From contig NZ_MPZV01000003.1 of NCBI RefSeq assembly GCF_002020355.1, positions 124,001-188,000 on the forward strand: a stretch of 64,000 nucleotides of DNA, read 5' to 3'. Shown here in pieces: positions 1 through 64,000 of this stretch (its first letter is position 1; every line of letters begins with the position of its first letter). The translations under genes and the position numbers were made by a program. The notes beneath the pieces were generated by a model. That model was not told where the DNA came from and made no database searches. It saw only the letters and a program-made list of their open reading frames with translations. Source of the DNA: Thioclava sediminum (GTDB taxonomy: Bacteria > Pseudomonadota > Alphaproteobacteria > Rhodobacterales > Rhodobacteraceae).

Positions 1-1
1 C

Positions 2-586
2 GAGATGCGCCTGCAATGGTGGGTCGATGCGCTGGAGGCTCTGTCCGAGGGCCGCGAACCGCCGCATGAGATCGGCCCGGCGCTTGTCTCGGTGGCACAA
101 CCCGCGCGCCATTTGATTGCCGCGGCCGAAGCCCGTCGTGCCGATTGCTGGCCCGATCCTTTCGACGATATTTCAAGCCTTTGGGCCTATCTCGATCAGA
201 CCTCGGGCGCGCTCTACTGGGCCGCCGCCGAGGCGCTCGGCGCGCCTGAGGAAGCGGAAATCACCGTGCGCAGTTTCGGTGCAGGCGCCGGGCTCGCGGC
301 GCTCCTGCAGGCATGGTCCGATCTCGTCGCGCGGGGGCGTCCACCGCTTGTCGCACCGGACATCGCAACGCTGCATCAGCTCGCGGCGGAGGGCCAAGTG
401 CGACTCGAACCCGCCCGCAAGCTGCGTCTGGGACCGGCGAAGGCAGCACTTCTTCCGGGATGGCAGGCTCGGGCGCTCCTCGCGCGCGCGCGCGTCATAG
501 AAGACCCGCTTGCGCCGGGTGCGCTGGCGCTGTCGGAATTCCGCCGCAGATCGGGACTTTTGCGCGCCGCGCTGCTTGGCGTCTGA
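2..586 (+). CDS. squalene/phytoene synthase family protein, 5'-truncated by the window edge
   Basis: The reading frame is open to the left edge, so the first ATG at base 5 need not be the start; the visible part is about 194 residues. It opens with [12 protein letters not shown], which matches the conserved (I)RLQWW segment of trans-isoprenyl diphosphate synthases of the squalene/phytoene synthase fold, and continues all-helical and Ala/Leu rich to the stop. The Asp-rich substrate motifs would lie in the missing N-terminal part. The protein probably belongs to the short phytoene-synthase-like proteins of Rhodobacterales whose substrate is not established. It is followed by a 124-bp gap and an MCP gene with its own ribosome binding site, so a shared operon is doubtful. 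Confidence 0.6.
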
Positions 587-710
587 GCCCCTTGGGGGGC
601 AGTGTGCGGGAAATTTTCGGAAATTAGAGGAATCTTCAACTCTTCGCCTGAAGGTGATCGCGATTGCCCCGATAGGTCGGGTCGCTGCCGCAGTTCGCCG
701 GAGGACGTTG

Positions 711-3700
711 ATGCGCTTTCTCGACAATCTGAAACTTGGACTGAAATTGCCGCTGATGCTGGTGGCGATTGCCATGGTCGCGCTGACCATCATGGGAATT
801 TCAGCCTATCGTACCGCCTACGGACTGTTGGAAAGCGAAGGGACGCAGCGGCTCTCGCGAACGCTGGCCGCGCGCGTCGCCCTCGCGGAGGACTGGGCGC
901 AGACACTGGCCTCCAATACCCGCACGATCGCCGCGAATCCCGACACGGCGCGGGCGCTTTACGATTTCACCAAGAGCCTCAACCGGCTCGATCCTCCCGC
1001 CATCGAAAGCCTGCGGACCGGGGCCGCAGAGGCCGGTGCGTCCGAGGGCGAGGTGAGCGGCCCGCTCCGGGACTACCGCCTGCTACTCGACCGCTATGGA
1101 CCCGCCATCGATCAAATTTTGGCCGAGAATGGCCTGAGCGATTTCTATCTTATCGATCGTGACGGTCGCATTGTATTTGCCGCGCGTGATCACAGCGCGA
1201 TTGGTCACGCGCTTGCGGATGAACCGGCGGGGCTGATCGAGGCCGCGACCGCTGCGCTGGATTGGTTGAGCGCGCCGACGGGCATGGTGGCGGCCGATAC
1301 CGTCGCCGTTTCGCCCCCGCATTTCGAGTTTGCCAAGGGTCGGTTCTTCGCAGCGCGCCCCGTGCGAAGCGGAAATGGTCTCAAGCTCGGTGCTGTGGTC
1401 TTGCGAAAGCCAATGGCCGAACTCGGGGGGATCATGGCCAACCCGCGCGGCATCGGCGCGACCGGTGAAGGTTTCCTGATTGACGAGAAAGGGAGGCTGA
1501 TGAGCGATCTGCGCTTTCCGGCCAACGCTCCAAAACCGGGGGAGGTTTTGCCCGCGGCTACCGTGAGTGCTGTAGAACAGGCGCAGGAAGAGGTGATCTC
1601 TTTGCATGGGCATCCAGCGATCGAGAGAACCCAGAAGGTCACTGTATTCGATCAGCCCTATTGGGCGGTCGTCGAGCAAGACCGTGCGGAGCTGTTCGCT
1701 CCTGCCACGTCACTTGCACGTGCAATGCTATTCAACGCCTCTTGGCTCATCCTTCTATTGGCGGCCCTTTCTGCCTGGATGGCACGATCCGTCTCCAGCC
1801 CTCTCAAGTGCCTCGAAAGATCCATTCGCAAGATCAGCGGAGGCGATTACGCGAGCGAGATCGCACAGACTCGCCGTGGCGACGAAGTCGGCGCAATCGC
1901 CACCGCGCTAAGCAACCTGCGCGACGAGCTTGATCAGTCTGAAGGGATCAAACGCGAGGCCACGCGCCAGGGCGCAGCCTATGCCAACGCCTCCGCCGCC
2001 CTGATGATCGTCGATCGCGACTTCCGTATCACCCATGTCAATCGCGCGCTCGTCGATCTGGTCGAGTCGCGGATCGACGAGTTTCTCGTTGTCAGTCCTG
2101 ACCTTGACCCCAAGAATCTTGTGGGCCGCTCGATGGATGATTTTCACGCCAATCGGGGACATGCTCGTGCGTTGCTTGGGGATCCAACTCAATTGCCCCT
2201 TCATGTCGATATCAAGGTTGGCGAGGGTCGTTTTGGCGTCGACGTCACCGAATTCGTCGATGGGCAGGGCAATCAGGCGGGGTTCGTGGTCGAGTGGCGT
2301 GACGTGACGGAGCGACGGATGAAGGATGCCCTCATCGCGGCCATCGAGCGAGGTCAGCTCTTTTGCGAGGCCAATCCTGCCGGGATGGTCGTTCGGATGA
2401 ACGCAAATCTGCAATCGCTCCTCGGCGCTCAGGCACCAGACCTCGTGGGGGCCCCTCTGAAGGACTGGCTAAGCACGGTTGATGGAAGTGATCTTTGGCC
2501 CGCGATTGCCGCCGGTGAGCCCGTCACAGCCCGCTTTTCGATAAAGGACCCACAGGGCAATACCTTTCTGCTTGACGGTTCGCTCAATCCGATCTCGGAT
2601 AAAGCAGGGCGCTTGATGAAGATCGTGCTCATGGCCAGTGACGTGACCGTCGCGGAAGCCGCGCTTGCCTCCGCACAACAGCGAAATCTCAAAATGCTCG
2701 AGGCTCAAAAGTCCGTCGTCGAGACGCTTCAACTCGGCCTTGCGGCCCTGTCGCGCGGCGACCTGAGCCTGACGCTCGACACGGAGTTCTCGGAGGAATA
2801 CGAGGCGTTGCGCAACGATTTCAACGCTGCGGCGCAAAACCTTGCGGCAGCGATCCTCTCGGTCATCGACAACGCTGCGGCGATCGACACTGAGGCCAGT
2901 GAAATCGCCTCTGCTTCTGACGACCTCAGCCGGAGAACGGAGCAACAGGCTGCGACGCTTGAAGAAACCGCAGCCGCACTAGATCAGCTCTCATCCTCTG
3001 TCACGACTTCGGCGCAAGCCGTGGCCGAAGCGGATCGGGTGGTATCAGAAGCCCGCAGCAGCGCGGAAACCTCTGGTGAAGTGGTCAAGCAGGCCATACA
3101 GGCGATGAGCGAAATCGAAACCAGCTCACAGCAGATTTCCAAGATCATCGGCGTGATCGACGAGATTGCATTCCAGACCAACCTACTTGCGCTCAACGCT
3201 GGTGTCGAAGCTGCGCGCGCCGGTGAAGCGGGTCGCGGTTTCGCCGTTGTCGCTTCAGAAGTACGCGCCCTCGCGCAACGGTCTTCCGAAGCCGCACGCG
3301 AAATCGACACCCTGATCACCGCGTCGAGCGAACAGGTGACCCGAGGCGTGGGCCTCGTCGGCGAAACCGGCCGTGCGCTCACGGAAATTCTTAACGCTGT
3401 CGTCGATATTTCGGCACGTGTCTCTGAAATAGCGGGCGGTGCCCATGAGCAGGCAGAGGGGCTGAAAGAGATAAATACCGCGGTGAATCAGCTGGACCAG
3501 GTGACGCAACAAAACGCAGCAATGTTCGAAGAAACGACCGCCGCCAGTCACGCGCTGATGACAAATGCGACATCCCTGCGCGACATCACTGCCCAGTTCA
3601 AAGTCAGTATGCGGGCGACGTCGAACGAAGGCGAGAGCACTCTGTCGGCGCAAAATCAACATGGGGTTCAGGCAAGCGAAGGAGGCCGTGAACTTCCGCA

Positions 3701-3764
3701 AGCGGTGGGCGAAACCGCTCCGCGCGGTACCACCTTTTCAGCTGAAGACTGGGAAGAGTTTTGA
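711..3764 (+). CDS. methyl-accepting chemotaxis protein with HAMP and PAS domains
   Basis: This is a 1017-residue transmembrane chemoreceptor. I chose ATG 711 ([10 protein letters not shown]) over upstream in-frame codons because GGAGGA sits 6 bases before it and a membrane helix follows at once (about residues 13-35). A large periplasmic sensor region (about 40-335) is followed by a second helix (about 338-358), HAMP, one clear PAS domain (about 421-535), a second PAS-like segment, and the MCP signalling coiled coil whose hairpin tip [20 protein letters not shown] starts near residue 817. The last five residues, DWEEF, match the C-terminal pentapeptide (NWETF in E. coli) that tethers CheR/CheB. 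cheB and cheD follow directly, so receptor and its adaptation enzymes are co-transcribed. Confidence 0.93.
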
Positions 3765-3784
3765 ATTCGCACGAAGGACACGCG

Positions 3785-4849
3785 ATGCCAAACGAATTGC
3801 CGCTCGCCAAGAAAGTTCTCATCGTCGATGACTCGGCTACGATGCGTCAACTTATTCGAGCGCGTCTGGCAAACGACGCGCGCCTAGTCGTCGTCGGCGA
3901 AGCGGCGGACGCGTTTGAGGCGCGTGAAAAAATTAAAGCGCTTTCGCCGGATGTGATCACGCTCGATGTCGAGATGCCGAGGATGAACGGCCTCGATTTT
4001 CTTGAACGCCTCATGCGTTTGAGACCGATGCCCGTGGTCATGGTGTCGATGGAAACCCATAGCGGATCGCGCGCCGCAATCGAAGCGCTCGCCCTCGGTG
4101 CGATCGATTGCGTGGGAAAGCCGCGGTCTGGTCACCTCGAAAAGAGTTTTAAGACGCTTCCAGATATTCTTCTTGCGGCAGCAAACGCTCGACTGCCTCA
4201 GAGTGGGGTCGAGCGAGCTGCGGTGAGGCCCGCACGAAACTTTCACTGGGCCGGTCAAATCGTGCTGATCGGGTCCTCGACCGGCGGCGTTGACGCCCTC
4301 GAGACGATCTTGGAGGGATTTCCTGAAAATTGCCCGCCCACGCTCATAGCGCAGCACATGCCAGAGAGCTTCCTCGCGAGCTTCGCCGAACGGCTTGATC
4401 GTATCATCGCGCCAAGTGTGCGGCTTGGCCAAACGGGCCTCCCTCTCGCACAAGGGCAAGTCTATCTTGCGCCTGGTGGCCCGACGCATCTCACGGTTCA
4501 AAATGACAGAACACCTTACCTGTCATTGCTTGAAAGCGAGAAGCGAAACGGACATCGACCGTCGGTGGATATTCTGTTCGAATCCGCACTGGATATGGCT
4601 ACGAATGCCGTCGTCGTTTTACTCACCGGTATGGGCCGAGATGGCGCAGAGGGGATGATGCTCTTGCGCCGAGCCGGAGCACATTGTTTTGCCCAAGACA
4701 AGGAGACGTCGACTGTTTTTGGAATGCCGAGGGCGGCGCTCGAAATTGGCGCGGCGTCCTATTCGGTGGCCCTTGAAAAAATCGCCCCAGAAATTCTCAG
4801 GAGATGTGCTCAGAGCCCGGCAAAGGTCAGGAAAGTAGGTGAAACATGA
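3785..4849 (+). CDS. cheB: CheB chemoreceptor methylesterase/glutaminase
   Basis: A 354-residue two-domain enzyme that removes methyl groups from receptor glutamates when phosphorylated by CheA. The N-terminal receiver domain has the DD pair at 15-16 and the phospho-acceptor Asp61 in LDVEMPRMNG; the C-terminal methylesterase has the Ser-His-Asp triad in IGSSTGG (Ser165), AQHMPESF and LLTGMGRDGAEGM. ATG 3785 is preferred: AAGGA lies 9 bases upstream, while the longer frame would need a TTG overlapping the MCP stop. The gene overlaps cheD by ATGA, pointing to translational coupling. It sits between a receptor and cheD, apart from the cheA operon on the other strand. Confidence 0.95.
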   Translation: MPNELPLAKKVLIVDDSATMRQLIRARLANDARLVVVGEAADAFEAREKIKALSPDVITLDVEMPRMNGLDFLERLMRLRPMPVVMVSMETHSGSRAAIEALALGAIDCVGKPRSGHLEKSFKTLPDILLAAANARLPQSGVERAAVRPARNFHWAGQIVLIGSSTGGVDALETILEGFPENCPPTLIAQHMPESFLASFAERLDRIIAPSVRLGQTGLPLAQGQVYLAPGGPTHLTVQNDRTPYLSLLESEKRNGHRPSVDILFESALDMATNAVVVLLTGMGRDGAEGMMLLRRAGAHCFAQDKETSTVFGMPRAALEIGAASYSVALEKIAPEILRRCAQSPAKVRKVGET

Positions 4850-5367
4850 ATGCAGTTTCCACAGACAGACCGATCCATATATCGCAAGGCGAGTTTCTCG
4901 TCGCCGGCACGGGCGCGCAATCTATTACAACGATCCTCGGCTCTTGTGTCGCCTGTTGTCTCTACGATGAAAATGCGCAGGTCGGTGGTATGAACCACTT
5001 TCTATTGCCGAATACGACTGGTTCAACCTTTCAAGCGGCAAGCTTCGGCGTGAATGCGATGGAGCTTTTGATCAATGAACTTATTAAACACGGGGCGCAG
5101 CGCAGTGAGCTACGTGCGAAGCTATTTGGTGGTGCGCGCATGGTCAACGGCCTCTCGGACATCGGCTTTAAGAATAGCGAGTTCTCAATCGCGTTCCTCG
5201 CTAAGGAGCGTATCACATGTGTCAGCCAGAGTTTGGGCGGTTCTCAAGCACGTAGGGTAGAGTTCTGGCCCGATACTGGCCGCGCGCGCCAGAAAATGCT
5301 TGGTAATGCAGGAGTCTTTGAGCGCGATGTCACGCCCGCGCCGGCTCGCGAAATCGAACTTTTCTGA
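4846..5367 (+). CDS. cheD: CheD chemoreceptor glutamine deamidase
   Basis: A 173-residue CheD protein that converts receptor glutamines to glutamates and thereby tunes adaptation. The catalytic Cys34 lies in the conserved LGSCVACCLYD block and the catalytic His51 in GGMNHFLLP; the C-terminal region with GGARM and VARVE-like strands is also as expected. Its start codon overlaps the cheB stop (ATGA), so the two are coupled. The stop codon is only 29 bp from the left end of an IS3-family element, which separates cheD from the convergent che operon and has not damaged either reading frame. Confidence 0.95.
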   Translation: MNAVSTDRPIHISQGEFLVAGTGAQSITTILGSCVACCLYDENAQVGGMNHFLLPNTTGSTFQAASFGVNAMELLINELIKHGAQRSELRAKLFGGARMVNGLSDIGFKNSEFSIAFLAKERITCVSQSLGGSQARRVEFWPDTGRARQKMLGNAGVFERDVTPAPAREIELF

Positions 5368-5745
5368 CGTGTTAGATGGCAGAAATACATGTCAAATGAA
5401 TGCCCCCGCGTTTCTTAGACGCCTTCGTGTTTCAGTTTCTGCTGCCGCTAAAAGTCGACGGGCGACAGCATTCCGTTCCGGGCGTGCGTGCGCTTTGGAT
5501 TGTAGAACATCTCGATGTAGTCGAACACATCCTGCCTGGCTTCTTCGCGTGTTCGGTAGGTCCGTCGTCTGATCCGCTCACGCTTCAGCAGGTTAAAGAA
5601 GCTCTCAGCTTCCGCGTTATCATGGCAGTTCCCACGGCGGCTCATCGAGTGCTCCAGGTTGTGGGCTCGTAGGAACGCCGCCCAGTTCATGCTGGTGAAT
5701 TGGCTGCCCTGGTCCGAGTGGATCAGCTGACCTGCCACGGGTCTT

Positions 5746-6138
5746 TCATCCAGCAGCGACCGGAGTCCGGTTGCTATTTACGCCGATCAGCGTAGGTTGA
5801 GTAATCGCCCGACGCGCGGGGTTATCATCTCGCGTAGCGGGGCCGGCGATTGCGGAGGACACTACTCGCGCGTAGCCAGCCGGGGTCTCGTAATCCAAGG
5901 CGGAATGTGGACGCTCGGTGTTGAAGTCGGCAGCCCAAACGGCGATCACGACGCGCGCATGAGCCAAGTTACGGAACATGGTTTCGTTGAGCAGCTCATC
6001 GCGCATCCGGCCGTTGGAACTCTCCACGAAGCCGTGTCTCGCATCGGCTTGCCCGGCGCGATGTAGTGCCATTCGATCCGGTGCTCGGCACACCACCGCA
6101 GGATGGCGTTGGAGGTCAGTTCCGTGCCCCTCGCCATT
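5746..6138 (-). pseudogene. orfB remnant of the nested IS3-family element
   Basis: Only the C-terminal third of the transposase is left: GTELTSNAILRWCAEHRIEW then HYIAPGKPMR, a frameshift near 6050, and HGFVESSNGRMRDELLNETM to NTERPHSALDYETPAGYARV. This block carries the third acidic residue of the DDE triad (Glu in FVESSNG). The first two catalytic Asp residues lie in the deleted part, so no active transposase can be made. Confidence 0.75.
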
Positions 6139-6169
6139 GTCTCTCGGACCAATGGCATGACATGGCTCA
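6130..6169. repeat. 40-bp palindromic insert, copy in the nested IS
   Basis: Begins CTCGCCATTGTC and ends ATGGCTCA. It is nearly identical to 7039-7077 (one single-base indel and a few changes before the ATGGCTCA end). It lies immediately downstream, in the coding sense, of the A-run at the orfA/orfB junction and stands where about 500 bp of orfB are missing. Confidence 0.8.
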
Positions 6170-6172
6170 TCG

Positions 6173-6394
6173 TCACCACTTTTTTGAAACCAGTTCCTTC
6201 ATCGGCGCCAAGTCCGGCATCTGCCCGGCCAGCAGCTTCTTCAGCTTCGTGTTCTCGTCTTCGAGCGTCTTCAGCCGCTTTGCCTCCGGCACCGTCATGC
6301 CGTGCTTGCGGCACAGGTCCGCGCACTTCACGCCTGCCTCGTGTTCGGCCAGGATGCCGATGATCTGCTCGTCCGTGAATCTCATTCGCTTCAT
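6173..6394 (-). pseudogene. orfA remnant of the nested IS3-family element
   Basis: MKRMRFTDEQIIGILAEHEA is followed by GVKCADLCRKHGMTVPEAKR and LKTLEDENTKLKKLLAG, the OrfA of the IS407/IS476 type. Relative to family members about 15-20 residues between RKHGM and PEAKRLKTL (the YKWKAK region of the helix-turn-helix) are missing while the frame is kept. The gene ends KKW at the slippery A6 run. Confidence 0.75.
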
Positions 6395-6580
6395 TGTCCA
6401 TCCTCAAGTTGGGTCGGTCTCCAATCGATGGTGGAGGAAAAATCCCGTGGCTGGTCACAAAACCTTTGCGCGGGGTTTCCTCCGGCATGGCGCCATGAGT
6501 AACGCTTGCAGGACAACGTCTTTCGTCTGTCGGCTCTGCATTGCCCAGCCGACGACACGATGCGAGATAGACGAGGATGA

Positions 6581-6605
6581 GAAAACGATCCGGGGGATCG
6601 TTTTC
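6581..6605. repeat. palindrome in the outer IS orfB
   Basis: GAAAACGATC (6581-6590), centre CGGGG, GATCGTTTTC (6596-6605): a perfect 10-bp inverted repeat. It lies in about 40-45 extra bases that interrupt the transposase reading AVVID / SHRVVGWAMQ, so it is an insertion relative to functional family members and unrelated in sequence to the 40-bp insert. Confidence 0.75.
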
Positions 6606-7016
6606 CTGACGACCATCAATGACCACGGCGAGATAGGCGAAACCTTCCTGTTTGCGGATAGGAAATCTCGGTCACCCAGGCCTTATCCGGTGTCGCCACG
6701 CTGAACTGTCGGTCTAGAGTGTTGTCGATCTGCGCCTTGATGCCCGCCAGCCTGGCCAAAAGGGCGACCCGGTTCAGGAAGATGCTTTCGCCCTGCTCGA
6801 GAAGGTCGTCATGTAGATTGCGGTGACCACAGACCTTGCCGTTTTCCACCCACGCCTCCTTCAGCAGCGCAATCTGCCGCTCGTCTTCTCGAGCTCGCTT
6901 GCTCAGTGGGGCCTTCAGCCACGCGTAGAAGCCCATCGGCTGGATACGTAAGCAACGCCACATCGCCCGAATAGAGAACTGCCCGCGATGCTCGGCCACG
7001 AACGCGTATCTCACTT

Positions 7017-7338
7017 GGCATCCCTGGCGAAATAGGCGCTCGCCATTGTCCTCGGACCAATGGCGGACAATGGCTCACAATTTTTTTTATGTCCCGCTCC
7101 TCCGTCACTCTCAGGAGGTCACGCTTGAGCCGACGGATCTCGGCATCCTTCTCCGCGTCGCCAGTCGAGGCTTTCGAGAACTTCTTCTTTCAGAAGTCGA
7201 GGGAGTATTGGCTCACGCCCAAGCGCTCGGCTACCTCCCTGAACGGGTAAATCCTCTCCGAGAGCTGCGCGACGGCATCTCGCTTGAAATCGTCGCTGAA
7301 CGTGGGTCGCCGCTCATCATGGCCTCCTTGCCTCAAAA
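7017..7338 (-). pseudogene. orfA of the outer IS3-family element, broken
   Basis: Read on the minus strand this gives the typical IS3-group OrfA: RRPTFSDDFKRDAVAQL, REVAERLGVSQ (helix-turn-helix) and KDAEIRRLKRDLLRVTEERD (leucine zipper). It cannot make protein. No start codon is in frame with this reading, a TGA replaces the tryptophan codon before KKKFSKAS, and a 39-bp palindromic insert (7039-7077) interrupts the end of the gene at the A-run where orfA-orfB frameshifting would normally occur. Confidence 0.8.
7039..7077. repeat. 39-bp palindromic insert, copy in the outer IS
   Basis: Begins CTCGCCATTGTCC and ends GGACAATGGCTCA. The 10-bp arms GCCATTGTCC (7042-7051) and GGACAATGGC (7065-7074) are perfect inverted repeats around a 13-base centre. 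It interrupts the end of orfA next to the T8/A8 run at 7081-7088. A second copy is in the nested element at 6130-6169. Confidence 0.8.
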
Positions 7339-7377
7339 TTAGCAAAGAAGGCGTCCACGATACACGGGGCTATTCAA

Positions 7378-7740
7378 TCAAAGCCAACTGACGTCACCTT
7401 CTGAGGCGCGCGTTTCAATTTCTGTAAAGTGCTGCGGATCGAGTGCATCAGCGAGATCTTGAAGTCGAAGCGAGGCGAAAATTGGGTCCGCATCACAGGC
7501 TAAGTCGGGTGAAATCTGTTCAGCTAGTGTGCTGACGAACACCCCGAGATCTTCGAGCGATTGGCTGATGCGATCAATGCTCTGTAACTCGCGAATGATC
7601 TGCGGAGCAAGGCTGCTGTCGATCCCGCTCGCCGAAAGGGCACGCTGGAGGGAAATCGACATGCGAGCGAGCGCTTCCAATTCACGCCCGACGCGCGCAG
7701 TTAGATCAGCAAGCGGAACTCGGCGTGCCTGCTGTTGCAT
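7378..7740 (-). CDS. CheT/CheZ-like small chemotaxis protein (candidate CheY-P phosphatase)
   Basis: A 120-residue, mostly helical, soluble protein ending the che operon; its start overlaps the cheY stop by one base (TAATG). I see no domain with certainty, but IIRELQSIDRISQSLEDLG holds a DxxxQ motif (Asp56, Gln60) in an amphipathic helix. CheZ-type phosphatases use a D/ExxxQ motif on a long helix to dephosphorylate CheY-P, and the Sinorhizobium meliloti CheT protein, encoded by the last gene of its che operon, is described as having the same motif. Position, size and motif all fit a CheT-like role, but this is inference. The IS element begins one to three bases beyond its stop codon. Confidence 0.6.
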   Translation of the reverse strand: MQQQARRVPLADLTARVGRELEALARMSISLQRALSASGIDSSLAPQIIRELQSIDRISQSLEDLGVFVSTLAEQISPDLACDADPIFASLRLQDLADALDPQHFTEIETRASEGDVSWL

Positions 7741-8126
7741 TACAAACGTCCTACAACGGCTTCAATACAAGCTTTTAGTTCGGGCGGAGTGAATGGTTTC
7801 TTGATGAAGTTATTCATCCCGAACCGTCGACCCGTATCGATGACTTCACGATCGGCCCGCCCGGTGATCAGGATGAAGCCTAACCCCTTTGTGCGAGCAT
7901 CCTTCCGCATCGCCTGAAGGAATTGCAATCCGTCCATACCCGGCATGTTATAGTCAGAAATCACAAGATGGACAGGCTTGGCTTCGAGGATCTGGAGCGC
8001 GCTTTTGCCGTCGGTTGCGTATCCGACCTGCTGGATTCCCATCGCGTCAAGCGCCTGCATGATGAGCCCGCGGCTTGTCGACATGTCATCGACCACGAGG
8101 ATGCGTAATTGGTCTCGTAATGCCAT
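7740..8126 (-). CDS. cheY: CheY-type response regulator
   Basis: A 128-residue single-domain receiver. The acidic pair is Asp13-Asp14 (ILVVDD), the phospho-acceptor Asp58 (VISDYNMPGMDG), the switch Thr lies in FILITGRAD and the conserved Lys in FIKKPF. It is the second of two cheY genes in the operon, between cheR (24 bp upstream) and the CheT-like gene (1-bp overlap). Next to a possible CheY-P phosphatase it is the better candidate for the motor-binding or phosphate-sink CheY, but the sequence alone does not decide which of the two binds FliM. Confidence 0.92.
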   Translation of the reverse strand: MALRDQLRILVVDDMSTSRGLIMQALDAMGIQQVGYATDGKSALQILEAKPVHLVISDYNMPGMDGLQFLQAMRKDARTKGLGFILITGRADREVIDTGRRFGMNNFIKKPFTPPELKACIEAVVGRL

Positions 8127-8150
8127 AAAATGCGATCCTGTCCAGTTAGG

Positions 8151-8990
8151 TTAAGTCAGTCTATAAGAGGTGACGCCAGCTGTTCTGAGTTTAGACTGAT
8201 CGCCATCTGTCACCCTTTCCGAATGGCCAACAAACAAGTATCCGCCTGGCGCTAGCTGTTCCTCAAACCGTTTCCAAAGACTGACTTGTGCCTCGGGCGC
8301 GAAATAGATGACGACGTTGCGGCAGAAGATCACGTCAAATTTTCCGCGCATCGGCCAAGGATCGTGAAGATTGAGTTCGCGAAACTTCACGATATCGCGG
8401 AGCTCTGAGATGATCTGAAAGTCTTCACCCTCTGGTCGGAAATATTTCTTTCGCAAAGTCTCGGGCACAGCTGCAACTGCGGTCGCGGGATAGAAACCCT
8501 TCGACCCTGCTGCGATCATAAGAGGGTCGATGTCGGTTGCGAGTATCCGAAGGTCTAGCTTCGCAAAATCAGGCGCGCATTCGGCAATCGTCATGGCTAT
8601 CGAATAGGCTTCTTGTCCGTTCGACGATCCCGCAGACCAGAGCCGAACGCGACCACCATTCCTTGCAGTTTCCAAGAGGGTGGGAAGAACGATACGGCGC
8701 AAGGATTCGAAATGATGGTTCTCGCGGAAGAAATGGGTCACGTTTGTGGTGAGTGCGGACACCATTTGTCGACGCTCTTCGCGACCAGATTCGGAGGTCA
8801 CGAGAGCGATATAGTCTTTGTATTGCGCGAGCCCCAAGGTCCGAAGTCTCTTTGCAAGACGGCTTTGCACCATCGAAGATTTGCCGGGCGCAAGCACAAT
8901 GCCCGTCGTCTCGTGCAGGAGCTGAGCGATAGCTCTGAATTCGGACTCGGTCGGTGCGACCTGCCCCAATGTGGACAGGGGCACGTTCAT
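8151..8990 (-). CDS. cheR: CheR chemoreceptor methyltransferase
   Basis: A 279-residue SAM-dependent methyltransferase that methylates receptor glutamates, opposing CheB. The N-terminal helical domain (to about residue 80) is followed by TTNVTHFFRENHHF, the SAM-binding LWSAGSSNGQEAYSIAM, LRILATDIDPLMI, and FDVIFCRNVVIYF, all in family order. The start overlaps the cheW stop by four bases (ATGA), consistent with coupled translation in the order cheW-cheR. The MCP at 711-3764 ends in a DWEEF tail, a plausible docking site for this enzyme's beta-subdomain. Confidence 0.95.
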   Translation of the reverse strand: MNVPLSTLGQVAPTESEFRAIAQLLHETTGIVLAPGKSSMVQSRLAKRLRTLGLAQYKDYIALVTSESGREERRQMVSALTTNVTHFFRENHHFESLRRIVLPTLLETARNGGRVRLWSAGSSNGQEAYSIAMTIAECAPDFAKLDLRILATDIDPLMIAAGSKGFYPATAVAAVPETLRKKYFRPEGEDFQIISELRDIVKFRELNLHDPWPMRGKFDVIFCRNVVIYFAPEAQVSLWKRFEEQLAPGGYLFVGHSERVTDGDQSKLRTAGVTSYRLT

Positions 8991-9457
8991 GCAGCTTCGA
9001 TCGCCTCTTGTGGCAACACGGACGTGAGATCGAGAATCCTGATCATCCGGCCTTCTACGATAGTGAGCGCCGAGATGTATCGTTGCGAAATGTCGGCATT
9101 AAGGTCGGGCGGAGATTGCATTTCAGAGCGGGGCAGGGCGAGTATGTCCGAGACCGCATCGACGAGAAGCCCTGCGGTTTGGCTGCCGACCTGGACGACA
9201 ATGATCACGTTGCGTGCGTCACCGGCGACCGGTTCCATACCGAGACGGATGGAAAGGTCGACGACAGGTAGAACGGTACCTCGCAAGTTGATCACGCCGC
9301 GTACAAATGCGGGGGCGTGCGGGAGCGGCGTCGCCCGGGTCCAACCTCGAATTTCGCGCACGGACATGATGTCGACGCTGTATTCTTCATCGCCGAGTCG
9401 GAAAGAGAGAAGCTCAACCTCTGCGGCTTCGGTTTTCGGCATGGTGTCTTCGGTCAT
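8987..9457 (-). CDS. cheW: CheW coupling protein
   Basis: A 156-residue CheW that bridges receptors and CheA in the array. It has the full CheW-like double beta-barrel signature: LSFRLGDEEYSVDIMSVREI, RGVINLRGTVLPVVDLSIRL and GLLVDAVSDILAL. The N-terminus MTEDTMPKTEAAEVE is a short acidic lead. It starts 3 bp after the cheA stop and overlaps cheR by four bases, so cheA-cheW-cheR form one tightly coupled block. No second cheW is present in the window. Confidence 0.95.
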   Translation of the reverse strand: MTEDTMPKTEAAEVELLSFRLGDEEYSVDIMSVREIRGWTRATPLPHAPAFVRGVINLRGTVLPVVDLSIRLGMEPVAGDARNVIIVVQVGSQTAGLLVDAVSDILALPRSEMQSPPDLNADISQRYISALTIVEGRMIRILDLTSVLPQEAIEAA

Positions 9458-9460
9458 GGC

Positions 9461-11698
9461 TTATCCTGCGAGTGAGAGATCAATGGCGCGGGTGTTGCCC
9501 GATGCGGATTGGACGAGATCAGCGGGGTCGAGAATGAGCGCGATTTGACCGTCGCCAAGAATCGTGGCGGCAGCGACGCCCGGGATGTGACCGTAGGACT
9601 GCTGCAGCCCCTTGATGACGACCTGGCGCTGCTCGAGGATTGAATCGACGACGAGGGCGGAACGGGCGCCATCTTCCTGAGCGGTAAGCAGAACGACGTC
9701 GCCGCTATAGGAGCGCTTAGGTGCGCGATATCCGAGTTCGGCACCGAGATCGAAAAGAGGAACGAAGGCGCCCCGCAGATGGATGACGTTGGTCGACGGG
9801 CCGAGCGCGCGGATGTCTTCGCTTGTGAGCGTCGCGGTTTCGAGGATCGAGGAAAGCGGGACCACGAGGGTTTCGCCCGCGACATTGACGACCATGCCGT
9901 CGAGCACGGCTAGGGTCAGTGGCAGGGAGATCGAGAAGCAGCTGCCTTTGCCAGGTTCAGAGGTGATTGAAATTCGACCGCCGAGGGACTGGATCGAGCT
10001 TTTCACGACATCCATGCCGACGCCGCGGCCCGAGAGTGCGGAGACCTGGTCCGCAGTGGAGAAACCGGGCAGGAAGAGAAGGTTGTCGATTTCGTTGTCG
10101 GAAAGCTGGGCATCCGGGGTGACAAACCCCTTTTCGATGGCTTTTTCGAAGACCTTCTTGCGGTCGATGCCACCACCGTCATCGCTGACTTCGATCACGA
10201 CACGGCCGGATCGGTGGTGGGCTGAGAGGGTGACGATGCCTTCGCGCGGTTTGCCGATAGCCTCGCGCATGTCGGGGGATTCGAGGCCATGATCGACGGC
10301 GTTGCGGATCATATGGGTGAGCGGATCGGCGAGGCGCTCGATGACGGTCTTGTCGACCTCGGTGGTTTCACCTTCGGTTTTGAGACGGACATCCTTGCCG
10401 ATCGCCGACGAGGCTTCGCGCACGATCCGGGCCATCCGCTGGAACAGCGGCTTGACCGGCTGAGCGCGGATCATCATCACGCTGTCCTGAATATCACGGG
10501 TCAGCATCATGAAGGCTTCAAGCCCGGTATTCACGGCGGAATTGGGCGGCAGGCCGGCTTCGGCGACAGATTGGGCGAGCATGGCCTGGTTGATCACCAA
10601 TTCGCCGACGAGGTTCACCAAGCGGTCGATTCGCTCGATATCTACGCGCACGGTGGCGCCGGGCTCTGCAGCGGGAGTGGTGTTGGATGCCGCAGGCTGA
10701 GCGGCGGAGGGCTTCGCGGCCTCTGCCTGTTGCTCGGCCGGGGAAGGGTCAGGCGTGCGCGCGGGAGCTTCGGTTGCGATCTTTGCTATGTCATCGGTTG
10801 GGGGAGGCGCGGCATTGACGGAACCGGGACCATTCACTTCCGCCTCGGGTTCAAATTTCTCATCTTCCTCAGTGAAGCCTGACGGTTCGCCATCTATTTC
10901 GGGAAGCTCCGGGAGGGGCATTTCCCGTGTATCGAGGATCGGCGAAATATCGATCTGGCAGACGTCTTCGACAAATTCGAACACTTCCCGAATTTCCTCT
11001 TCCGTTACATCTCCAGTGATCTGGACGGTCCAGCTTAGATGGTTCTCCTCAGGGTCGAGCGCATCAAGTGGCGGGACCGCCTCTGCGTCGGTCATAATCG
11101 AGACCTCCGCGATCTCGGCGAGGGCGCGGAGGAGCTGCAGCGGCTCGTTGCCTGAGGCATAGAGTGCGCCATCGGGGCGGAACTGCAGGGTGAAGCCGGT
11201 CGGGGACGCGTCCTCGGGCGTAAAATCGAAGTCGAGGTCGAGCGCGAGGCCCATCGGCTGGAAGTCCGCCGCCTCCACCTCGTCTTCCGCATCAGCCGTA
11301 TGTGAAGGTCCGCGATCCCCCAAAAGCGCCTCAAGCGCCTGAAGGCACTCCTCGGCGGCCTCGGGTTCGGGAGACCCTTCACGCGCGGCACGGATTTCGT
11401 CTGCAAGCAAATCGGCCGCCTGGAAAAAGAGTTTGACCGCCTGAGGCGTCAGGTCGAGCCTGCCGGCGCGTAGCTCGTCCAAAACGGTTTCGAACCGATG
11501 CGCAAAAGCGACAAGCGCATCGAGCCCGAACGCGCCTGCGCCGCCCTTGATCGAATGGACCGCCCGGAAGACGACATTGATTGTCTCCCCATCGTCAGCG
11601 CCCTCGTCGAGGTCGGAGAGCGCGTCTTGCAGGCTTTCGAGCAGCTCTTCACATTCGATGAAGAAGGATGCTTTGATTTCTGCCATTGGGTCGGACAT
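9461..11698 (-). CDS. cheA: CheA chemotaxis histidine kinase
   Basis: A 745-residue kinase. The HPt domain carries the phosphorylated His48 (AVHSIKGGAGAFGLD). Residues about 140-300 form an acidic, variable region with two alpha-beta segments where P2 would be. A Pro/Ala-rich linker leads to the dimerisation helices (VDIERIDRLVNLVGELVINQ), the HATPase domain (N box HMIRNAVDHGLESP, DDGGGID, GRGVGMDVVKS) and a C-terminal CheW-like domain. ATG 11698 is chosen because AAGGAG stands 7 bases upstream; the longer frame begins with TTG inside the cheY stop region. The upstream cheY ends 10 bp before it. Confidence 0.95.
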   Translation of the reverse strand: MSDPMAEIKASFFIECEELLESLQDALSDLDEGADDGETINVVFRAVHSIKGGAGAFGLDALVAFAHRFETVLDELRAGRLDLTPQAVKLFFQAADLLADEIRAAREGSPEPEAAEECLQALEALLGDRGPSHTADAEDEVEAADFQPMGLALDLDFDFTPEDASPTGFTLQFRPDGALYASGNEPLQLLRALAEIAEVSIMTDAEAVPPLDALDPEENHLSWTVQITGDVTEEEIREVFEFVEDVCQIDISPILDTREMPLPELPEIDGEPSGFTEEDEKFEPEAEVNGPGSVNAAPPPTDDIAKIATEAPARTPDPSPAEQQAEAAKPSAAQPAASNTTPAAEPGATVRVDIERIDRLVNLVGELVINQAMLAQSVAEAGLPPNSAVNTGLEAFMMLTRDIQDSVMMIRAQPVKPLFQRMARIVREASSAIGKDVRLKTEGETTEVDKTVIERLADPLTHMIRNAVDHGLESPDMREAIGKPREGIVTLSAHHRSGRVVIEVSDDGGGIDRKKVFEKAIEKGFVTPDAQLSDNEIDNLLFLPGFSTADQVSALSGRGVGMDVVKSSIQSLGGRISITSEPGKGSCFSISLPLTLAVLDGMVVNVAGETLVVPLSSILETATLTSEDIRALGPSTNVIHLRGAFVPLFDLGAELGYRAPKRSYSGDVVLLTAQEDGARSALVVDSILEQRQVVIKGLQQSYGHIPGVAAATILGDGQIALILDPADLVQSASGNTRAIDLSLAG

Positions 11699-11708
11699 GT
11701 CGCGCTCC

Positions 11709-12074
11709 TTATCCGGCAACCATGTTGAGCGCCTTGACCAGTTTGGTCGGGTCGAAGGGCTTCACGATCCAGCCGGTCGCCCCGGCGGCGCGGGCGCGGG
11801 CTTTCAGCTCGGCCGCGGATTCGGTGGTGAGGACGAGGATCGGGGTCGCGCGGTGGCGATCCTGCCCGCGCACGGCCTCGATGAAGCCGAACCCGTCGAG
11901 GCGCGGCATGTTGATGTCGGAGATGATCGCGTCAGGCTCCAGCCCGTCGAGCACCTCCAGCCCGTGCACGCCGTCTTCGGCGAGGTAAAGCTCCATCCCG
12001 GCATGTTCGAGGGTGAGCTTGAGCATGTCGCGAATGGTGCGACTGTCATCGACCGCGAGAACTTTCAGTGACAT
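11709..12074 (-). CDS. cheY: CheY-type response regulator, first in the che operon
   Basis: A 121-residue receiver domain protein with Asp9-Asp10 (LAVDDS), phospho-acceptor Asp in IISDINMPRLDG, Thr in ILVLTTES and Lys in IVKPFDP. It overlaps the STAS gene by 10 bp upstream and ends 10 bp before the cheA start, so it is co-expressed with the kinase. Having two cheY genes in one operon is common in alphaproteobacteria, where one often acts as a phosphate sink. Confidence 0.93.
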   Translation of the reverse strand: MSLKVLAVDDSRTIRDMLKLTLEHAGMELYLAEDGVHGLEVLDGLEPDAIISDINMPRLDGFGFIEAVRGQDRHRATPILVLTTESAAELKARARAAGATGWIVKPFDPTKLVKALNMVAG

Positions 12075-12355
12075 GGGGCCTCCGCATCCGGCAGGTGCTG
12101 GAGATCCTCATGCGAGAGGCCGAACCGGGTCAGGGCGCTGTCGAACGCCTCCGAACTCGAGGCGATCTCGAGGCGGCGACCTGCGATGCGGGCAGTCTTC
12201 GCCGCAGAAAGCAGCAGTTGCAGCCCCAGCGCGCCGAAATGGGTCACGCTGGAGGCATCGAGGGCGACATCTTCCGTCGCCACGCATTGCAGCGACGCTT
12301 GCAAGGGGCGCACGGTCGCAAGGTCGATCCGGTCGGGCAGGGCAAGCGCGGTCAT
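12065..12355 (-). CDS. STAS-domain protein at the head of the che operon
   Basis: A 96-residue protein with a single STAS-like fold: DRIDLATVRPLQASL, VALDASSVTHFGALGLQLLL (the Ser/Thr-containing loop typical of anti-sigma-factor antagonists) and GRRLEIASSSEAFDSALTRF. It is the first gene of the minus-strand che operon and overlaps cheY by 10 bp. STAS proteins at this position occur in many che operons but their role is not settled; a scaffold or phospho-switch role is possible. The conserved Ser/Thr pair in DASSVTHFGALG is present, so phosphorylation is conceivable. Confidence 0.75.
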   Translation of the reverse strand: MTALALPDRIDLATVRPLQASLQCVATEDVALDASSVTHFGALGLQLLLSAAKTARIAGRRLEIASSSEAFDSALTRFGLSHEDLQHLPDAEAPCH

Positions 12356-12398
12356 GGCGCCACCACAAAATCACGAAGGCAGAGCGTACGCATCGGCA

Positions 12399-12428
12399 AC
12401 CTCTTTCAAACACATCCGTGAAAGAGGT
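12399..12428. promoter_or_regulatory. 10-bp inverted repeat ahead of the che operon
   Basis: ACCTCTTTCA (12399-12408) and TGAAAGAGGT (12419-12428) are perfect inverted repeats with a 10-base spacer, in the 113-bp gap between glk and the STAS gene. No T-run follows on the minus strand, so an operator is more likely than an intrinsic terminator. I see no convincing sigma-28 box. Confidence 0.45.
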
Positions 12429-12468
12429 CTAAGACCAAGCCGTTAAAATAGCCTTGACGGAAACGCGC

Positions 12469-13425
12469 CTATCGCACCATGCGCGAAGAAAGATAGGAGG
12501 CGCAGCCCTGAAGTGCTGCGTAGTCGTCTTCGACCACGCTGACCGGGAAGGCGCGCAGGAATTCCGAGAAGCGCCCCTTGGCCTGCATCGCCTCGGCGAA
12601 ACCGAACTCGTCGAGCCACGGGACGACGCCGCGCGCAGCCCCGCCGATCAGGTAGATGCCGCCGAAGGGCAGGTGGGTCAGCGCCAGATCGCCCACGACC
12701 CGGCCCAGCATCTGCACGAAAAGCTGTCCGGCCGCGACGGCCGTCTCTTCGCCGCGGGTGATCGCTTCGAGGATCTCCTGGCCCGAGGTGGTCGCGTCAT
12801 CCTCGCCCCTGAGATAGGCGTAGAGCCGTTCCAGACCGCGCCCCGACACGACATGCTCGACACTGGCGAAATCGTGTTTCGCATCGAGATAGGTCTTGAG
12901 CGCGAAATCCTCCTCGGTCTCGATCGGCAAGGTGGTGTGGCCTGCCTCGGAGGGCGGCACGACGCGCCCGCCGGGGCCCTCATGCACGGGCGCTGCATTG
13001 AACCCGGTGCCGATGCCGACCACCAGTCGCGCAGAGCCCTCCTTCGCGGGCAGGCCCGGCAGGATCGAGTGCACGGCATCGTCGGCGAGGCTTCCCAGCG
13101 CATGGCCCTGCGCCTGCAGATCGTTGAGCACAAAGACATGATCCGTCCCGGTCAGCCGCGCGATATTATCGGCGCGGATCACCCAGGCGAGATTGGTCAT
13201 CTCGGCCACGTCGTCGCGCACCGGACCTGCGGCAGCCACGCAGGCGCCCGCGATCTCGCCGCAATCCTCGTCGCGGATATACTCCTCGAGGATGTCCTCA
13301 AGCGCACCCCGCCCCTTGTTCGAGAAGCGGCGGATCGTGGAGTGGATCAGCTTGCCGTCGCGGGCCATCGCCACGCGTGTATTGGTGCCGCCGATATCGG
13401 CCAGCAGGGTGATTTGATCGCTCAT
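12469..13425 (-). CDS. glk: glucokinase
   Basis: A 318-residue Glk-family (non-ROK) glucokinase that phosphorylates glucose released by the neighbouring glucosidases. Seen are the phosphate-1 loop LLADIGGTNTRVAMARDG at the N-terminus, VFVLNDLQAQGHAL (catalytic Asp region), VVGIGTGFNAAPV and IYLIGGAARG. The start ATG 13425 overlaps the stop of the GH1 gene (ATGA), so the open frame upstream is not used. In order, the minus-strand unit is lacI-type regulator, beta-glucosidase, glk: the sugar is split and then trapped as glucose-6-phosphate in the cytoplasm. Confidence 0.93.
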   Translation of the reverse strand: MSDQITLLADIGGTNTRVAMARDGKLIHSTIRRFSNKGRGALEDILEEYIRDEDCGEIAGACVAAAGPVRDDVAEMTNLAWVIRADNIARLTGTDHVFVLNDLQAQGHALGSLADDAVHSILPGLPAKEGSARLVVGIGTGFNAAPVHEGPGGRVVPPSEAGHTTLPIETEEDFALKTYLDAKHDFASVEHVVSGRGLERLYAYLRGEDDATTSGQEILEAITRGEETAVAAGQLFVQMLGRVVGDLALTHLPFGGIYLIGGAARGVVPWLDEFGFAEAMQAKGRFSEFLRAFPVSVVEDDYAALQGCASYLSSRMVR

Positions 13426-14756
13426 CCGCGGCTCCCCAATGCGTCTTTCCATGCCAGATAGGACGCTTTGGGGGTGCGCTGCAAGCTGTCGAAGTCCACA
13501 TGGACGAGCCCGAAGCGCTTCTCGTAGCCCAGGGCCCATTCGTAATTGTCCATCAGCGACCAGCCGATATAGCCCTTCACCGGCACGCCCTCGGCAATCG
13601 CGCGCTGCACGGCGGCGAGGTGGTCTCGGTAATAGGCGATGCGATGCGGGTCCTCGACCTTGCCGTCTTCGACCACATCGGGCGCGGCCATGCCGTTTTC
13701 GGTCACGTAGAGCGGCAGATCGCCGGTATATTCGCGCTTGAGCCGTGTCAGGAACTGATAGAGCCCCTCGGGATAGATCTCCCAGCCCATCGCGGTCTTG
13801 GGCAGCGGGCCGTCGACTTCGTGATGCGCAGGCCACGGCCCTTCTGTGGGCGCGATGCGCTTGCAGGTGTAGTAATTGAGGCCGAGCCAGTCGAGCTTCT
13901 CGCCGATCAGGGCGAAATCGTCTTCCCAGTTATGCGGCATATGGGGGGCGAAGGCCTCCATCACCTCCTGCGGATAGCGGCCCTTGAAGATGCCCTCCAC
14001 GAAGAACCGGTTGTAATAGGCGTCATAGAGATTGGCGGCCGCCGCGGCCTCGGGCGTCTCATCGGCGGGGATCGGGTATTCGAGATTACACACCGCGCCG
14101 AGGTTCTTCATCCCATGTGAGCGCATCACCCGGATCGATTTGCCATGTGCGACCAGAACGTGATGCATCGCATGGGCCGTGGCGCGGATATCGCGCAGGC
14201 CCGGCGCGTGATGGCCGAGGAAATGGCTGAGCCAGCCTACGCACCACGGCTCGTTGATGGGGGCGGCGGACCAGATGCGGTCGCCGAGCCGATCCGCGAT
14301 CACTTGCGTGAAATCGGCGAACCACGAAGCGATGTCGCGGTTGCGCCAGCCGCCCTTGTCGGCGAGCGCGGCGGGCAGTTCCCAGTGATAGAGGGTGAGC
14401 GCCGGTTTGAAGCCACGCTCCAGCATTCCGTCGACCAGCCGGTCGTAGAAATCCAGCCCCTCGCGGTTCACCGGGCCTCGGCCTTCCGGCATGACCCGCG
14501 CCCACGACGTCGAGAAGCGGTAGATGTCGAACCCTACATTGGCGATCAGGTCGAGGTCTTCCTCCCAGCGGTGATAGTGGTCGCAGGCGACCGCACCGTT
14601 CTCGGCGCGCACGACATTGCCCGGCGTGGCGGCGAAAGTGTCCCAATGGGTCGGGCCCGCACCGCCGAAGGAATGACCCTCGATCTGATAGGAGGAGGTG
14701 GCAACGCCGAACTGGAAATCGGCAGGAAAATCAGCGCGTTTCGGGAGCATCTTCAT
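13422..14756 (-). CDS. GH1 family beta-glucosidase
   Basis: A 444-residue glycoside hydrolase family 1 enzyme without a signal peptide, so cytoplasmic. The start region FPADFQFGVATSSYQIEG is the family signature; the acid/base Glu lies in APINEPWC (family: TFNEPW) and the nucleophile Glu in LYVTENGMAA; aglycone-site residues in YHWELPAAL and GYIGWSLMDNYEWALGY are present. The first codons read MKM; the second ATG at 14750 has AGGA 8 bases upstream and may be the true start. It lies 40 bp after the LacI-type gene and overlaps glk, and probably cleaves beta-glucosides or a product of the agl system. Confidence 0.92.
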   Translation of the reverse strand: MKMLPKRADFPADFQFGVATSSYQIEGHSFGGAGPTHWDTFAATPGNVVRAENGAVACDHYHRWEEDLDLIANVGFDIYRFSTSWARVMPEGRGPVNREGLDFYDRLVDGMLERGFKPALTLYHWELPAALADKGGWRNRDIASWFADFTQVIADRLGDRIWSAAPINEPWCVGWLSHFLGHHAPGLRDIRATAHAMHHVLVAHGKSIRVMRSHGMKNLGAVCNLEYPIPADETPEAAAAANLYDAYYNRFFVEGIFKGRYPQEVMEAFAPHMPHNWEDDFALIGEKLDWLGLNYYTCKRIAPTEGPWPAHHEVDGPLPKTAMGWEIYPEGLYQFLTRLKREYTGDLPLYVTENGMAAPDVVEDGKVEDPHRIAYYRDHLAAVQRAIAEGVPVKGYIGWSLMDNYEWALGYEKRFGLVHVDFDSLQRTPKASYLAWKDALGSRG

Positions 14757-14796
14757 CCTGTATATAAAATTTGTTTCAACTCGGGCGCAGCGCGCC

Positions 14797-15828
14797 TCAT
14801 TGGGTGGGGACCGGACCGGTGGACTGGCCGACGACCAGAACCGCCTCCATCAATTCGTGGCGCGGGCTGCGGTCGCCGCTCTCGATTTGTTCGATCAGAA
14901 GCGCCGCACAGCGCCGTCCCGCCTCACGTACCGAGGAGCGCGTCGCGGTGAAGATCGGCTCTTCCGCCGTGCCGTTTTTCAAGTAACCCAGCTCGTCGTC
15001 ATGGGTCACGATCGAGACGTCGCGCCCCATCACCAGACCTGCCTCTTCTATGCCGCGCCGCGCGCCCATCGCAGAGAGCAGCGAGGCGGTCAGGAAAGCC
15101 GTCGGCGGGTCGGGCCATCGCAGCATCTCGCGTGCCGCATCATGGCCCTGCGCCTCGGTCATCTCGCCCTCGACGATCAGGGCCGGGTCGATGGCCATAT
15201 CACGCGCCTTGAGCGCCGCCTCATAGCCGCGCCGGCGCCTGCGGGCGAAATCCATCTCACCGATGCCGTTGATCAGCGCGATCCGGCGATGCCCCAGATC
15301 GAGCAGGAAATTCGTCGCCCGCTCGAAGGCGCGCTTGTTGTTCACATCGACCCAGCTGAAGGCGGAATCCGATCCGCTGACCCGCCCGTGCAGAACGTAG
15401 GGCATCCCAAGCGTGTCGAGCATGGCGATGCGGTGATCCTCGACCTTAGGTGCGTGAATCAGCACGCCGTCCACATTCCCTTTCGAGCGCAGCTCGGCAT
15501 AGGCGCGGGCCTCGGAATCGTCGGGCACGATGGTCATGACCATATCGTAACCCGCACGCGCATAGACTTCACCGGCACCCGCGATGAAATCCGCGAAAAC
15601 CGGATTCACGATCTCGTGGCGGTCCGAGATCGGAATGATGTGGCCGATGGCCATCGCACGGCCCGTCGCGAGGCGCTTGGCCTGCGTGTTGGGATGATAA
15701 TTGGCGGCCTCTGCCGCTTCGCGCACCCGACGCCGCGTGGCCTCGGAGACTTCCGGGTAGCCGTTGAGCGCGCGACTCACAGTGGTGGGCGACAGCCCCA
15801 ATTCGAGTGCCAATGTCTTGAGATTCAT
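14797..15828 (-). CDS. aglR: LacI-family regulator of the agl locus
   Basis: A 343-residue LacI/GalR repressor. The N-terminal helix-turn-helix LKTLALELGLSPTTVSRALN and hinge YHPNTQAKRLATGRA are followed by a periplasmic-binding-protein-like sugar domain. It is transcribed away from aglE. A near-perfect CCAAA-N4-TTTGG palindrome lies four bases before its start codon and a perfect one 50 bp before aglE, so it probably represses both itself (with the downstream glucosidase and glk) and aglEFGAK until an alpha-glucoside binds. The symbol follows the locus arrangement known from rhizobia and Rhodobacter. Confidence 0.88.
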   Translation of the reverse strand: MNLKTLALELGLSPTTVSRALNGYPEVSEATRRRVREAAEAANYHPNTQAKRLATGRAMAIGHIIPISDRHEIVNPVFADFIAGAGEVYARAGYDMVMTIVPDDSEARAYAELRSKGNVDGVLIHAPKVEDHRIAMLDTLGMPYVLHGRVSGSDSAFSWVDVNNKRAFERATNFLLDLGHRRIALINGIGEMDFARRRRRGYEAALKARDMAIDPALIVEGEMTEAQGHDAAREMLRWPDPPTAFLTASLLSAMGARRGIEEAGLVMGRDVSIVTHDDELGYLKNGTAEEPIFTATRSSVREAGRRCAALLIEQIESGDRSPRHELMEAVLVVGQSTGPVPTQ

Positions 15829-15831
15829 GAG

Positions 15832-15845
15832 CCAAACCGCTTTGG
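15832..15845. promoter_or_regulatory. LacI-type operator at the regulator gene
   Basis: CCAAACCGCTTTGG is a palindrome with one broken pair and the central CG typical of LacI-family operators. It ends just upstream of the regulator ATG at 15828, so binding would block that gene's own transcription. Confidence 0.75.
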
Positions 15846-16021
15846 ATTATCGCGAGGGTAGGGTGCGCAACTAACGGCGTCAATGATGCGCGTGCGGCGC
15901 GGCATATGCTGCGATGCGGCATAAACTTCTGGGTAAGTCATGAGGATATAAAGCGGAATTGATTTTAGCGTGAGCAGGCACAATTGACTTCTTCGCGAGG
16001 CTCTGAAACGGTCGGAGTTGT

Positions 16022-16035
16022 CCAAAGCGCTTTGG
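16022..16035. promoter_or_regulatory. LacI-type operator ahead of aglE
   Basis: CCAAAGCGCTTTGG is a perfect 14-bp palindrome with central CG, 49 bp before the aglE start. It matches 15832-15845 at all but one position. The 177 bp between the two sites hold the divergent promoters. Confidence 0.8.
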
Positions 16036-16084
16036 GCGGGCGAGTCGCCTTGGGCCAAAAAGCGCGACACACCGGGAGGATTTC

Positions 16085-17449
16085 ATGACCAAACATCTGA
16101 TGCTTGGGATCGCGGCGCTCGCGCTGTCGGCGGGGCTCGCTCACGCGCAGGATCTCAAATTCGCGCCGGGCAGCGATGCCGACAAGTTTGACTGGGCGAG
16201 CTATGATCAATTCAAGAACGACACCGATCTGAGCGGCGAAACGCTCACGATCACCGGCCCGTGGACGGGCAACGACAAGGCGCTTTTCGAGAGCGTTCTG
16301 GCCTATTTCTCGGCCGCGACCGGCGCCAAGGTGAACTACTCCGGTTCGGAAAGCTTCGAGCAGGACATTGTGATCGCCGCGAAGGCTGGCACGCCGCCGA
16401 ACATCGCGGTCTTCCCGCAGCCGGGCCTCGCCTCCGACATGGCCAAGCAGGGCTACCTGACGGCGATGCCCGATGGCACGGGTGACTGGATCAAGAACAA
16501 TTACGCCGCCGGGAAGTCCTGGGAGGATCTGTCCACCTACAAGGGCAAGGACGGCGAGAACCACACCTTCACCTTCCCCTTCAAGGCGGACCTGAAATCG
16601 CTCGTCTGGTATGTGCCGGAGAACTTCAAGGAAGCGGGCTACAAGGTTCCCGAGACGATGGAGGACCTCAAGGCGCTGACCGAGCAGATCAAGGCCGATG
16701 GCGGCACGCCGTGGTGCATCGGTCTGGGCTCCGGGGCAGCGACCGGCTGGCCCGCGACCGACTGGGTCGAGGACTTCATGCTGCGCACGCAGTCGCCCGA
16801 GACCTATGACGACTGGGTCACCAACAAGCTGAAGTTCAACGATCCCAAGGTCGTCGAGGCGATCAAGGATTACGGCTGGTTCGCCAAGACCCCCGGCTTC
16901 GCCGAAGGCGGCGAGCAGGCGGTGGCCACCACCGACTTCCGCGACAGCCCGAAAGGTCTCTTCGACTTCCCGCCGAAATGCTACATGCACAAGCAGGCGA
17001 GCTTCATCCCGACCTTCTTCCCCGACGGGACCAAGGTGGGTCAGGACGTGAACTTCTTCTACTTCCCGTCCTATGCCAGCAAGGATCTGGGCAAGCCGGT
17101 ACTCGGTGCGGGCACGATGTTCGGCATCACCAAGGACTCCAAGGCCGCCGAAGCCTTCGTGAAGTTCCTCGAGACCCCGATCGCCTCGGAAATCTGGATG
17201 GCGCAATCGGGCTTCCTGACGCCGAACAAGAACGTCAATCCGGCGGCCTTCGCCAATGACGTGCAGCGTCACATGAACTCGATCCTTCTGGACGCGACGA
17301 CCTTCCGCTTCGACGGGTCGGACCAGATGCCGGGCGAGATCGGCACGGATGCGTTCTGGAAAGCGATGGTCGCCTACACCACCGGCGACGAGACCGCGCA
17401 AGAGGCCGCAGACGCGGTTCAGAAGCGCTGGGACAGCATCCAGAAGTAA
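16085..17449 (+). CDS. aglE: alpha-glucoside ABC transporter, periplasmic binding protein
   Basis: A 454-residue solute-binding protein of the carbohydrate uptake-1 (MalE-like) class. A signal peptide with an AHAQ cleavage site (MTKHLMLGIAALALSAGLAH) directs it to the periplasm. GGAGGATTTC precedes the ATG. The sequence fits the AglE group (SGETLTITGPWTGNDKALFE, a disulphide-capable Cys pair, GTPWCIGLGSG). It is the first gene of aglE-F-G-A-K and is followed by a stable hairpin that could raise its mRNA level relative to the membrane genes. Probable ligands are sucrose, trehalose, maltose and similar alpha-glucosides; binding was not testable here. Confidence 0.93.
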   Translation: MTKHLMLGIAALALSAGLAHAQDLKFAPGSDADKFDWASYDQFKNDTDLSGETLTITGPWTGNDKALFESVLAYFSAATGAKVNYSGSESFEQDIVIAAKAGTPPNIAVFPQPGLASDMAKQGYLTAMPDGTGDWIKNNYAAGKSWEDLSTYKGKDGENHTFTFPFKADLKSLVWYVPENFKEAGYKVPETMEDLKALTEQIKADGGTPWCIGLGSGAATGWPATDWVEDFMLRTQSPETYDDWVTNKLKFNDPKVVEAIKDYGWFAKTPGFAEGGEQAVATTDFRDSPKGLFDFPPKCYMHKQASFIPTFFPDGTKVGQDVNFFYFPSYASKDLGKPVLGAGTMFGITKDSKAAEAFVKFLETPIASEIWMAQSGFLTPNKNVNPAAFANDVQRHMNSILLDATTFRFDGSDQMPGEIGTDAFWKAMVAYTTGDETAQEAADAVQKRWDSIQK

Positions 17450-17459
17450 GTAACGCCTG

Positions 17460-17486
17460 CGCCCCCGGAGCCGTTCTCCGGGGGCG
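17460..17486 (+). terminator. hairpin between aglE and aglF
   Basis: CGCCCCCGGAG, loop CCGTT, CTCCGGGGGCG: a perfect 11-bp GC-rich stem starting 11 bases after the aglE stop, followed by TTCGCATCTTTT. It may act as a partial terminator or as a 3' stabiliser of the aglE message, a common arrangement for binding-protein genes. Confidence 0.65.
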
Positions 17487-17522
17487 TTCGCATCTTTTCA
17501 CGCCGGTTCGGGGAGGGGCCAG

Positions 17523-18500
17523 ATGTCACCGATCTTGCAGGGTCTGATTACGATCGCGCTTGGGGTGGGCGGCTGTGTCGCCTATTTCTACGCCGCGAAT
17601 ATCGTCCTCGACAAAGTCATCTTCCCGCCGAGCGGCAAAGACCCGGGGCGCAATATCAACCGCGCGAACATGGTCCGCCCTTGGCTGTTCCTGTTCCCGG
17701 CGATCTTCGCGCTCGGTCTGTATCTGGCCTATCCGGTGGTGGGCTCGTTCTGGCGCTCGCTGTTCAACCGCGACGGCGGCACTTTCGTGGGCCTTGGCAA
17801 TTACGAACGGCTCGCGATGGATCCGAGCTTCCGTCAGGCCGTGTTCAACAACTTCCTCTGGGTGCTGGTGGTGCCCGCGCTCGCGACCTTCCTCGGTCTG
17901 CTTGCAGCGCAGCTCACCGACCGCATCAAATGGGGTAACATCGCGAAATCGCTGATCTTCATGCCGATGGCGATCTCCTTCGTGGGCGCCTCGCTGATCT
18001 GGAAATTCGTCTATGCGGTGAACCCCGATATCGGGATGATCAACGCGATCCGCGTGGCCTTCCACATGCAGCCGCTCGACCCATTGCAGGTGCCGTTCTG
18101 GAACAACTTCTTCCTGATGGTGATCCTGATCTGGATCCAGACCGGTTTTGCGATGGTGATCCTCTCGGCGGCCCTGCGCGGCATCCCCGAGGAGACGATC
18201 GAGGCCGCGGTGCTGGATGGTGCGAACCCGTTCCAGCTGTTCTTCAAGATCAAGGTACCGCAGATCATGCCGACGATCGTCGTGGTCTGGACCACGATCA
18301 CGATCCTCGTGCTGAAGGTCTTCGACATCGTCTACGCCACGACCGGCGGGAATTTCGGCACGCAGATCCTGCCCAGCTACATGATGCAATACATGTTCCG
18401 CGATGACGGGCGCGCGACGGCTGTGGCCTTCGTCATCATGATCATCGTGCTGCCGGTGATGATCTGGAACATCATTCAAGCCCGTAGGGAGACGCGCTGA
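17523..18500 (+). CDS. aglF: alpha-glucoside ABC transporter permease
   Basis: A 325-residue inner-membrane permease of the MalF class with an N-terminal helix (ITIALGVGGCVAYFYAANIV), at least six further helices, and the EAA cytoplasmic loop EETIEAAVLDGANPFQLFFK that docks on the ATPase. GGGGAGGGGCC precedes the start. It overlaps aglG by one base in a TGATG arrangement. With AglG it forms the translocation channel fed by AglE. Confidence 0.92.
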   Translation: MSPILQGLITIALGVGGCVAYFYAANIVLDKVIFPPSGKDPGRNINRANMVRPWLFLFPAIFALGLYLAYPVVGSFWRSLFNRDGGTFVGLGNYERLAMDPSFRQAVFNNFLWVLVVPALATFLGLLAAQLTDRIKWGNIAKSLIFMPMAISFVGASLIWKFVYAVNPDIGMINAIRVAFHMQPLDPLQVPFWNNFFLMVILIWIQTGFAMVILSAALRGIPEETIEAAVLDGANPFQLFFKIKVPQIMPTIVVVWTTITILVLKVFDIVYATTGGNFGTQILPSYMMQYMFRDDGRATAVAFVIMIIVLPVMIWNIIQARRETR

Positions 18501-19657
18501 TGGCCGCTATCGCAGGACAGAAATCGCGCCTGACTTGGGCGGTGCAACTCTCGGTCGTCTTCATGGTGGTGCTGTGGCTGGTGCCGACGGTGGGGCTGTT
18601 GGTCAGCTCCTTCCGCACGACCGACCAGATCAGCCAGTCGGGCTGGTGGGACGCGGCGTTCTCGGTCGAGAAAGCCTTCCGCGACCGCATCCCGGCCGAC
18701 GGCGAGAAACAGGTCGACGGGCTCTACGTGCTCGAGGGCGATCTGCTCAATAGTGGGCAGAACGCGAATGACCTGAAAGCGGGCACGACGATCACCGCCT
18801 TCGGCACCTCGGGCATCAAGCCGGGCGCCTACAAGGCGGGGGAGACGGTCGATACCGGCGACGGCGGCACGCTAAGCGTCGCCAAGGACGGCACCTACAA
18901 GGCCACGTCGAAGACGAGCTTCGACGGTTCGGGCCCGCGGGTCTATTTCGTGGCCGAGATGCCGCCCGCCTTCACGCTGGCCAATTATCGCAACGTGCTG
19001 TTCTCGGACGGCATGGGGCAGGCCTTCATGAACACGCTGACGGTAACGATCCCGGCGACGATCATCCCGATCCTCGTGGCGGCCTTCGCGGCCTATGCGC
19101 TGGCCTGGATGGAGTTTCCGGGCCGGGGCCTCTTGATCGCGGCGGTCGTGGGCCTTCTGGTCGTGCCGCTGCAGCTCGCGCTGGTGCCGCTTTTGCGGCT
19201 CCATCAGGAGATCGGCATCGGGCAGAGCTTCCTCGGGATTTGGCTGGCCCATACCGGGTTCGGCTTGCCGCTCGCGATCTACCTTCTGCGCAACTACATG
19301 GTCGGTCTTCCGCGCGATATCATCGAAAGCGCGAAGGTCGACGGGGCGACCGATTTCCAGATCTTCATGAAAATCGTGCTGCCTTTGTCATTCCCGGCGC
19401 TTGCTTCTTTTGCAATCTTCCAATTCCTCTGGGTCTGGAATGACCTACTTGTCGCGAAGGTCTTCCTTCCGGCGAACGACGCCTCGAAGGTGATGACTGT
19501 GAAGATCGCCGACGACCTTCTGGGGTCGCGCGGCGGCGACTGGGGCATTCTGGCGTCCGCCGCCTTCATCTCCATCGCCGTGCCGCTTCTGGTGTTCTTC
19601 GCTATGCAGAAATATCTCGTCCGCGGTCTGCTGGCGGGTTCGGTTAAAGGTGGTTGA
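18500..19657 (+). CDS. aglG: alpha-glucoside ABC transporter permease with large periplasmic loop
   Basis: A 385-residue MalG-class permease. After the first membrane helix (VVFMVVLWLVPTVGLLVSSF) there is an extra hydrophilic region of about 120 residues (about 45-165, rich in Gly, Thr and Asp), which would lie in the periplasm, before the remaining five helices. The EAA loop is DIIESAKVDGATDFQIFMKI. AglG proteins are known for this insertion, which may contact the binding protein. Start and stop both overlap neighbours by one base (TGATG with aglF and with aglA). Confidence 0.92.
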   Translation: MAAIAGQKSRLTWAVQLSVVFMVVLWLVPTVGLLVSSFRTTDQISQSGWWDAAFSVEKAFRDRIPADGEKQVDGLYVLEGDLLNSGQNANDLKAGTTITAFGTSGIKPGAYKAGETVDTGDGGTLSVAKDGTYKATSKTSFDGSGPRVYFVAEMPPAFTLANYRNVLFSDGMGQAFMNTLTVTIPATIIPILVAAFAAYALAWMEFPGRGLLIAAVVGLLVVPLQLALVPLLRLHQEIGIGQSFLGIWLAHTGFGLPLAIYLLRNYMVGLPRDIIESAKVDGATDFQIFMKIVLPLSFPALASFAIFQFLWVWNDLLVAKVFLPANDASKVMTVKIADDLLGSRGGDWGILASAAFISIAVPLLVFFAMQKYLVRGLLAGSVKGG

Positions 19658-21297
19658 TGAAAACCCTTACAAAGAAAGAAGACTGGTGGCGCGGGGCCGT
19701 GATCTACCAGATCTATCCGCGCAGCTTTCAGGACAGCAACGGCGATGGCATCGGCGACCTTCTGGGGATCGTGAGGCGCCTGCCGCATGTCGCGAGCCTC
19801 GGGGCGGATGCGGTCTGGATTTCACCCTTCTTCACCTCGCCGATGAAGGATTTCGGCTATGACGTCAGCGATTACACCGATGTCGATCCGATGTTCGGCA
19901 GCCTCGCCGATTTCGATCAGGTGATCGCGACGGCCCATGCGCTGGGTCTGAAGGTGATGATCGATCTGGTGCTGAGCCACACGTCCGATCAGCACCCGTG
20001 GTTCCAGGAAAGCCGGTCGAGCCGGGACAACCCGAAGGCGGACTGGTATGTCTGGGCCGATCCCAAGCCCGATGGCACGCCGCCCAATAACTGGCTGTCG
20101 ATCTTCGGGGGTCCGGGCTGGCATTGGGACAGCCGGCGCGAGCAGTATTACATGCACAACTTCCTCGTGGAGCAGCCCGATCTTAACTTCCACAACCCGG
20201 AAGTGACGCAGGAATTGCTCAACGTCGCGCAGTTCTGGCTGGAGCGCGGCGTCGACGGCTTCCGCCTCGATACGATCAACTTCTACATGCATGACGACGA
20301 GCTGCGCGATAATCCCGCGCTGCCGCCGGAAGAGCGTAACGACCAGACCGCGCCGAAGGTGAACCCCTACAATCACCAGCGCCACATCTACGACAAGAAC
20401 AACCCCGAGAACCTGCGCTTCCTGCGCAAGCTCCGCACGCTGATGAACAATTACAACGCGGCGGCCGTGGGCGAGGTGGGCGATAGCCAGCGCGGGCTGG
20501 AGATTCTCGGCGAATACACCTCCGGCGCGGACAAGATGCAGATGTCCTACGCGTTCGAGCTGCTCTCCGGGCATGAACCGCTCAAGGCGAGCTACTTCAA
20601 ATCCGTCTTCGACAAGGTCGATGCGGTGGCCAAGGACGGCTGGGTCTGCTGGGCCTATTCGAACCACGATGTGGAGCGCCATATCTCGCGCTGGCAGCTG
20701 ACGCCGGCCTCGGCGCGCCTCTATACTTCGCTGATGATGTGCCTGCGCGGCTCGCTCTGCCTCTATCAGGGCGAGGAACTCGGCCTGCCCGAGGCAGAGC
20801 TGTCCTACGAAGACCTGCAGGACCCTTACGGCAAGGAATTCTGGCCGGAATTCAAGGGCCGTGACGGCTGCCGCACGCCGATGGTCTGGGAGCGTGACGC
20901 CGCCTATGCGGGCTTCTCGCAGGCGCGCCCGTGGTTGCCTGTGCCCACCACGCACCAGAATATCGCGACCGATGTGGCCGAGCACGATCCGGCCTCGCTG
21001 CTGCACCATTACCGTCGCGCGATCGGCTTCCGTCGCAATCACGACGTGCTTCGGACCGGCGCGATGGAGGATATGTACTGTTACGGCGACCTGCTGGTCT
21101 TCACGCGCAGGAACGAGGAGGAGACGATCCTGTGCTATTTCAACCTGTCCGATCATCCGGTGAACGCCACCGTTCCGCCGGGCAACTGGGTGACGGTGGG
21201 GGGCGAACTGGGCTCGATCCGACCGATGCCCGATCACACTTTGCATCTCGGCCCATGGCAGCCGAGCATTCTGCGCCTCGACGAACACGAGGCCTGA
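19657..21297 (+). CDS. aglA: GH13 alpha-glucosidase
   Basis: A 546-residue glycoside hydrolase family 13 enzyme without signal peptide, so it acts on imported sugar. The four conserved regions are present: DLVLSHTS, GVDGFRLDTI (nucleophile Asp205), VGEVGD (acid/base Glu273) and YSNHDVER. The opening WWRGAVIYQIYPRSFQDSNG is typical of oligo-1,6-glucosidase-like alpha-glucosidases. ATG 19657 is preferred: AAAGG is 7 bases upstream and the codon overlaps the aglG stop. It frees glucose for the glucokinase encoded at 12469-13425. Confidence 0.93.
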   Translation: MKTLTKKEDWWRGAVIYQIYPRSFQDSNGDGIGDLLGIVRRLPHVASLGADAVWISPFFTSPMKDFGYDVSDYTDVDPMFGSLADFDQVIATAHALGLKVMIDLVLSHTSDQHPWFQESRSSRDNPKADWYVWADPKPDGTPPNNWLSIFGGPGWHWDSRREQYYMHNFLVEQPDLNFHNPEVTQELLNVAQFWLERGVDGFRLDTINFYMHDDELRDNPALPPEERNDQTAPKVNPYNHQRHIYDKNNPENLRFLRKLRTLMNNYNAAAVGEVGDSQRGLEILGEYTSGADKMQMSYAFELLSGHEPLKASYFKSVFDKVDAVAKDGWVCWAYSNHDVERHISRWQLTPASARLYTSLMMCLRGSLCLYQGEELGLPEAELSYEDLQDPYGKEFWPEFKGRDGCRTPMVWERDAAYAGFSQARPWLPVPTTHQNIATDVAEHDPASLLHHYRRAIGFRRNHDVLRTGAMEDMYCYGDLLVFTRRNEEETILCYFNLSDHPVNATVPPGNWVTVGGELGSIRPMPDHTLHLGPWQPSILRLDEHEA

Positions 21298-21307
21298 GGG
21301 GGAGACT

Positions 21308-22393
21308 ATGGCCGAACTCAAACTGGAAAACGTCGCGAAAAGCTATGGCGAGGTGTCGGTTCTCGAGAACATCAACCTTGACATCAAAGCGGGTGAGCTG
21401 ATCGTCTTCGTGGGCCCCTCGGGCTGCGGGAAATCGACGCTTCTGCGGATGATCGCGGGGCTCGAGAAGATCACGGGCGGCACGCTCGAGATCGACGGGG
21501 TGCGGATGAACGACGTGCCGCCGTCGAACCGCGGCATCGCGATGGTCTTCCAGTCCTACGCGCTCTATCCGCACATGACGGTGCGCGACAACATGGCCTT
21601 CGCCCTGAAGATCGCGAAGATGAGCAAAGACGAGATCGATGCCGCCGTCAATAAGGCGGCGGATATGCTGCAACTGACAGATTACCTCGACCGCCTTCCG
21701 AAGGCGCTCTCGGGTGGTCAGCGGCAGCGGGTCGCCATCGGGCGCGCCATCGTGCGCGACCCGAAGGTCTATCTCTTCGACGAACCGCTCTCGAACCTCG
21801 ATGCGGCGCTGCGCGTCGCCACCCGGATCGAGATCGCCCAGCTCAAAGAAGCGATGCCCGATCGCACGATGATCTACGTCACCCACGATCAGGTCGAGGC
21901 GATGACGCTCGCGACCCGGATCGTCGTGCTGGCGAACAAGGGGATCGCGCAGGTCGGCACGCCGCTGGAGCTTTATGAACAGCCGCGCAACGAGTTCGTC
22001 GCGCAGTTCATCGGGTCTCCCGCGATGAACCTGCTGTCGGGCGAGATCACCGAGACGGGCGAGATGACCACGGTGAAACTCGATGGCGGCGGCATTGCGC
22101 GGTCGACCATCCCGACGCGTCCCGAGGACCTGTCGCGGCGCGTGAAAATCGGGGTGCGCCCGGAGGATTTCGTGCCCACCGAGGACGCGGCGATCTACAC
22201 CGGTCGCGTCGATATCGTCGAAGCTCTGGGCGAAGTGACGCTTCTGTATTTCGAGGCCGAAGGCGGTCACGACCCGATCATCGCGAAACTGCCCGGCATC
22301 CATCACGACCGTCGCTATACCGAGATTTCTCTCGGCGCCGATCCGTCCAAAGTGCATATCTTCGCGGACGGTCAGTCGCTTCTCTACCGCTGA
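21308..22393 (+). CDS. aglK: alpha-glucoside ABC transporter ATPase
   Basis: A 361-residue MalK-type ATPase. Walker A is GPSGCGKST at 36-44, the Q-loop follows in FQSYALYPHMT, the signature is LSGGQRQRVAIGRA, Walker B VYLFDEPLSNLDA and the switch His in THDQ. The C-terminal part (about 240-361) is the regulatory TOBE/OB domain of sugar-import ATPases. It lies 10 bp after aglA with GAGGGGGAG before the ATG and ends the operon. Unlike the S. meliloti-type locus no further gene follows in this unit. Confidence 0.93.
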   Translation: MAELKLENVAKSYGEVSVLENINLDIKAGELIVFVGPSGCGKSTLLRMIAGLEKITGGTLEIDGVRMNDVPPSNRGIAMVFQSYALYPHMTVRDNMAFALKIAKMSKDEIDAAVNKAADMLQLTDYLDRLPKALSGGQRQRVAIGRAIVRDPKVYLFDEPLSNLDAALRVATRIEIAQLKEAMPDRTMIYVTHDQVEAMTLATRIVVLANKGIAQVGTPLELYEQPRNEFVAQFIGSPAMNLLSGEITETGEMTTVKLDGGGIARSTIPTRPEDLSRRVKIGVRPEDFVPTEDAAIYTGRVDIVEALGEVTLLYFEAEGGHDPIIAKLPGIHHDRRYTEISLGADPSKVHIFADGQSLLYR

Positions 22394-22464
22394 CGGACGC
22401 AAACAGGCCATCGCGCATCCCTCTGCCCGTTAGTTTGAGGCGAGATAAACGGGCGGAGGCAATC

Positions 22465-24021
22465 ATGGCCGATTCGGAACTGGGTGAACGTGTGGGGCGT
22501 CGCGCGCGCGGTGGTGGCGGGGCAGCCCGTCGGGCCGAACGCACGGCCGTGAAGGTGGAGTTCTCGCGCTTCATCACGCGCAACATTCCCGACATGGAAA
22601 TCCTGAACGAGGAAGCCCTCGAGATCATTGAGCATAACGCGGAAACCGTGCTCGAAGAGATCGGCGTCAATTTCGTCGAGAACCCCGAAGCGCTGGAACG
22701 CTGGCGCGAGGCCGGGGCCTCGATCGAAGGCGAGCGCGTGCGTATTCCGCGCGGCCTTGCCCGCAAGCTCTGCGCGACCGCGCCGTCGCAATTCACCCAG
22801 CACGCCCGCAACCCCGAGCGCAATGTCGAGATCGGCGGGCGCAACCTCGTCATCGCTCCGGTCTACGGCCCGCCCTTCGTGCGCGACAGCCAGGGTGGCC
22901 GCCGCTACGCGACGATCGAGGATTTCCGCAACTTCGTGAAACTCGGCTACATGTCGAAATGGGTCCACCATTCGGGCGGCACCGTCTGCGAGCCGACCGA
23001 TGTGGCGGTGAACAAGCGCCATTTCGACATGCTCCACGCGCATATGACGCTTAGCGACAAGCCCTATATGGGCTCGGTCACCGAGCCCTCGCGCGCCGCC
23101 GACAGCGTCGAGATGTCGAAGATCCTCTTCGGTGATGATTTCGTCGACAACAACACGGTGATGACCTCGCTCATCAACATCAACTCGCCGCTGACCTTCG
23201 ACTCCACCATGATGGGGGCGCTCGAGGTTTATGCGAAGGCCAATCAGGCTTGCATCATCTCGCCCTTCATCGTCGGTGGCGCGATGGCGCCGGTCTCGGT
23301 CGCGGGCACGCTGACACAGGTGCTGGCCGAGGTGCTTGCGGGCGTCGCCTATTCCCAGCTGATCCGTCCCGGTGCGCCGGTGATCTTCGGGGCCTTCGTT
23401 ACTTCGATCGACATGAACTCGGGCGCGCCCACCTTCGGCACGCCGGAAGCCTCGCTGATCACGCTCGGCGCGGGTCAACTCGCGCGGCGTCTGAACCTGC
23501 CGTATCGCTCGGCGGGCGGGTTCACCGGGTCCAAGCTGCCCGATGCGCAGGCCGCTTACGAGACCGCGAATACGCTCAATAACGGGCTCTATGCGGGTGT
23601 GAACTTCATGCTGCATGGCTGCGGTTGGCTGGAGGGCGGTCTGGTCTCTTCCTACGAGAAATTCGTGATGGATGCCGACCAACTGGGCATCCTGCACAGC
23701 CTCGCAAAAGGCGTCGATATCTCGGAGAACGGTCAGGCGATGGATGCGATCCGCGAGGTGGGGCCGGGCGGTCACTATCTCGGCTGCGCCCATACGCAGG
23801 CGAACTTCAAGGATGCGTTCTGGCGCACCAAACTGCTCGATTACCGGCCTTTTGAGACCTGGGAAGAGCAGGGCGCGCCCGACACGATGGCGCTGGCGAC
23901 GAAGCGGGTCGAGAAGATGCTCAGCGAGTATCAGCAGCCCGCGATGGATCCGAGCGTCGCCGAGGCGCTGGCGGCTTATGTCGCGCGCAAGAAGGCCGAA
24001 GTGCCCGACGCCTTCCTGTAA
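22465..24021 (+). CDS. MttB-family (trimethylamine methyltransferase-like) protein without pyrrolysine
   Basis: A 518-residue member of the MttB superfamily. The start ATG 22465 has GGAGG at 22455-22459; the Arg-rich lead (GRRARGGGGAARRAERTAVK) is unusual. The family core is clear: LEEIGVNFVENPEALERWRE, TSLININSPLTFDSTMMGAL and GAPVIFGAFVTSIDMNSGAP. True trimethylamine methyltransferases insert pyrrolysine at an in-frame amber codon; here the frame is uninterrupted, so it belongs to the non-Pyl branch, of which some members demethylate glycine betaine or other quaternary amines. No corrinoid protein or activase gene is adjacent. The 71-bp gap after aglK and its own RBS suggest separate regulation. 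Confidence 0.85.
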   Translation: MADSELGERVGRRARGGGGAARRAERTAVKVEFSRFITRNIPDMEILNEEALEIIEHNAETVLEEIGVNFVENPEALERWREAGASIEGERVRIPRGLARKLCATAPSQFTQHARNPERNVEIGGRNLVIAPVYGPPFVRDSQGGRRYATIEDFRNFVKLGYMSKWVHHSGGTVCEPTDVAVNKRHFDMLHAHMTLSDKPYMGSVTEPSRAADSVEMSKILFGDDFVDNNTVMTSLININSPLTFDSTMMGALEVYAKANQACIISPFIVGGAMAPVSVAGTLTQVLAEVLAGVAYSQLIRPGAPVIFGAFVTSIDMNSGAPTFGTPEASLITLGAGQLARRLNLPYRSAGGFTGSKLPDAQAAYETANTLNNGLYAGVNFMLHGCGWLEGGLVSSYEKFVMDADQLGILHSLAKGVDISENGQAMDAIREVGPGGHYLGCAHTQANFKDAFWRTKLLDYRPFETWEEQGAPDTMALATKRVEKMLSEYQQPAMDPSVAEALAAYVARKKAEVPDAFL

Positions 24022-24025
24022 CGGC

Positions 24026-24301
24026 TCAGTCTTCGTCGATCTGATAATCCCGCGCGATCCCCCCGGTCGCGCGGCCCCAGTCCGAGGCCTTCGTCCGCGC
24101 CTGATGCGCCTCGAACGCGGCCCGGTCGGTGAAGCGTTCCGTGACGGTGAAGACCAGCGGATCGGCTCCTTGCCTGACTTCGAACATCTCGCATCCCGGC
24201 TCGGCATGGGTCAGCGCGATATGCTCGGGCAGGTGAACGCGGACAATCCCCACCTCGGCGGCATCGGCGCAGATCAGGCGCCCGGTCAGTTTGACGGCCA
24301 T
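24026..24301 (-). CDS. ABM-domain (antibiotic biosynthesis monooxygenase-like) protein
   Basis: A 91-residue single-domain protein of the dimeric ferredoxin-like ABM fold, similar in size and pattern to YgiN-like quinol monooxygenases: LTGRLICADAAEVGIVRVHL, HAEPGCEMFEVRQGADP and FTVTERFTDRAAFEAHQART. The central His of HIALTHAEPGC is as in the family. It faces the MttB gene with only 4 bp between the two stops and is separated from guaA by a terminator. The substrate cannot be read from the sequence. Confidence 0.8.
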   Translation of the reverse strand: MAVKLTGRLICADAAEVGIVRVHLPEHIALTHAEPGCEMFEVRQGADPLVFTVTERFTDRAAFEAHQARTKASDWGRATGGIARDYQIDED

Positions 24302-24321
24302 CTTTGTCTCCCCAAAAGAAA

Positions 24322-24348
24322 AGGCCCGCGCCTTTCGGACGCGGGCCT
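24322..24348 (-). terminator. terminator of guaA
   Basis: On the minus strand AGGCCCGCG pairs with CGCGGGCCT around a 9-base loop, followed by TTTTCTTTT. It lies between the guaA stop and the start of the ABM gene. Confidence 0.85.
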
Positions 24349-24353
24349 GAAAC

Positions 24354-25916
24354 TCATTCCCACTCGATCGTGCCGGGGGGCTTCGAGGTGATGTCGTAGG
24401 TCACCCGGTTGATGCCCTTCACCTCGTTGATGATCCGCGTCGCGGTCTCGCCGAGGAACTCGTGGCTGAACGGGTAGTAATCCGCGGTCATGCCATCAAC
24501 GCTCGTCACCGCGCGCAAGGCGCAGGCGTAATCATAGGTCCGCCCGTCGCCCATCACGCCGACGGTGCGCACCGGCAGGATCGCGACGAAAGCCTGCCAG
24601 ATCTCGTCATAGAGGCCATGCTTGCGGATCTGGTCGATATAGACCGCGTCGGCCTTGCGCAGGATCTCCAGCTTGTCGCGGGTGATCTCGCCGGGGCAGC
24701 GGATCGCGAGGCCGGGGCCGGGGAAGGGGTGACGGCCGATGAACGACGCCGGCAGACCCAGCTCGTGACCCAGCGCGCGGACCTCGTCCTTGAACAGCTC
24801 GCGCAGCGGCTCGACCAGCTTGAGGCCCATCTTCTCGGGCAGACCGCCCACATTGTGGTGGCTCTTGATCGTGACCGAGGGACCGCCCGAAAAGCTCACC
24901 GATTCAATGACATCGGGATAGAGCGTGCCCTGCGCGAGGAAGCTCGCATCCTCGATCTCGCCCGCGTATTTCTGGAACACGTCGATGAAGAGGCGCCCGA
25001 TCGTCTTGCGCTTGACCTCAGGGTCGGTGACGCCTTCCAGCTCGCCGAGGAATAGCTCGCTCTCATCGGCATGGATCAGTTTGATGTTGTAGTGATCGCG
25101 GAACATCGTGACCACTTCTTCGGCCTCGTTCTGCCGCAACAGGCCATGATCCACGAAGACACAGGTCAGCTGATCGCCGATCGCCTCGTGCAGCAGGATC
25201 GCGGTGACCGAGCTGTCGACGCCGCCGGACAGACCGCAGATGACATGGCTGTCGCCCACCTGCTCGCGGATCTGGCGGATCGCCTCGTCGCGATAGGCAT
25301 CCATCGTCCAGTCGCCGGTGAAACCCGCGTCGCGCACGAAGTTCTCATAGAGCGTCTTGCCGTTGGGCGTGTGATGCACCTCCGGGTGGAACTGCACCGC
25401 GTAGAAGCGACGGCTCAGATCGGCGGTGATCGCGTAAGGTGCGCCCGGCGAGGTGCCATAGACCTCGAAGCCCGGCGCGATGCGGCTGACATGGTCGCCA
25501 TGGCTCATCCAGACCTGCTCGCGGCCCGCGCCATCCATGAACCAGCCATTGAGCAGATCGATCCGCGTCTCGGTCGGCGTCACATAGGCGCGCCCGAATT
25601 CGGCGGAGCCGTGCTTGGCCTCCACCAGACCGCCCAGATCCTGCATCATCACCTGCTGGCCGTAGCAGATGCCGAGGATCGGCACGCCCAGCTCATAGGC
25701 CGATTTCGGCGGCCGGGGAGAACCCTCGCGCGTGACCGAATCCGGTCCGCCCGAGAAGATGATCGCTTTCGGGGCGAACTCTTTCAGGAAGGCGTCGGTG
25801 ACGTTCTGATAGGGATGGATTTCGCAATAGACGTTAAGCTCGCGAAGCCGCCGCGCAATCAGCTGCGTGACTTGAGAGCCGAAGTCGATGATGAGGAGGC
25901 GCTGATGGTCTGTCAT
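24354..25916 (-). CDS. guaA: GMP synthase (glutamine-hydrolysing)
   Basis: A 520-residue enzyme that aminates XMP to GMP in purine synthesis. The N-terminal class I amidotransferase has its nucleophile Cys84 in GICYGQQ and the His-Glu pair in [10 protein letters not shown]; the ATP pyrophosphatase domain carries the PP-loop [10 protein letters not shown]; the dimerisation domain ends in the invariant [15 protein letters not shown]. The frame extends upstream, but ATG 25916 ([15 protein letters not shown]) gives the family length. Confidence 0.97.
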
Positions 25917-26000
25917 GCCGTTGGCATTAGGACGCGTTTTCGCGCTTGGCAAGAGGGCAGCTTGCGCGACGGTAATTTATCGCACGACTGATCCCTTCCT

Positions 26001-26052
26001 CTTGGCAAAAATATCCCGGGGGGCGGCGCAGCCGCGGGGGCAGCGCCCCCTC
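26001..26052. repeat. Rhodobacterales-type intergenic palindrome, copy 1
   Basis: Begins with CTTGGCAAAAATATCCCGG, continues with a GC-rich hairpin and ends GGGGGCAGCGCCCCC. Similar units are at 49351-49448, 51532-51588 and 55895-55951. It fills the gap between guaA and the CorC-type gene. Confidence 0.8.
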
Positions 26053-26064
26053 CGACATCGCCTC

Positions 26065-27387
26065 TTAGCTCTCCGGATAGCCGCCTGGGATCAGCGGCCG
26101 GATTTTCAGCCGCGTGATCCGGTTGTCCTTGCGGCCTGCGACCTCGAAGCGGAAGCCGTGGAAGGAGAAGACCTGCCCCTCGGTCGGGATCGTCTGCGCC
26201 TCGTGGATCACCAGACCGGCGACGGTGTTGGCCTCTTCATCGGGCAGCGTCCAGTCGGTCTCGCGGTTCAGGTCGCGGATCGTCATCGCGCCGTCGACGA
26301 TGTAATCGCCGCTCTCGGTGGGCTTCAGCCGCTTCTCGGCCTTGGGGTCGAACTCGTCGGTGATCTCGCCGACGATCTCTTCGAGGATGTCCTCCAGCGT
26401 CAGCAGACCTCGCAGGTCGCCATATTCATCCACCACCAGCGCGAAATGGGTGCGACGCTTCAGGAACTCCTGCATCTGCTCGTCGAGCGGCGTCGTCTCG
26501 GGGACGAAATAGGGCTTCATCATCACCTTGGCGATGTCGAGATCGGCGACGCTTTCCAACGTCCCGTCGCCCCCACGCACGACCTTCTCGACCGCGCGCA
26601 GCAGGTCTTTCGAGTGGATGACGCCCACCACGTTCTCGCGCTCGCCGCGATAGAGCGGCAGGCGAGTGTGCGGCGAGGACAGCACCGCCGTCAGGATCGT
26701 GTCGGGATCTTCCTCGATATCGATCATCTCGATCTGGCTCCGGTGGAGCATGATCTCTTCGACCGTGCGATTGCCCAGATCGAGCGCGCCCAGCAACCGG
26801 TCACGGTCTTCCTTGTCGACCGTGCCCTCGGATTGCCCCAGCGCCAGCGCGCCTGCGATCTCCTCGTGGATCGAGAACATATGGGTGTCCTTGTCGGTCC
26901 GCATCCCGAAGGCATAGAGGATGCCGCGCACGATCATCCGCACGATGGCGACGATCGGGGCGAGGACGAGCGTGACCACGCGGATCGGCCCCGCGACCTT
27001 CGAGGCGACTTTCTCGGGCAGGGTGATCGCATAGGTCTTGGGCAGCACTTCCGAGAAGACCAGCACCAGCACCGTCATCACCAGCGTCGCTAGCGCCACC
27101 CCCGATTGCCCGAAGACCCGCGTCATCAAAGCCGTCGCCAGCGAGGCGGACAGGATGTTGACGACGTTGTTGCCCAGAAGGATCGCGCCGATCAGCCGCT
27201 CGCTGTCCTCGGTGACTTCCAGCGCGGTCTGCGCGCCGCTTTCGCCCTTATCGGCCTGCGCGCGCAGCTTGGCGCGACTGGCCGCCGTCAGCGCCGTTTC
27301 GGAGCCGGAGAAGAAGGCCGAGAGCGCCAGCAGTAGGATGATCGAACCGGCGGTGATCCAGAAGGCAAAATCGAGAGTGTTTTCCAT
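26065..27387 (-). CDS. HlyC/CorC-family transporter (DUF21-CBS pair-CorC_HlyC)
   Basis: A 440-residue inner-membrane protein of the CorB/CorC (CNNM-like) family, members of which act in Mg2+ or Co2+ transport. The N-terminal DUF21 part has four hydrophobic segments (SIILLLALSAFFSGSETALT, LLGNNVVNILSASLATALMT, VMTVLVLVFSEVLPKTYAIT, VTLVLAPIVAIVRMIVRGIL). Two CBS motifs follow (about 220-345; MLHRSQIEMIDIEED and HFALVVDEYGDLRGLLTLED), and the C-terminal CorC_HlyC domain (GAMTIRDLNRETDWTLPDEE). It is 33 bp from xerD and both are on the minus strand. Confidence 0.9.
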   Translation of the reverse strand: MENTLDFAFWITAGSIILLLALSAFFSGSETALTAASRAKLRAQADKGESGAQTALEVTEDSERLIGAILLGNNVVNILSASLATALMTRVFGQSGVALATLVMTVLVLVFSEVLPKTYAITLPEKVASKVAGPIRVVTLVLAPIVAIVRMIVRGILYAFGMRTDKDTHMFSIHEEIAGALALGQSEGTVDKEDRDRLLGALDLGNRTVEEIMLHRSQIEMIDIEEDPDTILTAVLSSPHTRLPLYRGERENVVGVIHSKDLLRAVEKVVRGGDGTLESVADLDIAKVMMKPYFVPETTPLDEQMQEFLKRRTHFALVVDEYGDLRGLLTLEDILEEIVGEITDEFDPKAEKRLKPTESGDYIVDGAMTIRDLNRETDWTLPDEEANTVAGLVIHEAQTIPTEGQVFSFHGFRFEVAGRKDNRITRLKIRPLIPGGYPES

Positions 27388-27420
27388 GGTGTCAGGTTAT
27401 GGGGCGCGGGCAGGGCGCAT

Positions 27421-28398
27421 TCAAGCGGTGCCGTCACTTTTGCCGCGCGGTTTCGCCAGCGGGTGATGCGTCAGCACCAGCTCCTTGAGCCGTTCGTCGA
27501 GGACATGAGTGTAGATTTCCGTGGTCGACAGGTCCGCGTGCCCCAGAAGCATCTGGATCGCGCGCAGATCCGCGCCGCCTTGCAGTAGATGGGTGGCGAA
27601 GGCGTGGCGCAAGACGTGGGGCGTGACCTTGGCGGGGCTGACCCCGGCCTTCACCGCGATGTCCTTCAGCAGCTTGTGAAAGCCCTGACGCGTCAGGTGA
27701 CCTTCCTTGCCGCCCGAGGGAAAGAGGAAACGCGAGGGCGGCGCGCGATGCTCGATGCGGGCCTGCTCTTCAGCCTCGTCGCGCGCGGTCAGCCACGCGG
27801 CCAGCGCCTCGCGCGCCGGTGGCGAGAGCGGCACCATCCGCTCCTTGTCGCCCTTGCCGCGCACCAGAAGCATCCGCGGATCGCCGCGCGCGGAGGACAC
27901 CGGCAGCGAGACCAGCTCCGAGACCCGCATCCCCGTCGCGTAAAGTAGCTCCATCAGGCAGCGATTGCGGATCTGATCCTTCTGCGAGCGCCCTTGATCG
28001 CGGGCGGCCTCCAGCAGCGCCTCGACCTCTTCGAGACTCAGTGTCTTCGGCAAGCGTTGCGCGCGCCCGGGGCCTGCGATGCGGATCGCCGGATTGTCGG
28101 TGCGCCAACCCTCCTCATAGGCAAAGCGATAGAGTTGCCGGATCGCCGAGAGCCTGCGCGCGCGGGTCGATTTCGCCAAGCCTTCGGCCTCGCAGCGGAT
28201 CAGATAGGTCTCGATATCGGCGCGGGTGAGCGTCGCGTAGCTCAGGCCCTTCGCCTGAAGAAAGCCCGCGAAGTCATTGAGATCGCGCCCGTAACTGAGG
28301 ATCGTGTTGCGCGCGGCACCGGCTTCGGCGGATTGCGCATCAAGAAAACTCGGCAACCATTGCGGATCGGGCGGCGCGTCTGAACCGGGTCCGGTCAT
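27421..28398 (-). CDS. xerD: tyrosine recombinase XerD
   Basis: A 325-residue chromosome dimer resolution recombinase. The N-terminal core-binding domain (FLDAQSAEAGAARNTILSYG) is followed by a catalytic domain with all active residues: Arg in ATGMRVSEL, Lys in VRGKGDKER, His/Arg in HVLRHAFATHLL, His in LLGHADLSTT and the nucleophile Tyr in EIYTHV. Length and family motifs fit a housekeeping Xer protein rather than an integrase. The start overlaps the stop of the 547-residue gene upstream (ATGA). Confidence 0.92.
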   Translation of the reverse strand: MTGPGSDAPPDPQWLPSFLDAQSAEAGAARNTILSYGRDLNDFAGFLQAKGLSYATLTRADIETYLIRCEAEGLAKSTRARRLSAIRQLYRFAYEEGWRTDNPAIRIAGPGRAQRLPKTLSLEEVEALLEAARDQGRSQKDQIRNRCLMELLYATGMRVSELVSLPVSSARGDPRMLLVRGKGDKERMVPLSPPAREALAAWLTARDEAEEQARIEHRAPPSRFLFPSGGKEGHLTRQGFHKLLKDIAVKAGVSPAKVTPHVLRHAFATHLLQGGADLRAIQMLLGHADLSTTEIYTHVLDERLKELVLTHHPLAKPRGKSDGTA

Positions 28399-30038
28399 CC
28401 GCGATCTCCCAGCACGATCAGTTCGATCGCGGCGCGCCGCGCGACCGTTTCCAGTCCCGCCAGACGCAAGAGACTCAGACCGTCCTGCAGCCGCGGATAA
28501 TCGCCCTTCGCGCCGTCGCCCACATCCCCGATTGCCTCGATCAGTGCGAGGCCCAGCTGATCGGGCAGCAATCCCTTGTAGCGGTCGGGCGCGGCGCCGG
28601 GCGGCGCATCGAAGACCGCCTTCAGCGCCTGATCGCGCGCGCCGCTTGCGGGGGTTGCGCTGGTATCGCCCGCGGCCAGTCCCTTGAACAGCGCGGCCTG
28701 CGCCGAACTCTGCGTGCCTTTCCGGGCGTTTTCCTCGTAATTCGGGGTCAGCAGGCTCAGCTCGTAGGCAAGGCGGCCCGCGCGGCCCGGCAGGTCCATC
28801 CCCGCGAGCTGGTCGCCGAACAGCGCGCCCAGAACCGGGGCGAGATCTTCCGAGGCCATCACGTCATAAGCGGCGGGCAGGGCGGTCGCGACCCTCTCGG
28901 TATCGCTCGCCTCGAGCGCCTCATCGAGCGCGCTCACTGCTGACACGCGATCCCAGAGCGCGCCGGACGCCGCCGCCTTGCGCTCGGTATAGAGGCCCAG
29001 CAGCCGGTTCGGGTCGAGCACGCCCGCACGGGCCAGACGCTCTGCGGCCTCCAATTGGGATTTCCAGCCGTTATTCTCGGTCAGATCGGCCTGCGCGAAG
29101 GCCAAAGGCAGCGTCGCCGTGGGTAGCGGCTGACCGATCGCCTCCATCATCTTAAACGCAAGCGGCGTGACGTGATCGGGGGGCGGCGCATCTCCGGCCT
29201 CTTCGGCCAGGGCCGGGTCGAGGAATTGCTCCAGCAGAGAGCGATCCTCCTGCGGGATCTGCCCCAGCGCGGCCCCCGTGCCATAAGTCAACTCTGCTGT
29301 GTCCCACTGACCGTTGCGCGCAAGGCAGAACACCCGCGCCGCATAAGAGGGCGCGATGCCGGGTGTACGCTCGATGATCTTGCAGGCGCGGTTCTCCTGC
29401 CCGAGCAGCAGTGCCACGTCGAAGCTACGGCGGAAAATCTCGGGGCTGGCGGTGCCTGCCTGTCCCAGAAGCGCATTGGCCTGTTCCAGCGCGCCCATGT
29501 CCAGAAGCCGGTCGATCCGCGCAAGGAACAGCTGGTTGCGCTGTGATGGCGTCTCGATCTGCGGCGGGTTCAGCTCGGCTAGCAGCAAGGTCAGGCTCAG
29601 CTCCCGCAGCGCGGGCAGCTGATCGAGCGGCATTGCCCGCAGCGCCTGCGCCAGTTCCGGCTCGGGGGTCTTGCCCCAAAGATCGCGCGGCAACCCGGTG
29701 CGATCCGGCGTCAGTAGCCCCAAAGTATCGGCGGAGGGCGCGTCGAGCGAAAGCACCGCGATATCCTCGATCCCGCCAGCCCCGGTGACAGGCGCAGTCG
29801 AAGACGCCGACCCGTCGCGCGGCGAATTCGCCAGGGAATGCGACAGCCAGTCGATCGCCGACATCGGGCTGCCGGCCGCAGCGCTGGCCTCCACCGAGTT
29901 GTTCGATTGCGCGGCGGCGGGACCCGCCACCAGACCGCCAAGCGTGAAACCGCTCAGCCAGATCAGGCCAAGGGTCGCCGCACGGCGATCAGTTGCCACT
30001 CGCAGCCTCGCTGTCAGTGCCTGTCGCAGTACCTGCAT
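28395..30038 (-). CDS. periplasmic protein of unknown function, xerD-linked
   Basis: A 547-residue protein that I do not recognise as a named family. An N-terminal hydrophobic segment (LGLIWLSGFTLGGLVAGPAAAQ) is a signal peptide ending AAAQ. The rest is an Ala/Leu-rich string of helix pairs (for example LFLARIDRLLDMGALEQANA and FRRSFDVALLLGQENRACKI) that resembles tetratricopeptide-like solenoids, so a scaffold in the periplasm is possible. It overlaps xerD by four bases downstream and the small membrane protein gene by 50 bp upstream; the three are one minus-strand unit opposite aroK-aroB. Confidence 0.7.
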   Translation of the reverse strand: MQVLRQALTARLRVATDRRAATLGLIWLSGFTLGGLVAGPAAAQSNNSVEASAAAGSPMSAIDWLSHSLANSPRDGSASSTAPVTGAGGIEDIAVLSLDAPSADTLGLLTPDRTGLPRDLWGKTPEPELAQALRAMPLDQLPALRELSLTLLLAELNPPQIETPSQRNQLFLARIDRLLDMGALEQANALLGQAGTASPEIFRRSFDVALLLGQENRACKIIERTPGIAPSYAARVFCLARNGQWDTAELTYGTGAALGQIPQEDRSLLEQFLDPALAEEAGDAPPPDHVTPLAFKMMEAIGQPLPTATLPLAFAQADLTENNGWKSQLEAAERLARAGVLDPNRLLGLYTERKAAASGALWDRVSAVSALDEALEASDTERVATALPAAYDVMASEDLAPVLGALFGDQLAGMDLPGRAGRLAYELSLLTPNYEENARKGTQSSAQAALFKGLAAGDTSATPASGARDQALKAVFDAPPGAAPDRYKGLLPDQLGLALIEAIGDVGDGAKGDYPRLQDGLSLLRLAGLETVARRAAIELIVLGDRG

Positions 30039-30198
30039 CGGAATTACTCGTGCCCGCCATGCCCGAGCCGTCGGGCAGGGTGACTTCGATCCGCTGCTCC
30101 TGACTGTCGGGGCTCATGTCGCCCAAGTAAGCAAAGCCGATCACGCCGATCGCGCCAAGCACCAGAAGGATGACGATAAGCTTGAAGATGCGCCCCAT
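29989..30198 (-). CDS. small single-span membrane protein
   Basis: A 69-residue protein: one membrane helix (FKLIVILLVLGAIGVIGFAY) and a short acidic/Ser-Thr tail (SNSDAGTATGTDSEAASGN). AAAGAGAGA lies 7 bases before the ATG. Its last 50 bases overlap the start of the 547-residue periplasmic protein gene in another frame, which argues for coupled expression. It begins the minus-strand unit that diverges from aroK; function unknown. Confidence 0.6.
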   Translation of the reverse strand: MGRIFKLIVILLVLGAIGVIGFAYLGDMSPDSQEQRIEVTLPDGSGMAGTSNSDAGTATGTDSEAASGN

Positions 30199-30432
30199 AA
30201 TCTCTCTTTTCTGCCGTCTGTCGCGGCCCGTCCCATATCGTGTCTCTCGGTGGGCGGGCCGTTCTTGGTTGCGGTTTCGCGTTGATCATATATGGCATTT
30301 CAGGGAAGTTCACGCCATTCAAGGGGTCCTGCGTCACGATTGTGCAAGGCTCCGCCGATGGCAAGCCTTGTCCGTCCCGCCGGGATTGACAGGGCAGGAA
30401 TACCGCAGGCGACGCGAGGCAGGGGGCGCTAG

Positions 30433-31005
30433 GTGGAAGGCGAAACCGAGATCGAGGGGCATCTGACGCGCTCCGTCGTGCTCGTCGGCATGATGGGCTC
30501 GGGCAAGACGGCGGTCGGCACTGCTCTGTCCAAGATGCTCGATTCGGCATTCCTCGACAGCGACCATGAAATCGAACGCGCCGCCCAGATGACCGTGGCC
30601 GAGATTTTCGCCCGCGACGGCGAGCCGTTCTTCCGCGCTCGCGAATCGGAAGTGCTGGAGCGGCTGTTGATGGGCCCGCCCGGCGTGATCTCCACCGGCG
30701 GCGGGGCCTTCCTGTCCGAGAAGAACCGCGAGTTGATCAACCGGCTCGGTGTCTCGGTCTGGCTGAAAGCGGATTTGGAGATCCTGTGGAACCGGGTGCG
30801 CCACAAGAACACGCGGCCCTTGCTGCGCACGGCCGACCCGAAACAGACGCTGAGCGATCTGCTGGCCGCGCGTCTCCCGCATTATCAAAAGGCCCAGATC
30901 GTGGTTGAGGCCGAACCGGGCCTTTCGGTGCAGGGCATGGCGCGCAAGGTGGTGGCGCATCTGCGCGAAGTGGATGGATTGATCGAAGAGGTGAAAGATG
31001 CGTGA
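30433..31005 (+). CDS. aroK: shikimate kinase
   Basis: A 190-residue kinase making shikimate-3-phosphate in aromatic amino-acid synthesis. Walker A is GMMGSGKT, the shikimate-binding DSDHEIE and FRARESEVLE follow, then STGGGAFLSEKN and the LID RPLLR. The start is GTG (30433) with AGGGGG upstream; no later ATG leaves a full P-loop strand. It is followed by aroB with an 8-bp overlap, the usual aroKB pair. Confidence 0.95.
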   Translation: MEGETEIEGHLTRSVVLVGMMGSGKTAVGTALSKMLDSAFLDSDHEIERAAQMTVAEIFARDGEPFFRARESEVLERLLMGPPGVISTGGGAFLSEKNRELINRLGVSVWLKADLEILWNRVRHKNTRPLLRTADPKQTLSDLLAARLPHYQKAQIVVEAEPGLSVQGMARKVVAHLREVDGLIEEVKDA

Positions 31006-32104
31006 GATCGTGCCGGTCGAGCTGGGCGAGCGTTCCTATGAGGTGCGCATCGGCACCGGGCTCTTGGAAAACGCATGCACCGAAATCGCGCCCTTGCTGC
31101 GCCGTCCGCGCGTGGCTGTCGTCGCCGATCAGACGGTGGCCGATCTGCATCTCGCGACCCTGCGCCGCGGCCTTGGCGATATCGAGATGGTCTCGCTGAC
31201 CCTGCCGCCGGGCGAGGGCACGAAAAGCTGGCCGCAGTTCACCCGCACCGTCGAATGGCTGCTGGAGCAGAAGGTCGAGCGCAAGGATATCGTCATCGCT
31301 TTGGGCGGCGGCGTGATCGGCGATCTGGTTGGCTTTGCCGCCGCCGTTTTGCGCCGGGGCGTGCGCTTCGTGCAGATCCCGACCTCGCTTCTCGCGCAGG
31401 TCGACAGCTCCGTGGGCGGCAAGACCGGGATTAACGCGCCGCAAGGCAAGAACCTGATCGGGGCCTTCCATCAGCCCTCGCTGGTGCTGGCCGATCTCGA
31501 CGTGTTGGGCACGCTCGAGCCGCGCGACTTCCTCGCGGGCTATGGCGAGGTGGTGAAATACGGGCTTCTGGGCGATGCGGCGTTCTTCGACTGGCTCGAG
31601 GCGAACGCGCCTGCGATGGCGGCGGGCGACATGGAAAAACGCCTGCATGCGGTGAAACGCTCGGTCGAGATGAAAGCCGAGATCGTGGCCCGCGACGAGA
31701 CGGAGGAGGGCGACCGCGCGCTTCTCAACCTCGGTCACACCTTCTGCCACGCGCTGGAGGCCGCGACCGGTTATTCCGACCGGCTCCTGCATGGCGAGGG
31801 CGTGGCGATCGGCTGCGCGATGGCGTTCGAGCTGAGCCAGCGCCTCGGCCTGTGCTCGCAAGAGGTCCCGAGCCGCGTGCGCGCGCATCTGCGCGACATG
31901 GGAATGAAGACCGATCTCGCTGATATCGAGGGCGACCTGCCGGGCCGCGACGCGCTGATCGACCTGATGGCGCAGGACAAGAAAGTGCTCGACGGCAAGC
32001 TGCGCTTCATCCTCGCGCACGGCATCGGCGAGGCTTTCGTGACCTCGGATGTGCCGCGCGATGCGCTGGCAGGCGTGCTCGACGACGCGCTCGCCGCCCG
32101 GTAA
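30998..32104 (+). CDS. aroB: 3-dehydroquinate synthase
   Basis: A 368-residue NAD-dependent enzyme converting DAHP to 3-dehydroquinate, second step of the shikimate pathway. The NAD-binding block ALGGGVIGDLVGFAAAVLRRG, SLLAQVDSSVGGKTGINAPQ and the metal ligands in GYGEVVKYGLL (Glu), LNLGHTFCHALE (His) and LLHGEGVAIG (His) are intact. It starts within the last codons of aroK. After its stop come 51 bp and a tRNA-Arg gene. Confidence 0.96.
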   Translation: MREIVPVELGERSYEVRIGTGLLENACTEIAPLLRRPRVAVVADQTVADLHLATLRRGLGDIEMVSLTLPPGEGTKSWPQFTRTVEWLLEQKVERKDIVIALGGGVIGDLVGFAAAVLRRGVRFVQIPTSLLAQVDSSVGGKTGINAPQGKNLIGAFHQPSLVLADLDVLGTLEPRDFLAGYGEVVKYGLLGDAAFFDWLEANAPAMAAGDMEKRLHAVKRSVEMKAEIVARDETEEGDRALLNLGHTFCHALEAATGYSDRLLHGEGVAIGCAMAFELSQRLGLCSQEVPSRVRAHLRDMGMKTDLADIEGDLPGRDALIDLMAQDKKVLDGKLRFILAHGIGEAFVTSDVPRDALAGVLDDALAAR

Positions 32105-32155
32105 GCCGATTTCCCAGTTGCGAGCCGCGCGCTCCTTCTTTATACGCCGCTTCAG

Positions 32156-32232
32156 GCACCCATAGCTCAGCTGGATAGAGCGCTGCCCTCCGAAGGCAGA
32201 GGCCGAAGGTTCGAATCCTTCTGGGTGCGCCA
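32156..32232 (+). tRNA. tRNA-Arg (anticodon CCG)
   Basis: A 77-nt cloverleaf: acceptor GCACCCA/TGGGTGC, D arm AGCTCAGCTGGATAGAGC, anticodon stem CTGCC/GGCAG around loop CTCCGAA (anticodon CCG), T arm AAGGTTCGAATCCTT, and encoded CCA. It decodes CGG. It lies 75 bp before the dusA remnant; the island is not integrated in it, because no repeat of its 3' end occurs at the other island end. Confidence 0.97.
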
Positions 32233-32307
32233 CTTCCCCCAGTTTCCGGAATTTCAGCGCCTTGGGGGCGGCACAGACGCTATCGAGACGGCCCCGAGAC
32301 AGACCCG

Positions 32308-32391
32308 ATGAGAGATGCGATGACGACAGATGACGCCCTGATCCGCGCAGCGAAGCTCTCGGTCGCGCCGATGATGGATATTAGCGACTGA
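32308..32391 (+). pseudogene. dusA: 5' remnant of dusA left outside the island
   Basis: ATG 32308 (or 32320) opens MRDAMTTDDALIRAAKLSVA then PMMD, which aligns with RLSVAPMMD at the N-terminus of the intact dusA at 47495. After PMMD the frame enters the island and stops at ISD*. This is the original 5' end of the chromosomal gene, now cut off from the body of dusA by 15.2 kb. It retains the native start and presumably the native promoter. Confidence 0.88.
32362..32378 (+). repeat. attL core of the dusA-integrated island
   Basis: GTCGCGCCGATGATGGA, repeated as GTCGCCCCGATGATGGA at 47546-47562 (16 of 17 identical). It encodes VAPMMD of DusA, the segment used as target by the established dusA-specific integrase family. 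Confidence 0.9.
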
Positions 32392-32399
32392 CAGAAAAA

Positions 32400-32436
32400 C
32401 ACCGCCTTCCCATGGGGTTAGGCGGTGCGTTTTCTC
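32400..32436 (+). terminator. intrinsic terminator just inside attL
   Basis: CACCGCCT (32400-32407) pairs with AGGCGGTG (32420-32427) around a 12-base loop and is followed by CGTTTTC; the flanking A-run makes it usable in both directions. It would stop transcription of the dusA remnant from entering the island. Confidence 0.75.
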
Positions 32437-32447
32437 GGAATCATACT
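32434..32447. promoter_or_regulatory. integrase arm-type repeat near attL
   Basis: CTCGGAATCATACT here is identical to 47414-47427 beside attR, and CGGAATCATAC recurs inverted at 47387-47398. Shared sequence at both island ends outside the core repeat is expected of integrase or excisionase binding sites. Confidence 0.6.
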
Positions 32448-32494
32448 TGGACCCGAATCGGCAATGTTTTTCAGCGGCCTGCGTCAAGGGCGTC

Positions 32495-32755
32495 TCAGCC
32501 GTAAAGCTGATCGAATTCCTTCTTCGCTTCTTCCATCCGGTCGTCGAGGTACTGCGCCAGTTCAACTAGGCCAACGCCCTTGGCGCTCTTCTGGCTCGCC
32601 TCCATCCGCACAAGCGGCAGGGGAAGCTTGCCGTCGGCGATCTTGCGCAGGAACTTGATCGGCGTCAGGTGGGGAAAGAAATCCGCGACCACTCGGTCAA
32701 CAGAGATGATGGGCTGACCCTGATATCGGGCCATGAGCATCCAGATAGTGTCCAT
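32495..32755 (-). CDS. PrtN-type (pyocin activator) regulator
   Basis: An 86-residue protein matching the PrtN family: MDTIWMLMARYQGQPIISVD, FFPHLTPIKFLRKIADGKLP and LVRMEASQKSAKGVGLVELA. PrtN of Pseudomonas activates pyocin genes after DNA damage; small PrtN homologues are frequent at the end of phage-like islands in proteobacteria, where they probably control late genes or excision. It is the gene nearest attL. About 105 bp upstream lie two identical TGTCAC-N5-GTGACA operators in inverted array, so its transcription is likely repressor-controlled. RBS is weak. Confidence 0.8.
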   Translation of the reverse strand: MDTIWMLMARYQGQPIISVDRVVADFFPHLTPIKFLRKIADGKLPLPLVRMEASQKSAKGVGLVELAQYLDDRMEEAKKEFDQLYG

Positions 32756-32859
32756 TCTAGTGCGTATCCAAATTCAAGTGGGCCTCCTTTCTCCTTGAGA
32801 TACGTTTCGGTAAGGGCACTATCGCACGGCCAGAGAAGTCGCGCAAGTCACTGAAAACA

Positions 32860-32905
32860 TGTCACTAAATGTGACATTTTGCCGGAAATGTCACATTTAG
32901 TGACA
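32860..32905. promoter_or_regulatory. twin operator: TGTCACTAAATGTGACA and its mirror copy
   Basis: Site 1 (32860-32876) and site 2 (32889-32905) each consist of 6-bp arms TGTCAC/GTGACA around a 5-bp A/T core, and the two sites are perfect mirror images about 12 intervening bases. They lie between the divergent ends of the PrtN-type gene and the membrane protein gene, the expected place for a phage-type repressor to act. Confidence 0.75.
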
Positions 32906-32946
32906 GGGCGGCTGACGCCGCCCAACAACCTCGCCCACGTGGGGCA

Positions 32947-33432
32947 TCACGGAAGGCTCGTAAAAGTCAGGTAGTAGCCGAAGCCCAGAGCGATCAGGCC
33001 GAGGACCACCTGCAAGCCGATTTCTCGCCTGCTGATCTTAAGAACCACTGCGAGAAATGCACTGAAAGCGAAGAGCACCATTCCGACGACGACGCCTAAA
33101 AGGAGCCCCTCGAAGCGTGAGATGTAGATCGCGAGCCACAAGTTCGCGGGTATCGCAGCAAGCTTAAATATCGCCCCTAGAGTGCCGTGGAGCACAGGGG
33201 GGTCTAGTGCGGGGTGTGGCGACTGCTGGGCGCGGACGAGAACGCCGAAGTAGACACAAGCGCCATAGAAACAGAGGGCAATGCCTAGAAGGGAACCCTG
33301 CTCAAGAAGTGTATGAAACAATGCCTGTCTATCTCCGTGCAAAATAAAAATGAGCTTTAGGCCCTGATACGCCAAGCGCATAGCAAGGGTTGGCCGAAGG
33401 CGAGCGCCTTCGACCTTACGGTTATCACTCAT
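32947..33432 (-). CDS. four-helix membrane protein of unknown function
   Basis: A 161-residue protein with about four hydrophobic segments: LLEQGSLLGIALCFYGACVY, ATLGAIFKLAAIP-like GTLGAIFKLAAIPANLWLAI, LLLGVVVGMVLFAFSAFLAV and LQVVLGLIALGFGYYLTFTS. The N-terminus (MSDNRKVEGARLRPTLAMRL) is basic and cytoplasmic by charge. I recognise no family. It is the last gene of the run tape measure - 71-residue gene - this gene, so it may be linked to particle function, for example a holin-like or superinfection-exclusion role, but nothing in the sequence proves that. Confidence 0.65.
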   Translation of the reverse strand: MSDNRKVEGARLRPTLAMRLAYQGLKLIFILHGDRQALFHTLLEQGSLLGIALCFYGACVYFGVLVRAQQSPHPALDPPVLHGTLGAIFKLAAIPANLWLAIYISRFEGLLLGVVVGMVLFAFSAFLAVVLKISRREIGLQVVLGLIALGFGYYLTFTSLP

Positions 33433-33557
33433 GGTGACCTCACAGTAAGAAATTTATGAAAATGGAGGAGGGCGGCGAGCCGCGCCTTTCTCCTCCTATC
33501 TTCAATTACTGTTCTTCACCGGGGTTTGTCACATCGGGGCGACGAGATTTTCAGGGG

Positions 33558-33773
33558 CTAGCCGATCTGTATGCCGCCGTCAGGCGGTGCCGGGTCGTCG
33601 GGTTGGGGGCCCGCGTCAGCGGGCGCGGCAACCGTCCAGAAGGTCAGGCCGTCCGCGCTCGCGATCACTTCGACGCCCGCCCGGTGAAGGGCTCGCAGCT
33701 TCTCGGTGGTGGGTTCGATAAGCTCGCGATACTGTCCGAGCGGATGCCGCGCGTTGGGTTCGTTGTTAGTCAT
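33558..33773 (-). CDS. small protein following the tape-measure gene
   Basis: A 71-residue protein, MTNNEPNARHPLGQYRELIE then PTTEKLRALHRAGVEVIASA, ending in an Asp/Pro-rich tail. Its ATG overlaps the end of the tape-measure gene by 8 bases, so translation is probably coupled; AAATGGCC-type RBS is weak. In tailed phages small genes next to the tape measure often encode chaperones or minor tail proteins; whether this applies here is unknown. A mini-hairpin (33609-33624) lies in the PADAG codons of its tail. Confidence 0.6.
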   Translation of the reverse strand: MTNNEPNARHPLGQYRELIEPTTEKLRALHRAGVEVIASADGLTFWTVAAPADAGPQPDDPAPPDGGIQIG

Positions 33774-36700
33774 TTGAGCGAATGGCCTCCCGACCTGCGC
33801 GCGCCATGTCGGCGGCGATCTGTTTCTTCGACTTGCGGAAGCTGTCCGCATCCGGCGTGTTCACGGTCATGTTGATCGTCTGCGGGGCGTAGACCTTACC
33901 GCCACCGCCCCCGTCGCTCATCTCCACCGGGACCTTGCGCCCTTTCGAGAGCGGGATAACCGCCTCGTTGGGATGCAGCACCGCCGGAATTCCCGAGGTG
34001 TTGTGCGTGCCCTCGGCGTAGTGCGGAGCGCTGCGGAAGGCGGCGACGGGCGTGGAGGAGAAGCCCACCGGCTGCGTGGAAATCCCGCCTTCTTTGAACG
34101 CGCCTAGCGCCATGGACAGAACACCGCCCCAGCCGCCCAGAGAGGCGAGGAGACCGCCGCCAGCGGCCCCACCTGTGCCGCCACCTGCAACGGCAGCTCC
34201 GAGGATGGGTGCGCCTGCCTGAGCCCCGCTGACGATGCCCTGCCGCATGCTCGACGCGCCCTGCGTCGACGCTGCGCGGACCTGCACCCCGGTAGAGATG
34301 CCCGCAAGGCGCTGTTGCTGCGCAGCCTGAGCCCCGCCCATCGCCACGCCCGACTGCAACGAGGTCTGGGCCTGCACGCCGCCCGAGGTCATCGCTTGCC
34401 CGATCTGGGCCGCGACGGTCTGGCCCGCCTGCATCATGGCCGTGCTGATCTGTGTGGCGGCTTGCGCGCCGCCTGCGGCTACGCCCGATCCGTCCGCCGA
34501 AACGCTGGCACCGCCCCAGCCAGCGACCATATCGCCCATCCCGCCGATGACTTGATCAAGGCCGGTGGCTTTCAGAAGCTCGCCCGTTGCAAGCGGGGCG
34601 AGGGCGTCAGCGAAGCTGTTCAGGATCGAGTCCCCGAGCTTCTCCAGCGAGAAGTCGCCCGTCATCAGGTCATGCATACTGGATTGAATGCCGCCGATGA
34701 CGTTCGTCTCGATATCGTTCGCGGCGGCGCGCCAGCTCGGCAGGCCCTTTTCGAACTCTCGAACGGGGTCGCGCGCGGCCTCGGTCAGGGCCTTGTTGAG
34801 AGAAATTCCAGCGTCGATTTGCTTGAGGATCGCGACCGTCCCGGCGTCCACTGCGCCGCCCATAGCTGCGGCAGCCCCGGCGTAGGCCTGTGCGGCCTCT
34901 TCGTTCTGGAACATGCCGCTTGCGGAGGCGGCGAGGGCCACACGCTCTTTGTTCAGACCGGTCACCCGATCTTGCAGGCTGTTGTTGAGCTTCTCAACGG
35001 CTTTCTGTTCATCGGTCAGATGTTTCGCACGCGAGCCTTTTCGAGCGGGCTTGTTCGCTGCCGTAAGTTGCTTGCGCAGTTCGGCCTGTTTCTGGCCCAG
35101 CGCTTCAAGCTCTTGAATCTGCTTGTATTCTGCGGCCACCTGATCAACGTTGATCGTCTGCCCGGTTTCCTGAGCGTGGGCGACCATATCTTGAAGCTGC
35201 ACGCGGCGGTTCGCGGCGGCGGCGGTCCATCCCTCCGAGAGCTGAATCCCTAGGCTCTTGTTCTGGGCCTGTATGGCGGTGATCTGTTGGGCCACACTCT
35301 TGCCCATGATCGCGAGGGCGTTCGGGACGCTCCCGAGGTTCTGGAGGAGGCGGGCAGCTTCATCGGCAGCCGTCCCGATCTCGGCCCGCAGGTTGCTGGC
35401 AGCCCCGGCGGCGGCGTTCGTCGCGGTGCCGCTGCCCTCGCTCGCGGCTTTCAGCTTCATCGCCGCATCTTCGGCCCGGATCAATTGGGCGAGCACGCCG
35501 CGCGCGCCGCCTTCGGCCTTGTCGAGGCCCCCGGTCGTGCTTTCGACCTCTTGGCGCAGCTTCGTGATTGCCGCGAGCTGATCGTCGAAGGTCCGGGCGC
35601 TCTGAATATCCTTCATCAGCCCGAGGAAGGTCCGGGCGCGGTCGGACGAGGTGTCGAATGCGCGCGCGACGGCGTCGATATCGCCTGTGAACGGGTTCCC
35701 GTCAGAGGTTAGGGCGTCCCGGATGCTTGCGACCATGTCGCCATTCGCCATGGCGGCTTCGATTTCGGCGACTTTGCGCAGCCGCTCCAGATGGGCGTCG
35801 AGTGCGGCATTCACAGCCCCATACTCTTGACGCAAGTTGCGAAGGTTGTGGCCCGCGAGGGCGTCGGTCGCGTTGCGTAGGGCGGTTATCTTGGATTCCG
35901 CGTCCGAGAGGCTATCGGCGAAGCTCTTCGTCGCCTCTTTGCCCGATCCCATCCACTGCACCAGTGCAGCCCCGGCGGCAATCACGCCAATCGTCACGAG
36001 CGAGACCGGATTAATCATCGACGTGAAGCCCGCCGCGAGGGTGCGCAGGATCGCGGCACGGCCCCCGAGCCCGTTTAGCATCTGCGAAACCTGCGTGCCC
36101 TGCTGGAGGGCCAAAACAAACGGGTTCTGCCCCGCCGCCATCATCACCCCGATGTCGTTGAACTGCGCGGCCATGTAAGCCGTTTCATGCCCGCTGACGC
36201 GGGCGCTCTTCGCAAATCGGTCATTCGCTGCCCCCGCAGCAAGCAAAGACTGCGCAGCGACCTCGCGCGCTTGCGCGGCTTTGACGGCGCTCATGGCCCC
36301 GGCATCTTCAAGCTGCTGGATTTCGGACAGGGCGCGCGCGTATTGCTCGCTCGACGCGTAAACGGAATCGTATTTCGCGCGCAGGGCGTTGAGCGCGTTG
36401 GCTTCCTGTGTCGCGGCGCGGCTCGCTTCCTCGGTCTGACGCGCAAGCATGGCCTGTTCTCCGCGCAGGTGTTCGGCTGCGACAGTGGTCTGGAGGAGGC
36501 CGCTGCGTAGATCGTCGAAACCGGATTTCGCGGCGCGGACGTCGAGAGGGGAGGAGGCGGCGAGGAGGTCGGTCTTGAGGCGCGTTAGCGCCCCTTCGAG
36601 CTGAGCAATCCCGGCGGTATCGCCGAGGTCCGACAGGCGGAGGGCGAGACGCTGGGCAGCTTGTTCGCTCTGTCGGATCGCGGATGCGCTGGCGAGGGCC

Positions 36701-36975
36701 GTGCGTTGGATTTGGGCGGCGGCTTTGTCGCTGGCGCTCGCTGCCGAGGTCTGGGCCGCTGCGAGGCCCTTGGCTTCGCGCTGCGCGCTCTTGAGCGGCG
36801 TGACGTCGATCTCCGGGCGGATGGTCTTGAGCTTGGTAAACGCGCCCGAGGTGTCCCGTTCGAGATCACGAACGGCACGTTTGACGGATGCGATTGCGGC
36901 GGTGAATTCGCGCGCGCCTTTCTTGGCTGGCGCGGCGTCGATCAAGAGGCCGATGGAGTGGGTTTTGTCTGTCAT
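33766..36975 (-). CDS. phage tail tape-measure protein
   Basis: A 1069-residue protein of the prophage tail length tape-measure type. The N-terminal half is helical and Ala-rich (AAIASVKRAVRDLERDTSGA, repeated Ala/Gln heptads). The family core ETAYMAAQFNDIGVMMAAGQ NPFVLALQQGTQVSQML (written here as two parts) and the hydrophobic LRTLAAGFTSMINPVSLVTI GVIAAGAALVQW segment follow. The C-terminus has the tail-spike-side motif HYAEGTHNTSGIPAVLHPNE and AVIPLSKGRKVPVEMSDGG. ATG 36975 (MTDKTHSIGLLIDAAPAKKG) is preferred because it begins the conserved start. It is the only phage structural gene in the island; the usual neighbours (major tail protein, tail assembly chaperones, tail tip) are absent. 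Confidence 0.88.
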   Translation of the reverse strand: MTDKTHSIGLLIDAAPAKKGAREFTAAIASVKRAVRDLERDTSGAFTKLKTIRPEIDVTPLKSAQREAKGLAAAQTSAASASDKAAAQIQRTALASASAIRQSEQAAQRLALRLSDLGDTAGIAQLEGALTRLKTDLLAASSPLDVRAAKSGFDDLRSGLLQTTVAAEHLRGEQAMLARQTEEASRAATQEANALNALRAKYDSVYASSEQYARALSEIQQLEDAGAMSAVKAAQAREVAAQSLLAAGAANDRFAKSARVSGHETAYMAAQFNDIGVMMAAGQNPFVLALQQGTQVSQMLNGLGGRAAILRTLAAGFTSMINPVSLVTIGVIAAGAALVQWMGSGKEATKSFADSLSDAESKITALRNATDALAGHNLRNLRQEYGAVNAALDAHLERLRKVAEIEAAMANGDMVASIRDALTSDGNPFTGDIDAVARAFDTSSDRARTFLGLMKDIQSARTFDDQLAAITKLRQEVESTTGGLDKAEGGARGVLAQLIRAEDAAMKLKAASEGSGTATNAAAGAASNLRAEIGTAADEAARLLQNLGSVPNALAIMGKSVAQQITAIQAQNKSLGIQLSEGWTAAAANRRVQLQDMVAHAQETGQTINVDQVAAEYKQIQELEALGQKQAELRKQLTAANKPARKGSRAKHLTDEQKAVEKLNNSLQDRVTGLNKERVALAASASGMFQNEEAAQAYAGAAAAMGGAVDAGTVAILKQIDAGISLNKALTEAARDPVREFEKGLPSWRAAANDIETNVIGGIQSSMHDLMTGDFSLEKLGDSILNSFADALAPLATGELLKATGLDQVIGGMGDMVAGWGGASVSADGSGVAAGGAQAATQISTAMMQAGQTVAAQIGQAMTSGGVQAQTSLQSGVAMGGAQAAQQQRLAGISTGVQVRAASTQGASSMRQGIVSGAQAGAPILGAAVAGGGTGGAAGGGLLASLGGWGGVLSMALGAFKEGGISTQPVGFSSTPVAAFRSAPHYAEGTHNTSGIPAVLHPNEAVIPLSKGRKVPVEMSDGGGGGKVYAPQTINMTVNTPDADSFRKSKKQIAADMARAGREAIRSND

Positions 36976-37603
36976 ATGTGGGGTTCTCGCGAGCGCTGTC
37001 GGGCGGCGCGATGTGGGTGAGGAGGACGGCAGGCAGGTTCGGTTCGGGTATCCCGGCGCGCCCCGAGGAGAAGCGCGCCGGGCCGACAACTACCCACAAA
37101 ACTACTATAGCTGAAAATGGCGATATTTCATAGGTTTGCGCAAAACGGTTCATCTCGTTTCGAGGGCAATGCAACGGTCTTCCGGGGGCGGTTTCGGGCA
37201 TGTGCACCAATTACGCCGAAAAAGATTTGCCTAAATTCGGGGGTATCGCCGTGTCCGAAAGAGGGGTGGGGGCTTTCAGGCTGGGTCCCCCGGTCGAAAG
37301 CATCTCACTGTTGCTGAATCCGGGCCAAATCGTGGCATATGGGGCGTTTGTTGCTGAATCCTGAGGGGGCGAGTTGCACTCACAATTTTGCGCAGCACCT
37401 GTGGGGCAAAATGGGGGTGGGGGTATACCCCCTGAGGAGCCTCATAAGGCATTGAGAACACAAGATAAAAGTTGAGTTTGATGGTGCTGGGGGGAGGCTT
37501 GCTCAAGCCCGCTGACGCGGGCGCGGTGAGGGGGAGCGAGCCCGTCCGCTTATCTTATGACGATTCAGCCAGTCCCGACGCGCTGAGCGGGCCTGTCGGG
37601 CGG
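36976..37603. other. 628-bp region without a convincing gene
   Basis: Between the tape-measure and recombinase genes no frame has both codon-like composition and a ribosome site. It holds an exact 13-bp direct repeat TGTTGCTGAATCC at 37309-37321 and 37349-37361 (40 bp apart), a palindrome GGGGGTATACCCCC at 37419-37432, and one mini-hairpin (37507-37522). It presumably contains the tape-measure promoter. Confidence 0.55.
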
Positions 37604-38266
37604 TCAGGCAGCGAGCCGCTTAAGAGCGTTCGAAACGCTCATAGGTGCCCAGCTTTTGCCCCTCGGCGTGGTGATCGCGGCGGCGTTCAGGGCGTCTGCG
37701 ATCCGGGCCAACGTCGCACCGGAGTCGCGCATCGGGATGATGATCTGGGCGACACGCTGGGCGGCGGCGTCAGCCGCCTCGCGGGCAGCCTCGTTGCGCT
37801 TCATGGTGGCATCGCGAAGACCTCCGAGCTGGACGCCACGGGCCTTGGCTGCGGCGAGGGCTTGCTTCGTGCGGAGACTGATGAAGCTGCGCTCTTGCTC
37901 CGCCAGCGCAGCGTAGATATGGAGCTGGAACGCGTCAGCGTTCGGCATGCTCGCAACCCTTATTTTTAAGGCGGGATCGTCCATCAGAGCCGCGATGAAG
38001 CTGACCTTGCGAGACAGCCTGTCCAGCTTTGCCACCAGCAATTCCGCGCCCTCTGAGCGGGCAAGTGTGATCGCTTTTTGCAGCTCGGCGCGGGCATCGT
38101 TCTTACCGCTCAGCACGTCTGTAAAGGTCGCCAGCACCTCAAAGGGCGTGTCGCTATAGTTGTCGAGGAAGAGGGCAATATCGCGATCTTGCGCCTCCAG
38201 TCCGAGGCCAGACTCTCCCTGCGAGGGGGTCGAGACGCGGCGGTAAATCACATATTTCCGGGTCAT
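37604..38266 (-). CDS. small serine recombinase (resolvase/invertase family)
   Basis: A 220-residue recombinase. The catalytic Ser stands in YRRVSTPSQ; QDRDIALFLDNYSDT, ELLVAKLDRLSRKV and AALAEQERSFISLRTKQALA AAKARG complete the resolvase domain, and the C-terminus (IADALNAAAITTPRGKSWAP MSVSNALKRL) is the DNA-binding domain. ATG 38266 (MTRKYVIYRRVST) begins the conserved strand; AAAGGCC precedes it. Since integration uses the tyrosine integrase at 46298, this enzyme may resolve multimers, invert a segment or be a passenger. A 31-bp palindrome at 38417-38447 lies upstream. Confidence 0.88.
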   Translation of the reverse strand: MTRKYVIYRRVSTPSQGESGLGLEAQDRDIALFLDNYSDTPFEVLATFTDVLSGKNDARAELQKAITLARSEGAELLVAKLDRLSRKVSFIAALMDDPALKIRVASMPNADAFQLHIYAALAEQERSFISLRTKQALAAAKARGVQLGGLRDATMKRNEAAREAADAAAQRVAQIIIPMRDSGATLARIADALNAAAITTPRGKSWAPMSVSNALKRLAA

Positions 38267-38416
38267 GTCGGGGCCTTTCAAAATCGTCATCGTTCGTTGT
38301 GATCTTTATAAGGCCTCCGATGCATGATTCGCGAGGCTTTTCAATGGGTTGATGCGTCACAAATCTGTTTCGGGATCGGCTCCAATGCGGGGTGAAGGGC
38401 GTTTCGACCGGATGAT

Positions 38417-38447
38417 CACGAAATGTAATGTGGTGTAACATTTCGTG
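38417..38447. promoter_or_regulatory. 10-bp inverted repeat between recombinase and a divergent gene
   Basis: CACGAAATGT (38417-38426) and ACATTTCGTG (38438-38447), perfect arms with an 11-base spacer AATGTGGTGTA. It lies in the 306-bp divergent region between the recombinase (minus) and the gene at 38573 (plus), so a shared operator or a resolvase sub-site is plausible. Confidence 0.55.
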
Positions 38448-38572
38448 AGGTTGCATCTGTTGCGGTCGGCGGCGGCTGACGCATGTCGATTCGGGCTAAA
38501 CGCCGAAACTTTCGTGTCAAGCCTAATTCAGCTAAGGTGCCCAAAGTTTGAACAGATACCTAGAGGTCCACA

Positions 38573-39289
38573 TTGAACGAGCATCACAAAGATCAGAACA
38601 GAGACGCGGAAATTTCTAGCTCCACCGACCATAGAGGCCCCCGCAAGCAGTATGGTTTGCCTAAGGTAAAGCCCAAGGACGAGGAAGGTGTTACCATCAC
38701 TGTTGCGCAGTCGCGAGACACTCTCTCAAGGATGGCTGCGTTGATGAACACGCCCAGCCTGCTCAAGTTCGTCGATCAAGTAAAAGAAGCGCAGGAAGCC
38801 AGCGAGAGATTGGATTCCCAGCGCGGAGGATTGCGACGTGAAAGAGAAGTCCGCAGCCGCGCCGTATTTCCGTACGCGAACGTCGACTTGTCCGCTGTTG
38901 CGAGTCCGGCTGAAAAGCGACTGGAGACCCTGACGGCGGTTCAGAGAGAGGGTGTCGAAACCTTGGCGGCGATCCAAGAGGGGGCACGAGAAAGCAGTGC
39001 GACTGCGAAGTCCGCGTTTAGGGTCGCCGTCGTGGTCGGTGTTGTCACCGCTGTAAGCGTGATACTTACTGCCATCTCCACATTCGGCCCGAATAGGGAT
39101 TTGGATCACCTCGGGAGAGAAGTTTCTGACTTTAAGGGGCAACTGGCGGCGATGCGGGACGAGCAAAACGCGCAACGGCAAGAACTGATCGACGCGCTCA
39201 CCGCTGCAGATCAAGTGGCGGCTGATCCTGTCGGGGGAGCGCTGAGCAAGGGTGCGTCGAAAACTAACGAAGCGAGCGATCCACCCTAA
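38573..39289 (+). CDS. single-span membrane protein with coiled coil, unknown function
   Basis: A 238-residue protein, the only plus-strand gene in the island. The start is TTG 38573 with AGAGG seven bases upstream; no ATG fits better. A hydrophilic N-terminal part (to about 145) with charged helices (KFVDQVKEAQEASERLDSQR) leads to one membrane helix (FRVAVVVGVVTAVSVILTAI) and a short C-terminal coiled coil (LGREVSDFKGQLAAMRDEQN). I recognise no family. Its opposite orientation and own promoter region suggest independent, perhaps constitutive expression, as for a maintenance or exclusion function. Confidence 0.65.
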   Translation: MNEHHKDQNRDAEISSSTDHRGPRKQYGLPKVKPKDEEGVTITVAQSRDTLSRMAALMNTPSLLKFVDQVKEAQEASERLDSQRGGLRREREVRSRAVFPYANVDLSAVASPAEKRLETLTAVQREGVETLAAIQEGARESSATAKSAFRVAVVVGVVTAVSVILTAISTFGPNRDLDHLGREVSDFKGQLAAMRDEQNAQRQELIDALTAADQVAADPVGGALSKGASKTNEASDPP

Positions 39290-39294
39290 GGTGC

Positions 39295-39477
39295 TCACCC
39301 TCTGTTCGTGCACGAGATGCAGGTCGTCTGCTTTCGCTCGATGCCTGAGAAGCCGCAGCGCGGGCACTCCTCTGCATCTCTTGCCTTAGCCTTCCCCTTA
39401 CACGTGGGGCAGGGGGTGGGCTCGTGTCGGATTACACCTGTTCCGCCACAGGCAGGGCAATGCTGTCTCTTTGTCAT
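39295..39477 (-). CDS. small zinc-ribbon protein
   Basis: A 60-residue protein with four CxxC-type knuckles: HCPACGGTGVI, TPCPTCKGK, EECPRCGFSG and TTCISCTNRG. The CxxCxGxG-like first and second knuckles resemble the DnaJ zinc finger; two Zn ions could be bound. ATG 39477 has GAAGG eight bases upstream. It is convergent with the plus-strand gene ending at 39289 (5 bp between stops) and lies next to the iteron array. A nucleic-acid or protein-binding role is likely from the fold class only. Confidence 0.65.
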   Translation of the reverse strand: MTKRQHCPACGGTGVIRHEPTPCPTCKGKAKARDAEECPRCGFSGIERKQTTCISCTNRG

Positions 39478-39555
39478 GCGGGAAGCCTTCACCTTTGCCG
39501 AGGGCGTGTCTAGCGGAAAGCGTGATGCCCGCTAACGCGGGCAGGGGGCGAGAGA

Positions 39556-39862
39556 GCGACCCAAGGCGACCCAGCAGCGACCCAGCTTTTCACCCCCTGC
39601 TGGGTCGCTCCAAACCCCTTATTTCATTGACCGAAACGGCTATCGACCCAACCGACCCAGCTTTTTTAAATTTAAGGGAAAGGAAAAATAGAAAGGATGG
39701 CAGGACTGGCGGACAGTCCACACACCGCGCACGCCAGCACACAGGATTTGCCGGGTGCTGGGTCGCTTGGGTCTGGTGGGTCGATATGGGCTTTTTCGTA
39801 ACAAATACAACGCCTTAGAGACGACCCAGCCGATGTGGGTCGGTTGGGTCGCCTTGGGTCGC
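39556..39862. repeat. iteron array, candidate replication origin of the island
   Basis: Twelve copies of CGACCCA lie in 307 bp, six in each orientation: direct at 39557, 39567, 39578, 39644, 39653, 39822; inverted (TGGGTCG) at 39601, 39759, 39777, 39836, 39845, 39855. One further partial copy is at 39768. Neighbours within clusters are 9-11 bp apart, i.e. on one face of the helix. An A+T-rich stretch (39661-39695, TTTTTTAAATTTAAGGG and following) lies between the two halves. The array abuts the stop codon of the primase-helicase gene. P4-type satellites and iteron plasmids have the same plan, with the initiator binding short repeats. Confidence 0.78.
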
Positions 39863-42800
39863 TCACCCCCGCCCAAACGTGGCGAGGGTGGTGCGCGCCG
39901 TTGAGAGGGGCGGAATCGTCACGAACCGGTCACGCTTCTGCAACGGCTCCCGCAGTTCGATGAGGTCCAAATCCTCGCCCTTGTCGCGGTCGTCGCGGCG
40001 GAAGCCGCCCCAATAGTGCACAGTGCGCTTGTTGCTGCCGCCGTCCGCATCCTCGCCCAGCAACTTCGCAATCGCGTCCTTAGCCTCGGTGTCCATGTTG
40101 CCGCGCTCGGTGTCGGGGTAGAGTGCCAGCATGAGGTGAGAGCGAGCCACAACCGTTTCGCTGTCGTCGCTCAGCTCATAATAGAATTCCGATCCGCCAC
40201 GCTCGCGCCCCGTCAGCTCACCACTTTCAAGGATCGCTGCAAGCCGCGCCATCGGGCCACGCAGCCCCATCCCGACCTGCTGACGCAGGCCCTCAGTCAC
40301 AGGCGGATTGCGCAAGCTATCCCATGTCAAACCGACTGCCTCGGGCTGCCAGTGCATCAGCTCGTGCACCATCGCTTCCAGTCCGCCATTCTCCATCTGG
40401 TCGTCAATCGCACCAAAGAAAGCGGCATCCTGCTTTCGCGTCGGCAGGCAGGTCAGGACAAGGAAGCGCCGTGCGTCTTCGTCGTCGGTCGGGATCATCC
40501 ACTTGTCATTCGAGACAAAGGCCATGTTGATATAGTTCGGGCGCTCCACGAGGTTCGCGAACTTGCCTTCGATCTGCAGCGTCTCTGAGCTGATCAGGTC
40601 CTTGATGATGCCTGCATCCCCCTTCGCGCCACCCCAGAATGATTCCTCGCAAGTCATGAAAATCTTGCCGTCCATGTGTGCGTTAAAGTTCCCGGTGAGG
40701 TGCTTGCCGTTGCTGATCTTGATCGCGGCTGCTCCGATAGCGCGCCGCACCCAATCAAACACCTTGCTTTTGCCGGTGCCCTGTTCTCCCTGCACGGCGA
40801 TCGCGCTCGGGATTTTCACGCCGGGACGCGCAAATAGGGACGCCAGCCACGTCAGGACCCAGTTGAACAGGTCCACGTCACCGCCGCAAATCTGGTCGAG
40901 GATGTGCCCCCGCAGGCGCGACCAGTCGCCCGGCGCAGGATCAACCGCAAACCCGGTCCACAGGTTGAACGCCCCACGCGCCACTGCGGCCTTCGCCTTG
41001 GCGGGGTCCGGTTCAAAACATGTGTCTAGGTAAGTGGCGCGCTGACGCGCGTAGGTGATCACATCAGCAGGCTTGATCATCTTCACCTTGGCCTTGTCGC
41101 CTTCGCCTTCCCAGTATGACACCGCCCGGTTGACGAAGAGCTTGTTGATAGTGGCCTCTTTCCACATCCGGACGGCTTCACCTGCCTCTGCGTGAAGCGC
41201 CCATTTCGCTTCGCCGTCCAGCACAACCCACGACACGCGGGCATTCAGCGCCGCGAACATCTGATCGCGGATTTCCAGACGCATGCGCACTTCGGCGTTG
41301 TCCGCTTTCGGCTGGATGCCAAATGCGCGGTAAAGGCCCGGTGCCGCCTCTGCGCGCACCATGAAACCCTCAGAGTCCACGAGTCGTTCGTCATAAAGGG
41401 GCGAGAGAATGGCGGGCGACGGAGTGCCTGCGGCCTCTTCCTTGGCTTCCTTGACTGGGTCGGTGTCGCGATCTTCGGCGCGTGTCTCAAGTTGGCGCAG
41501 AACGTCCTTCTTTGCCTCTTCCACGTAGTCGGCGGCATCCTCTTGCGAGATGCCCATCTCAACGAGACGGGAAAGCGCCACCTGGGCCGCGTTAGCGGCG
41601 AGAGCCGTCTTGCCCTCCTCTTCGGTCAGGTTGTCCCGAAGCGCCGCGCGGGCTGCGTCCAGCGCGTCGGCTTCCTCGCGGTCCGCCTCAGCCTCTGCGG
41701 CGCGGTTCTCTTCAATATACGTGCGCGCCTGCGCGATGCGGTTCGTAAGATAATCGTCAGCAGCATAGCGGTGCTCGGCGCGGTCATCATTGCACGGGGC
41801 CAACAAGATCACCTCGCGCAGGGTGTCGAAGAGTTCGGCTTCGTCGCCATCTTCGTTCACGCCCCACCACGAAAGGGCGGCGCGATAGATCGGGGCGTCA
41901 AAGCCGTCGCGGTCGTCGCCATCGCCGATCCGGGCAAGATGCCCTTCAAAGCCCAACCCGCCCGAGGTGGTGGATTTCCCGCCTTCGCGGGCTTCCCGGC
42001 GAGCCTTCTGGCGCTCGCTCTTCACTTTGGTCGCGTTGGTTTTCATGGCATCGTGCGCGAGATTTTCGAGCCATGCCGGGGCGTCCGCGATTTCGCATTC
42101 CCAAGGTGCGCAGCCGTCTGCCCATTGGTAGAAATTGCCGCTCTTGTGTATCGACGGGGCGGCAATGATCTGCCCCCCTTCGCCGCGAATGTCGACCTTA
42201 TGCGCGACCTGTGAAGCTGTGTTTCGGATCGGTCGAGAGGCGCGGAAGATGCGATGCCGCCCGTTGCCGGAGCCGGAGCGCGAGTCCAATGTTTTCGGCA
42301 AGGGGCCGTGTTCCGCTTCGAGCGCGGCAATCGCTGCCATCCCTTCCTCACCGTCTTCATCAAGCACGAAGAGGCCGCAACCGTAGGGTAGGACAATGGA
42401 GACGTTACGCGGATAGCGCGGGCGCTTATAGTTCCACTCGATGCCGTCGCGGTTCGCCGGATAGGTGCCGCTGCCCGTCCAGAAATCGACGATCTCGGCG
42501 CGGTCCATGCTGGCGCGTTTCTGCCAGCCCGCCCCCAGTGGAACCTTTGCCTCTCCGCTCATGCTCATGCCTGCGCCCGTGCGGGGGTCGATAGCGTAGG
42601 AATCCGCGACGAAGAGGCCTGCCCGCGCATAGCGCAGCGCATAGGCCAGAGTCATCGCGTTATGGTCGGCGGTGTCGGCGAAATGCTCACTGACACGCCG
42701 CACCCCCGCTTCAAAAAGCAGGTGCTGGGCCTCGGTCAGTTCGTCGCCCAGCTCTTCGGCGGCGCGCTGACGCGCGCCCTCGGCCCGCTCAGTGTGATAG

Positions 42801-43084
42801 AGAGACGCGCGAGGCGGACGCCCGAAAATCACACCCTTCGGCACCGGCAGCGGGTCATGGGGCATATCGCGAAGATGATCCGCTACATGTGAACGGGGAC
42901 GGACGTCCGCGCCGTGTTCATTGATCCAATCGTCAAACCGGATCACCTTCGCGCTTGTCTCTTCATCTCGCTTGGCGCGTTCGGCTTCGCTGAGGCTAGC
43001 TTTTTTAAGGGCTGCTTTAAGGGCCTCTTCGCTGAGGCCATCTTTTTCATGGGCGTCAGGGGCCTCTGCGTGGTCGTTCTTCAT
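39863..43084 (-). CDS. primase-helicase replication protein
   Basis: A 1073-residue protein. Residues about 130-330 form a bifunctional primase-polymerase-like domain (AMTLAYALRYARAGLFVADS, KVPLGAGWQKRASMD, VLDEDGEEGMAAIAALEAEH, SGSGNGRHRIFR, VDIRGEGGQIIAAPSIHKSG). A charged linker with a long helix follows. The C-terminal part is an SF3-like helicase (DUF5906/VirE-like): Walker A VQGEQGTGKSKVF, Walker B-like KIFMTCEESFWGG, sensor VSNDKWMIPTDDEDARRFLV. This is the layout of self-priming replication proteins of satellites and plasmids such as P4 alpha. Four mini-hairpins lie within the gene. The iteron array begins at its stop codon. Confidence 0.85.
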   Translation of the reverse strand: MKNDHAEAPDAHEKDGLSEEALKAALKKASLSEAERAKRDEETSAKVIRFDDWINEHGADVRPRSHVADHLRDMPHDPLPVPKGVIFGRPPRASLYHTERAEGARQRAAEELGDELTEAQHLLFEAGVRRVSEHFADTADHNAMTLAYALRYARAGLFVADSYAIDPRTGAGMSMSGEAKVPLGAGWQKRASMDRAEIVDFWTGSGTYPANRDGIEWNYKRPRYPRNVSIVLPYGCGLFVLDEDGEEGMAAIAALEAEHGPLPKTLDSRSGSGNGRHRIFRASRPIRNTASQVAHKVDIRGEGGQIIAAPSIHKSGNFYQWADGCAPWECEIADAPAWLENLAHDAMKTNATKVKSERQKARREAREGGKSTTSGGLGFEGHLARIGDGDDRDGFDAPIYRAALSWWGVNEDGDEAELFDTLREVILLAPCNDDRAEHRYAADDYLTNRIAQARTYIEENRAAEAEADREEADALDAARAALRDNLTEEEGKTALAANAAQVALSRLVEMGISQEDAADYVEEAKKDVLRQLETRAEDRDTDPVKEAKEEAAGTPSPAILSPLYDERLVDSEGFMVRAEAAPGLYRAFGIQPKADNAEVRMRLEIRDQMFAALNARVSWVVLDGEAKWALHAEAGEAVRMWKEATINKLFVNRAVSYWEGEGDKAKVKMIKPADVITYARQRATYLDTCFEPDPAKAKAAVARGAFNLWTGFAVDPAPGDWSRLRGHILDQICGGDVDLFNWVLTWLASLFARPGVKIPSAIAVQGEQGTGKSKVFDWVRRAIGAAAIKISNGKHLTGNFNAHMDGKIFMTCEESFWGGAKGDAGIIKDLISSETLQIEGKFANLVERPNYINMAFVSNDKWMIPTDDEDARRFLVLTCLPTRKQDAAFFGAIDDQMENGGLEAMVHELMHWQPEAVGLTWDSLRNPPVTEGLRQQVGMGLRGPMARLAAILESGELTGRERGGSEFYYELSDDSETVVARSHLMLALYPDTERGNMDTEAKDAIAKLLGEDADGGSNKRTVHYWGGFRRDDRDKGEDLDLIELREPLQKRDRFVTIPPLSTARTTLATFGRG

Positions 43085-43139
43085 TCAAGTCCTCGGTGTC
43101 GTGGGCGTGGTAGGGTGGCCCGCTGACGCGGGCCGATAT

Positions 43140-43316
43140 TCACTCAAGCAGTGCGGTGATCTCGTCGGAGAGGCGGCGGCAGCGCTCGCGCTTCTCCGGA
43201 GTCTCGAGTCCGCGCTCGACCTCTTCTTTAAGCTGCGCGCTCAGGCGGATTGCTGCGATCTCGACGCCGTCGAAATGGGCGGTCATCGGCAGGCCGGTGG
43301 TGGTGGTCGTGGTCAC
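43140..43316 (-). CDS. 58-residue helical protein of unknown function
   Basis: Start GTG 43316 with AAAGAGGGA seven bases upstream; an ATG 30 bases later is the alternative. Sequence pattern: a short Thr-rich lead, MTAHFDGVEIAAIRLSAQLK, then EEVERGLETPEKRERCRRLS and DEITALLE, a charged helical protein. It lies 55 bp upstream of the primase-helicase gene on the same strand with a mini-hairpin (43117-43134) between. Function unknown; a small regulator or replication accessory is possible. Confidence 0.55.
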   Translation of the reverse strand: MTTTTTTGLPMTAHFDGVEIAAIRLSAQLKEEVERGLETPEKRERCRRLSDEITALLE

Positions 43317-43571
43317 GTGCGTGTCCCTCTTTTTCGATTGGTTGAAGCGCGCTGATCCAAGCGCCTCACGAGGCTACGCGGGCGGGAGATAAAGAGTCAA
43401 CATGCTGATTTTACTTAATAAAAGTCGGCTTGAAGCTGAAAATGATACTGAGTGGCAGTTTTGAAGAATTGCGCTCAGCGGGCATTTCTTTCACTCAAGC
43501 GACGGACAAGATGGGCGTTTTCGAAGTTTGCTCGAAAGTGTAGATGCGGCGCTGGCAGATTCAGTGACACT

Positions 43572-43814
43572 TCACCCGCGCCGCCGTCGGTCTTCATCTG
43601 CCGGAGGGAGTCGAATCACGTCGCCCTTTTCGATCCGGCGCAAGACCTCGGCGGCAAGGCGGATTTCCTCGTCTTCGATCTGCTGGGCCGACCACTTCGC
43701 GCGCAGCGCCGCTATTTTGCGCTGACGCGCACCTTCGGCCCGTCGACGCGTGGCAGTCGCAGGGTCCGGACGCACACCGGGGAGCGGCAACAGAGGCTGG
43801 GAAAAGAAGCTCAA
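43572..43814 (-). CDS. 80-residue basic protein of unknown function
   Basis: The likely start is TTG 43814, which overlaps the stop of the upstream gene (TTTGA) and has GGGGGAC in front. The body has a basic helix (RRRAEGARQRKIAALRAKWS) and an amphipathic helix (EDEEIRLAAEVLRRIEKGDV), ending in a charged tail (EDRRRRG). The basic N-terminal half could bind nucleic acid. It is the last gene of the overlapping series 45986 to 43572. A mini-hairpin lies in its ARQRK codons. Confidence 0.5.
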   Translation of the reverse strand: MSFFSQPLLPLPGVRPDPATATRRRAEGARQRKIAALRAKWSAQQIEDEEIRLAAEVLRRIEKGDVIRLPPADEDRRRRG

Positions 43815-44146
43815 ATCGGCGTCCCCCAGACGTGGGAGACCGCTTGGCCGATCTGAATGTCGAAGTCTTGGTTTTCGAGATTCACTTCGTGGTGGTGTTT
43901 CCACTCACCGCTCGGAGAGCGATGCCAAATTTCTTCTTCCTCCGTCTCGGTGTCAGGCTCGAAACCCGCGCGCCGAAGCGCGCGATAGGCGATCCGGTCA
44001 CCCGTTCGTTCGGGGAGCCACACGGCGAGGTCGAGAAAGGGAATGGAATAAGAGGTGTCATCGTCGTCGCAGTAGGATCGCAATAGTGCTGCGACCTCTT
44101 CGACAAGGACATTTTCTAGCGCTAGCGACGCGCAGGCATTGCACAT
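43811..44146 (-). CDS. 111-residue acidic protein of unknown function
   Basis: MCNACASLALENVLVEEVAA opens with a CxxC and continues with an acidic protein (YCDDDDTSYSIPFLDLAVWL and DTETEEEEIWHRSPSGEWKH). The predicted charge is strongly negative, a property shared with DNA-mimic and anti-restriction proteins of mobile elements, but no family is recognised. It overlaps the next gene by four bases (or one codon) and is 134 bp after the preceding one, so it may have its own promoter. Confidence 0.6.
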   Translation of the reverse strand: MCNACASLALENVLVEEVAALLRSYCDDDDTSYSIPFLDLAVWLPERTGDRIAYRALRRAGFEPDTETEEEEIWHRSPSGEWKHHHEVNLENQDFDIQIGQAVSHVWGTPI

Positions 44147-44280
44147 GGGTAAGCTCTCATTTGTAGGAAGGAAGAAGGGGGCGGCGGGGCGGTCTGGAGT
44201 CGCCCCGCCGCGACCCGGCGAGGAATGGCAAAACTCACCGGGAGTGCCGCGCGCGCAAGCACTGGCGCGCGGTTGTTCTG

Positions 44281-44526
44281 TCAGGTCCGAAGCGCGCGAG
44301 CCCGGACGCTATTCTTGCGGCGCGTCTCGCCGTCGAGGGTGTCGACGATGCCGCCCATCTCGCGGATGCGCCGCGACAGGAGAGAAAAGTGATACCCATT
44401 GACCATCGCGCCGGTGGGCAAATATTCGCGCGCTCCATCGCCGCGCACTGGGCCAAACAGCGCTTCCAGAGGAACCTGATCTTTCAGCACCCGCTGGGCG
44501 ATTTTCTCGATCTCGGAGTCGGTCAT
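44281..44526 (-). CDS. 81-residue protein of unknown function
   Basis: ATG 44526 (MTDSEIEKIAQRVLKDQVPL) overlaps the stop of the gene before it by four bases (ATGA), which decides this start over the longer Arg-rich frame. The protein reads as a helical N-terminus followed by AMVNGYHFSLLSRRIREMGG and a basic C-terminus. No family recognised. It belongs to the tightly overlapping series of small island genes. Confidence 0.6.
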   Translation of the reverse strand: MTDSEIEKIAQRVLKDQVPLEALFGPVRGDGAREYLPTGAMVNGYHFSLLSRRIREMGGIVDTLDGETRRKNSVRARALRT

Positions 44527-44759
44527 GGCAGGGCCACCTCGTGGAGCCGAGCCACGCCGTTCTGATCGGCCCCGGCGGGGCTCTCGCGCCATCCGAGCGC
44601 GCGTCCGAGTGCGCGGACCTGCTCGCCCTTGAGGTGAATCCCCTTGCCGTTGCCCTCAGGCGCGAAGAAGGCCCCGCTCAACCCCGCGAAACGGATATGG
44701 CGGAGCCAATCCCCGCCTGCGCGGCGACAGTATGTGATAAGTTCTTCGACGGTGACCAT
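44523..44759 (-). CDS. 78-residue protein of unknown function
   Basis: MVTVEELITYCRRAGGDWLR then HIRFAGLSGAFFAPEGNGKG: a small alpha/beta protein without a recognised family. The start overlaps the stop of the 153-residue gene (TAATG) and the stop overlaps the next start (ATGA), showing translational coupling on both sides. Confidence 0.6.
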   Translation of the reverse strand: MVTVEELITYCRRAGGDWLRHIRFAGLSGAFFAPEGNGKGIHLKGEQVRALGRALGWRESPAGADQNGVARLHEVALP

Positions 44760-45220
44760 TACGCAAGCCCGACTTTGCGCGCGTAGCTGAGACGTGCGCC
44801 TGCGGGAAGCGCTTGAATCGCGCGCATTGCGGCAGCCGTCTCTTCTGGACTGAGAGTGGCGCGCTCTTCGCGGGGGCGTGCGGCTTCGATCTCGCGTCCA
44901 AGAGACATCTTCTGCGACGGATTCAAGCGCGAGATTTCAGCGTGAGCGGCGCTCTCGGAGTCGCTGAGTTGTCGCGCCAGCTCGGCTTTTTGGGCCGCAA
45001 GCGCCACCTGCGGCAGGCGCTTCGCCTCTTCCAGCGCGGAGTCGGTCAGTCCCATATCTGTAAGACACGCGAGCCGCACACTTGCCACCTGTTTGCAGTC
45101 ATCGGGTGTCAGCTCGATCCCGATTTGGGCGGCGTCGGCGATCAGCTTCGCGCTGGCGGCTTCAAACCGCGCCTGCGCAAGTTGGTCGCTCGCGAGGATG
45201 TTATCGAATGTTTCCGTCAT
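44759..45220 (-). CDS. 153-residue helical protein of unknown function
   Basis: An almost entirely helical, Ala/Glu-rich protein: MTETFDNILASDQLAQARFE, SALEEAKRLPQVALAAQKAE, EISRLNPSQKMSLGREIEAA. Length and charge resemble phage-encoded scaffolding or replication-accessory proteins, but I recognise no family. AAGGATCACC lies before the ATG. It lies 8 bp after the upstream gene and overlaps the downstream one. Confidence 0.6.
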   Translation of the reverse strand: MTETFDNILASDQLAQARFEAASAKLIADAAQIGIELTPDDCKQVASVRLACLTDMGLTDSALEEAKRLPQVALAAQKAELARQLSDSESAAHAEISRLNPSQKMSLGREIEAARPREERATLSPEETAAAMRAIQALPAGARLSYARKVGLA

Positions 45221-45228
45221 GGTGATCC

Positions 45229-45474
45229 TTAAAAGTTTGCCTGCATGAGGACCGTTTGAACGGCCCCGGCGAGGTCTATTTCTTGAGGCGGCGTCTGGCT
45301 CGCCAACGTGTCAATCTCGACGTTTGAGAGACGACAGGTGGAGCGGAGCGCTCCCCGAAGGGCGTCTTCCATTTCCAGCGCCTGCGCGATGCCATCTTCG
45401 TCGCCGCCGATCCGGGCAATGAGGCGGCATGCTTTCGGCGAGGCCAGCAGGTGGGGGAGGAGCGGCGACGTCAT
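45229..45474 (-). CDS. 81-residue protein of unknown function
   Basis: MTSPLLPHLLASPKACRLIA then RIGGDEDGIAQALEMEDALR, a small helical protein. Start overlaps the upstream stop by four bases (ATGA). No family recognised; part of the coupled series of island genes. Confidence 0.6.
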   Translation of the reverse strand: MTSPLLPHLLASPKACRLIARIGGDEDGIAQALEMEDALRGALRSTCRLSNVEIDTLASQTPPQEIDLAGAVQTVLMQANF

Positions 45475-45986
45475 GCCGCAAGCTCCAGATCGGTCGGGCT
45501 CGGCGCAGTCGAATGCACCAGCGCGAGCGAGCGGCTGTATTCATGCCAGTTGGGCAGCCCGCTGCGGTCACCAGTGATGATGTATGGAAGCGTGGTGGGC
45601 GCGGCGATTGCGATATGCCATAGCCGGGGGACGTCGCCGAGATAGGCCGTCACGCCCCGAGCGGAGCCCGCGAGGGAAGCGAAGAAATTTCGGCGAACCG
45701 CCGAAGCTCGCGCCGCCATCTCCGGGTCGCAGTCGATCCAGTCGCTGAGAGCTTCGAGAAACGGCATCTGATCGAGCGTGGCGACAAAGATGGAGCCGTC
45801 ATCGCGCGCGCCGCGAACAAGCTCGGAGGCAGCTCCGCGATACTTCTTTTTTAGGCGGCTCAGGGCGAACGGCAGCGGATGCCGCCGGGGGTGGCCTTCG
45901 AACGGCAGCCCGGCAAGGTGCACCGAGGCGGTATCGCGCCCCACGCCGCAGCATGCGGCCCAGTCTTCAAGTGTAGTTGTCAGCAT
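45471..45986 (-). CDS. 171-residue protein, possible N-terminal helix-turn-helix
   Basis: First gene of the coupled minus-strand series. MLTTTLEDWAACCGVGRDTA SVHLAGLPFEG at the N-terminus resembles the start of small DNA-binding proteins (helix, CGVGRDT turn, second helix) such as terminase-small-subunit or AlpA-like wings, but this is weak. The remainder (ALSRLKKKYRGAASELVRGA, VTAYLGDVPRLWHIAIAAPT) is not recognised. A strong promoter with TTGACA-17-TATAGT ends 33 bp upstream, so the whole series 45986 to 43572 is probably driven from there. Confidence 0.6.
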   Translation of the reverse strand: MLTTTLEDWAACCGVGRDTASVHLAGLPFEGHPRRHPLPFALSRLKKKYRGAASELVRGARDDGSIFVATLDQMPFLEALSDWIDCDPEMAARASAVRRNFFASLAGSARGVTAYLGDVPRLWHIAIAAPTTLPYIITGDRSGLPNWHEYSRSLALVHSTAPSPTDLELAA

Positions 45987-46018
45987 TTTGTCGAATGATT
46001 TCCTTAGCTTACAATCGA

Positions 46019-46047
46019 ACTATACATTTTACTTGACTTTTTGTCAA
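46019..46047 (-). promoter_or_regulatory. sigma-70 promoter with embedded operator for the small-gene series
   Basis: On the minus strand the -35 box is TTGACA (46042-46047), the spacer 17 bp, the -10 box TATAGT (46019-46024). The -35 box is part of an inverted repeat TTGAC-AAAAA-GTCAA, so a repressor bound there would block the promoter. This is the best consensus promoter in the island. The 310-bp gap 45987-46297 otherwise holds one mini-hairpin (46164-46177) and the end of the integrase gene. Confidence 0.7.
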
Positions 46048-46297
46048 TGCGTTCGCCAAAACGGGTCAAAATGGGGCTCGGAAGAGCTGAATGATTCGGA
46101 AAATGCCGATTTTGTTGCGTAAAAACAGGTGTTTGGCGGATGGAATCACTGATTCGCTTTTGTGCCGCTAACGCGGCCCATCCCCAAATCCCCGAGTCCG
46201 GCCCCAGCGGCTCGCCGTCTGTCCCTCGTCGGCGCGGCAAAGAAAAACCCGCGCCGAGGTGGCGCGGGTGTGTTCCGGTGTTGGGTGGCGGTCGGCG

Positions 46298-47386
46298 TCA
46301 GCCGACGAAGCGGTCAATCCAGCTCCAGCCGTTGAACTTGTCGCCAATCTTCCGAACGTGCGTGTAGCGCTCCAAGCTCTTCCAGCTCCTGTGGCCTGTG
46401 ACCGCCGAGAGCTGCGGGACCGTTAGCCCCTTCTCCGCCAAGCGAGATGCGCCCTCGTGGCGGAGGTCGTGGAAGTGCAGGTCGTCGATTTCGCAGACCT
46501 TGCAGGCATCCGTAAAGCGTCGTGAAATGGTGTCGCTGTTATAGGGAAAAATGCGATCTTTGGTGCGCGGCATCGTCGCGATGATTGCAGGGCAGGGCTC
46601 CGGTAGGTCGACCCAGACGTCATTGCCCCTCTTTTGGCCGGGGTGCTTCATGTCACGCACCATCACGCGGCGCTCGTCTTCTTCATAGTCCGCCCACGTG
46701 ATGCGGCAGATTTCATCCTGCCTCCGCGTCGAGAAGATCGCAAAGAGCACCACCTTCGCCATCGGGATGCAGCGCGGGTCTGCCGCTGACGCGGCCTCAA
46801 AGTGCGTCAGGAGCTTGTCCAGCTCGTCGAGCGTCGGGCGTCTCGTGCGCTCGGCAGATCGTGCGGTGAGGCCGAGCCGTTTGCAGACACGCGCGGCTTT
46901 CTTCATCTCTACATCATCCAGCCGGAGTCCCCACGTCGAGTCGGCAATATCGAAGACTGCGCCGAGGTGAGAGAGGTAGTTCCCAGCGGTGCCGGGTGAA
47001 TTCAGGTCGGGGCGCTCGTGCAGCTCCTTAACGAAAGCCACGATATCAGGGGAGGTGATCGAGCCGCAGGGCATGTCCGAGATTTTGTATTCGGTGCGGA
47101 TGGTCCGCAGAACTTGCGCCTTTGTCTTCCCGATCTCCACCATGCTGTCGGCAAGGTAGCGGTCAATAGCATCGCCTAAGGTGATCTTCTTGGCCTTGCT
47201 CTTGATGGGCTTCTTGCCGTTCGCGATCTCGTTGTCGATCTCCTTCTCGCGCCGCTCCGCCCACGTCTTGGCGGTCTTCTCTTTGTCAAATGTCCGGGAT
47301 TCCTGCACGCCATGGGCGCGGCGGGTAATTTGCGCTACATAGGCGGTCGAACCGTCCTTTCTGGTGCGCTCTACAATAGTGGCCAT
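46298..47386 (-). CDS. int: dusA-type tyrosine integrase
   Basis: A 362-residue site-specific recombinase transcribed away from attR. The N-terminus MATIVERTRKDGSTAYVAQI is the arm-binding domain typical of integrases that target dusA; a core-binding domain follows (about 75-175), then the catalytic domain: Arg in FSTRRQDEICRI, His/Arg in HDLRHEG, His in TGHRSWKS and Tyr in ERYTHV. The gene lies 159 bp from the attR core with CGGAATCATAC repeats in between. Its stop codon is inside a mini-hairpin (46291-46306). Confidence 0.93.
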   Translation of the reverse strand: MATIVERTRKDGSTAYVAQITRRAHGVQESRTFDKEKTAKTWAERREKEIDNEIANGKKPIKSKAKKITLGDAIDRYLADSMVEIGKTKAQVLRTIRTEYKISDMPCGSITSPDIVAFVKELHERPDLNSPGTAGNYLSHLGAVFDIADSTWGLRLDDVEMKKAARVCKRLGLTARSAERTRRPTLDELDKLLTHFEAASAADPRCIPMAKVVLFAIFSTRRQDEICRITWADYEEDERRVMVRDMKHPGQKRGNDVWVDLPEPCPAIIATMPRTKDRIFPYNSDTISRRFTDACKVCEIDDLHFHDLRHEGASRLAEKGLTVPQLSAVTGHRSWKSLERYTHVRKIGDKFNGWSWIDRFVG

Positions 47387-47491
47387 CGTATGATTCCGTC
47401 TGACTTCGTATGACTCGGAATCATACTATGGGCTAGAACGGGCGTAAATGAGGCGAAATGAGCACAAAATCTGCTAAGTGCGTATGACTCG
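47387..47491. promoter_or_regulatory. integrase arm-type repeats near attR
   Basis: CGTATGATTCCG (47387-47398) and CGGAATCATAC (47416-47426) form an inverted pair; CGTATGACTCG occurs directly at 47408-47418 and 47481-47491. CTCGGAATCATACT (47414-47427) is repeated at 32434-32447 near attL. The cluster also overlaps the integrase promoter. Confidence 0.6.
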
Positions 47492-47494
47492 AAA

Positions 47495-48502
47495 ATGACG
47501 AAAAACGACAATATATCAACGCTTTCCGTGGCTTCTAGGCTATCAGTCGCCCCGATGATGGACTGGACCGACCGCCATTGCCGCTATTTCCACCGTCAGA
47601 TCAGCCGCAACGCGTTGCTGTATACCGAGATGGTTACCGCGCCTGCGGTGATTCATGGCGATCGCGAGCGGCTTCTCGGGTTTGACGCCGCCGAACATCC
47701 GGTGGCGCTGCAGCTCGGCGGTTCGGACGCGAAGGAACTGGCCGAGGCGGCGAAGGTCGGCGCGGATTTCGGCTATGACGAGATCAACCTCAACTGCGGC
47801 TGCCCGTCCGATCGCGTGCAATCCGGGGCCTTCGGCGCGGTTTTGATGAAAACGCCCGATCTGGTGGCCGAGTGCTGTGCCGCGATGATCGCCGCGCAAC
47901 CGGTAGAGGTTACTGTGAAATGCCGCATCGGTGTCGACGATCAGGACCCGCAAGAGGTGCTGCCCGAGTTCATCGAGAAGGTCGCCGCCGCCGGCGTGAC
48001 TCGCATCACGATCCATGCCCGCAAAGCTTGGCTGCAAGGCCTCTCGCCCAAGGATAACCGCGAAATCCCGCCGCTCGATTACCCGCTCGTCCACGCGATG
48101 AAGGCGGCCTATCCGCAGCTCCATCTGTCGATCAATGGCGGTATCAAAGATCTCGCCGCGGCCGAGGTGGAACTCGCCCAAGGGCTCGACGGGGTGATGG
48201 TGGGCCGCGCCGCCTATCATCAGCCGATGGAGGTGCTGGGCGCCGCCGATCAGCGCATCTGGGGGCAGGGCGAGGCCCGCGATCCCTTCGACGTGGCGCA
48301 GGCGATGATCCCCTATATCGCGCGCCATCTCGAGCGCGGCGGTAGGCTGCACCAGATCACCCGCCACATGCTCGGCCTGTTCCACGGCAAGCCCGGCGCG
48401 CGCCGCTTCCGGCAGATCCTGTCGGAAGGCGCGACCCGCGACGGTGCCGGGGTTGAACTTTTCGAGAGTGCGTTGTCAGCCGTGCGTGAACGGGTTAACT
48501 GA
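47495..48502 (+). CDS. dusA: tRNA-dihydrouridine synthase A with island-encoded N-terminus
   Basis: A 335-residue flavoenzyme reducing uridine to dihydrouridine in the tRNA D-loop. The catalytic Cys lies in LNCGCPSDRVQSGAFGA; RLSVAPMMDWTDRHCRYFHR, LQLGGSDAKELAEAAKVG, VTVKCRIG and INGGIKDL are the FMN and tRNA-binding blocks. The first 17 residues (MTKNDNISTLSVASRLS) come from island DNA and replace the native start left at 32308. Upstream of ATG 47495 there is no good Shine-Dalgarno sequence and transcription must start in the island, so expression may differ from the uninterrupted gene. Everything after attR is of chromosomal type. Confidence 0.94.
   Translation: MTKNDNISTLSVASRLSVAPMMDWTDRHCRYFHRQISRNALLYTEMVTAPAVIHGDRERLLGFDAAEHPVALQLGGSDAKELAEAAKVGADFGYDEINLNCGCPSDRVQSGAFGAVLMKTPDLVAECCAAMIAAQPVEVTVKCRIGVDDQDPQEVLPEFIEKVAAAGVTRITIHARKAWLQGLSPKDNREIPPLDYPLVHAMKAAYPQLHLSINGGIKDLAAAEVELAQGLDGVMVGRAAYHQPMEVLGAADQRIWGQGEARDPFDVAQAMIPYIARHLERGGRLHQITRHMLGLFHGKPGARRFRQILSEGATRDGAGVELFESALSAVRERVN
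47546..47562 (+). repeat. attR core of the dusA-integrated island
   Basis: GTCGCCCCGATGATGGA, one mismatch from the attL copy at 32362-32378. It encodes VAPMMD near the N-terminus of the intact dusA frame. Confidence 0.9.
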
Positions 48503-48527
48503 GCGGAACCCAAGGAGACTTCCCGAC

Positions 48528-49343
48528 ATGCCCGATTTCGCCACGCTCGCGCCGCTCGTCTTGATCCTGATGGCAGTGGGGGCGTTCGCAGGCGTTCTGG
48601 CGGGGCTTCTGGGGGTCGGCGGCGGGATCGTCCTCGTACCCGCCTTCTTCTATCTTTTCAACGGCTTGGGATACGGATCAAACGATCTGATGCAGGTCTG
48701 TGTCGCGACCTCGCTGGCCACGATCATCGTGACCTCGATCCGCTCGGTCATGGCGCATAACCGCAAGGGCGCGGTCGATTGGGACATCCTCAAGCAATGG
48801 ATCGCCCCCATCGCCATCGGCGCGATCATCGGGGTGCTGGTGGTGCATCAGCTGCGCTCTTCGACCATGCAGATCATCTTCGCGGTGATGGTGCTGGTGA
48901 TCGCCTGCTACATGATGTTCGGCAAATCGAGCTGGCGGATTTCGGATGGGCTGCCGGGCGGGATCTTCCGCGCGTGGTTCGGCCCGCTGATGGGGTTCCT
49001 GTCGGTGCTTCTGGGGATCGGCGGCGGCTCGATCGGCACGCCGATGCAGACGATCCACGGTATCCCGATCCACCGTGCGGTTGCGACCTCGGCAGGCTTC
49101 GGCGTGACCATCGCGCTGCCCTCGGCGATCGGCTTCCTGCTGACGCCGGTGGCCGACGCGCCGCCTTACTCTATCGGCGCGGTCAACATCCCCGCCTTCC
49201 TGATCGTCATCGCGATGACGACTATCACCGCCCCCTTAGGCGCGGCACTGGCCCACAAGCTCGACCCGAAGAAGCTTAAGCGCGTCTTCGCGGGCTTCCT
49301 GATGCTCGTCGCGCTGAACATGCTGCGCAAAGCGTTTCTCTGA
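48528..49343 (+). CDS. TSUP-family (TauE/SafE) membrane transporter
   Basis: A 271-residue inner-membrane protein with about eight hydrophobic segments and the two family repeats, AGVLAGLLGVGGGIVLVPAF and MGFLSVLLGIGGGSIGTPMQ. TSUP proteins export sulfite, sulfoacetate or related anions; the substrate here is not readable. AAGGAG precedes ATG 48528. It lies 25 bp after dusA and ends next to a palindromic repeat shared with mazG on the other strand. Confidence 0.9.
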   Translation: MPDFATLAPLVLILMAVGAFAGVLAGLLGVGGGIVLVPAFFYLFNGLGYGSNDLMQVCVATSLATIIVTSIRSVMAHNRKGAVDWDILKQWIAPIAIGAIIGVLVVHQLRSSTMQIIFAVMVLVIACYMMFGKSSWRISDGLPGGIFRAWFGPLMGFLSVLLGIGGGSIGTPMQTIHGIPIHRAVATSAGFGVTIALPSAIGFLLTPVADAPPYSIGAVNIPAFLIVIAMTTITAPLGAALAHKLDPKKLKRVFAGFLMLVALNMLRKAFL

Positions 49344-49350
49344 AATTCCT

Positions 49351-49448
49351 CTTAGCAAAAATATCCCGGGGGGCGCGCGAGCGCGGGGGCAGCGCCCCCT
49401 CAACCTCTGAGTTTTGCGCGCAGCCGCGCGCGGGGCAGAGCCCCCTCT
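49351..49448. repeat. Rhodobacterales-type intergenic palindrome, copy 2 (extended)
   Basis: CTTAGCAAAAATATCCCGG, GC hairpin and GGGGGCAGCGCCCCCT to about 49401, followed by a second hairpin unit CGCGCAGCCGCGCGCG with GGGGCAGAGCCCCCT to 49448. It fills the gap between two convergent genes and may terminate both. Confidence 0.75.
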
Positions 49449-49449
49449 G

Positions 49450-50292
49450 TCACTTGATCTTGCGCGCCTTCGCCTCGTTCCAAAGCGCATCCATTTCGGC
49501 CAGATCGCTGTCCTTCGGCGCCTTGCCGCGCGCTTCAAGTTCGCGCTCTATATGATTGAACCGGTTGGTGAATTTCAGATTGGCCGCGCGCAGGGACGCT
49601 TCGGGGTCCAACCCCAGATGCCGCCCGAGATTGACCATCACGAAGAGCAGATCGCCATATTCCTCGGCCAGCTCCTCCGGGCCCAATTCGTCGCGCGCCT
49701 CTTCCAGCTCGCGCGCTTCCTCGACGATCTTGTCGAGCACCTCATCGGTCGAGGGCCAGTCGAACCCCACCCGCGCCGCGCGGTTCTGCAGCTTGATCGC
49801 ACGGGTCAACGCGGGCAGACCCAGAGCCACCCCGTCCAACACGCCGACACGCTCGGATTTGCCCGCAGCCTTGCGCTCGGCCGCCTTGATTGCCTCCCAA
49901 TCGGCGGTCTGCTGTTCCGCGGATTTCTCGCGGCTCTCGTCGCCGAAGACATGCGGATGGCGCGCCACCATCTTCGCGTTGATCGCACGCAGCACATCGG
50001 AGATATCGAAGCGCCCGTCCTCGGACGCCATCTGCGCGTGATAGACCACCTGCAGGGCCAGATCGCCCAGCTCGCCCGGCAATTCCGACCAAGCCTCGCG
50101 CGCGATCGCATCGGCCACCTCATGGGCTTCCTCGATCGTGTAGGGCGCGATGGAGGCGAAATCCTGCTCCAGATCCCACGGGCAACCGCTCTCCGGATCA
50201 CGCAAGCATTCCATGATCGCGGTCAGCCGAGTGAACTGATGGGCCGCATCGCCCGTATCGTCGAAGATGAGTGCGTCGTCGGGTTTGGCCAT
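49450..50292 (-). CDS. mazG: nucleoside triphosphate pyrophosphohydrolase MazG
   Basis: A 280-residue MazG that hydrolyses (d)NTPs to monophosphates, thought to clear aberrant nucleotides and limit ppGpp. Two MazG domains are visible: RLTAIMECLRDPESGCPWDL with YTIEEAHEVADAIA, then ELGDLALQVVYHAQMA (EExxE..ExxD metal sites), and the C-terminal IVEEARELEEARDELGPEEL with EEYGDLLFVMVNLGRHL. ATG 50292 has AGGAGG upstream, so the longer frame is not used. It diverges from the amidohydrolase gene with 63 bp between. Confidence 0.93.
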   Translation of the reverse strand: MAKPDDALIFDDTGDAAHQFTRLTAIMECLRDPESGCPWDLEQDFASIAPYTIEEAHEVADAIAREAWSELPGELGDLALQVVYHAQMASEDGRFDISDVLRAINAKMVARHPHVFGDESREKSAEQQTADWEAIKAAERKAAGKSERVGVLDGVALGLPALTRAIKLQNRAARVGFDWPSTDEVLDKIVEEARELEEARDELGPEELAEEYGDLLFVMVNLGRHLGLDPEASLRAANLKFTNRFNHIERELEARGKAPKDSDLAEMDALWNEAKARKIK

Positions 50293-50355
50293 TGCAGCTT
50301 GCCTCCTGCCATGCGAATGCCTCTGGCCTAACCAGCCCGCAAGGGGAAGTCCACT

Positions 50356-51519
50356 ATGCCCGTTCTCAACCGTATCGCCGATCTCGGCCCGCAAATGACC
50401 GAATGGCGGCACTGGCTGCATCGCCATCCCGAACTGCGTTTCGATCTGCACCAGACCTCGGGTTTCGTCGCCGCGAAACTGCGCGAAATCGGGGTGGATG
50501 AGATCCATGAAGGGATTGCCCAGACCGGGATCGTGGCGCTGATCAAAGGGCAGGGCGAGGGACCGACCGTGGGCCTGCGCGCCGATATGGATGCGCTGCC
50601 GATCACGGAAGAGACCCATGCGGAGTACGCCTCCGAGACGCCCGGCAAGATGCATGCATGCGGCCATGACGGGCATACGGCGATGCTTCTGGGCGCCGCG
50701 GCCTATCTAGCCGAGACCCGGAAATTCGCAGGCACCGTAGCGCTGATCTTCCAGCCCGCCGAGGAAGACGGCGGCGGAGCCGAGGTGATGGTCGATGCGG
50801 GCGTGATGGAGCGCTTTGGCATCTCGCGCGTCTTCGCGATCCATAACGCGCCGGGGCTGCCGTTCGGACATTTCTACACCACGCCCGGCCCCTATCTCGC
50901 CTCGGTAGACGAGGCGCGTGTGACGGTGACGGGGCGCGGCGGCCATGCGGCGACCCCGCAGGGCTGCATCGATCCGATCCCGGCGCTCTCGGCCATGGTG
51001 ACCTCGCTGCAAACGGTTGTGTCGCGCAATGTCGGCGCGGGCGATGCGCTCGTGGTCTCGGTCACCCAAATCCACGCGGGCACTGCGCTCAACATCATCC
51101 CCGAAAGCGGCTTCCTCACCGCGACGATTCGTTGCTTCGAGCCGGACGTCCGTGATCTGGCGGAAAAACGGCTGCGGGAGATCTGCGAAGGGATCGCCGC
51201 GGCGCATGGCGTCAGCGTCGAGATCGAATACGAACGCGGCTACCCGCCCACCGTGAACGACCCCGACGAAACCGGCTTCGCCGCCGAAGTTGCAAGCGAA
51301 ATCGCAGGCCCCGAGCGTGTCGTGACTGACGCTCCGCGCGAAATGGGGGCCGAGGATTTCGCATATATGCTGGCGGCCCGGCCCGGCGCCTATCTCTTTA
51401 TGGGCACCGGGGAGGGCGCGGGGCTCCACCATCCGCGCTTCGATTTCAACGACGAGGCCGCGCCCGTGGGCGCATCCTACCTCGCCCGTCTGGCCGAGCG
51501 CGCCTTGCCCCTAGGCTGA
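50356..51519 (+). CDS. M20D family amidohydrolase
   Basis: A 387-residue metal-dependent amidohydrolase of the hippurate hydrolase / N-acyl-amino-acid deacylase group. Family motifs in order: WRHWLHRHPELRFDLHQTSG, GLRADMDALPITEE, HACGHDGHTAMLLGAA (metal ligands Cys/His), FQPAEEDGGGAEVMV (Glu-Glu), GRGGHAATPQGCIDP and EDFAYML. AGGGGAAG precedes the ATG. No signal peptide, so cytoplasmic. The acyl substrate cannot be told from the sequence. Confidence 0.9.
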   Translation: MPVLNRIADLGPQMTEWRHWLHRHPELRFDLHQTSGFVAAKLREIGVDEIHEGIAQTGIVALIKGQGEGPTVGLRADMDALPITEETHAEYASETPGKMHACGHDGHTAMLLGAAAYLAETRKFAGTVALIFQPAEEDGGGAEVMVDAGVMERFGISRVFAIHNAPGLPFGHFYTTPGPYLASVDEARVTVTGRGGHAATPQGCIDPIPALSAMVTSLQTVVSRNVGAGDALVVSVTQIHAGTALNIIPESGFLTATIRCFEPDVRDLAEKRLREICEGIAAAHGVSVEIEYERGYPPTVNDPDETGFAAEVASEIAGPERVVTDAPREMGAEDFAYMLAARPGAYLFMGTGEGAGLHHPRFDFNDEAAPVGASYLARLAERALPLG

Positions 51520-51531
51520 ACCGCCTCTCTT

Positions 51532-51588
51532 CCCCTTGGGGAAAATATCCCGGGGACGCTCCGCAGGAGCGGGGGCAGAGCCCCTTTT
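51532..51588. repeat. Rhodobacterales-type intergenic palindrome, copy 3
   Basis: CCCCTTGGGGAAAATATCCC, then a hairpin ACGCTCC-GCA-GGAGCG and GGGGGCAGAGCCCC followed by TTTTTCC. Together with the T-run it could terminate the amidohydrolase transcript. The rest of the 256-bp gap to yajC holds nothing I can name. Confidence 0.75.
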
Positions 51589-51775
51589 TCCTTGCCGATC
51601 ACAGCCCTCTGGCGACAGGGGGCCTGCGCCCCGTTTCCTTTCGCCCCGTCACCGCGACGTGAGGACGCGTTCACAGGGGCCGCTTCGCCTTGCCAAGCCT
51701 CAGGGCCACGGCTAGGGTGCGCGCCGACAACCGGGGCTTGCTGCCCCCAAGGCCCATGACAAAGGACCATAGATC

Positions 51776-52114
51776 ATGTTCGTGACCCCCGCTTTCGCGC
51801 AGGCCGCCGGTGGCGCCAGTAACCCCGCCGCCGCGTTCGGCCAGTTCCTTCCCCTGATCCTGATCTTCGTGATCATGTATTTCCTGCTGATCCGTCCGCA
51901 GCAGAAAAAAGCCAAGGAGCACAAGGCGATGCTCGAGGCTCTGCGCCGCGGTGATCAGGTCGTGACCCAGGGCGGTATTCTCGGCAAAGTCACCCATATC
52001 AAGGAAGACGGCGAGGTCGAGGTCGAGATCGCGCAGGGCGTCAAAGTCCGCGTTGTGAAATCGACCATCGTGCAGGTTGTTTCGCGCACCGAACCCGCCA
52101 AGACCTCTGAATAA
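51776..52114 (+). CDS. yajC: preprotein translocase subunit YajC
   Basis: A 112-residue inner-membrane protein associated with SecDF. One membrane helix (FLPLILIFVIMYFLLIRPQQ) with the family's RPQQKK at its cytoplasmic end, followed by the conserved GDQVVTQGGILGKVTHIKED. It lies 21 bp before secD; yajC-secD-secF is the standard order. Confidence 0.95.
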   Translation: MFVTPAFAQAAGGASNPAAAFGQFLPLILIFVIMYFLLIRPQQKKAKEHKAMLEALRRGDQVVTQGGILGKVTHIKEDGEVEVEIAQGVKVRVVKSTIVQVVSRTEPAKTSE

Positions 52115-52135
52115 GCCATAAAAGGCCCGTCCCCC

Positions 52136-53806
52136 ATGTTGCACATCTCGCTGTGGAAGCGCGTGCTGATCCTGATCATCATTTTGATCGGGGTCGTCTT
52201 TGCCGCGCCGAACATCTTTTACAACCGGGTGGAGGGGCATAACGATGCCGTTGCCGCCGCCGCGAAGGGCGAGTCTCTGACGCCCGAGCAGCAGGCCGCG
52301 CAGGCTGGCTGGCCCGATTGGCTGCCATCCGACATCGTCAATCTCGGCCTCGATCTGCGCGGTGGCGCGCAGCTTCTGGCCGAGGTCAATGTCGATGAGG
52401 TCTACAAGGCGCGCGTCGATGCGCTCTGGCCCGAGTTCCGCAAGGCGCTGGCCGCCGAACGCGGTACGCTCGGCTCGATCCGTCGTCTGAACGCCGATCC
52501 GGGCGTCCTGCGGATCCAGATCGGCAATGCCGACCAGATCGCGGAAGCCCAGAAGATCGCCGAGACGCTGAACAACCCGGTCTCGTCGCTGACCGGTGTG
52601 GGGCAGAAAACCCTCGCGATCACGACCCAAGACAACCAGCTGATCATCCAGCTCTCGGATGCCGAGAAGGCCGCGACCGACGACCGCACGATGCAGCAAT
52701 CGCTGGAGATCGTGCGCCGCCGGATCGACGCCGCGGGCACCCGTGAACCCACGATCGTGCGCGAAGGCTCCGACCGCATCCTGATCCAGGTGCCGGGCGC
52801 AAGCTCCGCACAAGAGATCAAGCAGCTGATCGGCACCACGGCGAAACTGACCTTCAACTCGGTGATCGGCACCAGCTCGAACCCGAACGAGGCGGTGGGC
52901 TCCGATCAGGAAATCCTCCCTTCTGCCGATCAGAAGGGGCTCTATTACATCCTCGACAGCCTTCCGGTCGTGACCGGCGAAGACCTGACGGATGCGCGCC
53001 CCGATACCGACCAGAACGGCTATCCGGCGGTGGCCTTCCGCTTCAACGCGAGCGCGGCCCGCACCTTCGGCGACTACACGCAGAACAATATCGGCAAGCC
53101 CTTCGCCATCGTGCTCGACAACAAGGTGATCTCGGCTCCCACGATCCAATCGCATATCGCGGGCGGTTCGGGCATCATCACCGGCCGGTTCACGGTGAAA
53201 GAGGCGACCGATCTGGCGCTGCTGCTGCGCGCCGGTGCGCTGCCCGCCTCGATGACCTTCCTCGAAGAACGGACCATCGGCCCGGAACTGGGTGCGGATT
53301 CGATCGCGGCCGGCAAGATGGCCGCAGCCGTGGGCGCGGTGCTCGTGGTGGTCTTCATGATCGCGTCTTACGGCACATTCGGCGTCTTCGCCTCGCTGGC
53401 ACTGGGGATCAACATCGCGCTGATCTTCGCGATCCTCTCGGTGATCGGCGGCACGCTGACGCTGCCGGGCATCGCAGGGATCGTGCTGACGATGGGCACG
53501 GCGGTCGACGCAAACGTGCTCGTGTTCGAGCGTATTCGCGAGGAGCTGCGCAACCAGCAGAAGGCGAAAGCCGCCCGCGCGATCGAGCTCGGCTATGAGC
53601 GCGCGATGTCCGCTATCGTCGACGCCAACGTAACCACCTTCCTCACGGCGGTGATCCTCTTCGTACTGGGCGCAGGCCCGGTGCGCGGGTTCGCCGTCAC
53701 CTTCCTGATCGGGATCATCACCTCGGTCTTCACCGCGATCTGGGTGACGCGGCTGTTCGTGAGCATCTGGTTCGCGCGCCGTCGTCCCCGCGAACTGGTA
53801 CTGTAA
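52136..53806 (+). CDS. secD: protein translocase subunit SecD
   Basis: A 556-residue six-helix RND-type membrane protein that uses the proton gradient to pull exported proteins through SecYEG. N-terminal helix (LIIILIGVVFAAPNIFY), the D1 motif LGLDLRGGAQLLAEVN, the large periplasmic P1 domain (to about 370), then GPELGADSIAAGKMAAAVGA and TLPGIAGIVLTMGTAVDANV LVFERIREELR. Length is normal for alphaproteobacteria. It is followed 13 bp later by secF with GGGAGATCG as RBS. Confidence 0.96.
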   Translation: MLHISLWKRVLILIIILIGVVFAAPNIFYNRVEGHNDAVAAAAKGESLTPEQQAAQAGWPDWLPSDIVNLGLDLRGGAQLLAEVNVDEVYKARVDALWPEFRKALAAERGTLGSIRRLNADPGVLRIQIGNADQIAEAQKIAETLNNPVSSLTGVGQKTLAITTQDNQLIIQLSDAEKAATDDRTMQQSLEIVRRRIDAAGTREPTIVREGSDRILIQVPGASSAQEIKQLIGTTAKLTFNSVIGTSSNPNEAVGSDQEILPSADQKGLYYILDSLPVVTGEDLTDARPDTDQNGYPAVAFRFNASAARTFGDYTQNNIGKPFAIVLDNKVISAPTIQSHIAGGSGIITGRFTVKEATDLALLLRAGALPASMTFLEERTIGPELGADSIAAGKMAAAVGAVLVVVFMIASYGTFGVFASLALGINIALIFAILSVIGGTLTLPGIAGIVLTMGTAVDANVLVFERIREELRNQQKAKAARAIELGYERAMSAIVDANVTTFLTAVILFVLGAGPVRGFAVTFLIGIITSVFTAIWVTRLFVSIWFARRRPRELVL

Positions 53807-53819
53807 GGGAGATCGAGAC

Positions 53820-54806
53820 ATGGCATTCCGTCTGAAACTGGTCCCCGAGAAGACCAACTTCGACTTCTTCAAACATCAGGTCGCGACCTTCGGTTTCTCC
53901 GTCTTCATGGTGCTGGCCTCGATCGTGCTGGTGCTCGTGATGGGGCTGAACCTCGGCATCGACTTCCGCGGCGGCACCACGATCCGCACCGAGGCCGATC
54001 AGACCGAGCCGGTCGACATCGGCGCCTACCGCTCGGCCATCGCGCCGCTCGATCTGGGCGACGTGCTGATCACGCAGGTCTATGACCCGAACTTCCGCGC
54101 CGATCAGAAGGTCGTCACGATCCGCATTCAGGCGCAGGACGGGCAGGAGGCGATCAGCCCCGACACCCAGGCCAAAGTGCTGGAATCGCTGAAGTCGGTG
54201 AACAAGGACATCAAGATCGTCGCGACCGAGTCGATTGGACCCAAGGTCTCGGGCGAGCTGATCTGGACCGCGATCTGGTCCGTTCTGGCCGCCGTGGCCG
54301 CGATCCTGGTCTATATCTGGCTGCGTTTTGAGTGGCAGTTCTCGGTGGGCGCGGTCGCCGCGCTGATCCATGACGTGACCGTTACGGTCGGGATCTTTGC
54401 GCTGTTCCAGATTAAGTTCGACTTGTCGATCATCGCGGCGCTGCTGACGATCCTCGGCTATTCGATCAACGATACCGTCGTCGTCTTCGACCGTCTTCGC
54501 GAGAACCTCGTGAAATACAAGAAGATGCCGCTGCGCGAAGTGATGAACCTCTCGGTCAACGAGACGCTGTCGCGTACCGTGATGACCTCGGGCACCACGC
54601 TGCTGGCGCTGATTTCGCTGCTCGTTCTGGGCGGCGACGTGATCCGCAACTTCGTCTTCGCGATGACCTGGGGCGTGATCGTGGGTACCTATTCCTCGGT
54701 CTATGTCGCAAAGAACATCGTCCTGTTCATCGGGCTCGACCGCAACAAGGAGAAGAAGGACCCCTCGGAGAAGTTCTTCGACAAAACGGATGTCGCTACT
54801 GACTGA
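53820..54806 (+). CDS. secF: protein translocase subunit SecF
   Basis: A 328-residue partner of SecD with six membrane helices. Signature segments are LGIDFRGGTTIRTE (D2 motif), IGPKVSGELIWTAIWSVLAA, LLTILGYSINDTVVVFDRLR EN and LRTVMTSGTTLLALISLLVL-like SRTVMTSGTTLLALISLLVL. The last 17 bases overlap the start of the following small gene, which extends the sec operon by one member. Confidence 0.96.
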   Translation: MAFRLKLVPEKTNFDFFKHQVATFGFSVFMVLASIVLVLVMGLNLGIDFRGGTTIRTEADQTEPVDIGAYRSAIAPLDLGDVLITQVYDPNFRADQKVVTIRIQAQDGQEAISPDTQAKVLESLKSVNKDIKIVATESIGPKVSGELIWTAIWSVLAAVAAILVYIWLRFEWQFSVGAVAALIHDVTVTVGIFALFQIKFDLSIIAALLTILGYSINDTVVVFDRLRENLVKYKKMPLREVMNLSVNETLSRTVMTSGTTLLALISLLVLGGDVIRNFVFAMTWGVIVGTYSSVYVAKNIVLFIGLDRNKEKKDPSEKFFDKTDVATD

Positions 54807-55179
54807 AGCCAATTTCGGAGCCTCGCTGCCGATCGACGGCTACGGGCCGGGTTTCTTCCGCGTGGCCGGAGAGGTCACGCGAGGCTCGATCTGGGTCGCG
54901 GGCGAGGAGATGGGCAGCTGGGGCGGTCTGGACGACCGCGCTGCGCTGCGCGCGCTGGCAGACAAGCTCGACGTGTTGTTCATCGGCACGGGCGAAGAGA
55001 TCGCACATCTGCCGAAGGGTCTCGTGGCCGAGCTGGAGGCCGAGGGCCTGATGTGCGAGGGCATGGCCACGCCCTCGGCGGCCCGCACCTATAACGTGCT
55101 GTTGTCCGAAGGCCGCCGGGTCGGCTGCGCTCTGATCGCGATGCCGGAAAACCCTGCCGCGCCCGAGACGCCTGAATGA
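54790..55179 (+). CDS. Mth938-like domain protein
   Basis: A 129-residue protein of the Mth938-like (DUF498) family: [60 protein letters not shown] and [20 protein letters not shown]. The human relative NDUFAF3 helps assemble respiratory complex I; in bacteria a linked role near secDF is common but unproven. ATG 54790 lies inside secF and the stop overlaps ccmA (ATGA), so the gene joins the sec and ccm units in one transcript. Confidence 0.85.
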
Positions 55180-55808
55180 GCATGCTGTCGGTCGAAGGGC
55201 TCGCGGTGTCGCGCGGTGGTCTTCCGGTGCTGGAAGGCCTGAGCTTTTCGCTCGACGCAGGCCATGCGCTGGTGCTGCGCGGCCCCAACGGGGTCGGCAA
55301 GACGACGCTTCTGCGCACCTTGGCCGGGCTGCAACCGGCGCTGGCCGGGACGGTCTCGATGCCGCCCGAGAGCATGGCCTACGCCGCCCATTCCGACGGG
55401 CTGAAATCCACGCTGACGGTGCGCGAGAATCTCGGCTTCTGGGCCTCGGTCTATGCGACGAACGATATCGAACCGGCGCTGAAACGCATGAACCTTCAAA
55501 GCCTCGAGACGCGGCCCGCCCATAGCCTGTCGGCCGGGCAGAAACGCCGCCTCGGCCTCGCGCGGCTTCTGGTGACCGGCCGCCCGATCTGGGTGCTGGA
55601 CGAGCCGACGGTGTCGCTCGACACCGCCTCCGTCGCGCTCTTCGCCGAGGCCGTGCGCGGCCATCTGGCGAACGGCGGGGCCGCGCTGATCGCGACCCAT
55701 ATCGATCTCGGGCTGAACGAGGCCAAGGTTCTCGACCTGACGCCCTTCAAGGCCAAGACGCCGGAAGAGGGCGGGATGCAGGGCGCTTTCGACGAGGCTT
55801 TCCTATGA
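55176..55808 (+). CDS. ccmA: cytochrome c maturation ABC ATPase CcmA
   Basis: A 210-residue ATPase that, with CcmB/C/D, releases heme-loaded CcmE. Walker [12 protein letters not shown], signature [15 protein letters not shown], Walker [12 protein letters not shown] and switch His in ATHIDLGL are intact. It overlaps the preceding gene by four bases. A 160-bp repeat-rich gap separates it from ccmB, unlike the usual tight ccmAB spacing. Confidence 0.94.
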
Positions 55809-55848
55809 TCGCGCGGCGCGCAATCGGCGCGGTCGGGAGCCTCCGGCG

Positions 55849-55951
55849 GGGATATTTGGACCAAGCCGAAAGCAGCTACGCGCTGTTTCGGATTGGCGGA
55901 AATATCCCGGGGGATGAGCGGCGCAGCCGCGAAGGGGGCAGCGCCCCCTTG
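55849..55951. repeat. long imperfect hairpin and palindrome copy 4 between ccmA and ccmB
   Basis: Left arm 55849-55876 (GGGATATTTGGACCAAGCCG and following) pairs with right arm 55882-55909 (GCTGTTTCGGATTGGCGGAA and following) around loop TACGC with about five mismatches. The right arm merges into the AAATATCCCGGGG palindrome family with GGGGGCAGCGCCCCC ending at 55951. The two arms are two copies of the family's ATATCCC end in opposite orientation. Confidence 0.75.
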
Positions 55952-55971
55952 GCGTCAGAAGGAGGCCGGGC

Positions 55972-56628
55972 ATGATCGCACTTCTCATGCGAGACCTGCG
56001 CCTCGCCGTGCGCGCCGGCGGTGGCTTCGGCCTCGGGCTGGCCTTCTTCCTGATCGTGGTGACGCTGGTCCCGTTCGGCGTCGGTCCCGAGGGGAAAATC
56101 CTCGCGCGGATCGCGCCGGGCATCCTGTGGGTCGGCGCGCTTCTGGCCTGCCTGCTCTCGCTCGACCGGATTTTCGCGCTCGATTACGAGGATGGCTCGC
56201 TCGATCTGCTGGTCACCGCGCCGGTGCCGCTCGAAGGGGTCGTGTCGATCAAGGCGCTCGCGCATTGGATCACCACGGGGCTGCCGCTCGTGGTCGCAGC
56301 GCCCGTGTTCGGGATCTTGCTGCATCTGCCGCAGGGCGCACATGTCTGGATGGTGATCTCGCTTCTTCTGGGCACGCCTGCGCTCTCGGTTCTGGGCACA
56401 TTCGGGGCCGCGCTGACGGTCGGGCTGAAGCGCGGCGGTCTTTTGTTGTCGCTGCTGGTCTTGCCATTCTATGTGCCGACCCTCATCTTCGGGGCGGAGC
56501 TCGTGCGCCGTGGCGCCGAGGGGATGAACACTGAGACACCGCTTCTGATGCTGGCCGGGATCACGGCGGCGACGGTCGCGCTGGTGCCCTTCGCCTCGGC
56601 CGCCGCGATCCGCGTCAATCTGCGCTAG
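55972..56628 (+). CDS. ccmB: heme exporter protein CcmB
   Basis: A 218-residue six-helix membrane subunit of the CcmABCD complex. MIALLMRDLRLAVRAGGGFG, LWVGALLACLLSLDRIFALD YEDGSLDLL and LVLPFYVPTLIFGAELVRRG are typical. GGAGGCCGGGC precedes the ATG. ccmC follows after 80 bp. Confidence 0.93.
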   Translation: MIALLMRDLRLAVRAGGGFGLGLAFFLIVVTLVPFGVGPEGKILARIAPGILWVGALLACLLSLDRIFALDYEDGSLDLLVTAPVPLEGVVSIKALAHWITTGLPLVVAAPVFGILLHLPQGAHVWMVISLLLGTPALSVLGTFGAALTVGLKRGGLLLSLLVLPFYVPTLIFGAELVRRGAEGMNTETPLLMLAGITAATVALVPFASAAAIRVNLR

Positions 56629-56708
56629 CGCAACCCATGCGCGCGCCGTGATAGGAAGAGCCGTGATACACAGAGCCAACCTGGCCAGAAGGTGAGCAGA
56701 ACAACAAG

Positions 56709-57437
56709 ATGTCGATCTGGGAATACGCCAACCCCGTCAAATTCATGAAGACCACGGACAAGATCCTGCCCTGGACGGTGGGAGTTGCCGCGATCACGCT
56801 GATCGTCGGGCTGGTCTGGGGCTATTTCTTCGTCCCGGCTGCCGAGAATTTCGGCGGCTCGGTGAAGGTGATCTATGTCCATGTCCCCGCCGCGATGATG
56901 GCGATTAACATCTGGGTGATGATGGTCGTGACCTCGCTGATCTGGCTGATCCGTCGCCACCATGTCTCGGCGCTGGCCGCGAAGGCCGCGGCGCCCATCG
57001 GCGCGGTGATGACGCTGATCGCGCTGATCACCGGCGCGGTCTGGGGCCAGCCGATGTGGGGCACCTGGTGGGAATGGGATCCGCGACTGACCTCGTTCCT
57101 GATCCTGTTCCTGTTCTACCTCGGCTATATCGCGCTCTGGGCTGCGGTCGAGAACCCCGACACGGCCGCCGATCTGACCGGCGTGCTCAGCCTCGTCGGC
57201 GGGGTGTTTGCGGTGCTCTCGCGCTATGCGGCGAATTTCTGGAACCAGGGGCTGCATCAGGGCGCGACGCTCTCGATGGATTCCGAGCAGCACATCGCCG
57301 ATGTCTACTGGTTCCCGCTGCTTCTGTGCATGGCCGGGTTCATCTTCTTCTTCCTCGCGCTGGTGCTGATCCGCACCCGCACCGAGGTCCGCGCGCGCCG
57401 TCTGGGCGCCATCCAGCAACGTGAGCGCATGGCATGA
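56709..57437 (+). CDS. ccmC: heme lyase/handling protein CcmC
   Basis: A 242-residue six-helix membrane protein that binds heme in the periplasm and hands it to CcmE. The tryptophan-rich heme motif WGTWWEWDPRLTS is present, flanked by the periplasmic His ligands (VHVPAAMMAINIWVM and GLHQGATLSMD). It overlaps ccmD by four bases. Confidence 0.95.
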   Translation: MSIWEYANPVKFMKTTDKILPWTVGVAAITLIVGLVWGYFFVPAAENFGGSVKVIYVHVPAAMMAINIWVMMVVTSLIWLIRRHHVSALAAKAAAPIGAVMTLIALITGAVWGQPMWGTWWEWDPRLTSFLILFLFYLGYIALWAAVENPDTAADLTGVLSLVGGVFAVLSRYAANFWNQGLHQGATLSMDSEQHIADVYWFPLLLCMAGFIFFFLALVLIRTRTEVRARRLGAIQQRERMA

Positions 57438-57652
57438 GTGATACGACCGAGCAAGGCGGCACCGTCACCGAGGGCGGCGTCGTCCTCGTGGACCCGTCCA
57501 CCAAATCCTACACCGAAACCGTCAACATCGCCTGGGCCTCGACGGTCGTGCTGCTGGTGCTGATCATCGTCGTCTCGTTGATGCGTGGCGCGAAGGTGAA
57601 ACGTCAATTGGCCGAGGCCGAGGCCCGCCGGAAAGGGGGCGCACATGGTTAA
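57434..57652 (+). CDS. ccmD: heme exporter subunit CcmD
   Basis: A 72-residue single-span protein. A polar, Thr-rich N-terminus (about 25 residues longer than many CcmD) leads to SYTETVNIAWASTVVLLVLI IVVSLMRGAK, the conserved helix, and a charged tail. It holds CcmAB and CcmC-CcmE together. Start and stop overlap ccmC and ccmG. Confidence 0.88.
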   Translation: MSDTTEQGGTVTEGGVVLVDPSTKSYTETVNIAWASTVVLLVLIIVVSLMRGAKVKRQLAEAEARRKGGAHG

Positions 57653-58181
57653 GCCGCTGATGCTGTTGCCGCCGCTGATCTTCGCGGGGCTTGCGGGCGT
57701 GTTCATCTGGGGGATGACGCGCGAGGACCCGACGCAGCTGCCGACCGCTTTCGCAGGCAAGCCCGCGCCGCCGGTACAGCTTGAACCGCTGGGCGATTTC
57801 CAACCCTTCACCGATGCCGACCTGAAGGACGGTAAGGTCAAGCTGGTGAATTTCTGGGCCTCGTGGTGCGCGCCGTGCCGGGTGGAGCATCCCAATCTCG
57901 AAGCGCTTGCCGATGAGGGGATTCCGATCTACGGGGTCAATTACAAGGACAAGCCCGTCAAAGCGCAGGGCTTCCTGAGCGAGATGGGCAACCCGTTCGC
58001 CGAACTCGGCGCCGATCCGAACGGCAAGATGGCGCTGAACTGGGGCGTCTACGGCGTGCCCGAGACCTTCGTGATCGATGGCACGGGCAAGGTGCTCTAT
58101 CGCTTCGCCGGTCCGCTGACCGAGCGCGTGATCGCCTCGGATCTGCGCCCTCTGCTGAGCGGCGAGACGGCCCAGAAGTAA
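57645..58181 (+). CDS. ccmG: thiol:disulfide interchange protein CcmG/DsbE
   Basis: A 178-residue membrane-anchored thioredoxin that reduces apocytochrome c cysteines before heme attachment. N-terminal anchor LLPPLIFAGLAGVFIWGMTR, active site WASWCAPCRVEHP, cis-Pro region YGVPETFVIDGTGKVLYR. Family acidic residues are present around GVNYKDKPVKAQGFL. Overlaps ccmD by 8 bp; the ccm unit ends with the terminator at 58233. ccmE, ccmF and ccmH are not in the window. Confidence 0.94.
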   Translation: MVKPLMLLPPLIFAGLAGVFIWGMTREDPTQLPTAFAGKPAPPVQLEPLGDFQPFTDADLKDGKVKLVNFWASWCAPCRVEHPNLEALADEGIPIYGVNYKDKPVKAQGFLSEMGNPFAELGADPNGKMALNWGVYGVPETFVIDGTGKVLYRFAGPLTERVIASDLRPLLSGETAQK

Positions 58182-58232
58182 AGGGCAGGGCGCAAGCGCG
58201 CCACTAGCCCCGACCCAGATCGCTACAAAAGC

Positions 58233-58257
58233 AAAGGCCCCCGAACCGGGGGCCTTT
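58233..58257. terminator. bidirectional terminator between ccmG and ssb
   Basis: AAAGGCCCCC (58233-58242), loop GAACC, GGGGGCCTTT (58248-58257), followed by CTTGTTT on the plus strand and preceded by A-rich sequence, so it serves ccmG and the convergent ssb. Confidence 0.9.
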
Positions 58258-58269
58258 CTTGTTTCGAAC

Positions 58270-58773
58270 TCAGAACGGGATTTCGTCGTCGAAATCCGAG
58301 CGGCCACCGGAGCCGCCCGAGGACGGGCCGCCATAGCCGCCGCCATCATCGTAGCCGCCGCCACCCGAGGACGGGCCGCCGTAGCCACCGCCACCGCCGC
58401 CTTGACCGCCGCCCGAGCCGCCAGGCCCGTCGAGCATGGTCAGTTCGCTGCGATAGGGGCGCAGCACGACTTCGGTCGAGTAGCGGTCCTGACCGTTCTG
58501 GTCCTGCCATTTGCGGGTTTCGAGCTGGCCCTCGATATAGACCTTCGAACCTTTGCGCAGATATTGCTCTGCGACTTTCGCCAGCGGCTCCGAGAAGATC
58601 GCGACCGAATGCCATTCGGTGCGCTCCTTGCGCTCGCCGGTATTGCGGTCGCGCCACGTCTCGGAGGTGGCGATGCGCAGGTTGCACACCTTGCCGCCGT
58701 TCGAGAAGGTCCGCACCTCCGGGTCTCGGCCCAGATTGCCGATCAGAATGACCTTGTTGACGCTGCCTGCCAT
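58270..58773 (-). CDS. ssb: single-stranded DNA-binding protein
   Basis: A 167-residue SSB. The OB fold spans about residues 5-112 ([60 protein letters not shown]). The linker is an unusually regular Gly-rich stretch with PSSGGG repeats, and the tip DFDDEIPF is the acidic tail that recruits repair and replication proteins. ATG 58773 (MAGSVNKV) begins the conserved strand; the frame is open further upstream but without homology. Confidence 0.95.
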
Positions 58774-59048
58774 ATTGCCTCCGCCTCGCGATTCTAGAAT
58801 TGGTCCCAAAGGGTATAGAGCAGAGCCCCGCTGGAGCCTAGGGGCGAAGCTTCGCTCAACCGTGACGGAAAGCGGCGAAATCCCGCGTGCATCTTTGGTT
58901 TGAGAGCGATTTCGGCCCCGGATTTCCAACCTTGTGCCGATAGATGGCGCCGTGGGTTTGCCACAGGTCTGGACGAGCCGGACGGCACACGGGGACGAAC
59001 CCCACCCGATCCGGTCGAGCAACCCCACATCCCATGAGGAGATACCCC

Positions 59049-59312
59049 ATGAAATACCTGATGCTGATCGCCGCGAGCGCCACGATTGCCGCAGCCTCCA
59101 CTCTCCCCGCTCTCGCAGAAGGTGGCGAAGGTGCCGTAGCCCCGGCGAAAGAGCAGAAGCTTTCCGCCGAGCTGAAAAATCAGGGCTACGACGTGCGCCG
59201 GATGGAAATGGAAGACGGCTATATCGAAGTCTACGCGATGAAGGACGGCAAGCGCGCCCAACTCTACTTCGATTCCAACCTCAAGCAGGTGAAGCGCTCG
59301 GGCGACAACTAA
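59049..59312 (+). CDS. secreted PepSY-domain protein
   Basis: An 87-residue protein: signal peptide [23 protein letters not shown], then a short PepSY-like domain ([40 protein letters not shown]). GAGGAGATA precedes the ATG. Small periplasmic PepSY proteins often sit beside cytochrome b561 genes and may bind the same redox or peptide partner; the neighbour at 59398 is such a cytochrome. Confidence 0.8.
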
Positions 59313-59397
59313 TCGTCAGCGCCTTTTCGACGGGCCGGTATGATCCGGCCCGTCTTCCTCACGCCAGTCTTTCCAGAAGCAGCAGGAGGGCCCGATC

Positions 59398-59997
59398 ATG
59401 GCCATCGAAGACGCGAGCTTTACCGATCTTCCGTCGCAGGAGACGTCTCACGCAGAACCGCCGCCCGTCGGTGCGCATAGCGTATGGGACCCGTTCATCC
59501 GGGTGTTCCACTGGTCCATTGCGGGCCTCTTCACCGCCAATGCGTTCTTCACCTCGCCGAAGCACGATCTGCACCACTGGATCGGCTACACGGTCGCGGG
59601 GCTCGTGACCGCGCGGATCCTCTGGGGTCTGTTCGGCACCCGTCACGCGAAGTTCAAGGACTTCCCGCCATCGCCCACCGGCGCGCTGACGCAGCTGCGC
59701 GATATGGCGACGGGAAGGCGGCACGCACATCTGGGCCATTCGCCGCTCGGGGCGCTGATGATTTACAACCTTTTGATCACGCTTCTCGTCATTGCGGGAT
59801 CGGGCTGGTTGATGACCACTGATGCCTATTGGGGCGTGAAATGGCCTCAGGAAGTGCATGAACTCGCCGTCAACTGGGCCGAAGTCTCGATCGCCGCCCA
59901 TATCGCTGCCGTCGTCTTCGAAAGCCGCCGGTTGCGCGTGAACCTTGCGCGCGCGATGATCACCGGTAAGAAGGTGTTCCGCGGCAACAGAGGGTAA
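59398..59997 (+). CDS. cytochrome b561-type membrane protein
   Basis: A 199-residue diheme cytochrome b with four membrane helices: VFHWSIAGLFTANAFFTSPK, HHWIGYTVAGLVTARILWGL FG, PLGALMIYNLLITLLVIAGS GWLM and VSIAAHIAAVVFESRRLRVN. Histidines in helices 1, 2 and 4 are suitable heme ligands. DPFIRVFHW is the family's typical entry. It lies between a PepSY protein and a membrane LuxR-type protein on the same strand, probably one operon. The electron partner is unknown. Confidence 0.88.
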   Translation: MAIEDASFTDLPSQETSHAEPPPVGAHSVWDPFIRVFHWSIAGLFTANAFFTSPKHDLHHWIGYTVAGLVTARILWGLFGTRHAKFKDFPPSPTGALTQLRDMATGRRHAHLGHSPLGALMIYNLLITLLVIAGSGWLMTTDAYWGVKWPQEVHELAVNWAEVSIAAHIAAVVFESRRLRVNLARAMITGKKVFRGNRG

Positions 59998-60003
59998 GCG
60001 CCG

Positions 60004-60543
60004 ATGGCGGTTTCGCGAGAGCGAGTCTCAATCTGGACGAAAGAGGGCGCATTGGTCGCCCTCATCATTTTCCAAGCCGCCTGCACATCGCTCTTCGTAG
60101 CCGACGTGTTCGACGACTTCCGCGAGGCCGGGCGCCTCTCCCTGCATCTCAACATGGAGCTTTTCGCCAATCTCGGCCTGATCGCGGGGATCGTTGTCGA
60201 GGCCGCCGTGCTTTGGGCGCTGTTGCGACGTCAGGCGCATGCCGACCGCACGATCGGGGCTGCACAAGGCGCAATGGCCGAGATGATGAGCGCGCAGTTC
60301 GACCAATGGGGGCTGACCCCCGCAGAGGCCGATGTCGCCGCCTTCACCATCAAGGGCTTCTCGGTTTCGGAGACCGCCTCTTTCCGCGGCTCCAGCGAGG
60401 CCACGGTGAAATCCCATCTAAATTCGGTCTATCGCAAGGCGGGCGTGTCCGGCCGCTCTCAGCTCGTTTCGATCTTCGTGGAGGAGCTGTTTCACGGCCC
60501 CATCAAGGCCGATGCGAAAAAGCAACAGGCGCACGTAATCTGA
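60004..60543 (+). CDS. membrane-anchored LuxR-type regulator
   Basis: A 179-residue protein with two N-terminal membrane helices (EGALVALIIFQAACTSLFVA and LFANLGLIAGIVVEAAVLWA LL), a short coiled linker, and a C-terminal LuxR/GerE helix-turn-helix (WGLTPAEADVAAFTIKGFSV SETASFRGSSEATVKSHLNS VYRKAGVSGRSQLVSIFVEE). It lies 6 bp after the cytochrome gene. A membrane-bound regulator next to a cytochrome b suggests it reads membrane redox state or a ligand there, but this is inference. Confidence 0.85.
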   Translation: MAVSRERVSIWTKEGALVALIIFQAACTSLFVADVFDDFREAGRLSLHLNMELFANLGLIAGIVVEAAVLWALLRRQAHADRTIGAAQGAMAEMMSAQFDQWGLTPAEADVAAFTIKGFSVSETASFRGSSEATVKSHLNSVYRKAGVSGRSQLVSIFVEELFHGPIKADAKKQQAHVI

Positions 60544-60659
60544 CGCAACGGCAGCTTATCGGCGGGAGGTTGCCGAGGCGATTGGCGTTTTGCTTTAACT
60601 TTTCGCTGATTTCTCTATAGTTTGCCCCAGAATACGTGGACAGTGAGTGGTGGGGGCCG

Positions 60660-61283
60660 ATGCGTAGAACGATCGGAATTCTCGGGCTGGCGGCGCTTGC
60701 CGCGGCAACGGTGATGGTGGGCCCAATGAGCGCCCAGGCAGAGGGGCTGCGGCTTCAGGGGAGTTCTTCGAAATCCCGCGCGATGCTTTTCCGAAACCAG
60801 ACCAACATTCTCGATACCCGTGCCGCGCAGCAATATGAACATTCCTCGCGGCTGACGCCCAAGGGCAAGCTGACTCAGACCGCCAGTGTAGAGAACGTGC
60901 CGCGCTACAACGGCAAGTATCGCGGCCAATATATGAGCACCGCGAAATCGGTGGCCTCGCGTCACGGTATCCCGACCGATCTGTTCCTGCGTCTTGTGCA
61001 GCAGGAGAGCGGTTGGAACCCGCAGGCGCGCTCGCACAAGGGCGCGATGGGGCTGGCGCAGCTGATGCCCGCTACCGCACGCAAACTCGGCGTGAACCCG
61101 CGCGATCCGGCGCAGAACCTCGAAGGCGGGGCGCGCTACCTGAAGATGATGTATAACCGGTTCGGAAGCTGGCGGCTGGCGCTCGCTGCTTACAATGCCG
61201 GACCGGAGGCCGTCGCGAAACATAACGGCATTCCTCCCTATCGCGAGACCCGGAATTATGTGCGGATCATCCTCGGCGGTTGA
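60660..61283 (+). CDS. lytic transglycosylase, SLT domain
   Basis: A 207-residue periplasmic murein lytic transglycosylase. Signal peptide [20 protein letters not shown] ending ...AQA-EG. The C-terminal SLT domain has the catalytic Glu in [46 protein letters not shown] and [16 protein letters not shown] 60660 is preferred over an upstream GTG because it begins the signal peptide. A T/A-rich stretch (CTTTAAC...CTATAG, about 60592-60620) may be its promoter. Confidence 0.9.
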
Positions 61284-61305
61284 TCCTTTTTAGAGCCAGA
61301 AAAGA

Positions 61306-61343
61306 AGAAAGCCCCGCAAGATCAGAGATCTGCGGGGCTTTCT
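61306..61343. terminator. bidirectional terminator
   Basis: AGAAAGCCCCGCA and TGCGGGGCTTTCT pair perfectly around a short loop that itself contains GATC...GATC; T-runs occur on both sides. It lies between two convergent genes. Confidence 0.92.
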
Positions 61344-61382
61344 TTATGTCTTGGGTGAAGAGAGCCGCCGAAGCGGCTGATC

Positions 61383-61940
61383 TTACGGAATAATCCGGGT
61401 GTATTTCGTGCCCGCAAGAGTCGCACCCGCCATCAGACCGGCCTGGCCGAAGACCAGCGCGATGATCGGCGCGGTCGAGGTCAGGGTGGAGGCCGAAATC
61501 GCGCCGCCCTGATCAGGCACCGCATAGCGCGCATCCGCGCCCAGCTGCCAGCCATCGCCGCGGCGGAAGCCCGCCAGCGCCTCGGGCGTCATGAAGAACA
61601 GGGCATGGGCATATTGCTGCGCCCCGATCTGCAGACCGAAGCTCGCCGCCGCTGCCGAGTAGTAATCCACGGTCACGTTGTTGATCCGCAGTGCGCCGCG
61701 CCCGAACGCGCCACCGATGCCGAAACCCGCTTCGGTCATCAAAGGCATCCAAAGCACGCCGACCGACTTGTTCTCGAGATCGCGGGTGCCGGGATATTTC
61801 GTCAGAAGGTAGTTCCGGGTCGCATCGACCCGCGCGTCCAGCTTGGCACTGCCCGCACTGCCCACGCCGTTGCCGCAGGCTGCAAGGCCGAGCCCCGCAC
61901 CGCCCATCGCCAGAAGGGTCCGTCTGGAAAGTTTCGTCAT
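61383..61940 (-). CDS. SYLF/Ysc84-domain lipoprotein
   Basis: A 185-residue protein. The N-terminus combines a twin-arginine (SRRTLLAMGG) and a lipobox (GLGLAAC, Cys23), so Tat export and lipid anchoring are likely. The rest is a SYLF (Ysc84) lipid-binding domain: LENKSVGVLWMPLMTEAGFG IGGAFGRGALRIN, SAAAASFGLQIGAQQYAHAL FFMT and a Gly/Ala-rich end. ATG 61940 begins the signal peptide. Function in bacteria is unclear; phosphoinositide binding is known only for eukaryotic members. Confidence 0.85.
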   Translation of the reverse strand: MTKLSRRTLLAMGGAGLGLAACGNGVGSAGSAKLDARVDATRNYLLTKYPGTRDLENKSVGVLWMPLMTEAGFGIGGAFGRGALRINNVTVDYYSAAAASFGLQIGAQQYAHALFFMTPEALAGFRRGDGWQLGADARYAVPDQGGAISASTLTSTAPIIALVFGQAGLMAGATLAGTKYTRIIP

Positions 61941-62081
61941 GTCTGTCGCTCCGCTCGATATGCCCGATCTCGCGCCGGGCTGAATGGTCTTATTACGACC
62001 GCTTGGCACAATTAATAGACGAGGGAACCCGCTTTGTCACTTATTCTTGAGCCCATTCACGCTGAAGTGGCAAGACCCTGC

Positions 62082-63083
62082 TTAGCCGTTACCGAGCAGT
62101 TTCGCGGCCTCCGGCGCGAAGTAGGTAAGCACACCATCGCAGCCCGCGCGGCGGAAGCTCATCAGGCTTTCGAGCATGACCTTTTCATGGTCGAGCCAGC
62201 CGTTCTTCACCGCCGCCATGATCATCGCGTATTCACCCGACACCTGATAGGCGTAGGTTGGCACGCCGAACTGCTCTTTCACGCGGTGGCAGATGTCGAG
62301 ATAGGGCATCCCGGGCTTCACCATCACCATATCCGCGCCCTCGGAGAGATCGCGCGCAACCAGCCGGATCGCCTCGTCGGAGTTGCCCGGGTTCATCTGG
62401 TAGGTCTTCTTGTCGCCCTTGAGCGCACCCGTCGCACCCACCGCATCGCGGAACGGCCCGTAGAAGCCGGAGGCATATTTCGCGGCATAGCTGAGGATCG
62501 TCACATCGGCATGGCCCGCAGCTTCGAGCGCCGAGCGCAGCGCCGTGATCCGCCCGTCCATCATGTCCGAGGGCCCGAGGATATCCGCCCCGGCCTCGGC
62601 CTGCGCGATCCCCATTTTGACAAGACATTCAACGGTTTCGTCGTTGAGAATGATCCCGTCGCGCACCAGCCCGTCATGGCCGTTGGCGTTGTAGGGATCG
62701 AGCGCGATATCGGTCATGATCGCGATCTCGGGCACCTCGGCCTTGATCGCACGGATCACCCGGTTGGTGATGTTCTCGGGGTTCCAGGCCTCTTCGCAGG
62801 CCTCGGTCTTCACCGCCGGATCGGTATAGGGAAAGAGGCAGATCGCCGGGATGCCGAGCTTCGCGGCCTCTTCAGCGGCGCGCACCGCGCCCTCGAGCGT
62901 GCGGCGCACGACGCCCGGCATCGAAGGCACCTCGACATCCGCGCCCGGCACGTCGGTGATGAAGATCGGCCAGATCATGTCCTTCACGCTCAACCGGTGT
63001 TCCTGCGCGAGATCACGAAGCGCTGCAGTGCGGCGCATCCGGCGCAGACGGGTATGCGGGAAGGGCGGAAGGATCGGGTTCAT
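62082..63083 (-). CDS. hemB: delta-aminolevulinic acid dehydratase (porphobilinogen synthase)
   Basis: A 333-residue enzyme joining two 5-aminolevulinate molecules in heme and bacteriochlorophyll synthesis. Schiff-base Lys residues lie in YAAKYASGFYGPFRDA and VMVKPGMPYLDI. The metal-loop sequence is IMTDIALDPYNANGHDG: the Cys triad of zinc enzymes is replaced by Asp/Ala/Asp-type residues, so this is the Mg2+-dependent type usual in alphaproteobacteria. ATG 63083 has AGAGGAG upstream; the longer frame lacks homology. It diverges from the membrane protein gene at 63240. Confidence 0.96.
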   Translation of the reverse strand: MNPILPPFPHTRLRRMRRTAALRDLAQEHRLSVKDMIWPIFITDVPGADVEVPSMPGVVRRTLEGAVRAAEEAAKLGIPAICLFPYTDPAVKTEACEEAWNPENITNRVIRAIKAEVPEIAIMTDIALDPYNANGHDGLVRDGIILNDETVECLVKMGIAQAEAGADILGPSDMMDGRITALRSALEAAGHADVTILSYAAKYASGFYGPFRDAVGATGALKGDKKTYQMNPGNSDEAIRLVARDLSEGADMVMVKPGMPYLDICHRVKEQFGVPTYAYQVSGEYAMIMAAVKNGWLDHEKVMLESLMSFRRAGCDGVLTYFAPEAAKLLGNG

Positions 63084-63239
63084 CGGCAGGCTCCTCTGGC
63101 TCGGCCAAAGGGGTGCCACGGATCGCCGCCACAGGCAAGCGCGGCCGATCCGCGCGGGGTTCCGCTCGGGCCGAGGCTGGTCTATGTCTCGACGAGAGGG
63201 GCCGCGACACGACGACCCGGAAGAACGAGGGCGAGGGGC

Positions 63240-63773
63240 TTGGAAGTTTTCGACACGATCGCGCGGCTGATCGACCTGCGCAGCTTTTCCAACTTGTGGT
63301 ATTGGATCGCGCTGGCCGCAGTCTGGTCCTCCGCCTCGCATTGGGTGCTGGGCGTGCCGTGGGACATGGTGATCCGCGCGCGCCGCAAGGGCGGCGAGGC
63401 GGCCGAGGATCTCGCCGCGATGACGGCGCTGAACGCGCGCAGGCTTAACCGGATCCGGCGCGATGCGGGATTCTCGATGTCGATCACCATCCCGTTCATG
63501 CTGAGCTTTCTGCTGATCACCGGTTTCATCTATGGCTCGGAGACGGCGCAGGCATTCGCGCTGCTGCTGGTGCCGATGATGGGGGTGTTCGGCCTGAGCT
63601 TGCGTCTGGCGCATAAACTCGACGCGGACCCAGCGCTCGCGCATGATCCGACGCTTGCAATCAAGGCGCTCTCGCGCCACCGGGTGAACGTGCAGGCGAT
63701 CGGCGTGGTGGCGATCATCGTGAGCGCGCTTTGGGGAATGTATCAGAACCTTCTCGCTTCGATGCTGGTTTGA
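63240..63773 (+). CDS. three-helix membrane protein (annotated in relatives as 'component of SufBCD complex')
   Basis: A 177-residue membrane protein. The likely start is TTG 63240 with GAGGG upstream; the conserved opening FDTIARLIDLRSFSNLWYWI follows at once, as in homologues of Rhodobacterales. About four hydrophobic segments are visible (IALAAVWSSASHWVLGVPWD, ITIPFMLSFLLITGFIYGSE, AFALLLVPMMGVFGLSLRLA, VQAIGVVAIIVSALWGMYQN). The SufBCD name is historical and I see no iron-sulfur feature, so the role is unknown. Confidence 0.75.
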   Translation: MEVFDTIARLIDLRSFSNLWYWIALAAVWSSASHWVLGVPWDMVIRARRKGGEAAEDLAAMTALNARRLNRIRRDAGFSMSITIPFMLSFLLITGFIYGSETAQAFALLLVPMMGVFGLSLRLAHKLDADPALAHDPTLAIKALSRHRVNVQAIGVVAIIVSALWGMYQNLLASMLV

Positions 63774-63822
63774 CGCGCGAAGCAACTTGACACCGGCGGC
63801 AGGGCCGATACCTCGCTTGGCT

Positions 63823-64000
63823 ATGGAGCATTTTCTTCTCTCGGGCGCCCCGGAAGGGTTCGACGCCGCCTTGCTGGCCAAAGAGCTCGCGAAGGGCAAA
63901 TCGGTCATCCATGTCGCGCGCGACGATCGCCGTCTGGCGGCCATGCGCGGGGCACTTGCGTTCTTTGCGCCCGAGGCGACGGTGCTGGACTTCCCGGCTT
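63823..64000 (+). CDS. mfd: transcription-repair coupling factor Mfd, N-terminal part
   Basis: The window ends inside the gene; 59 residues are visible. GFDAALLAKELAKGKSVIHV ARDDRRLAAMRGALAFFAPE ATVLDFPA is the start of the UvrB-like domain 1 of Mfd, which displaces stalled RNA polymerase and recruits UvrA. The ATG at 63823 gives the family start (MEHFLLSGAPEG); there is no strong Shine-Dalgarno sequence. The identification rests on this short segment only. Confidence 0.75.
   Translation, partial: MEHFLLSGAPEGFDAALLAKELAKGKSVIHVARDDRRLAAMRGALAFFAPEATVLDFPA

Follow-up and report, generated by a model that had tools for sequence, protein, structure and literature searches.

Genes and borders of the dusA island

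The window analysed here, a 64,000-nucleotide stretch of the Thioclava sediminum genome, contains a 15.2-kb island inserted in dusA (32355-47577) and flanked by att-like repeats. The right repeat (47539-47577) lies within dusA (47495-48502), and the left repeat (32355-32393), 74% identical to it over 39 bp, is the apparent original 5' end of dusA and translates as a dusA start running into a stop. An empty site was found in two of the four congeners searched (L132 and L133), where the sequences on either side of the island align and join at the core; the remaining two align on the dusA side only. Gene calls beyond the open reading frame lists were made with a codon-usage script, with which small genes may be missed or mis-started. 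All genes and the packaging-end region described below lie on the minus strand unless stated otherwise.

Adjacent to dusA is a 362-aa tyrosine integrase of the dusA-site type (46298-47386; PF00589, 1.1e-16; phrog_1 integrase, 1.7e-43), and at the opposite end is an 86-aa gene (32495-32755) that the first-pass annotation had called a PrtN-type regulator. The PrtN assignment is supported by Pfam (PF11112, 5e-24), although the product may instead be an excisionase (phrog_1300, 6.8e-26). With its integrase and an att site in the 5' end of dusA, the island resembles the dusA-specific genomic islands, for which att in a conserved dusA segment and a prtN homologue in 60 of 94 islands are reported (Farrugia et al. 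2015, PMC4482086). That class is set by insertion site and carries mixed cargo, whereas relatives of the window island adjoin tRNA genes.

Two operon-head genes of 81 and 171 aa (45229-45986), the longer of which may encode a regulator, and a block of small genes (43140-45220) have counterparts in other islands. A fold search with g153 (44759-45220), from this block, returned nothing at E<=0.001, whether against PDB or against viral models. They are followed by a 1073-aa Prim-Pol/DUF5906 primase-helicase (39863-43084; Prim-Pol, 1.3e-30; DUF5906, 2.6e-20) and two inverted GGGTCGC iteron clusters (39544-39874, with arrays at 39555-39586 and 39836-39862) that form a candidate origin. Next come a 65-aa zinc-finger-like protein (39295-39492; DnaJ_CXXCXGXG, 3.6e-5, below the cut-off), 58% identical to a copy in locus L043, and, on the plus strand, an accessory-slot gene with no assigned function (38573-39289); in some other islands this slot holds defence-like genes. 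A 228-aa serine recombinase of the resolvase/invertase type (37604-38290; PF00239, 1.4e-21) is 78% identical to a copy in L041.

The largest gene of the distal part encodes an intact tail tape measure protein (TMP) of 1069 aa (33766-36975; PF06791 (TMP_2), 4.7e-15, and tape-measure PHROGs). Immediately 3' of it is a small gene (33558-33773) with counterparts in other islands, seven members of which were aligned, followed by an uncertain 161-aa frame (32947-33432), of which the codon-usage caller retains the last 44 codons only and which gave no Pfam match above the cut-off and a single weak PHROG match. An Rfam scan of the island gave nothing at gathering scores.

Of the head, packaging, tail and lysis genes of phages, the TMP is the only one recognisable in the island; Pfam and PHROG profiles recognised no terminase, portal, capsid or further tail gene. 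A PHROG scan of 59 small proteins from seven islands, 12 of them from the window, likewise gave zero head, packaging, tail or lysis matches, while the identical scan of 14 genes of prophage L116 recovered portal, capsid, protease, adaptor and tail families. A tail assembly chaperone was also not found among the 59, although one too diverged could escape the profiles. The first-pass annotation had described the att sites in dusA, the two recombinases, the primase with iterons and a lone 1069-aa TMP without other head, packaging, tail or lysis genes, and repeat comparison and the Pfam and PHROG searches bear this out.

A shortened tape measure and a helper-like packaging end

The window TMP is 1069 aa long, and those of ten other loci are 953-1090 aa, all in open frames. 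The TMPs of the CbK-like siphophages RcXuper, RpAliso and DSS3P8, which have genomes of ~150 kb, are 1825-1909 aa. The island protein corresponds to a phage-type TMP lacking ~800 residues with both ends retained, a pattern repeated in other islands: window residues 4-627 align with RpAliso TMP residues 3-610 at 23% identity, and residues 8-1068 with 823-1908 at 32% identity (window residues are not numbered from a start 23 codons upstream that was used in some earlier searches). The 3' part of the gene has 66-72% DNA identity to CbK-like phages, and the centre of the protein (~residues 195-500) also resembles the smaller siphophages RC1, RS1 and Pkon1. Retention of both helper-type ends with ~800 residues gone makes ruler swapping plausible. 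Among six islands TMP identity is 33-50%, save for one 95% pair, and in the single close pair measured the gene is under purifying selection (dN 0.046, dS 0.328, dN/dS ~0.14). A search of plasmids gave one partial match at E<=1e-20 among 72,556 records.

The 5' side of the window TMP is occupied by a noncoding stretch, followed by the serine recombinase, that resembles the genome-end (cos-like) region of CbK-like phages (37115-37450, borders approximate). It had been overlooked in the first-pass annotation; with this helper-like sequence the island has more than the ruler alone. An HMM built from four phage end regions alone and run on 123 loci (1.46 Mb) matched six other islands at E 6.2e-9 to 1.4e-4 and the window, the weakest of the seven, at E 0.0052 (37290-37203); phage MAL1 matched at 2.4e-7, in the right-hand part only of the stretch fetched, and the best match beyond islands and phages was at E 1.4. 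In 155 further loci the only match of this phage-only model below 0.1 was L190, which belongs to a viral contig of 98 kb. Conversely, an island-built HMM matched five of the six phages supplied at <=4.8e-7, MAL1 being the exception, and its match in RcXuper spans the joined genome ends. A combined HMM gave 2.6e-10 for L140, a locus used in no model, and E 0.014 for the window (37522-37218), near that model's noise (0.064 and 0.074). Local alignment of the window region with RpAliso scored 88, compared with 38.1 +/- 5.3 for shuffled sequences, none of 200 scoring as high. The window region has lost its first GGGACCC copy, and in L142 no cos was detectable. Searching 50,697 phages by blastn with the L041 region returned a single record, RcXuper bases 13-62, at E 0.5.

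In the linear RcXuper record the same 12 bases stand at each end, at the cos-like region, and 28 kb separate this end from the TMP gene, which indicates that cos and TMP were not acquired as one piece. On the TMP tree, island and phage proteins are interleaved, and tree and cos point to the same nearest phage for the window (RpAliso, 99/99) and for L041, L043 and L057 (the RcXuper group, 98/99). L140 is mismatched, with MD18 as its best cos match and a TMP that groups with RcXuper; the MD18 TMP is absent from the tree. The motif TGA(A/C)CCGTT 5' of the TMP was considered as a helper-type late promoter, and in the window a promoter-like site follows it. Since the motif also occurs in the RpAliso and MD18 end regions and at six places in RcXuper, it was counted as part of the cos-like region.

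Related loci and replication modules

Searches found ten further TMP-bearing loci with related modules, making eleven with the window, and none of the eleven showed a full structural module. The search for relatives that the first-pass annotation had proposed as a test thus came out in favour of a satellite family. The TMP is not universal: L301 and the relict L046 carry cos-like sequence without a TMP, so that the family can do without the ruler. L301 encodes a small terminase (Terminase_2, 5.7e-8). L003 has a cos-like region after its recombinase, a stretch that is weakly TerS-like and an extra lambda gpI-like tail assembly protein, and L057 terminates in pieces of tail-protein genes; these features argue against the idea that all relatives carry the TMP as their only structural gene. 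In L140 and L142 a serine recombinase was not found. Some integrases and recombinases of the relatives were identified by eye, and counts rely on approximate island borders; L043 begins at a contig end and L057 is a short contig.

Replication proteins of some islands share a domain with CbK-like phages, part of the protein being 53-73% (L002) or 51% (L044) identical to phage proteins. The window primase differs from the type shared with RcXuper; its relatives are in L113/L114, L115 and L046, and its profile found no relative in 56 stretches of viral contigs. A dispersed palindrome, CCGCTRACGCGG, was considered as a mark linking satellite and helper and was rejected. Its 16-base form occurs in at least 120 viral-contig stretches, and its 12-base form, counted in seven whole bacterial genomes, is in several of them no commoner than a reversed control, so the palindrome is not specific; only its density is unusual, in islands and six phages, and L142 has none.

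A putative satellite of CbK-like siphophages

Taken together, the helper-like cos and the short ruler suggest that the island is probably a helper-dependent satellite of large CbK-like siphophages of the RcXuper/RpAliso/DSS3P8 type. What is new is that homology allows putative helpers to be named; that the island forms particles, that their tails are short and that it depends on a helper are predictions from sequence. In the proposed model, helper infection would lead to excision and replication of the island, the helper terminase would cut and package it at the cos-like site, on which packaging of the window island appears to depend, and the island TMP would take the place of the helper's longer ruler, drawing on the tail chaperone and tail-tip proteins of the helper. 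With 0.15-0.16 nm for each residue, the predicted tail is ~160-175 nm, compared with ~275-310 nm for the helper ruler, and such an exchange would be to the advantage of satellite particles while impeding the assembly of helper tails. With rather less confidence, we lean slightly towards extending this reading to an alphaproteobacterial family living on giant CbK-like siphophages, whose members would have copied both the packaging end and the replication domain of the helper, carry a ruler ~55% the length of the helper's and form virions with half-length tails.

The short TMP could alternatively be an anti-phage device that poisons tail assembly of an infecting phage and protects the host population, rather than serving the satellite's own particle. 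Tail assembly is a reported defence target in satellites (PMC11364771, PMC12987554), a TMP with both ends could compete for the chaperone and tail tip, and the accessory slots of some islands hold defence-like genes; yet the position of the TMP beside a helper-like cos and its tracking of the C-terminus of particular phages fit particle use better, and efficient PLE transduction is reported to need the PLE TMP (PMC12987554), which makes this reading unlikely. Somewhat less likely again is that the TMP is a passenger left over from recombination with helpers, only cos and replication mattering and tails having helper length. The TMP-less relatives L301 and L046 and the interleaved tree would agree with this, but the uniform lengths of the island proteins relative to those of three helpers, their intact frames and the low dN/dS of the one pair speak against it. 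Prophage decay with the TMP as sole survivor, the alternative raised in the first-pass annotation, would account for an isolated structural gene beside a phage-type integrase and is very improbable: none of the eleven loci, with their open TMPs of similar length, has a full structural module, the one dN/dS value indicates constraint, and in RcXuper cos and TMP lie apart. Among the eleven loci, neither full modules nor a disabled TMP, which that annotation proposed as counter-evidence, were found.

The putative helpers and related phages (RcXuper, RpAliso, DSS3P8, V10, MD18 and MAL1) share the cos-like end, TMP ends and dispersed palindrome with the islands, but are ~150 kb in size with a TMP ~1.8x as long, and RcXuper, RpAliso and DSS3P8 have the full tail modules that the island lacks. 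Among known satellites, PICIs and cf-PICIs are described with a similar integrase-regulator-replication layout, a size of ~10-15 kb and a defence region beside the replication gene; L301 resembles PICIs in carrying TerS, and putative tmp genes are reported in some cf-PICIs. The window island differs from both in having no recognised capsid genes, TerS or other packaging gene. A close parallel is PLE, a satellite that likewise resides in the chromosome, exploits a large lytic phage and has its own TMP of a length unlike the helper's. In PLEs the TMP is reported together with a chaperone and, in some, a baseplate hub, the chaperone gene beside tmp is said to be conserved across PLEs, and chimeric tails were shown in 2026 (PMC12987554). 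Satellite tail-swapping is therefore a known idea, contrary to the earlier premise that known satellites do not exchange rulers. However, the PLE length change is described as 95 aa (~10 nm), compared with ~800 aa here; the window island has a tyrosine integrase and no chaperone was found in it; and the PLE helper is ICP1 in Vibrio cholerae, whereas the window-type TMP and cos match non-contractile CbK-like phages of Rhodobacter, Ruegeria and Phaeobacter.

The present family is unrelated to PLE, changes the length far more, and no chaperone was found in it. If correct, this reading would extend tail-swapping from PLE and putative cases to an unrelated alphaproteobacterial family with named helpers, the first satellite family tied to CbK-like phages so far as the literature searched shows. 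Family members would opt either for a ruler (TMP) or for a small terminase (TerS), and tail length would be a trait rewritten by satellites, as capsid size is by others. The ruler change would be large enough for electron microscopy, and laboratory phages would make the question of why satellites want a different ruler testable.

Borders and gene content of the dusA island

The island is bounded by att-like repeats in dusA, at 32355-32393 on the left and 47539-47577 on the right. By translation, the left copy carries the dusA start followed by a stop, while the right copy fuses an island-side start to dusA. An empty site, in which the flanks meet at the core with both sides aligned, was found in two of the four congeners with dusA fetched; the remaining two aligned on the dusA side only. 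All genes listed for the island in the first-pass annotation were confirmed by gene calls and family profiles. The tail tape measure protein (TMP, the tail-length ruler) is encoded by an intact gene of 1069 codons (33766-36975, minus strand), the only one of its kind found by search of the 4.13-Mb genome. Near the PrtN-like gene, a 20-bp inverted repeat without mismatches encloses a 6-bp loop (32860-32905).

The claim that the window island holds no other structural genes was upheld by protein-family scans. Among ten larger or named window proteins, TMP gave the only tail-family match, and none matched a family for head, packaging or lysis. Of 59 small proteins from seven islands (12 from the window), none matched head, packaging, tail or lysis families in PHROG (phage protein families) at E ≤ 0.001; the 13 PHROG families matched were primase, helicase or unnamed. 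As a positive control, 14 proteins of prophage L116 returned portal, capsid, protease, adaptor and tail families. Another contig of the host genome carries a portal gene and, about 4 kb away, a large-terminase gene (G000:C2:638681-643511).

A family of related islands

The same gene set had been proposed as a query for other genomes, and TMP searches recovered ten further TMP-bearing loci with related modules, giving eleven with the window. Seven come from genomes of the window's family (L041+L042, L043, L044, L113+L114, L115, L140, L142), taken to be Rhodobacteraceae from the named relatives; the others are L002 (Pseudotabrizicola), L003 (Nioella) and L057 (a viral contig). The usual order begins with the integrase, genes of the 171-aa and 81-aa types, the small gene g153 (44759-45220 in the window) and a set of small genes; the replication protein follows, then the variable slot, the serine recombinase, the cos-like region, TMP and a last small gene. 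By tblastn or by eye, the serine recombinase was present in nine of the eleven loci and not seen in L140 or L142; a tRNA gene (Phe, Pro, Thr, Val, Glu) lies at or near one end in eight relatives. Defence-like genes occupy the variable slot of some islands, with an AbiJ-domain and CHC2 zinc-domain protein (L044:9718-11130), a ThsB-like (Thoeris) TIR protein (L113:17630-18856, assigned to L113 by elimination) and a TIR-domain gene (L140:4324-4719) in or near it. In overlapping genome samples, profile matches at E ≤ 1e-60 occurred in 5/394 genomes of the family and 1/385 of the class, the latter being the window's own; at E ≤ 1e-30 they occurred in 26/390 genomes of the order, nearly full-length in four.

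Two further loci are without TMP. L301 (G046:C15:28000-47999), the third related island of genome G046, encodes a small terminase subunit (PF03592, 5.7e-8; phrog_51, 3.8e-11) and an Eco57I-type methyltransferase, besides a replication protein, the block of small genes and an integrase recognised by eye. Its cos-like stretch scored 0.0055 with the phage-only and 4.3e-6 with the combined model described below, values not comparable with the others because the 20-kb locus was searched alone. L046, probably a relict, has a primase, a recombinase and a cos-like fragment.

These loci are best read, from their sequences, as a satellite family. A decayed prophage, stripped of its other structural genes, is an unlikely origin. 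A second set of 21 proteins (L140, L142, L003, L057, L113) did include tail families, from L003 and from fragments in L057: a lambda gpI-like tail assembly protein (L003:8524-9183, 2.5e-47) and a weak TerS-like stretch (L003:2305-2805) lie beside TMP in the Nioella island, and tail-protein gene fragments (L057:476-1112) lie next to two divergent serine recombinases on the 7.5-kb viral contig. The eleven TMPs (953, 979, 996, 1041, 1053, 1053, 1069, 1073, 1077, 1081 and 1090 residues) contain no internal stops. The six aligned first share 33-50% identity, except for one pair at 95% from two islands of one genome; the dN of 0.046 against a dS of 0.328 in this single pair indicates that the protein is kept by selection.

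Links to large CbK-like phages

Among 100 phage records matching the window TMP, the best listed were RpAliso, MD18, RcXuper, MAL1, DSS3P8 and V10, siphophages of ~147-150 kb labelled CbK-like from published work for DSS3P8 and MD18 (PMC9127768, PMC7643831, PMC4961962) and by homology for RcXuper, RpAliso, V10 and MAL1. Their matches run through the C-terminal 39-42% of the window TMP, and the smaller siphophages RC1, RS1 and Pkon1 match its centre (residues 195-503) at 35-41%. Annotated phage TMPs, within tail modules, have 1900 (RcXuper), 1909 (RpAliso) and 1825 (DSS3P8) aa. Island TMPs align with the phage N-terminus and with the C-terminal 700-1000 residues; window residues 8-1068 match RpAliso 823-1908 at 32%, and 4-627 match RpAliso 3-610 at 23%. 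Thus, about 800 phage residues are missing, with both ends retained. In a tree built on the C-terminal 420 residues of TMPs from 11 islands and six phages or phage contigs, islands and phages were mixed, with five label changes, at least three of them forced by supported branches; the window paired with RpAliso (99/99), and L057, L041, L043, L140 and L142 grouped with RcXuper (98/99). From this mixing, island TMPs appear to have been replaced from helpers more than once.

The noncoding, cos-like gap between recombinase and TMP spans 493-694 bp in eight islands and resembles the sequence around the joined ends of RcXuper, whose linear record starts and finishes with the same 12 bases, suggesting a cohesive end. 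A homologous end region occurs in RpAliso, DSS3P8, V10 and MD18 (V10 and DSS3P8 being near-copies), and its right-hand part only in MAL1. A nucleotide HMM built on RcXuper, DSS3P8, MD18 and RpAliso, run on 123 loci (1.46 Mb), matched L115 (6.2e-9), L041 (6.8e-8), MAL1 (2.4e-7), L043 (4.2e-7), L044 (7.1e-7), L057 (7.2e-6), L002 (1.4e-4) and the window (0.0052); L003 got no better than 4.8, and L113 was missed. The best other match outside islands and phages was 1.4. L140, added later, gave 0.016 and 0.04. Conversely, an island-built HMM matched V10, RpAliso, DSS3P8, MD18 and RcXuper at 1.7e-9 to 4.8e-7, spanning the end junction in RcXuper, and did not match MAL1. A combined HMM of six islands and four phages gave L140 2.6e-10, L003 2.7e-6, L113 7.9e-5, the window 0.014 and L046 0.016. 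Since all loci but L142 were matched, cos support of some strength exists in 10/11.

In 115 further viral loci, the phage-only HMM matched L190 (5e-8; next 0.35 or weaker), as did the combined HMM (1.1e-4; noise 0.064 and 0.074); 40 more loci gave no cos HMM match below 0.1. The L190 stretch (1965-2234 of a 98-kb viral contig), which resembles the phage end region, surfaced during this control check. The local alignment score of the window region with RpAliso (88; null 38.1 ± 5.3) exceeded all 200 dinucleotide shuffles, as did the scores of seven of nine other loci tested; counts were 2/200 for L113 and 9/200 for the L003 gap, which lies elsewhere than the L003 HMM match. For the window, L041, L043 (narrowly) and L057, the phage scoring best by cos is consistent with the TMP tree; L140 scores best with MD18, a phage whose TMP the tree did not include.

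A palindrome, CCGCTRACGCGG, with core CGCTRACGCG, occurs 13 times in the window (33609-46790). The core has 67 copies in the 121 kb of ten stretches from nine islands (none in L142), 2 in 122 kb of island flanks and 2 in the 436 kb of 22 control loci; GCCCGCTRACGCGGGC has five copies in the window's genome, all inside the island. The 12-base form occurs 21-32 times in each of the six Rhodobacter/Ruegeria/Phaeobacter-type phages (RcXuper, RpAliso, DSS3P8, V10, MAL1, MD18) and is absent from Erythrobacter phage L02. Other viral contigs often have a single copy; the palindrome is dense in most islands and the six large phages and nearly missing from flanking host DNA.

Replication proteins of some members point the same way. 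That of L002 shares 67% identity with RcXuper RCXUPER_133 over 609 residues; its 63 matching phage records are led by RcXuper, RpAliso, V10, DSS3P8, MAL1 and MD18 (53-73% over 34-42% of its length), the rest being mostly Caulobacter and Brevundimonas phages. The L044 protein shares 51% identity over 980 residues with a protein of CbK-like phages. The window primase is of another type; among the closest listed of its 328 matching phage records are Lacusarx, Mwe-JY26, RXM, XM05 and L02, all five also TMP relatives, and the closest listed include RDJL phages as well, absent among the TMP matches listed.

A proposed short-tail mechanism

An integration site, an intact ruler and a helper-like packaging end are thus present at the sequence level, with a helper-like replication domain in some members. 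We propose that a helper would trigger island excision and replication, that its terminase would cut at the cos-like site, and that the short island TMP would work with the helper chaperone and tube. Phage L02, with a 1602-aa TMP and a 240-nm tail (PMC9127768), gives 0.150 nm per residue, and DSS3P8, with 1825 aa and a tail of ~300 nm (PMC4961962), gives 0.164, predicting a tail of ~160-175 nm for the window TMP. The 15-kb element contrasts in size with the prolate head of a 150-kb phage.

Islands in dusA carrying prtN are already known (PMC4482086), and the results listed by searches of open-licence full texts included no report of satellites of CbK-like phages or their hosts. PLE satellites of Vibrio cholerae build chimeric tails with their own TMP, differing by 95 residues and ~10 nm, and transduction falls by 96-99.9% without it (PMC12987554). 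Tail-swapping satellites are themselves known from PLE; the half-length ruler would be the surprising part, if true, and is open to direct test.
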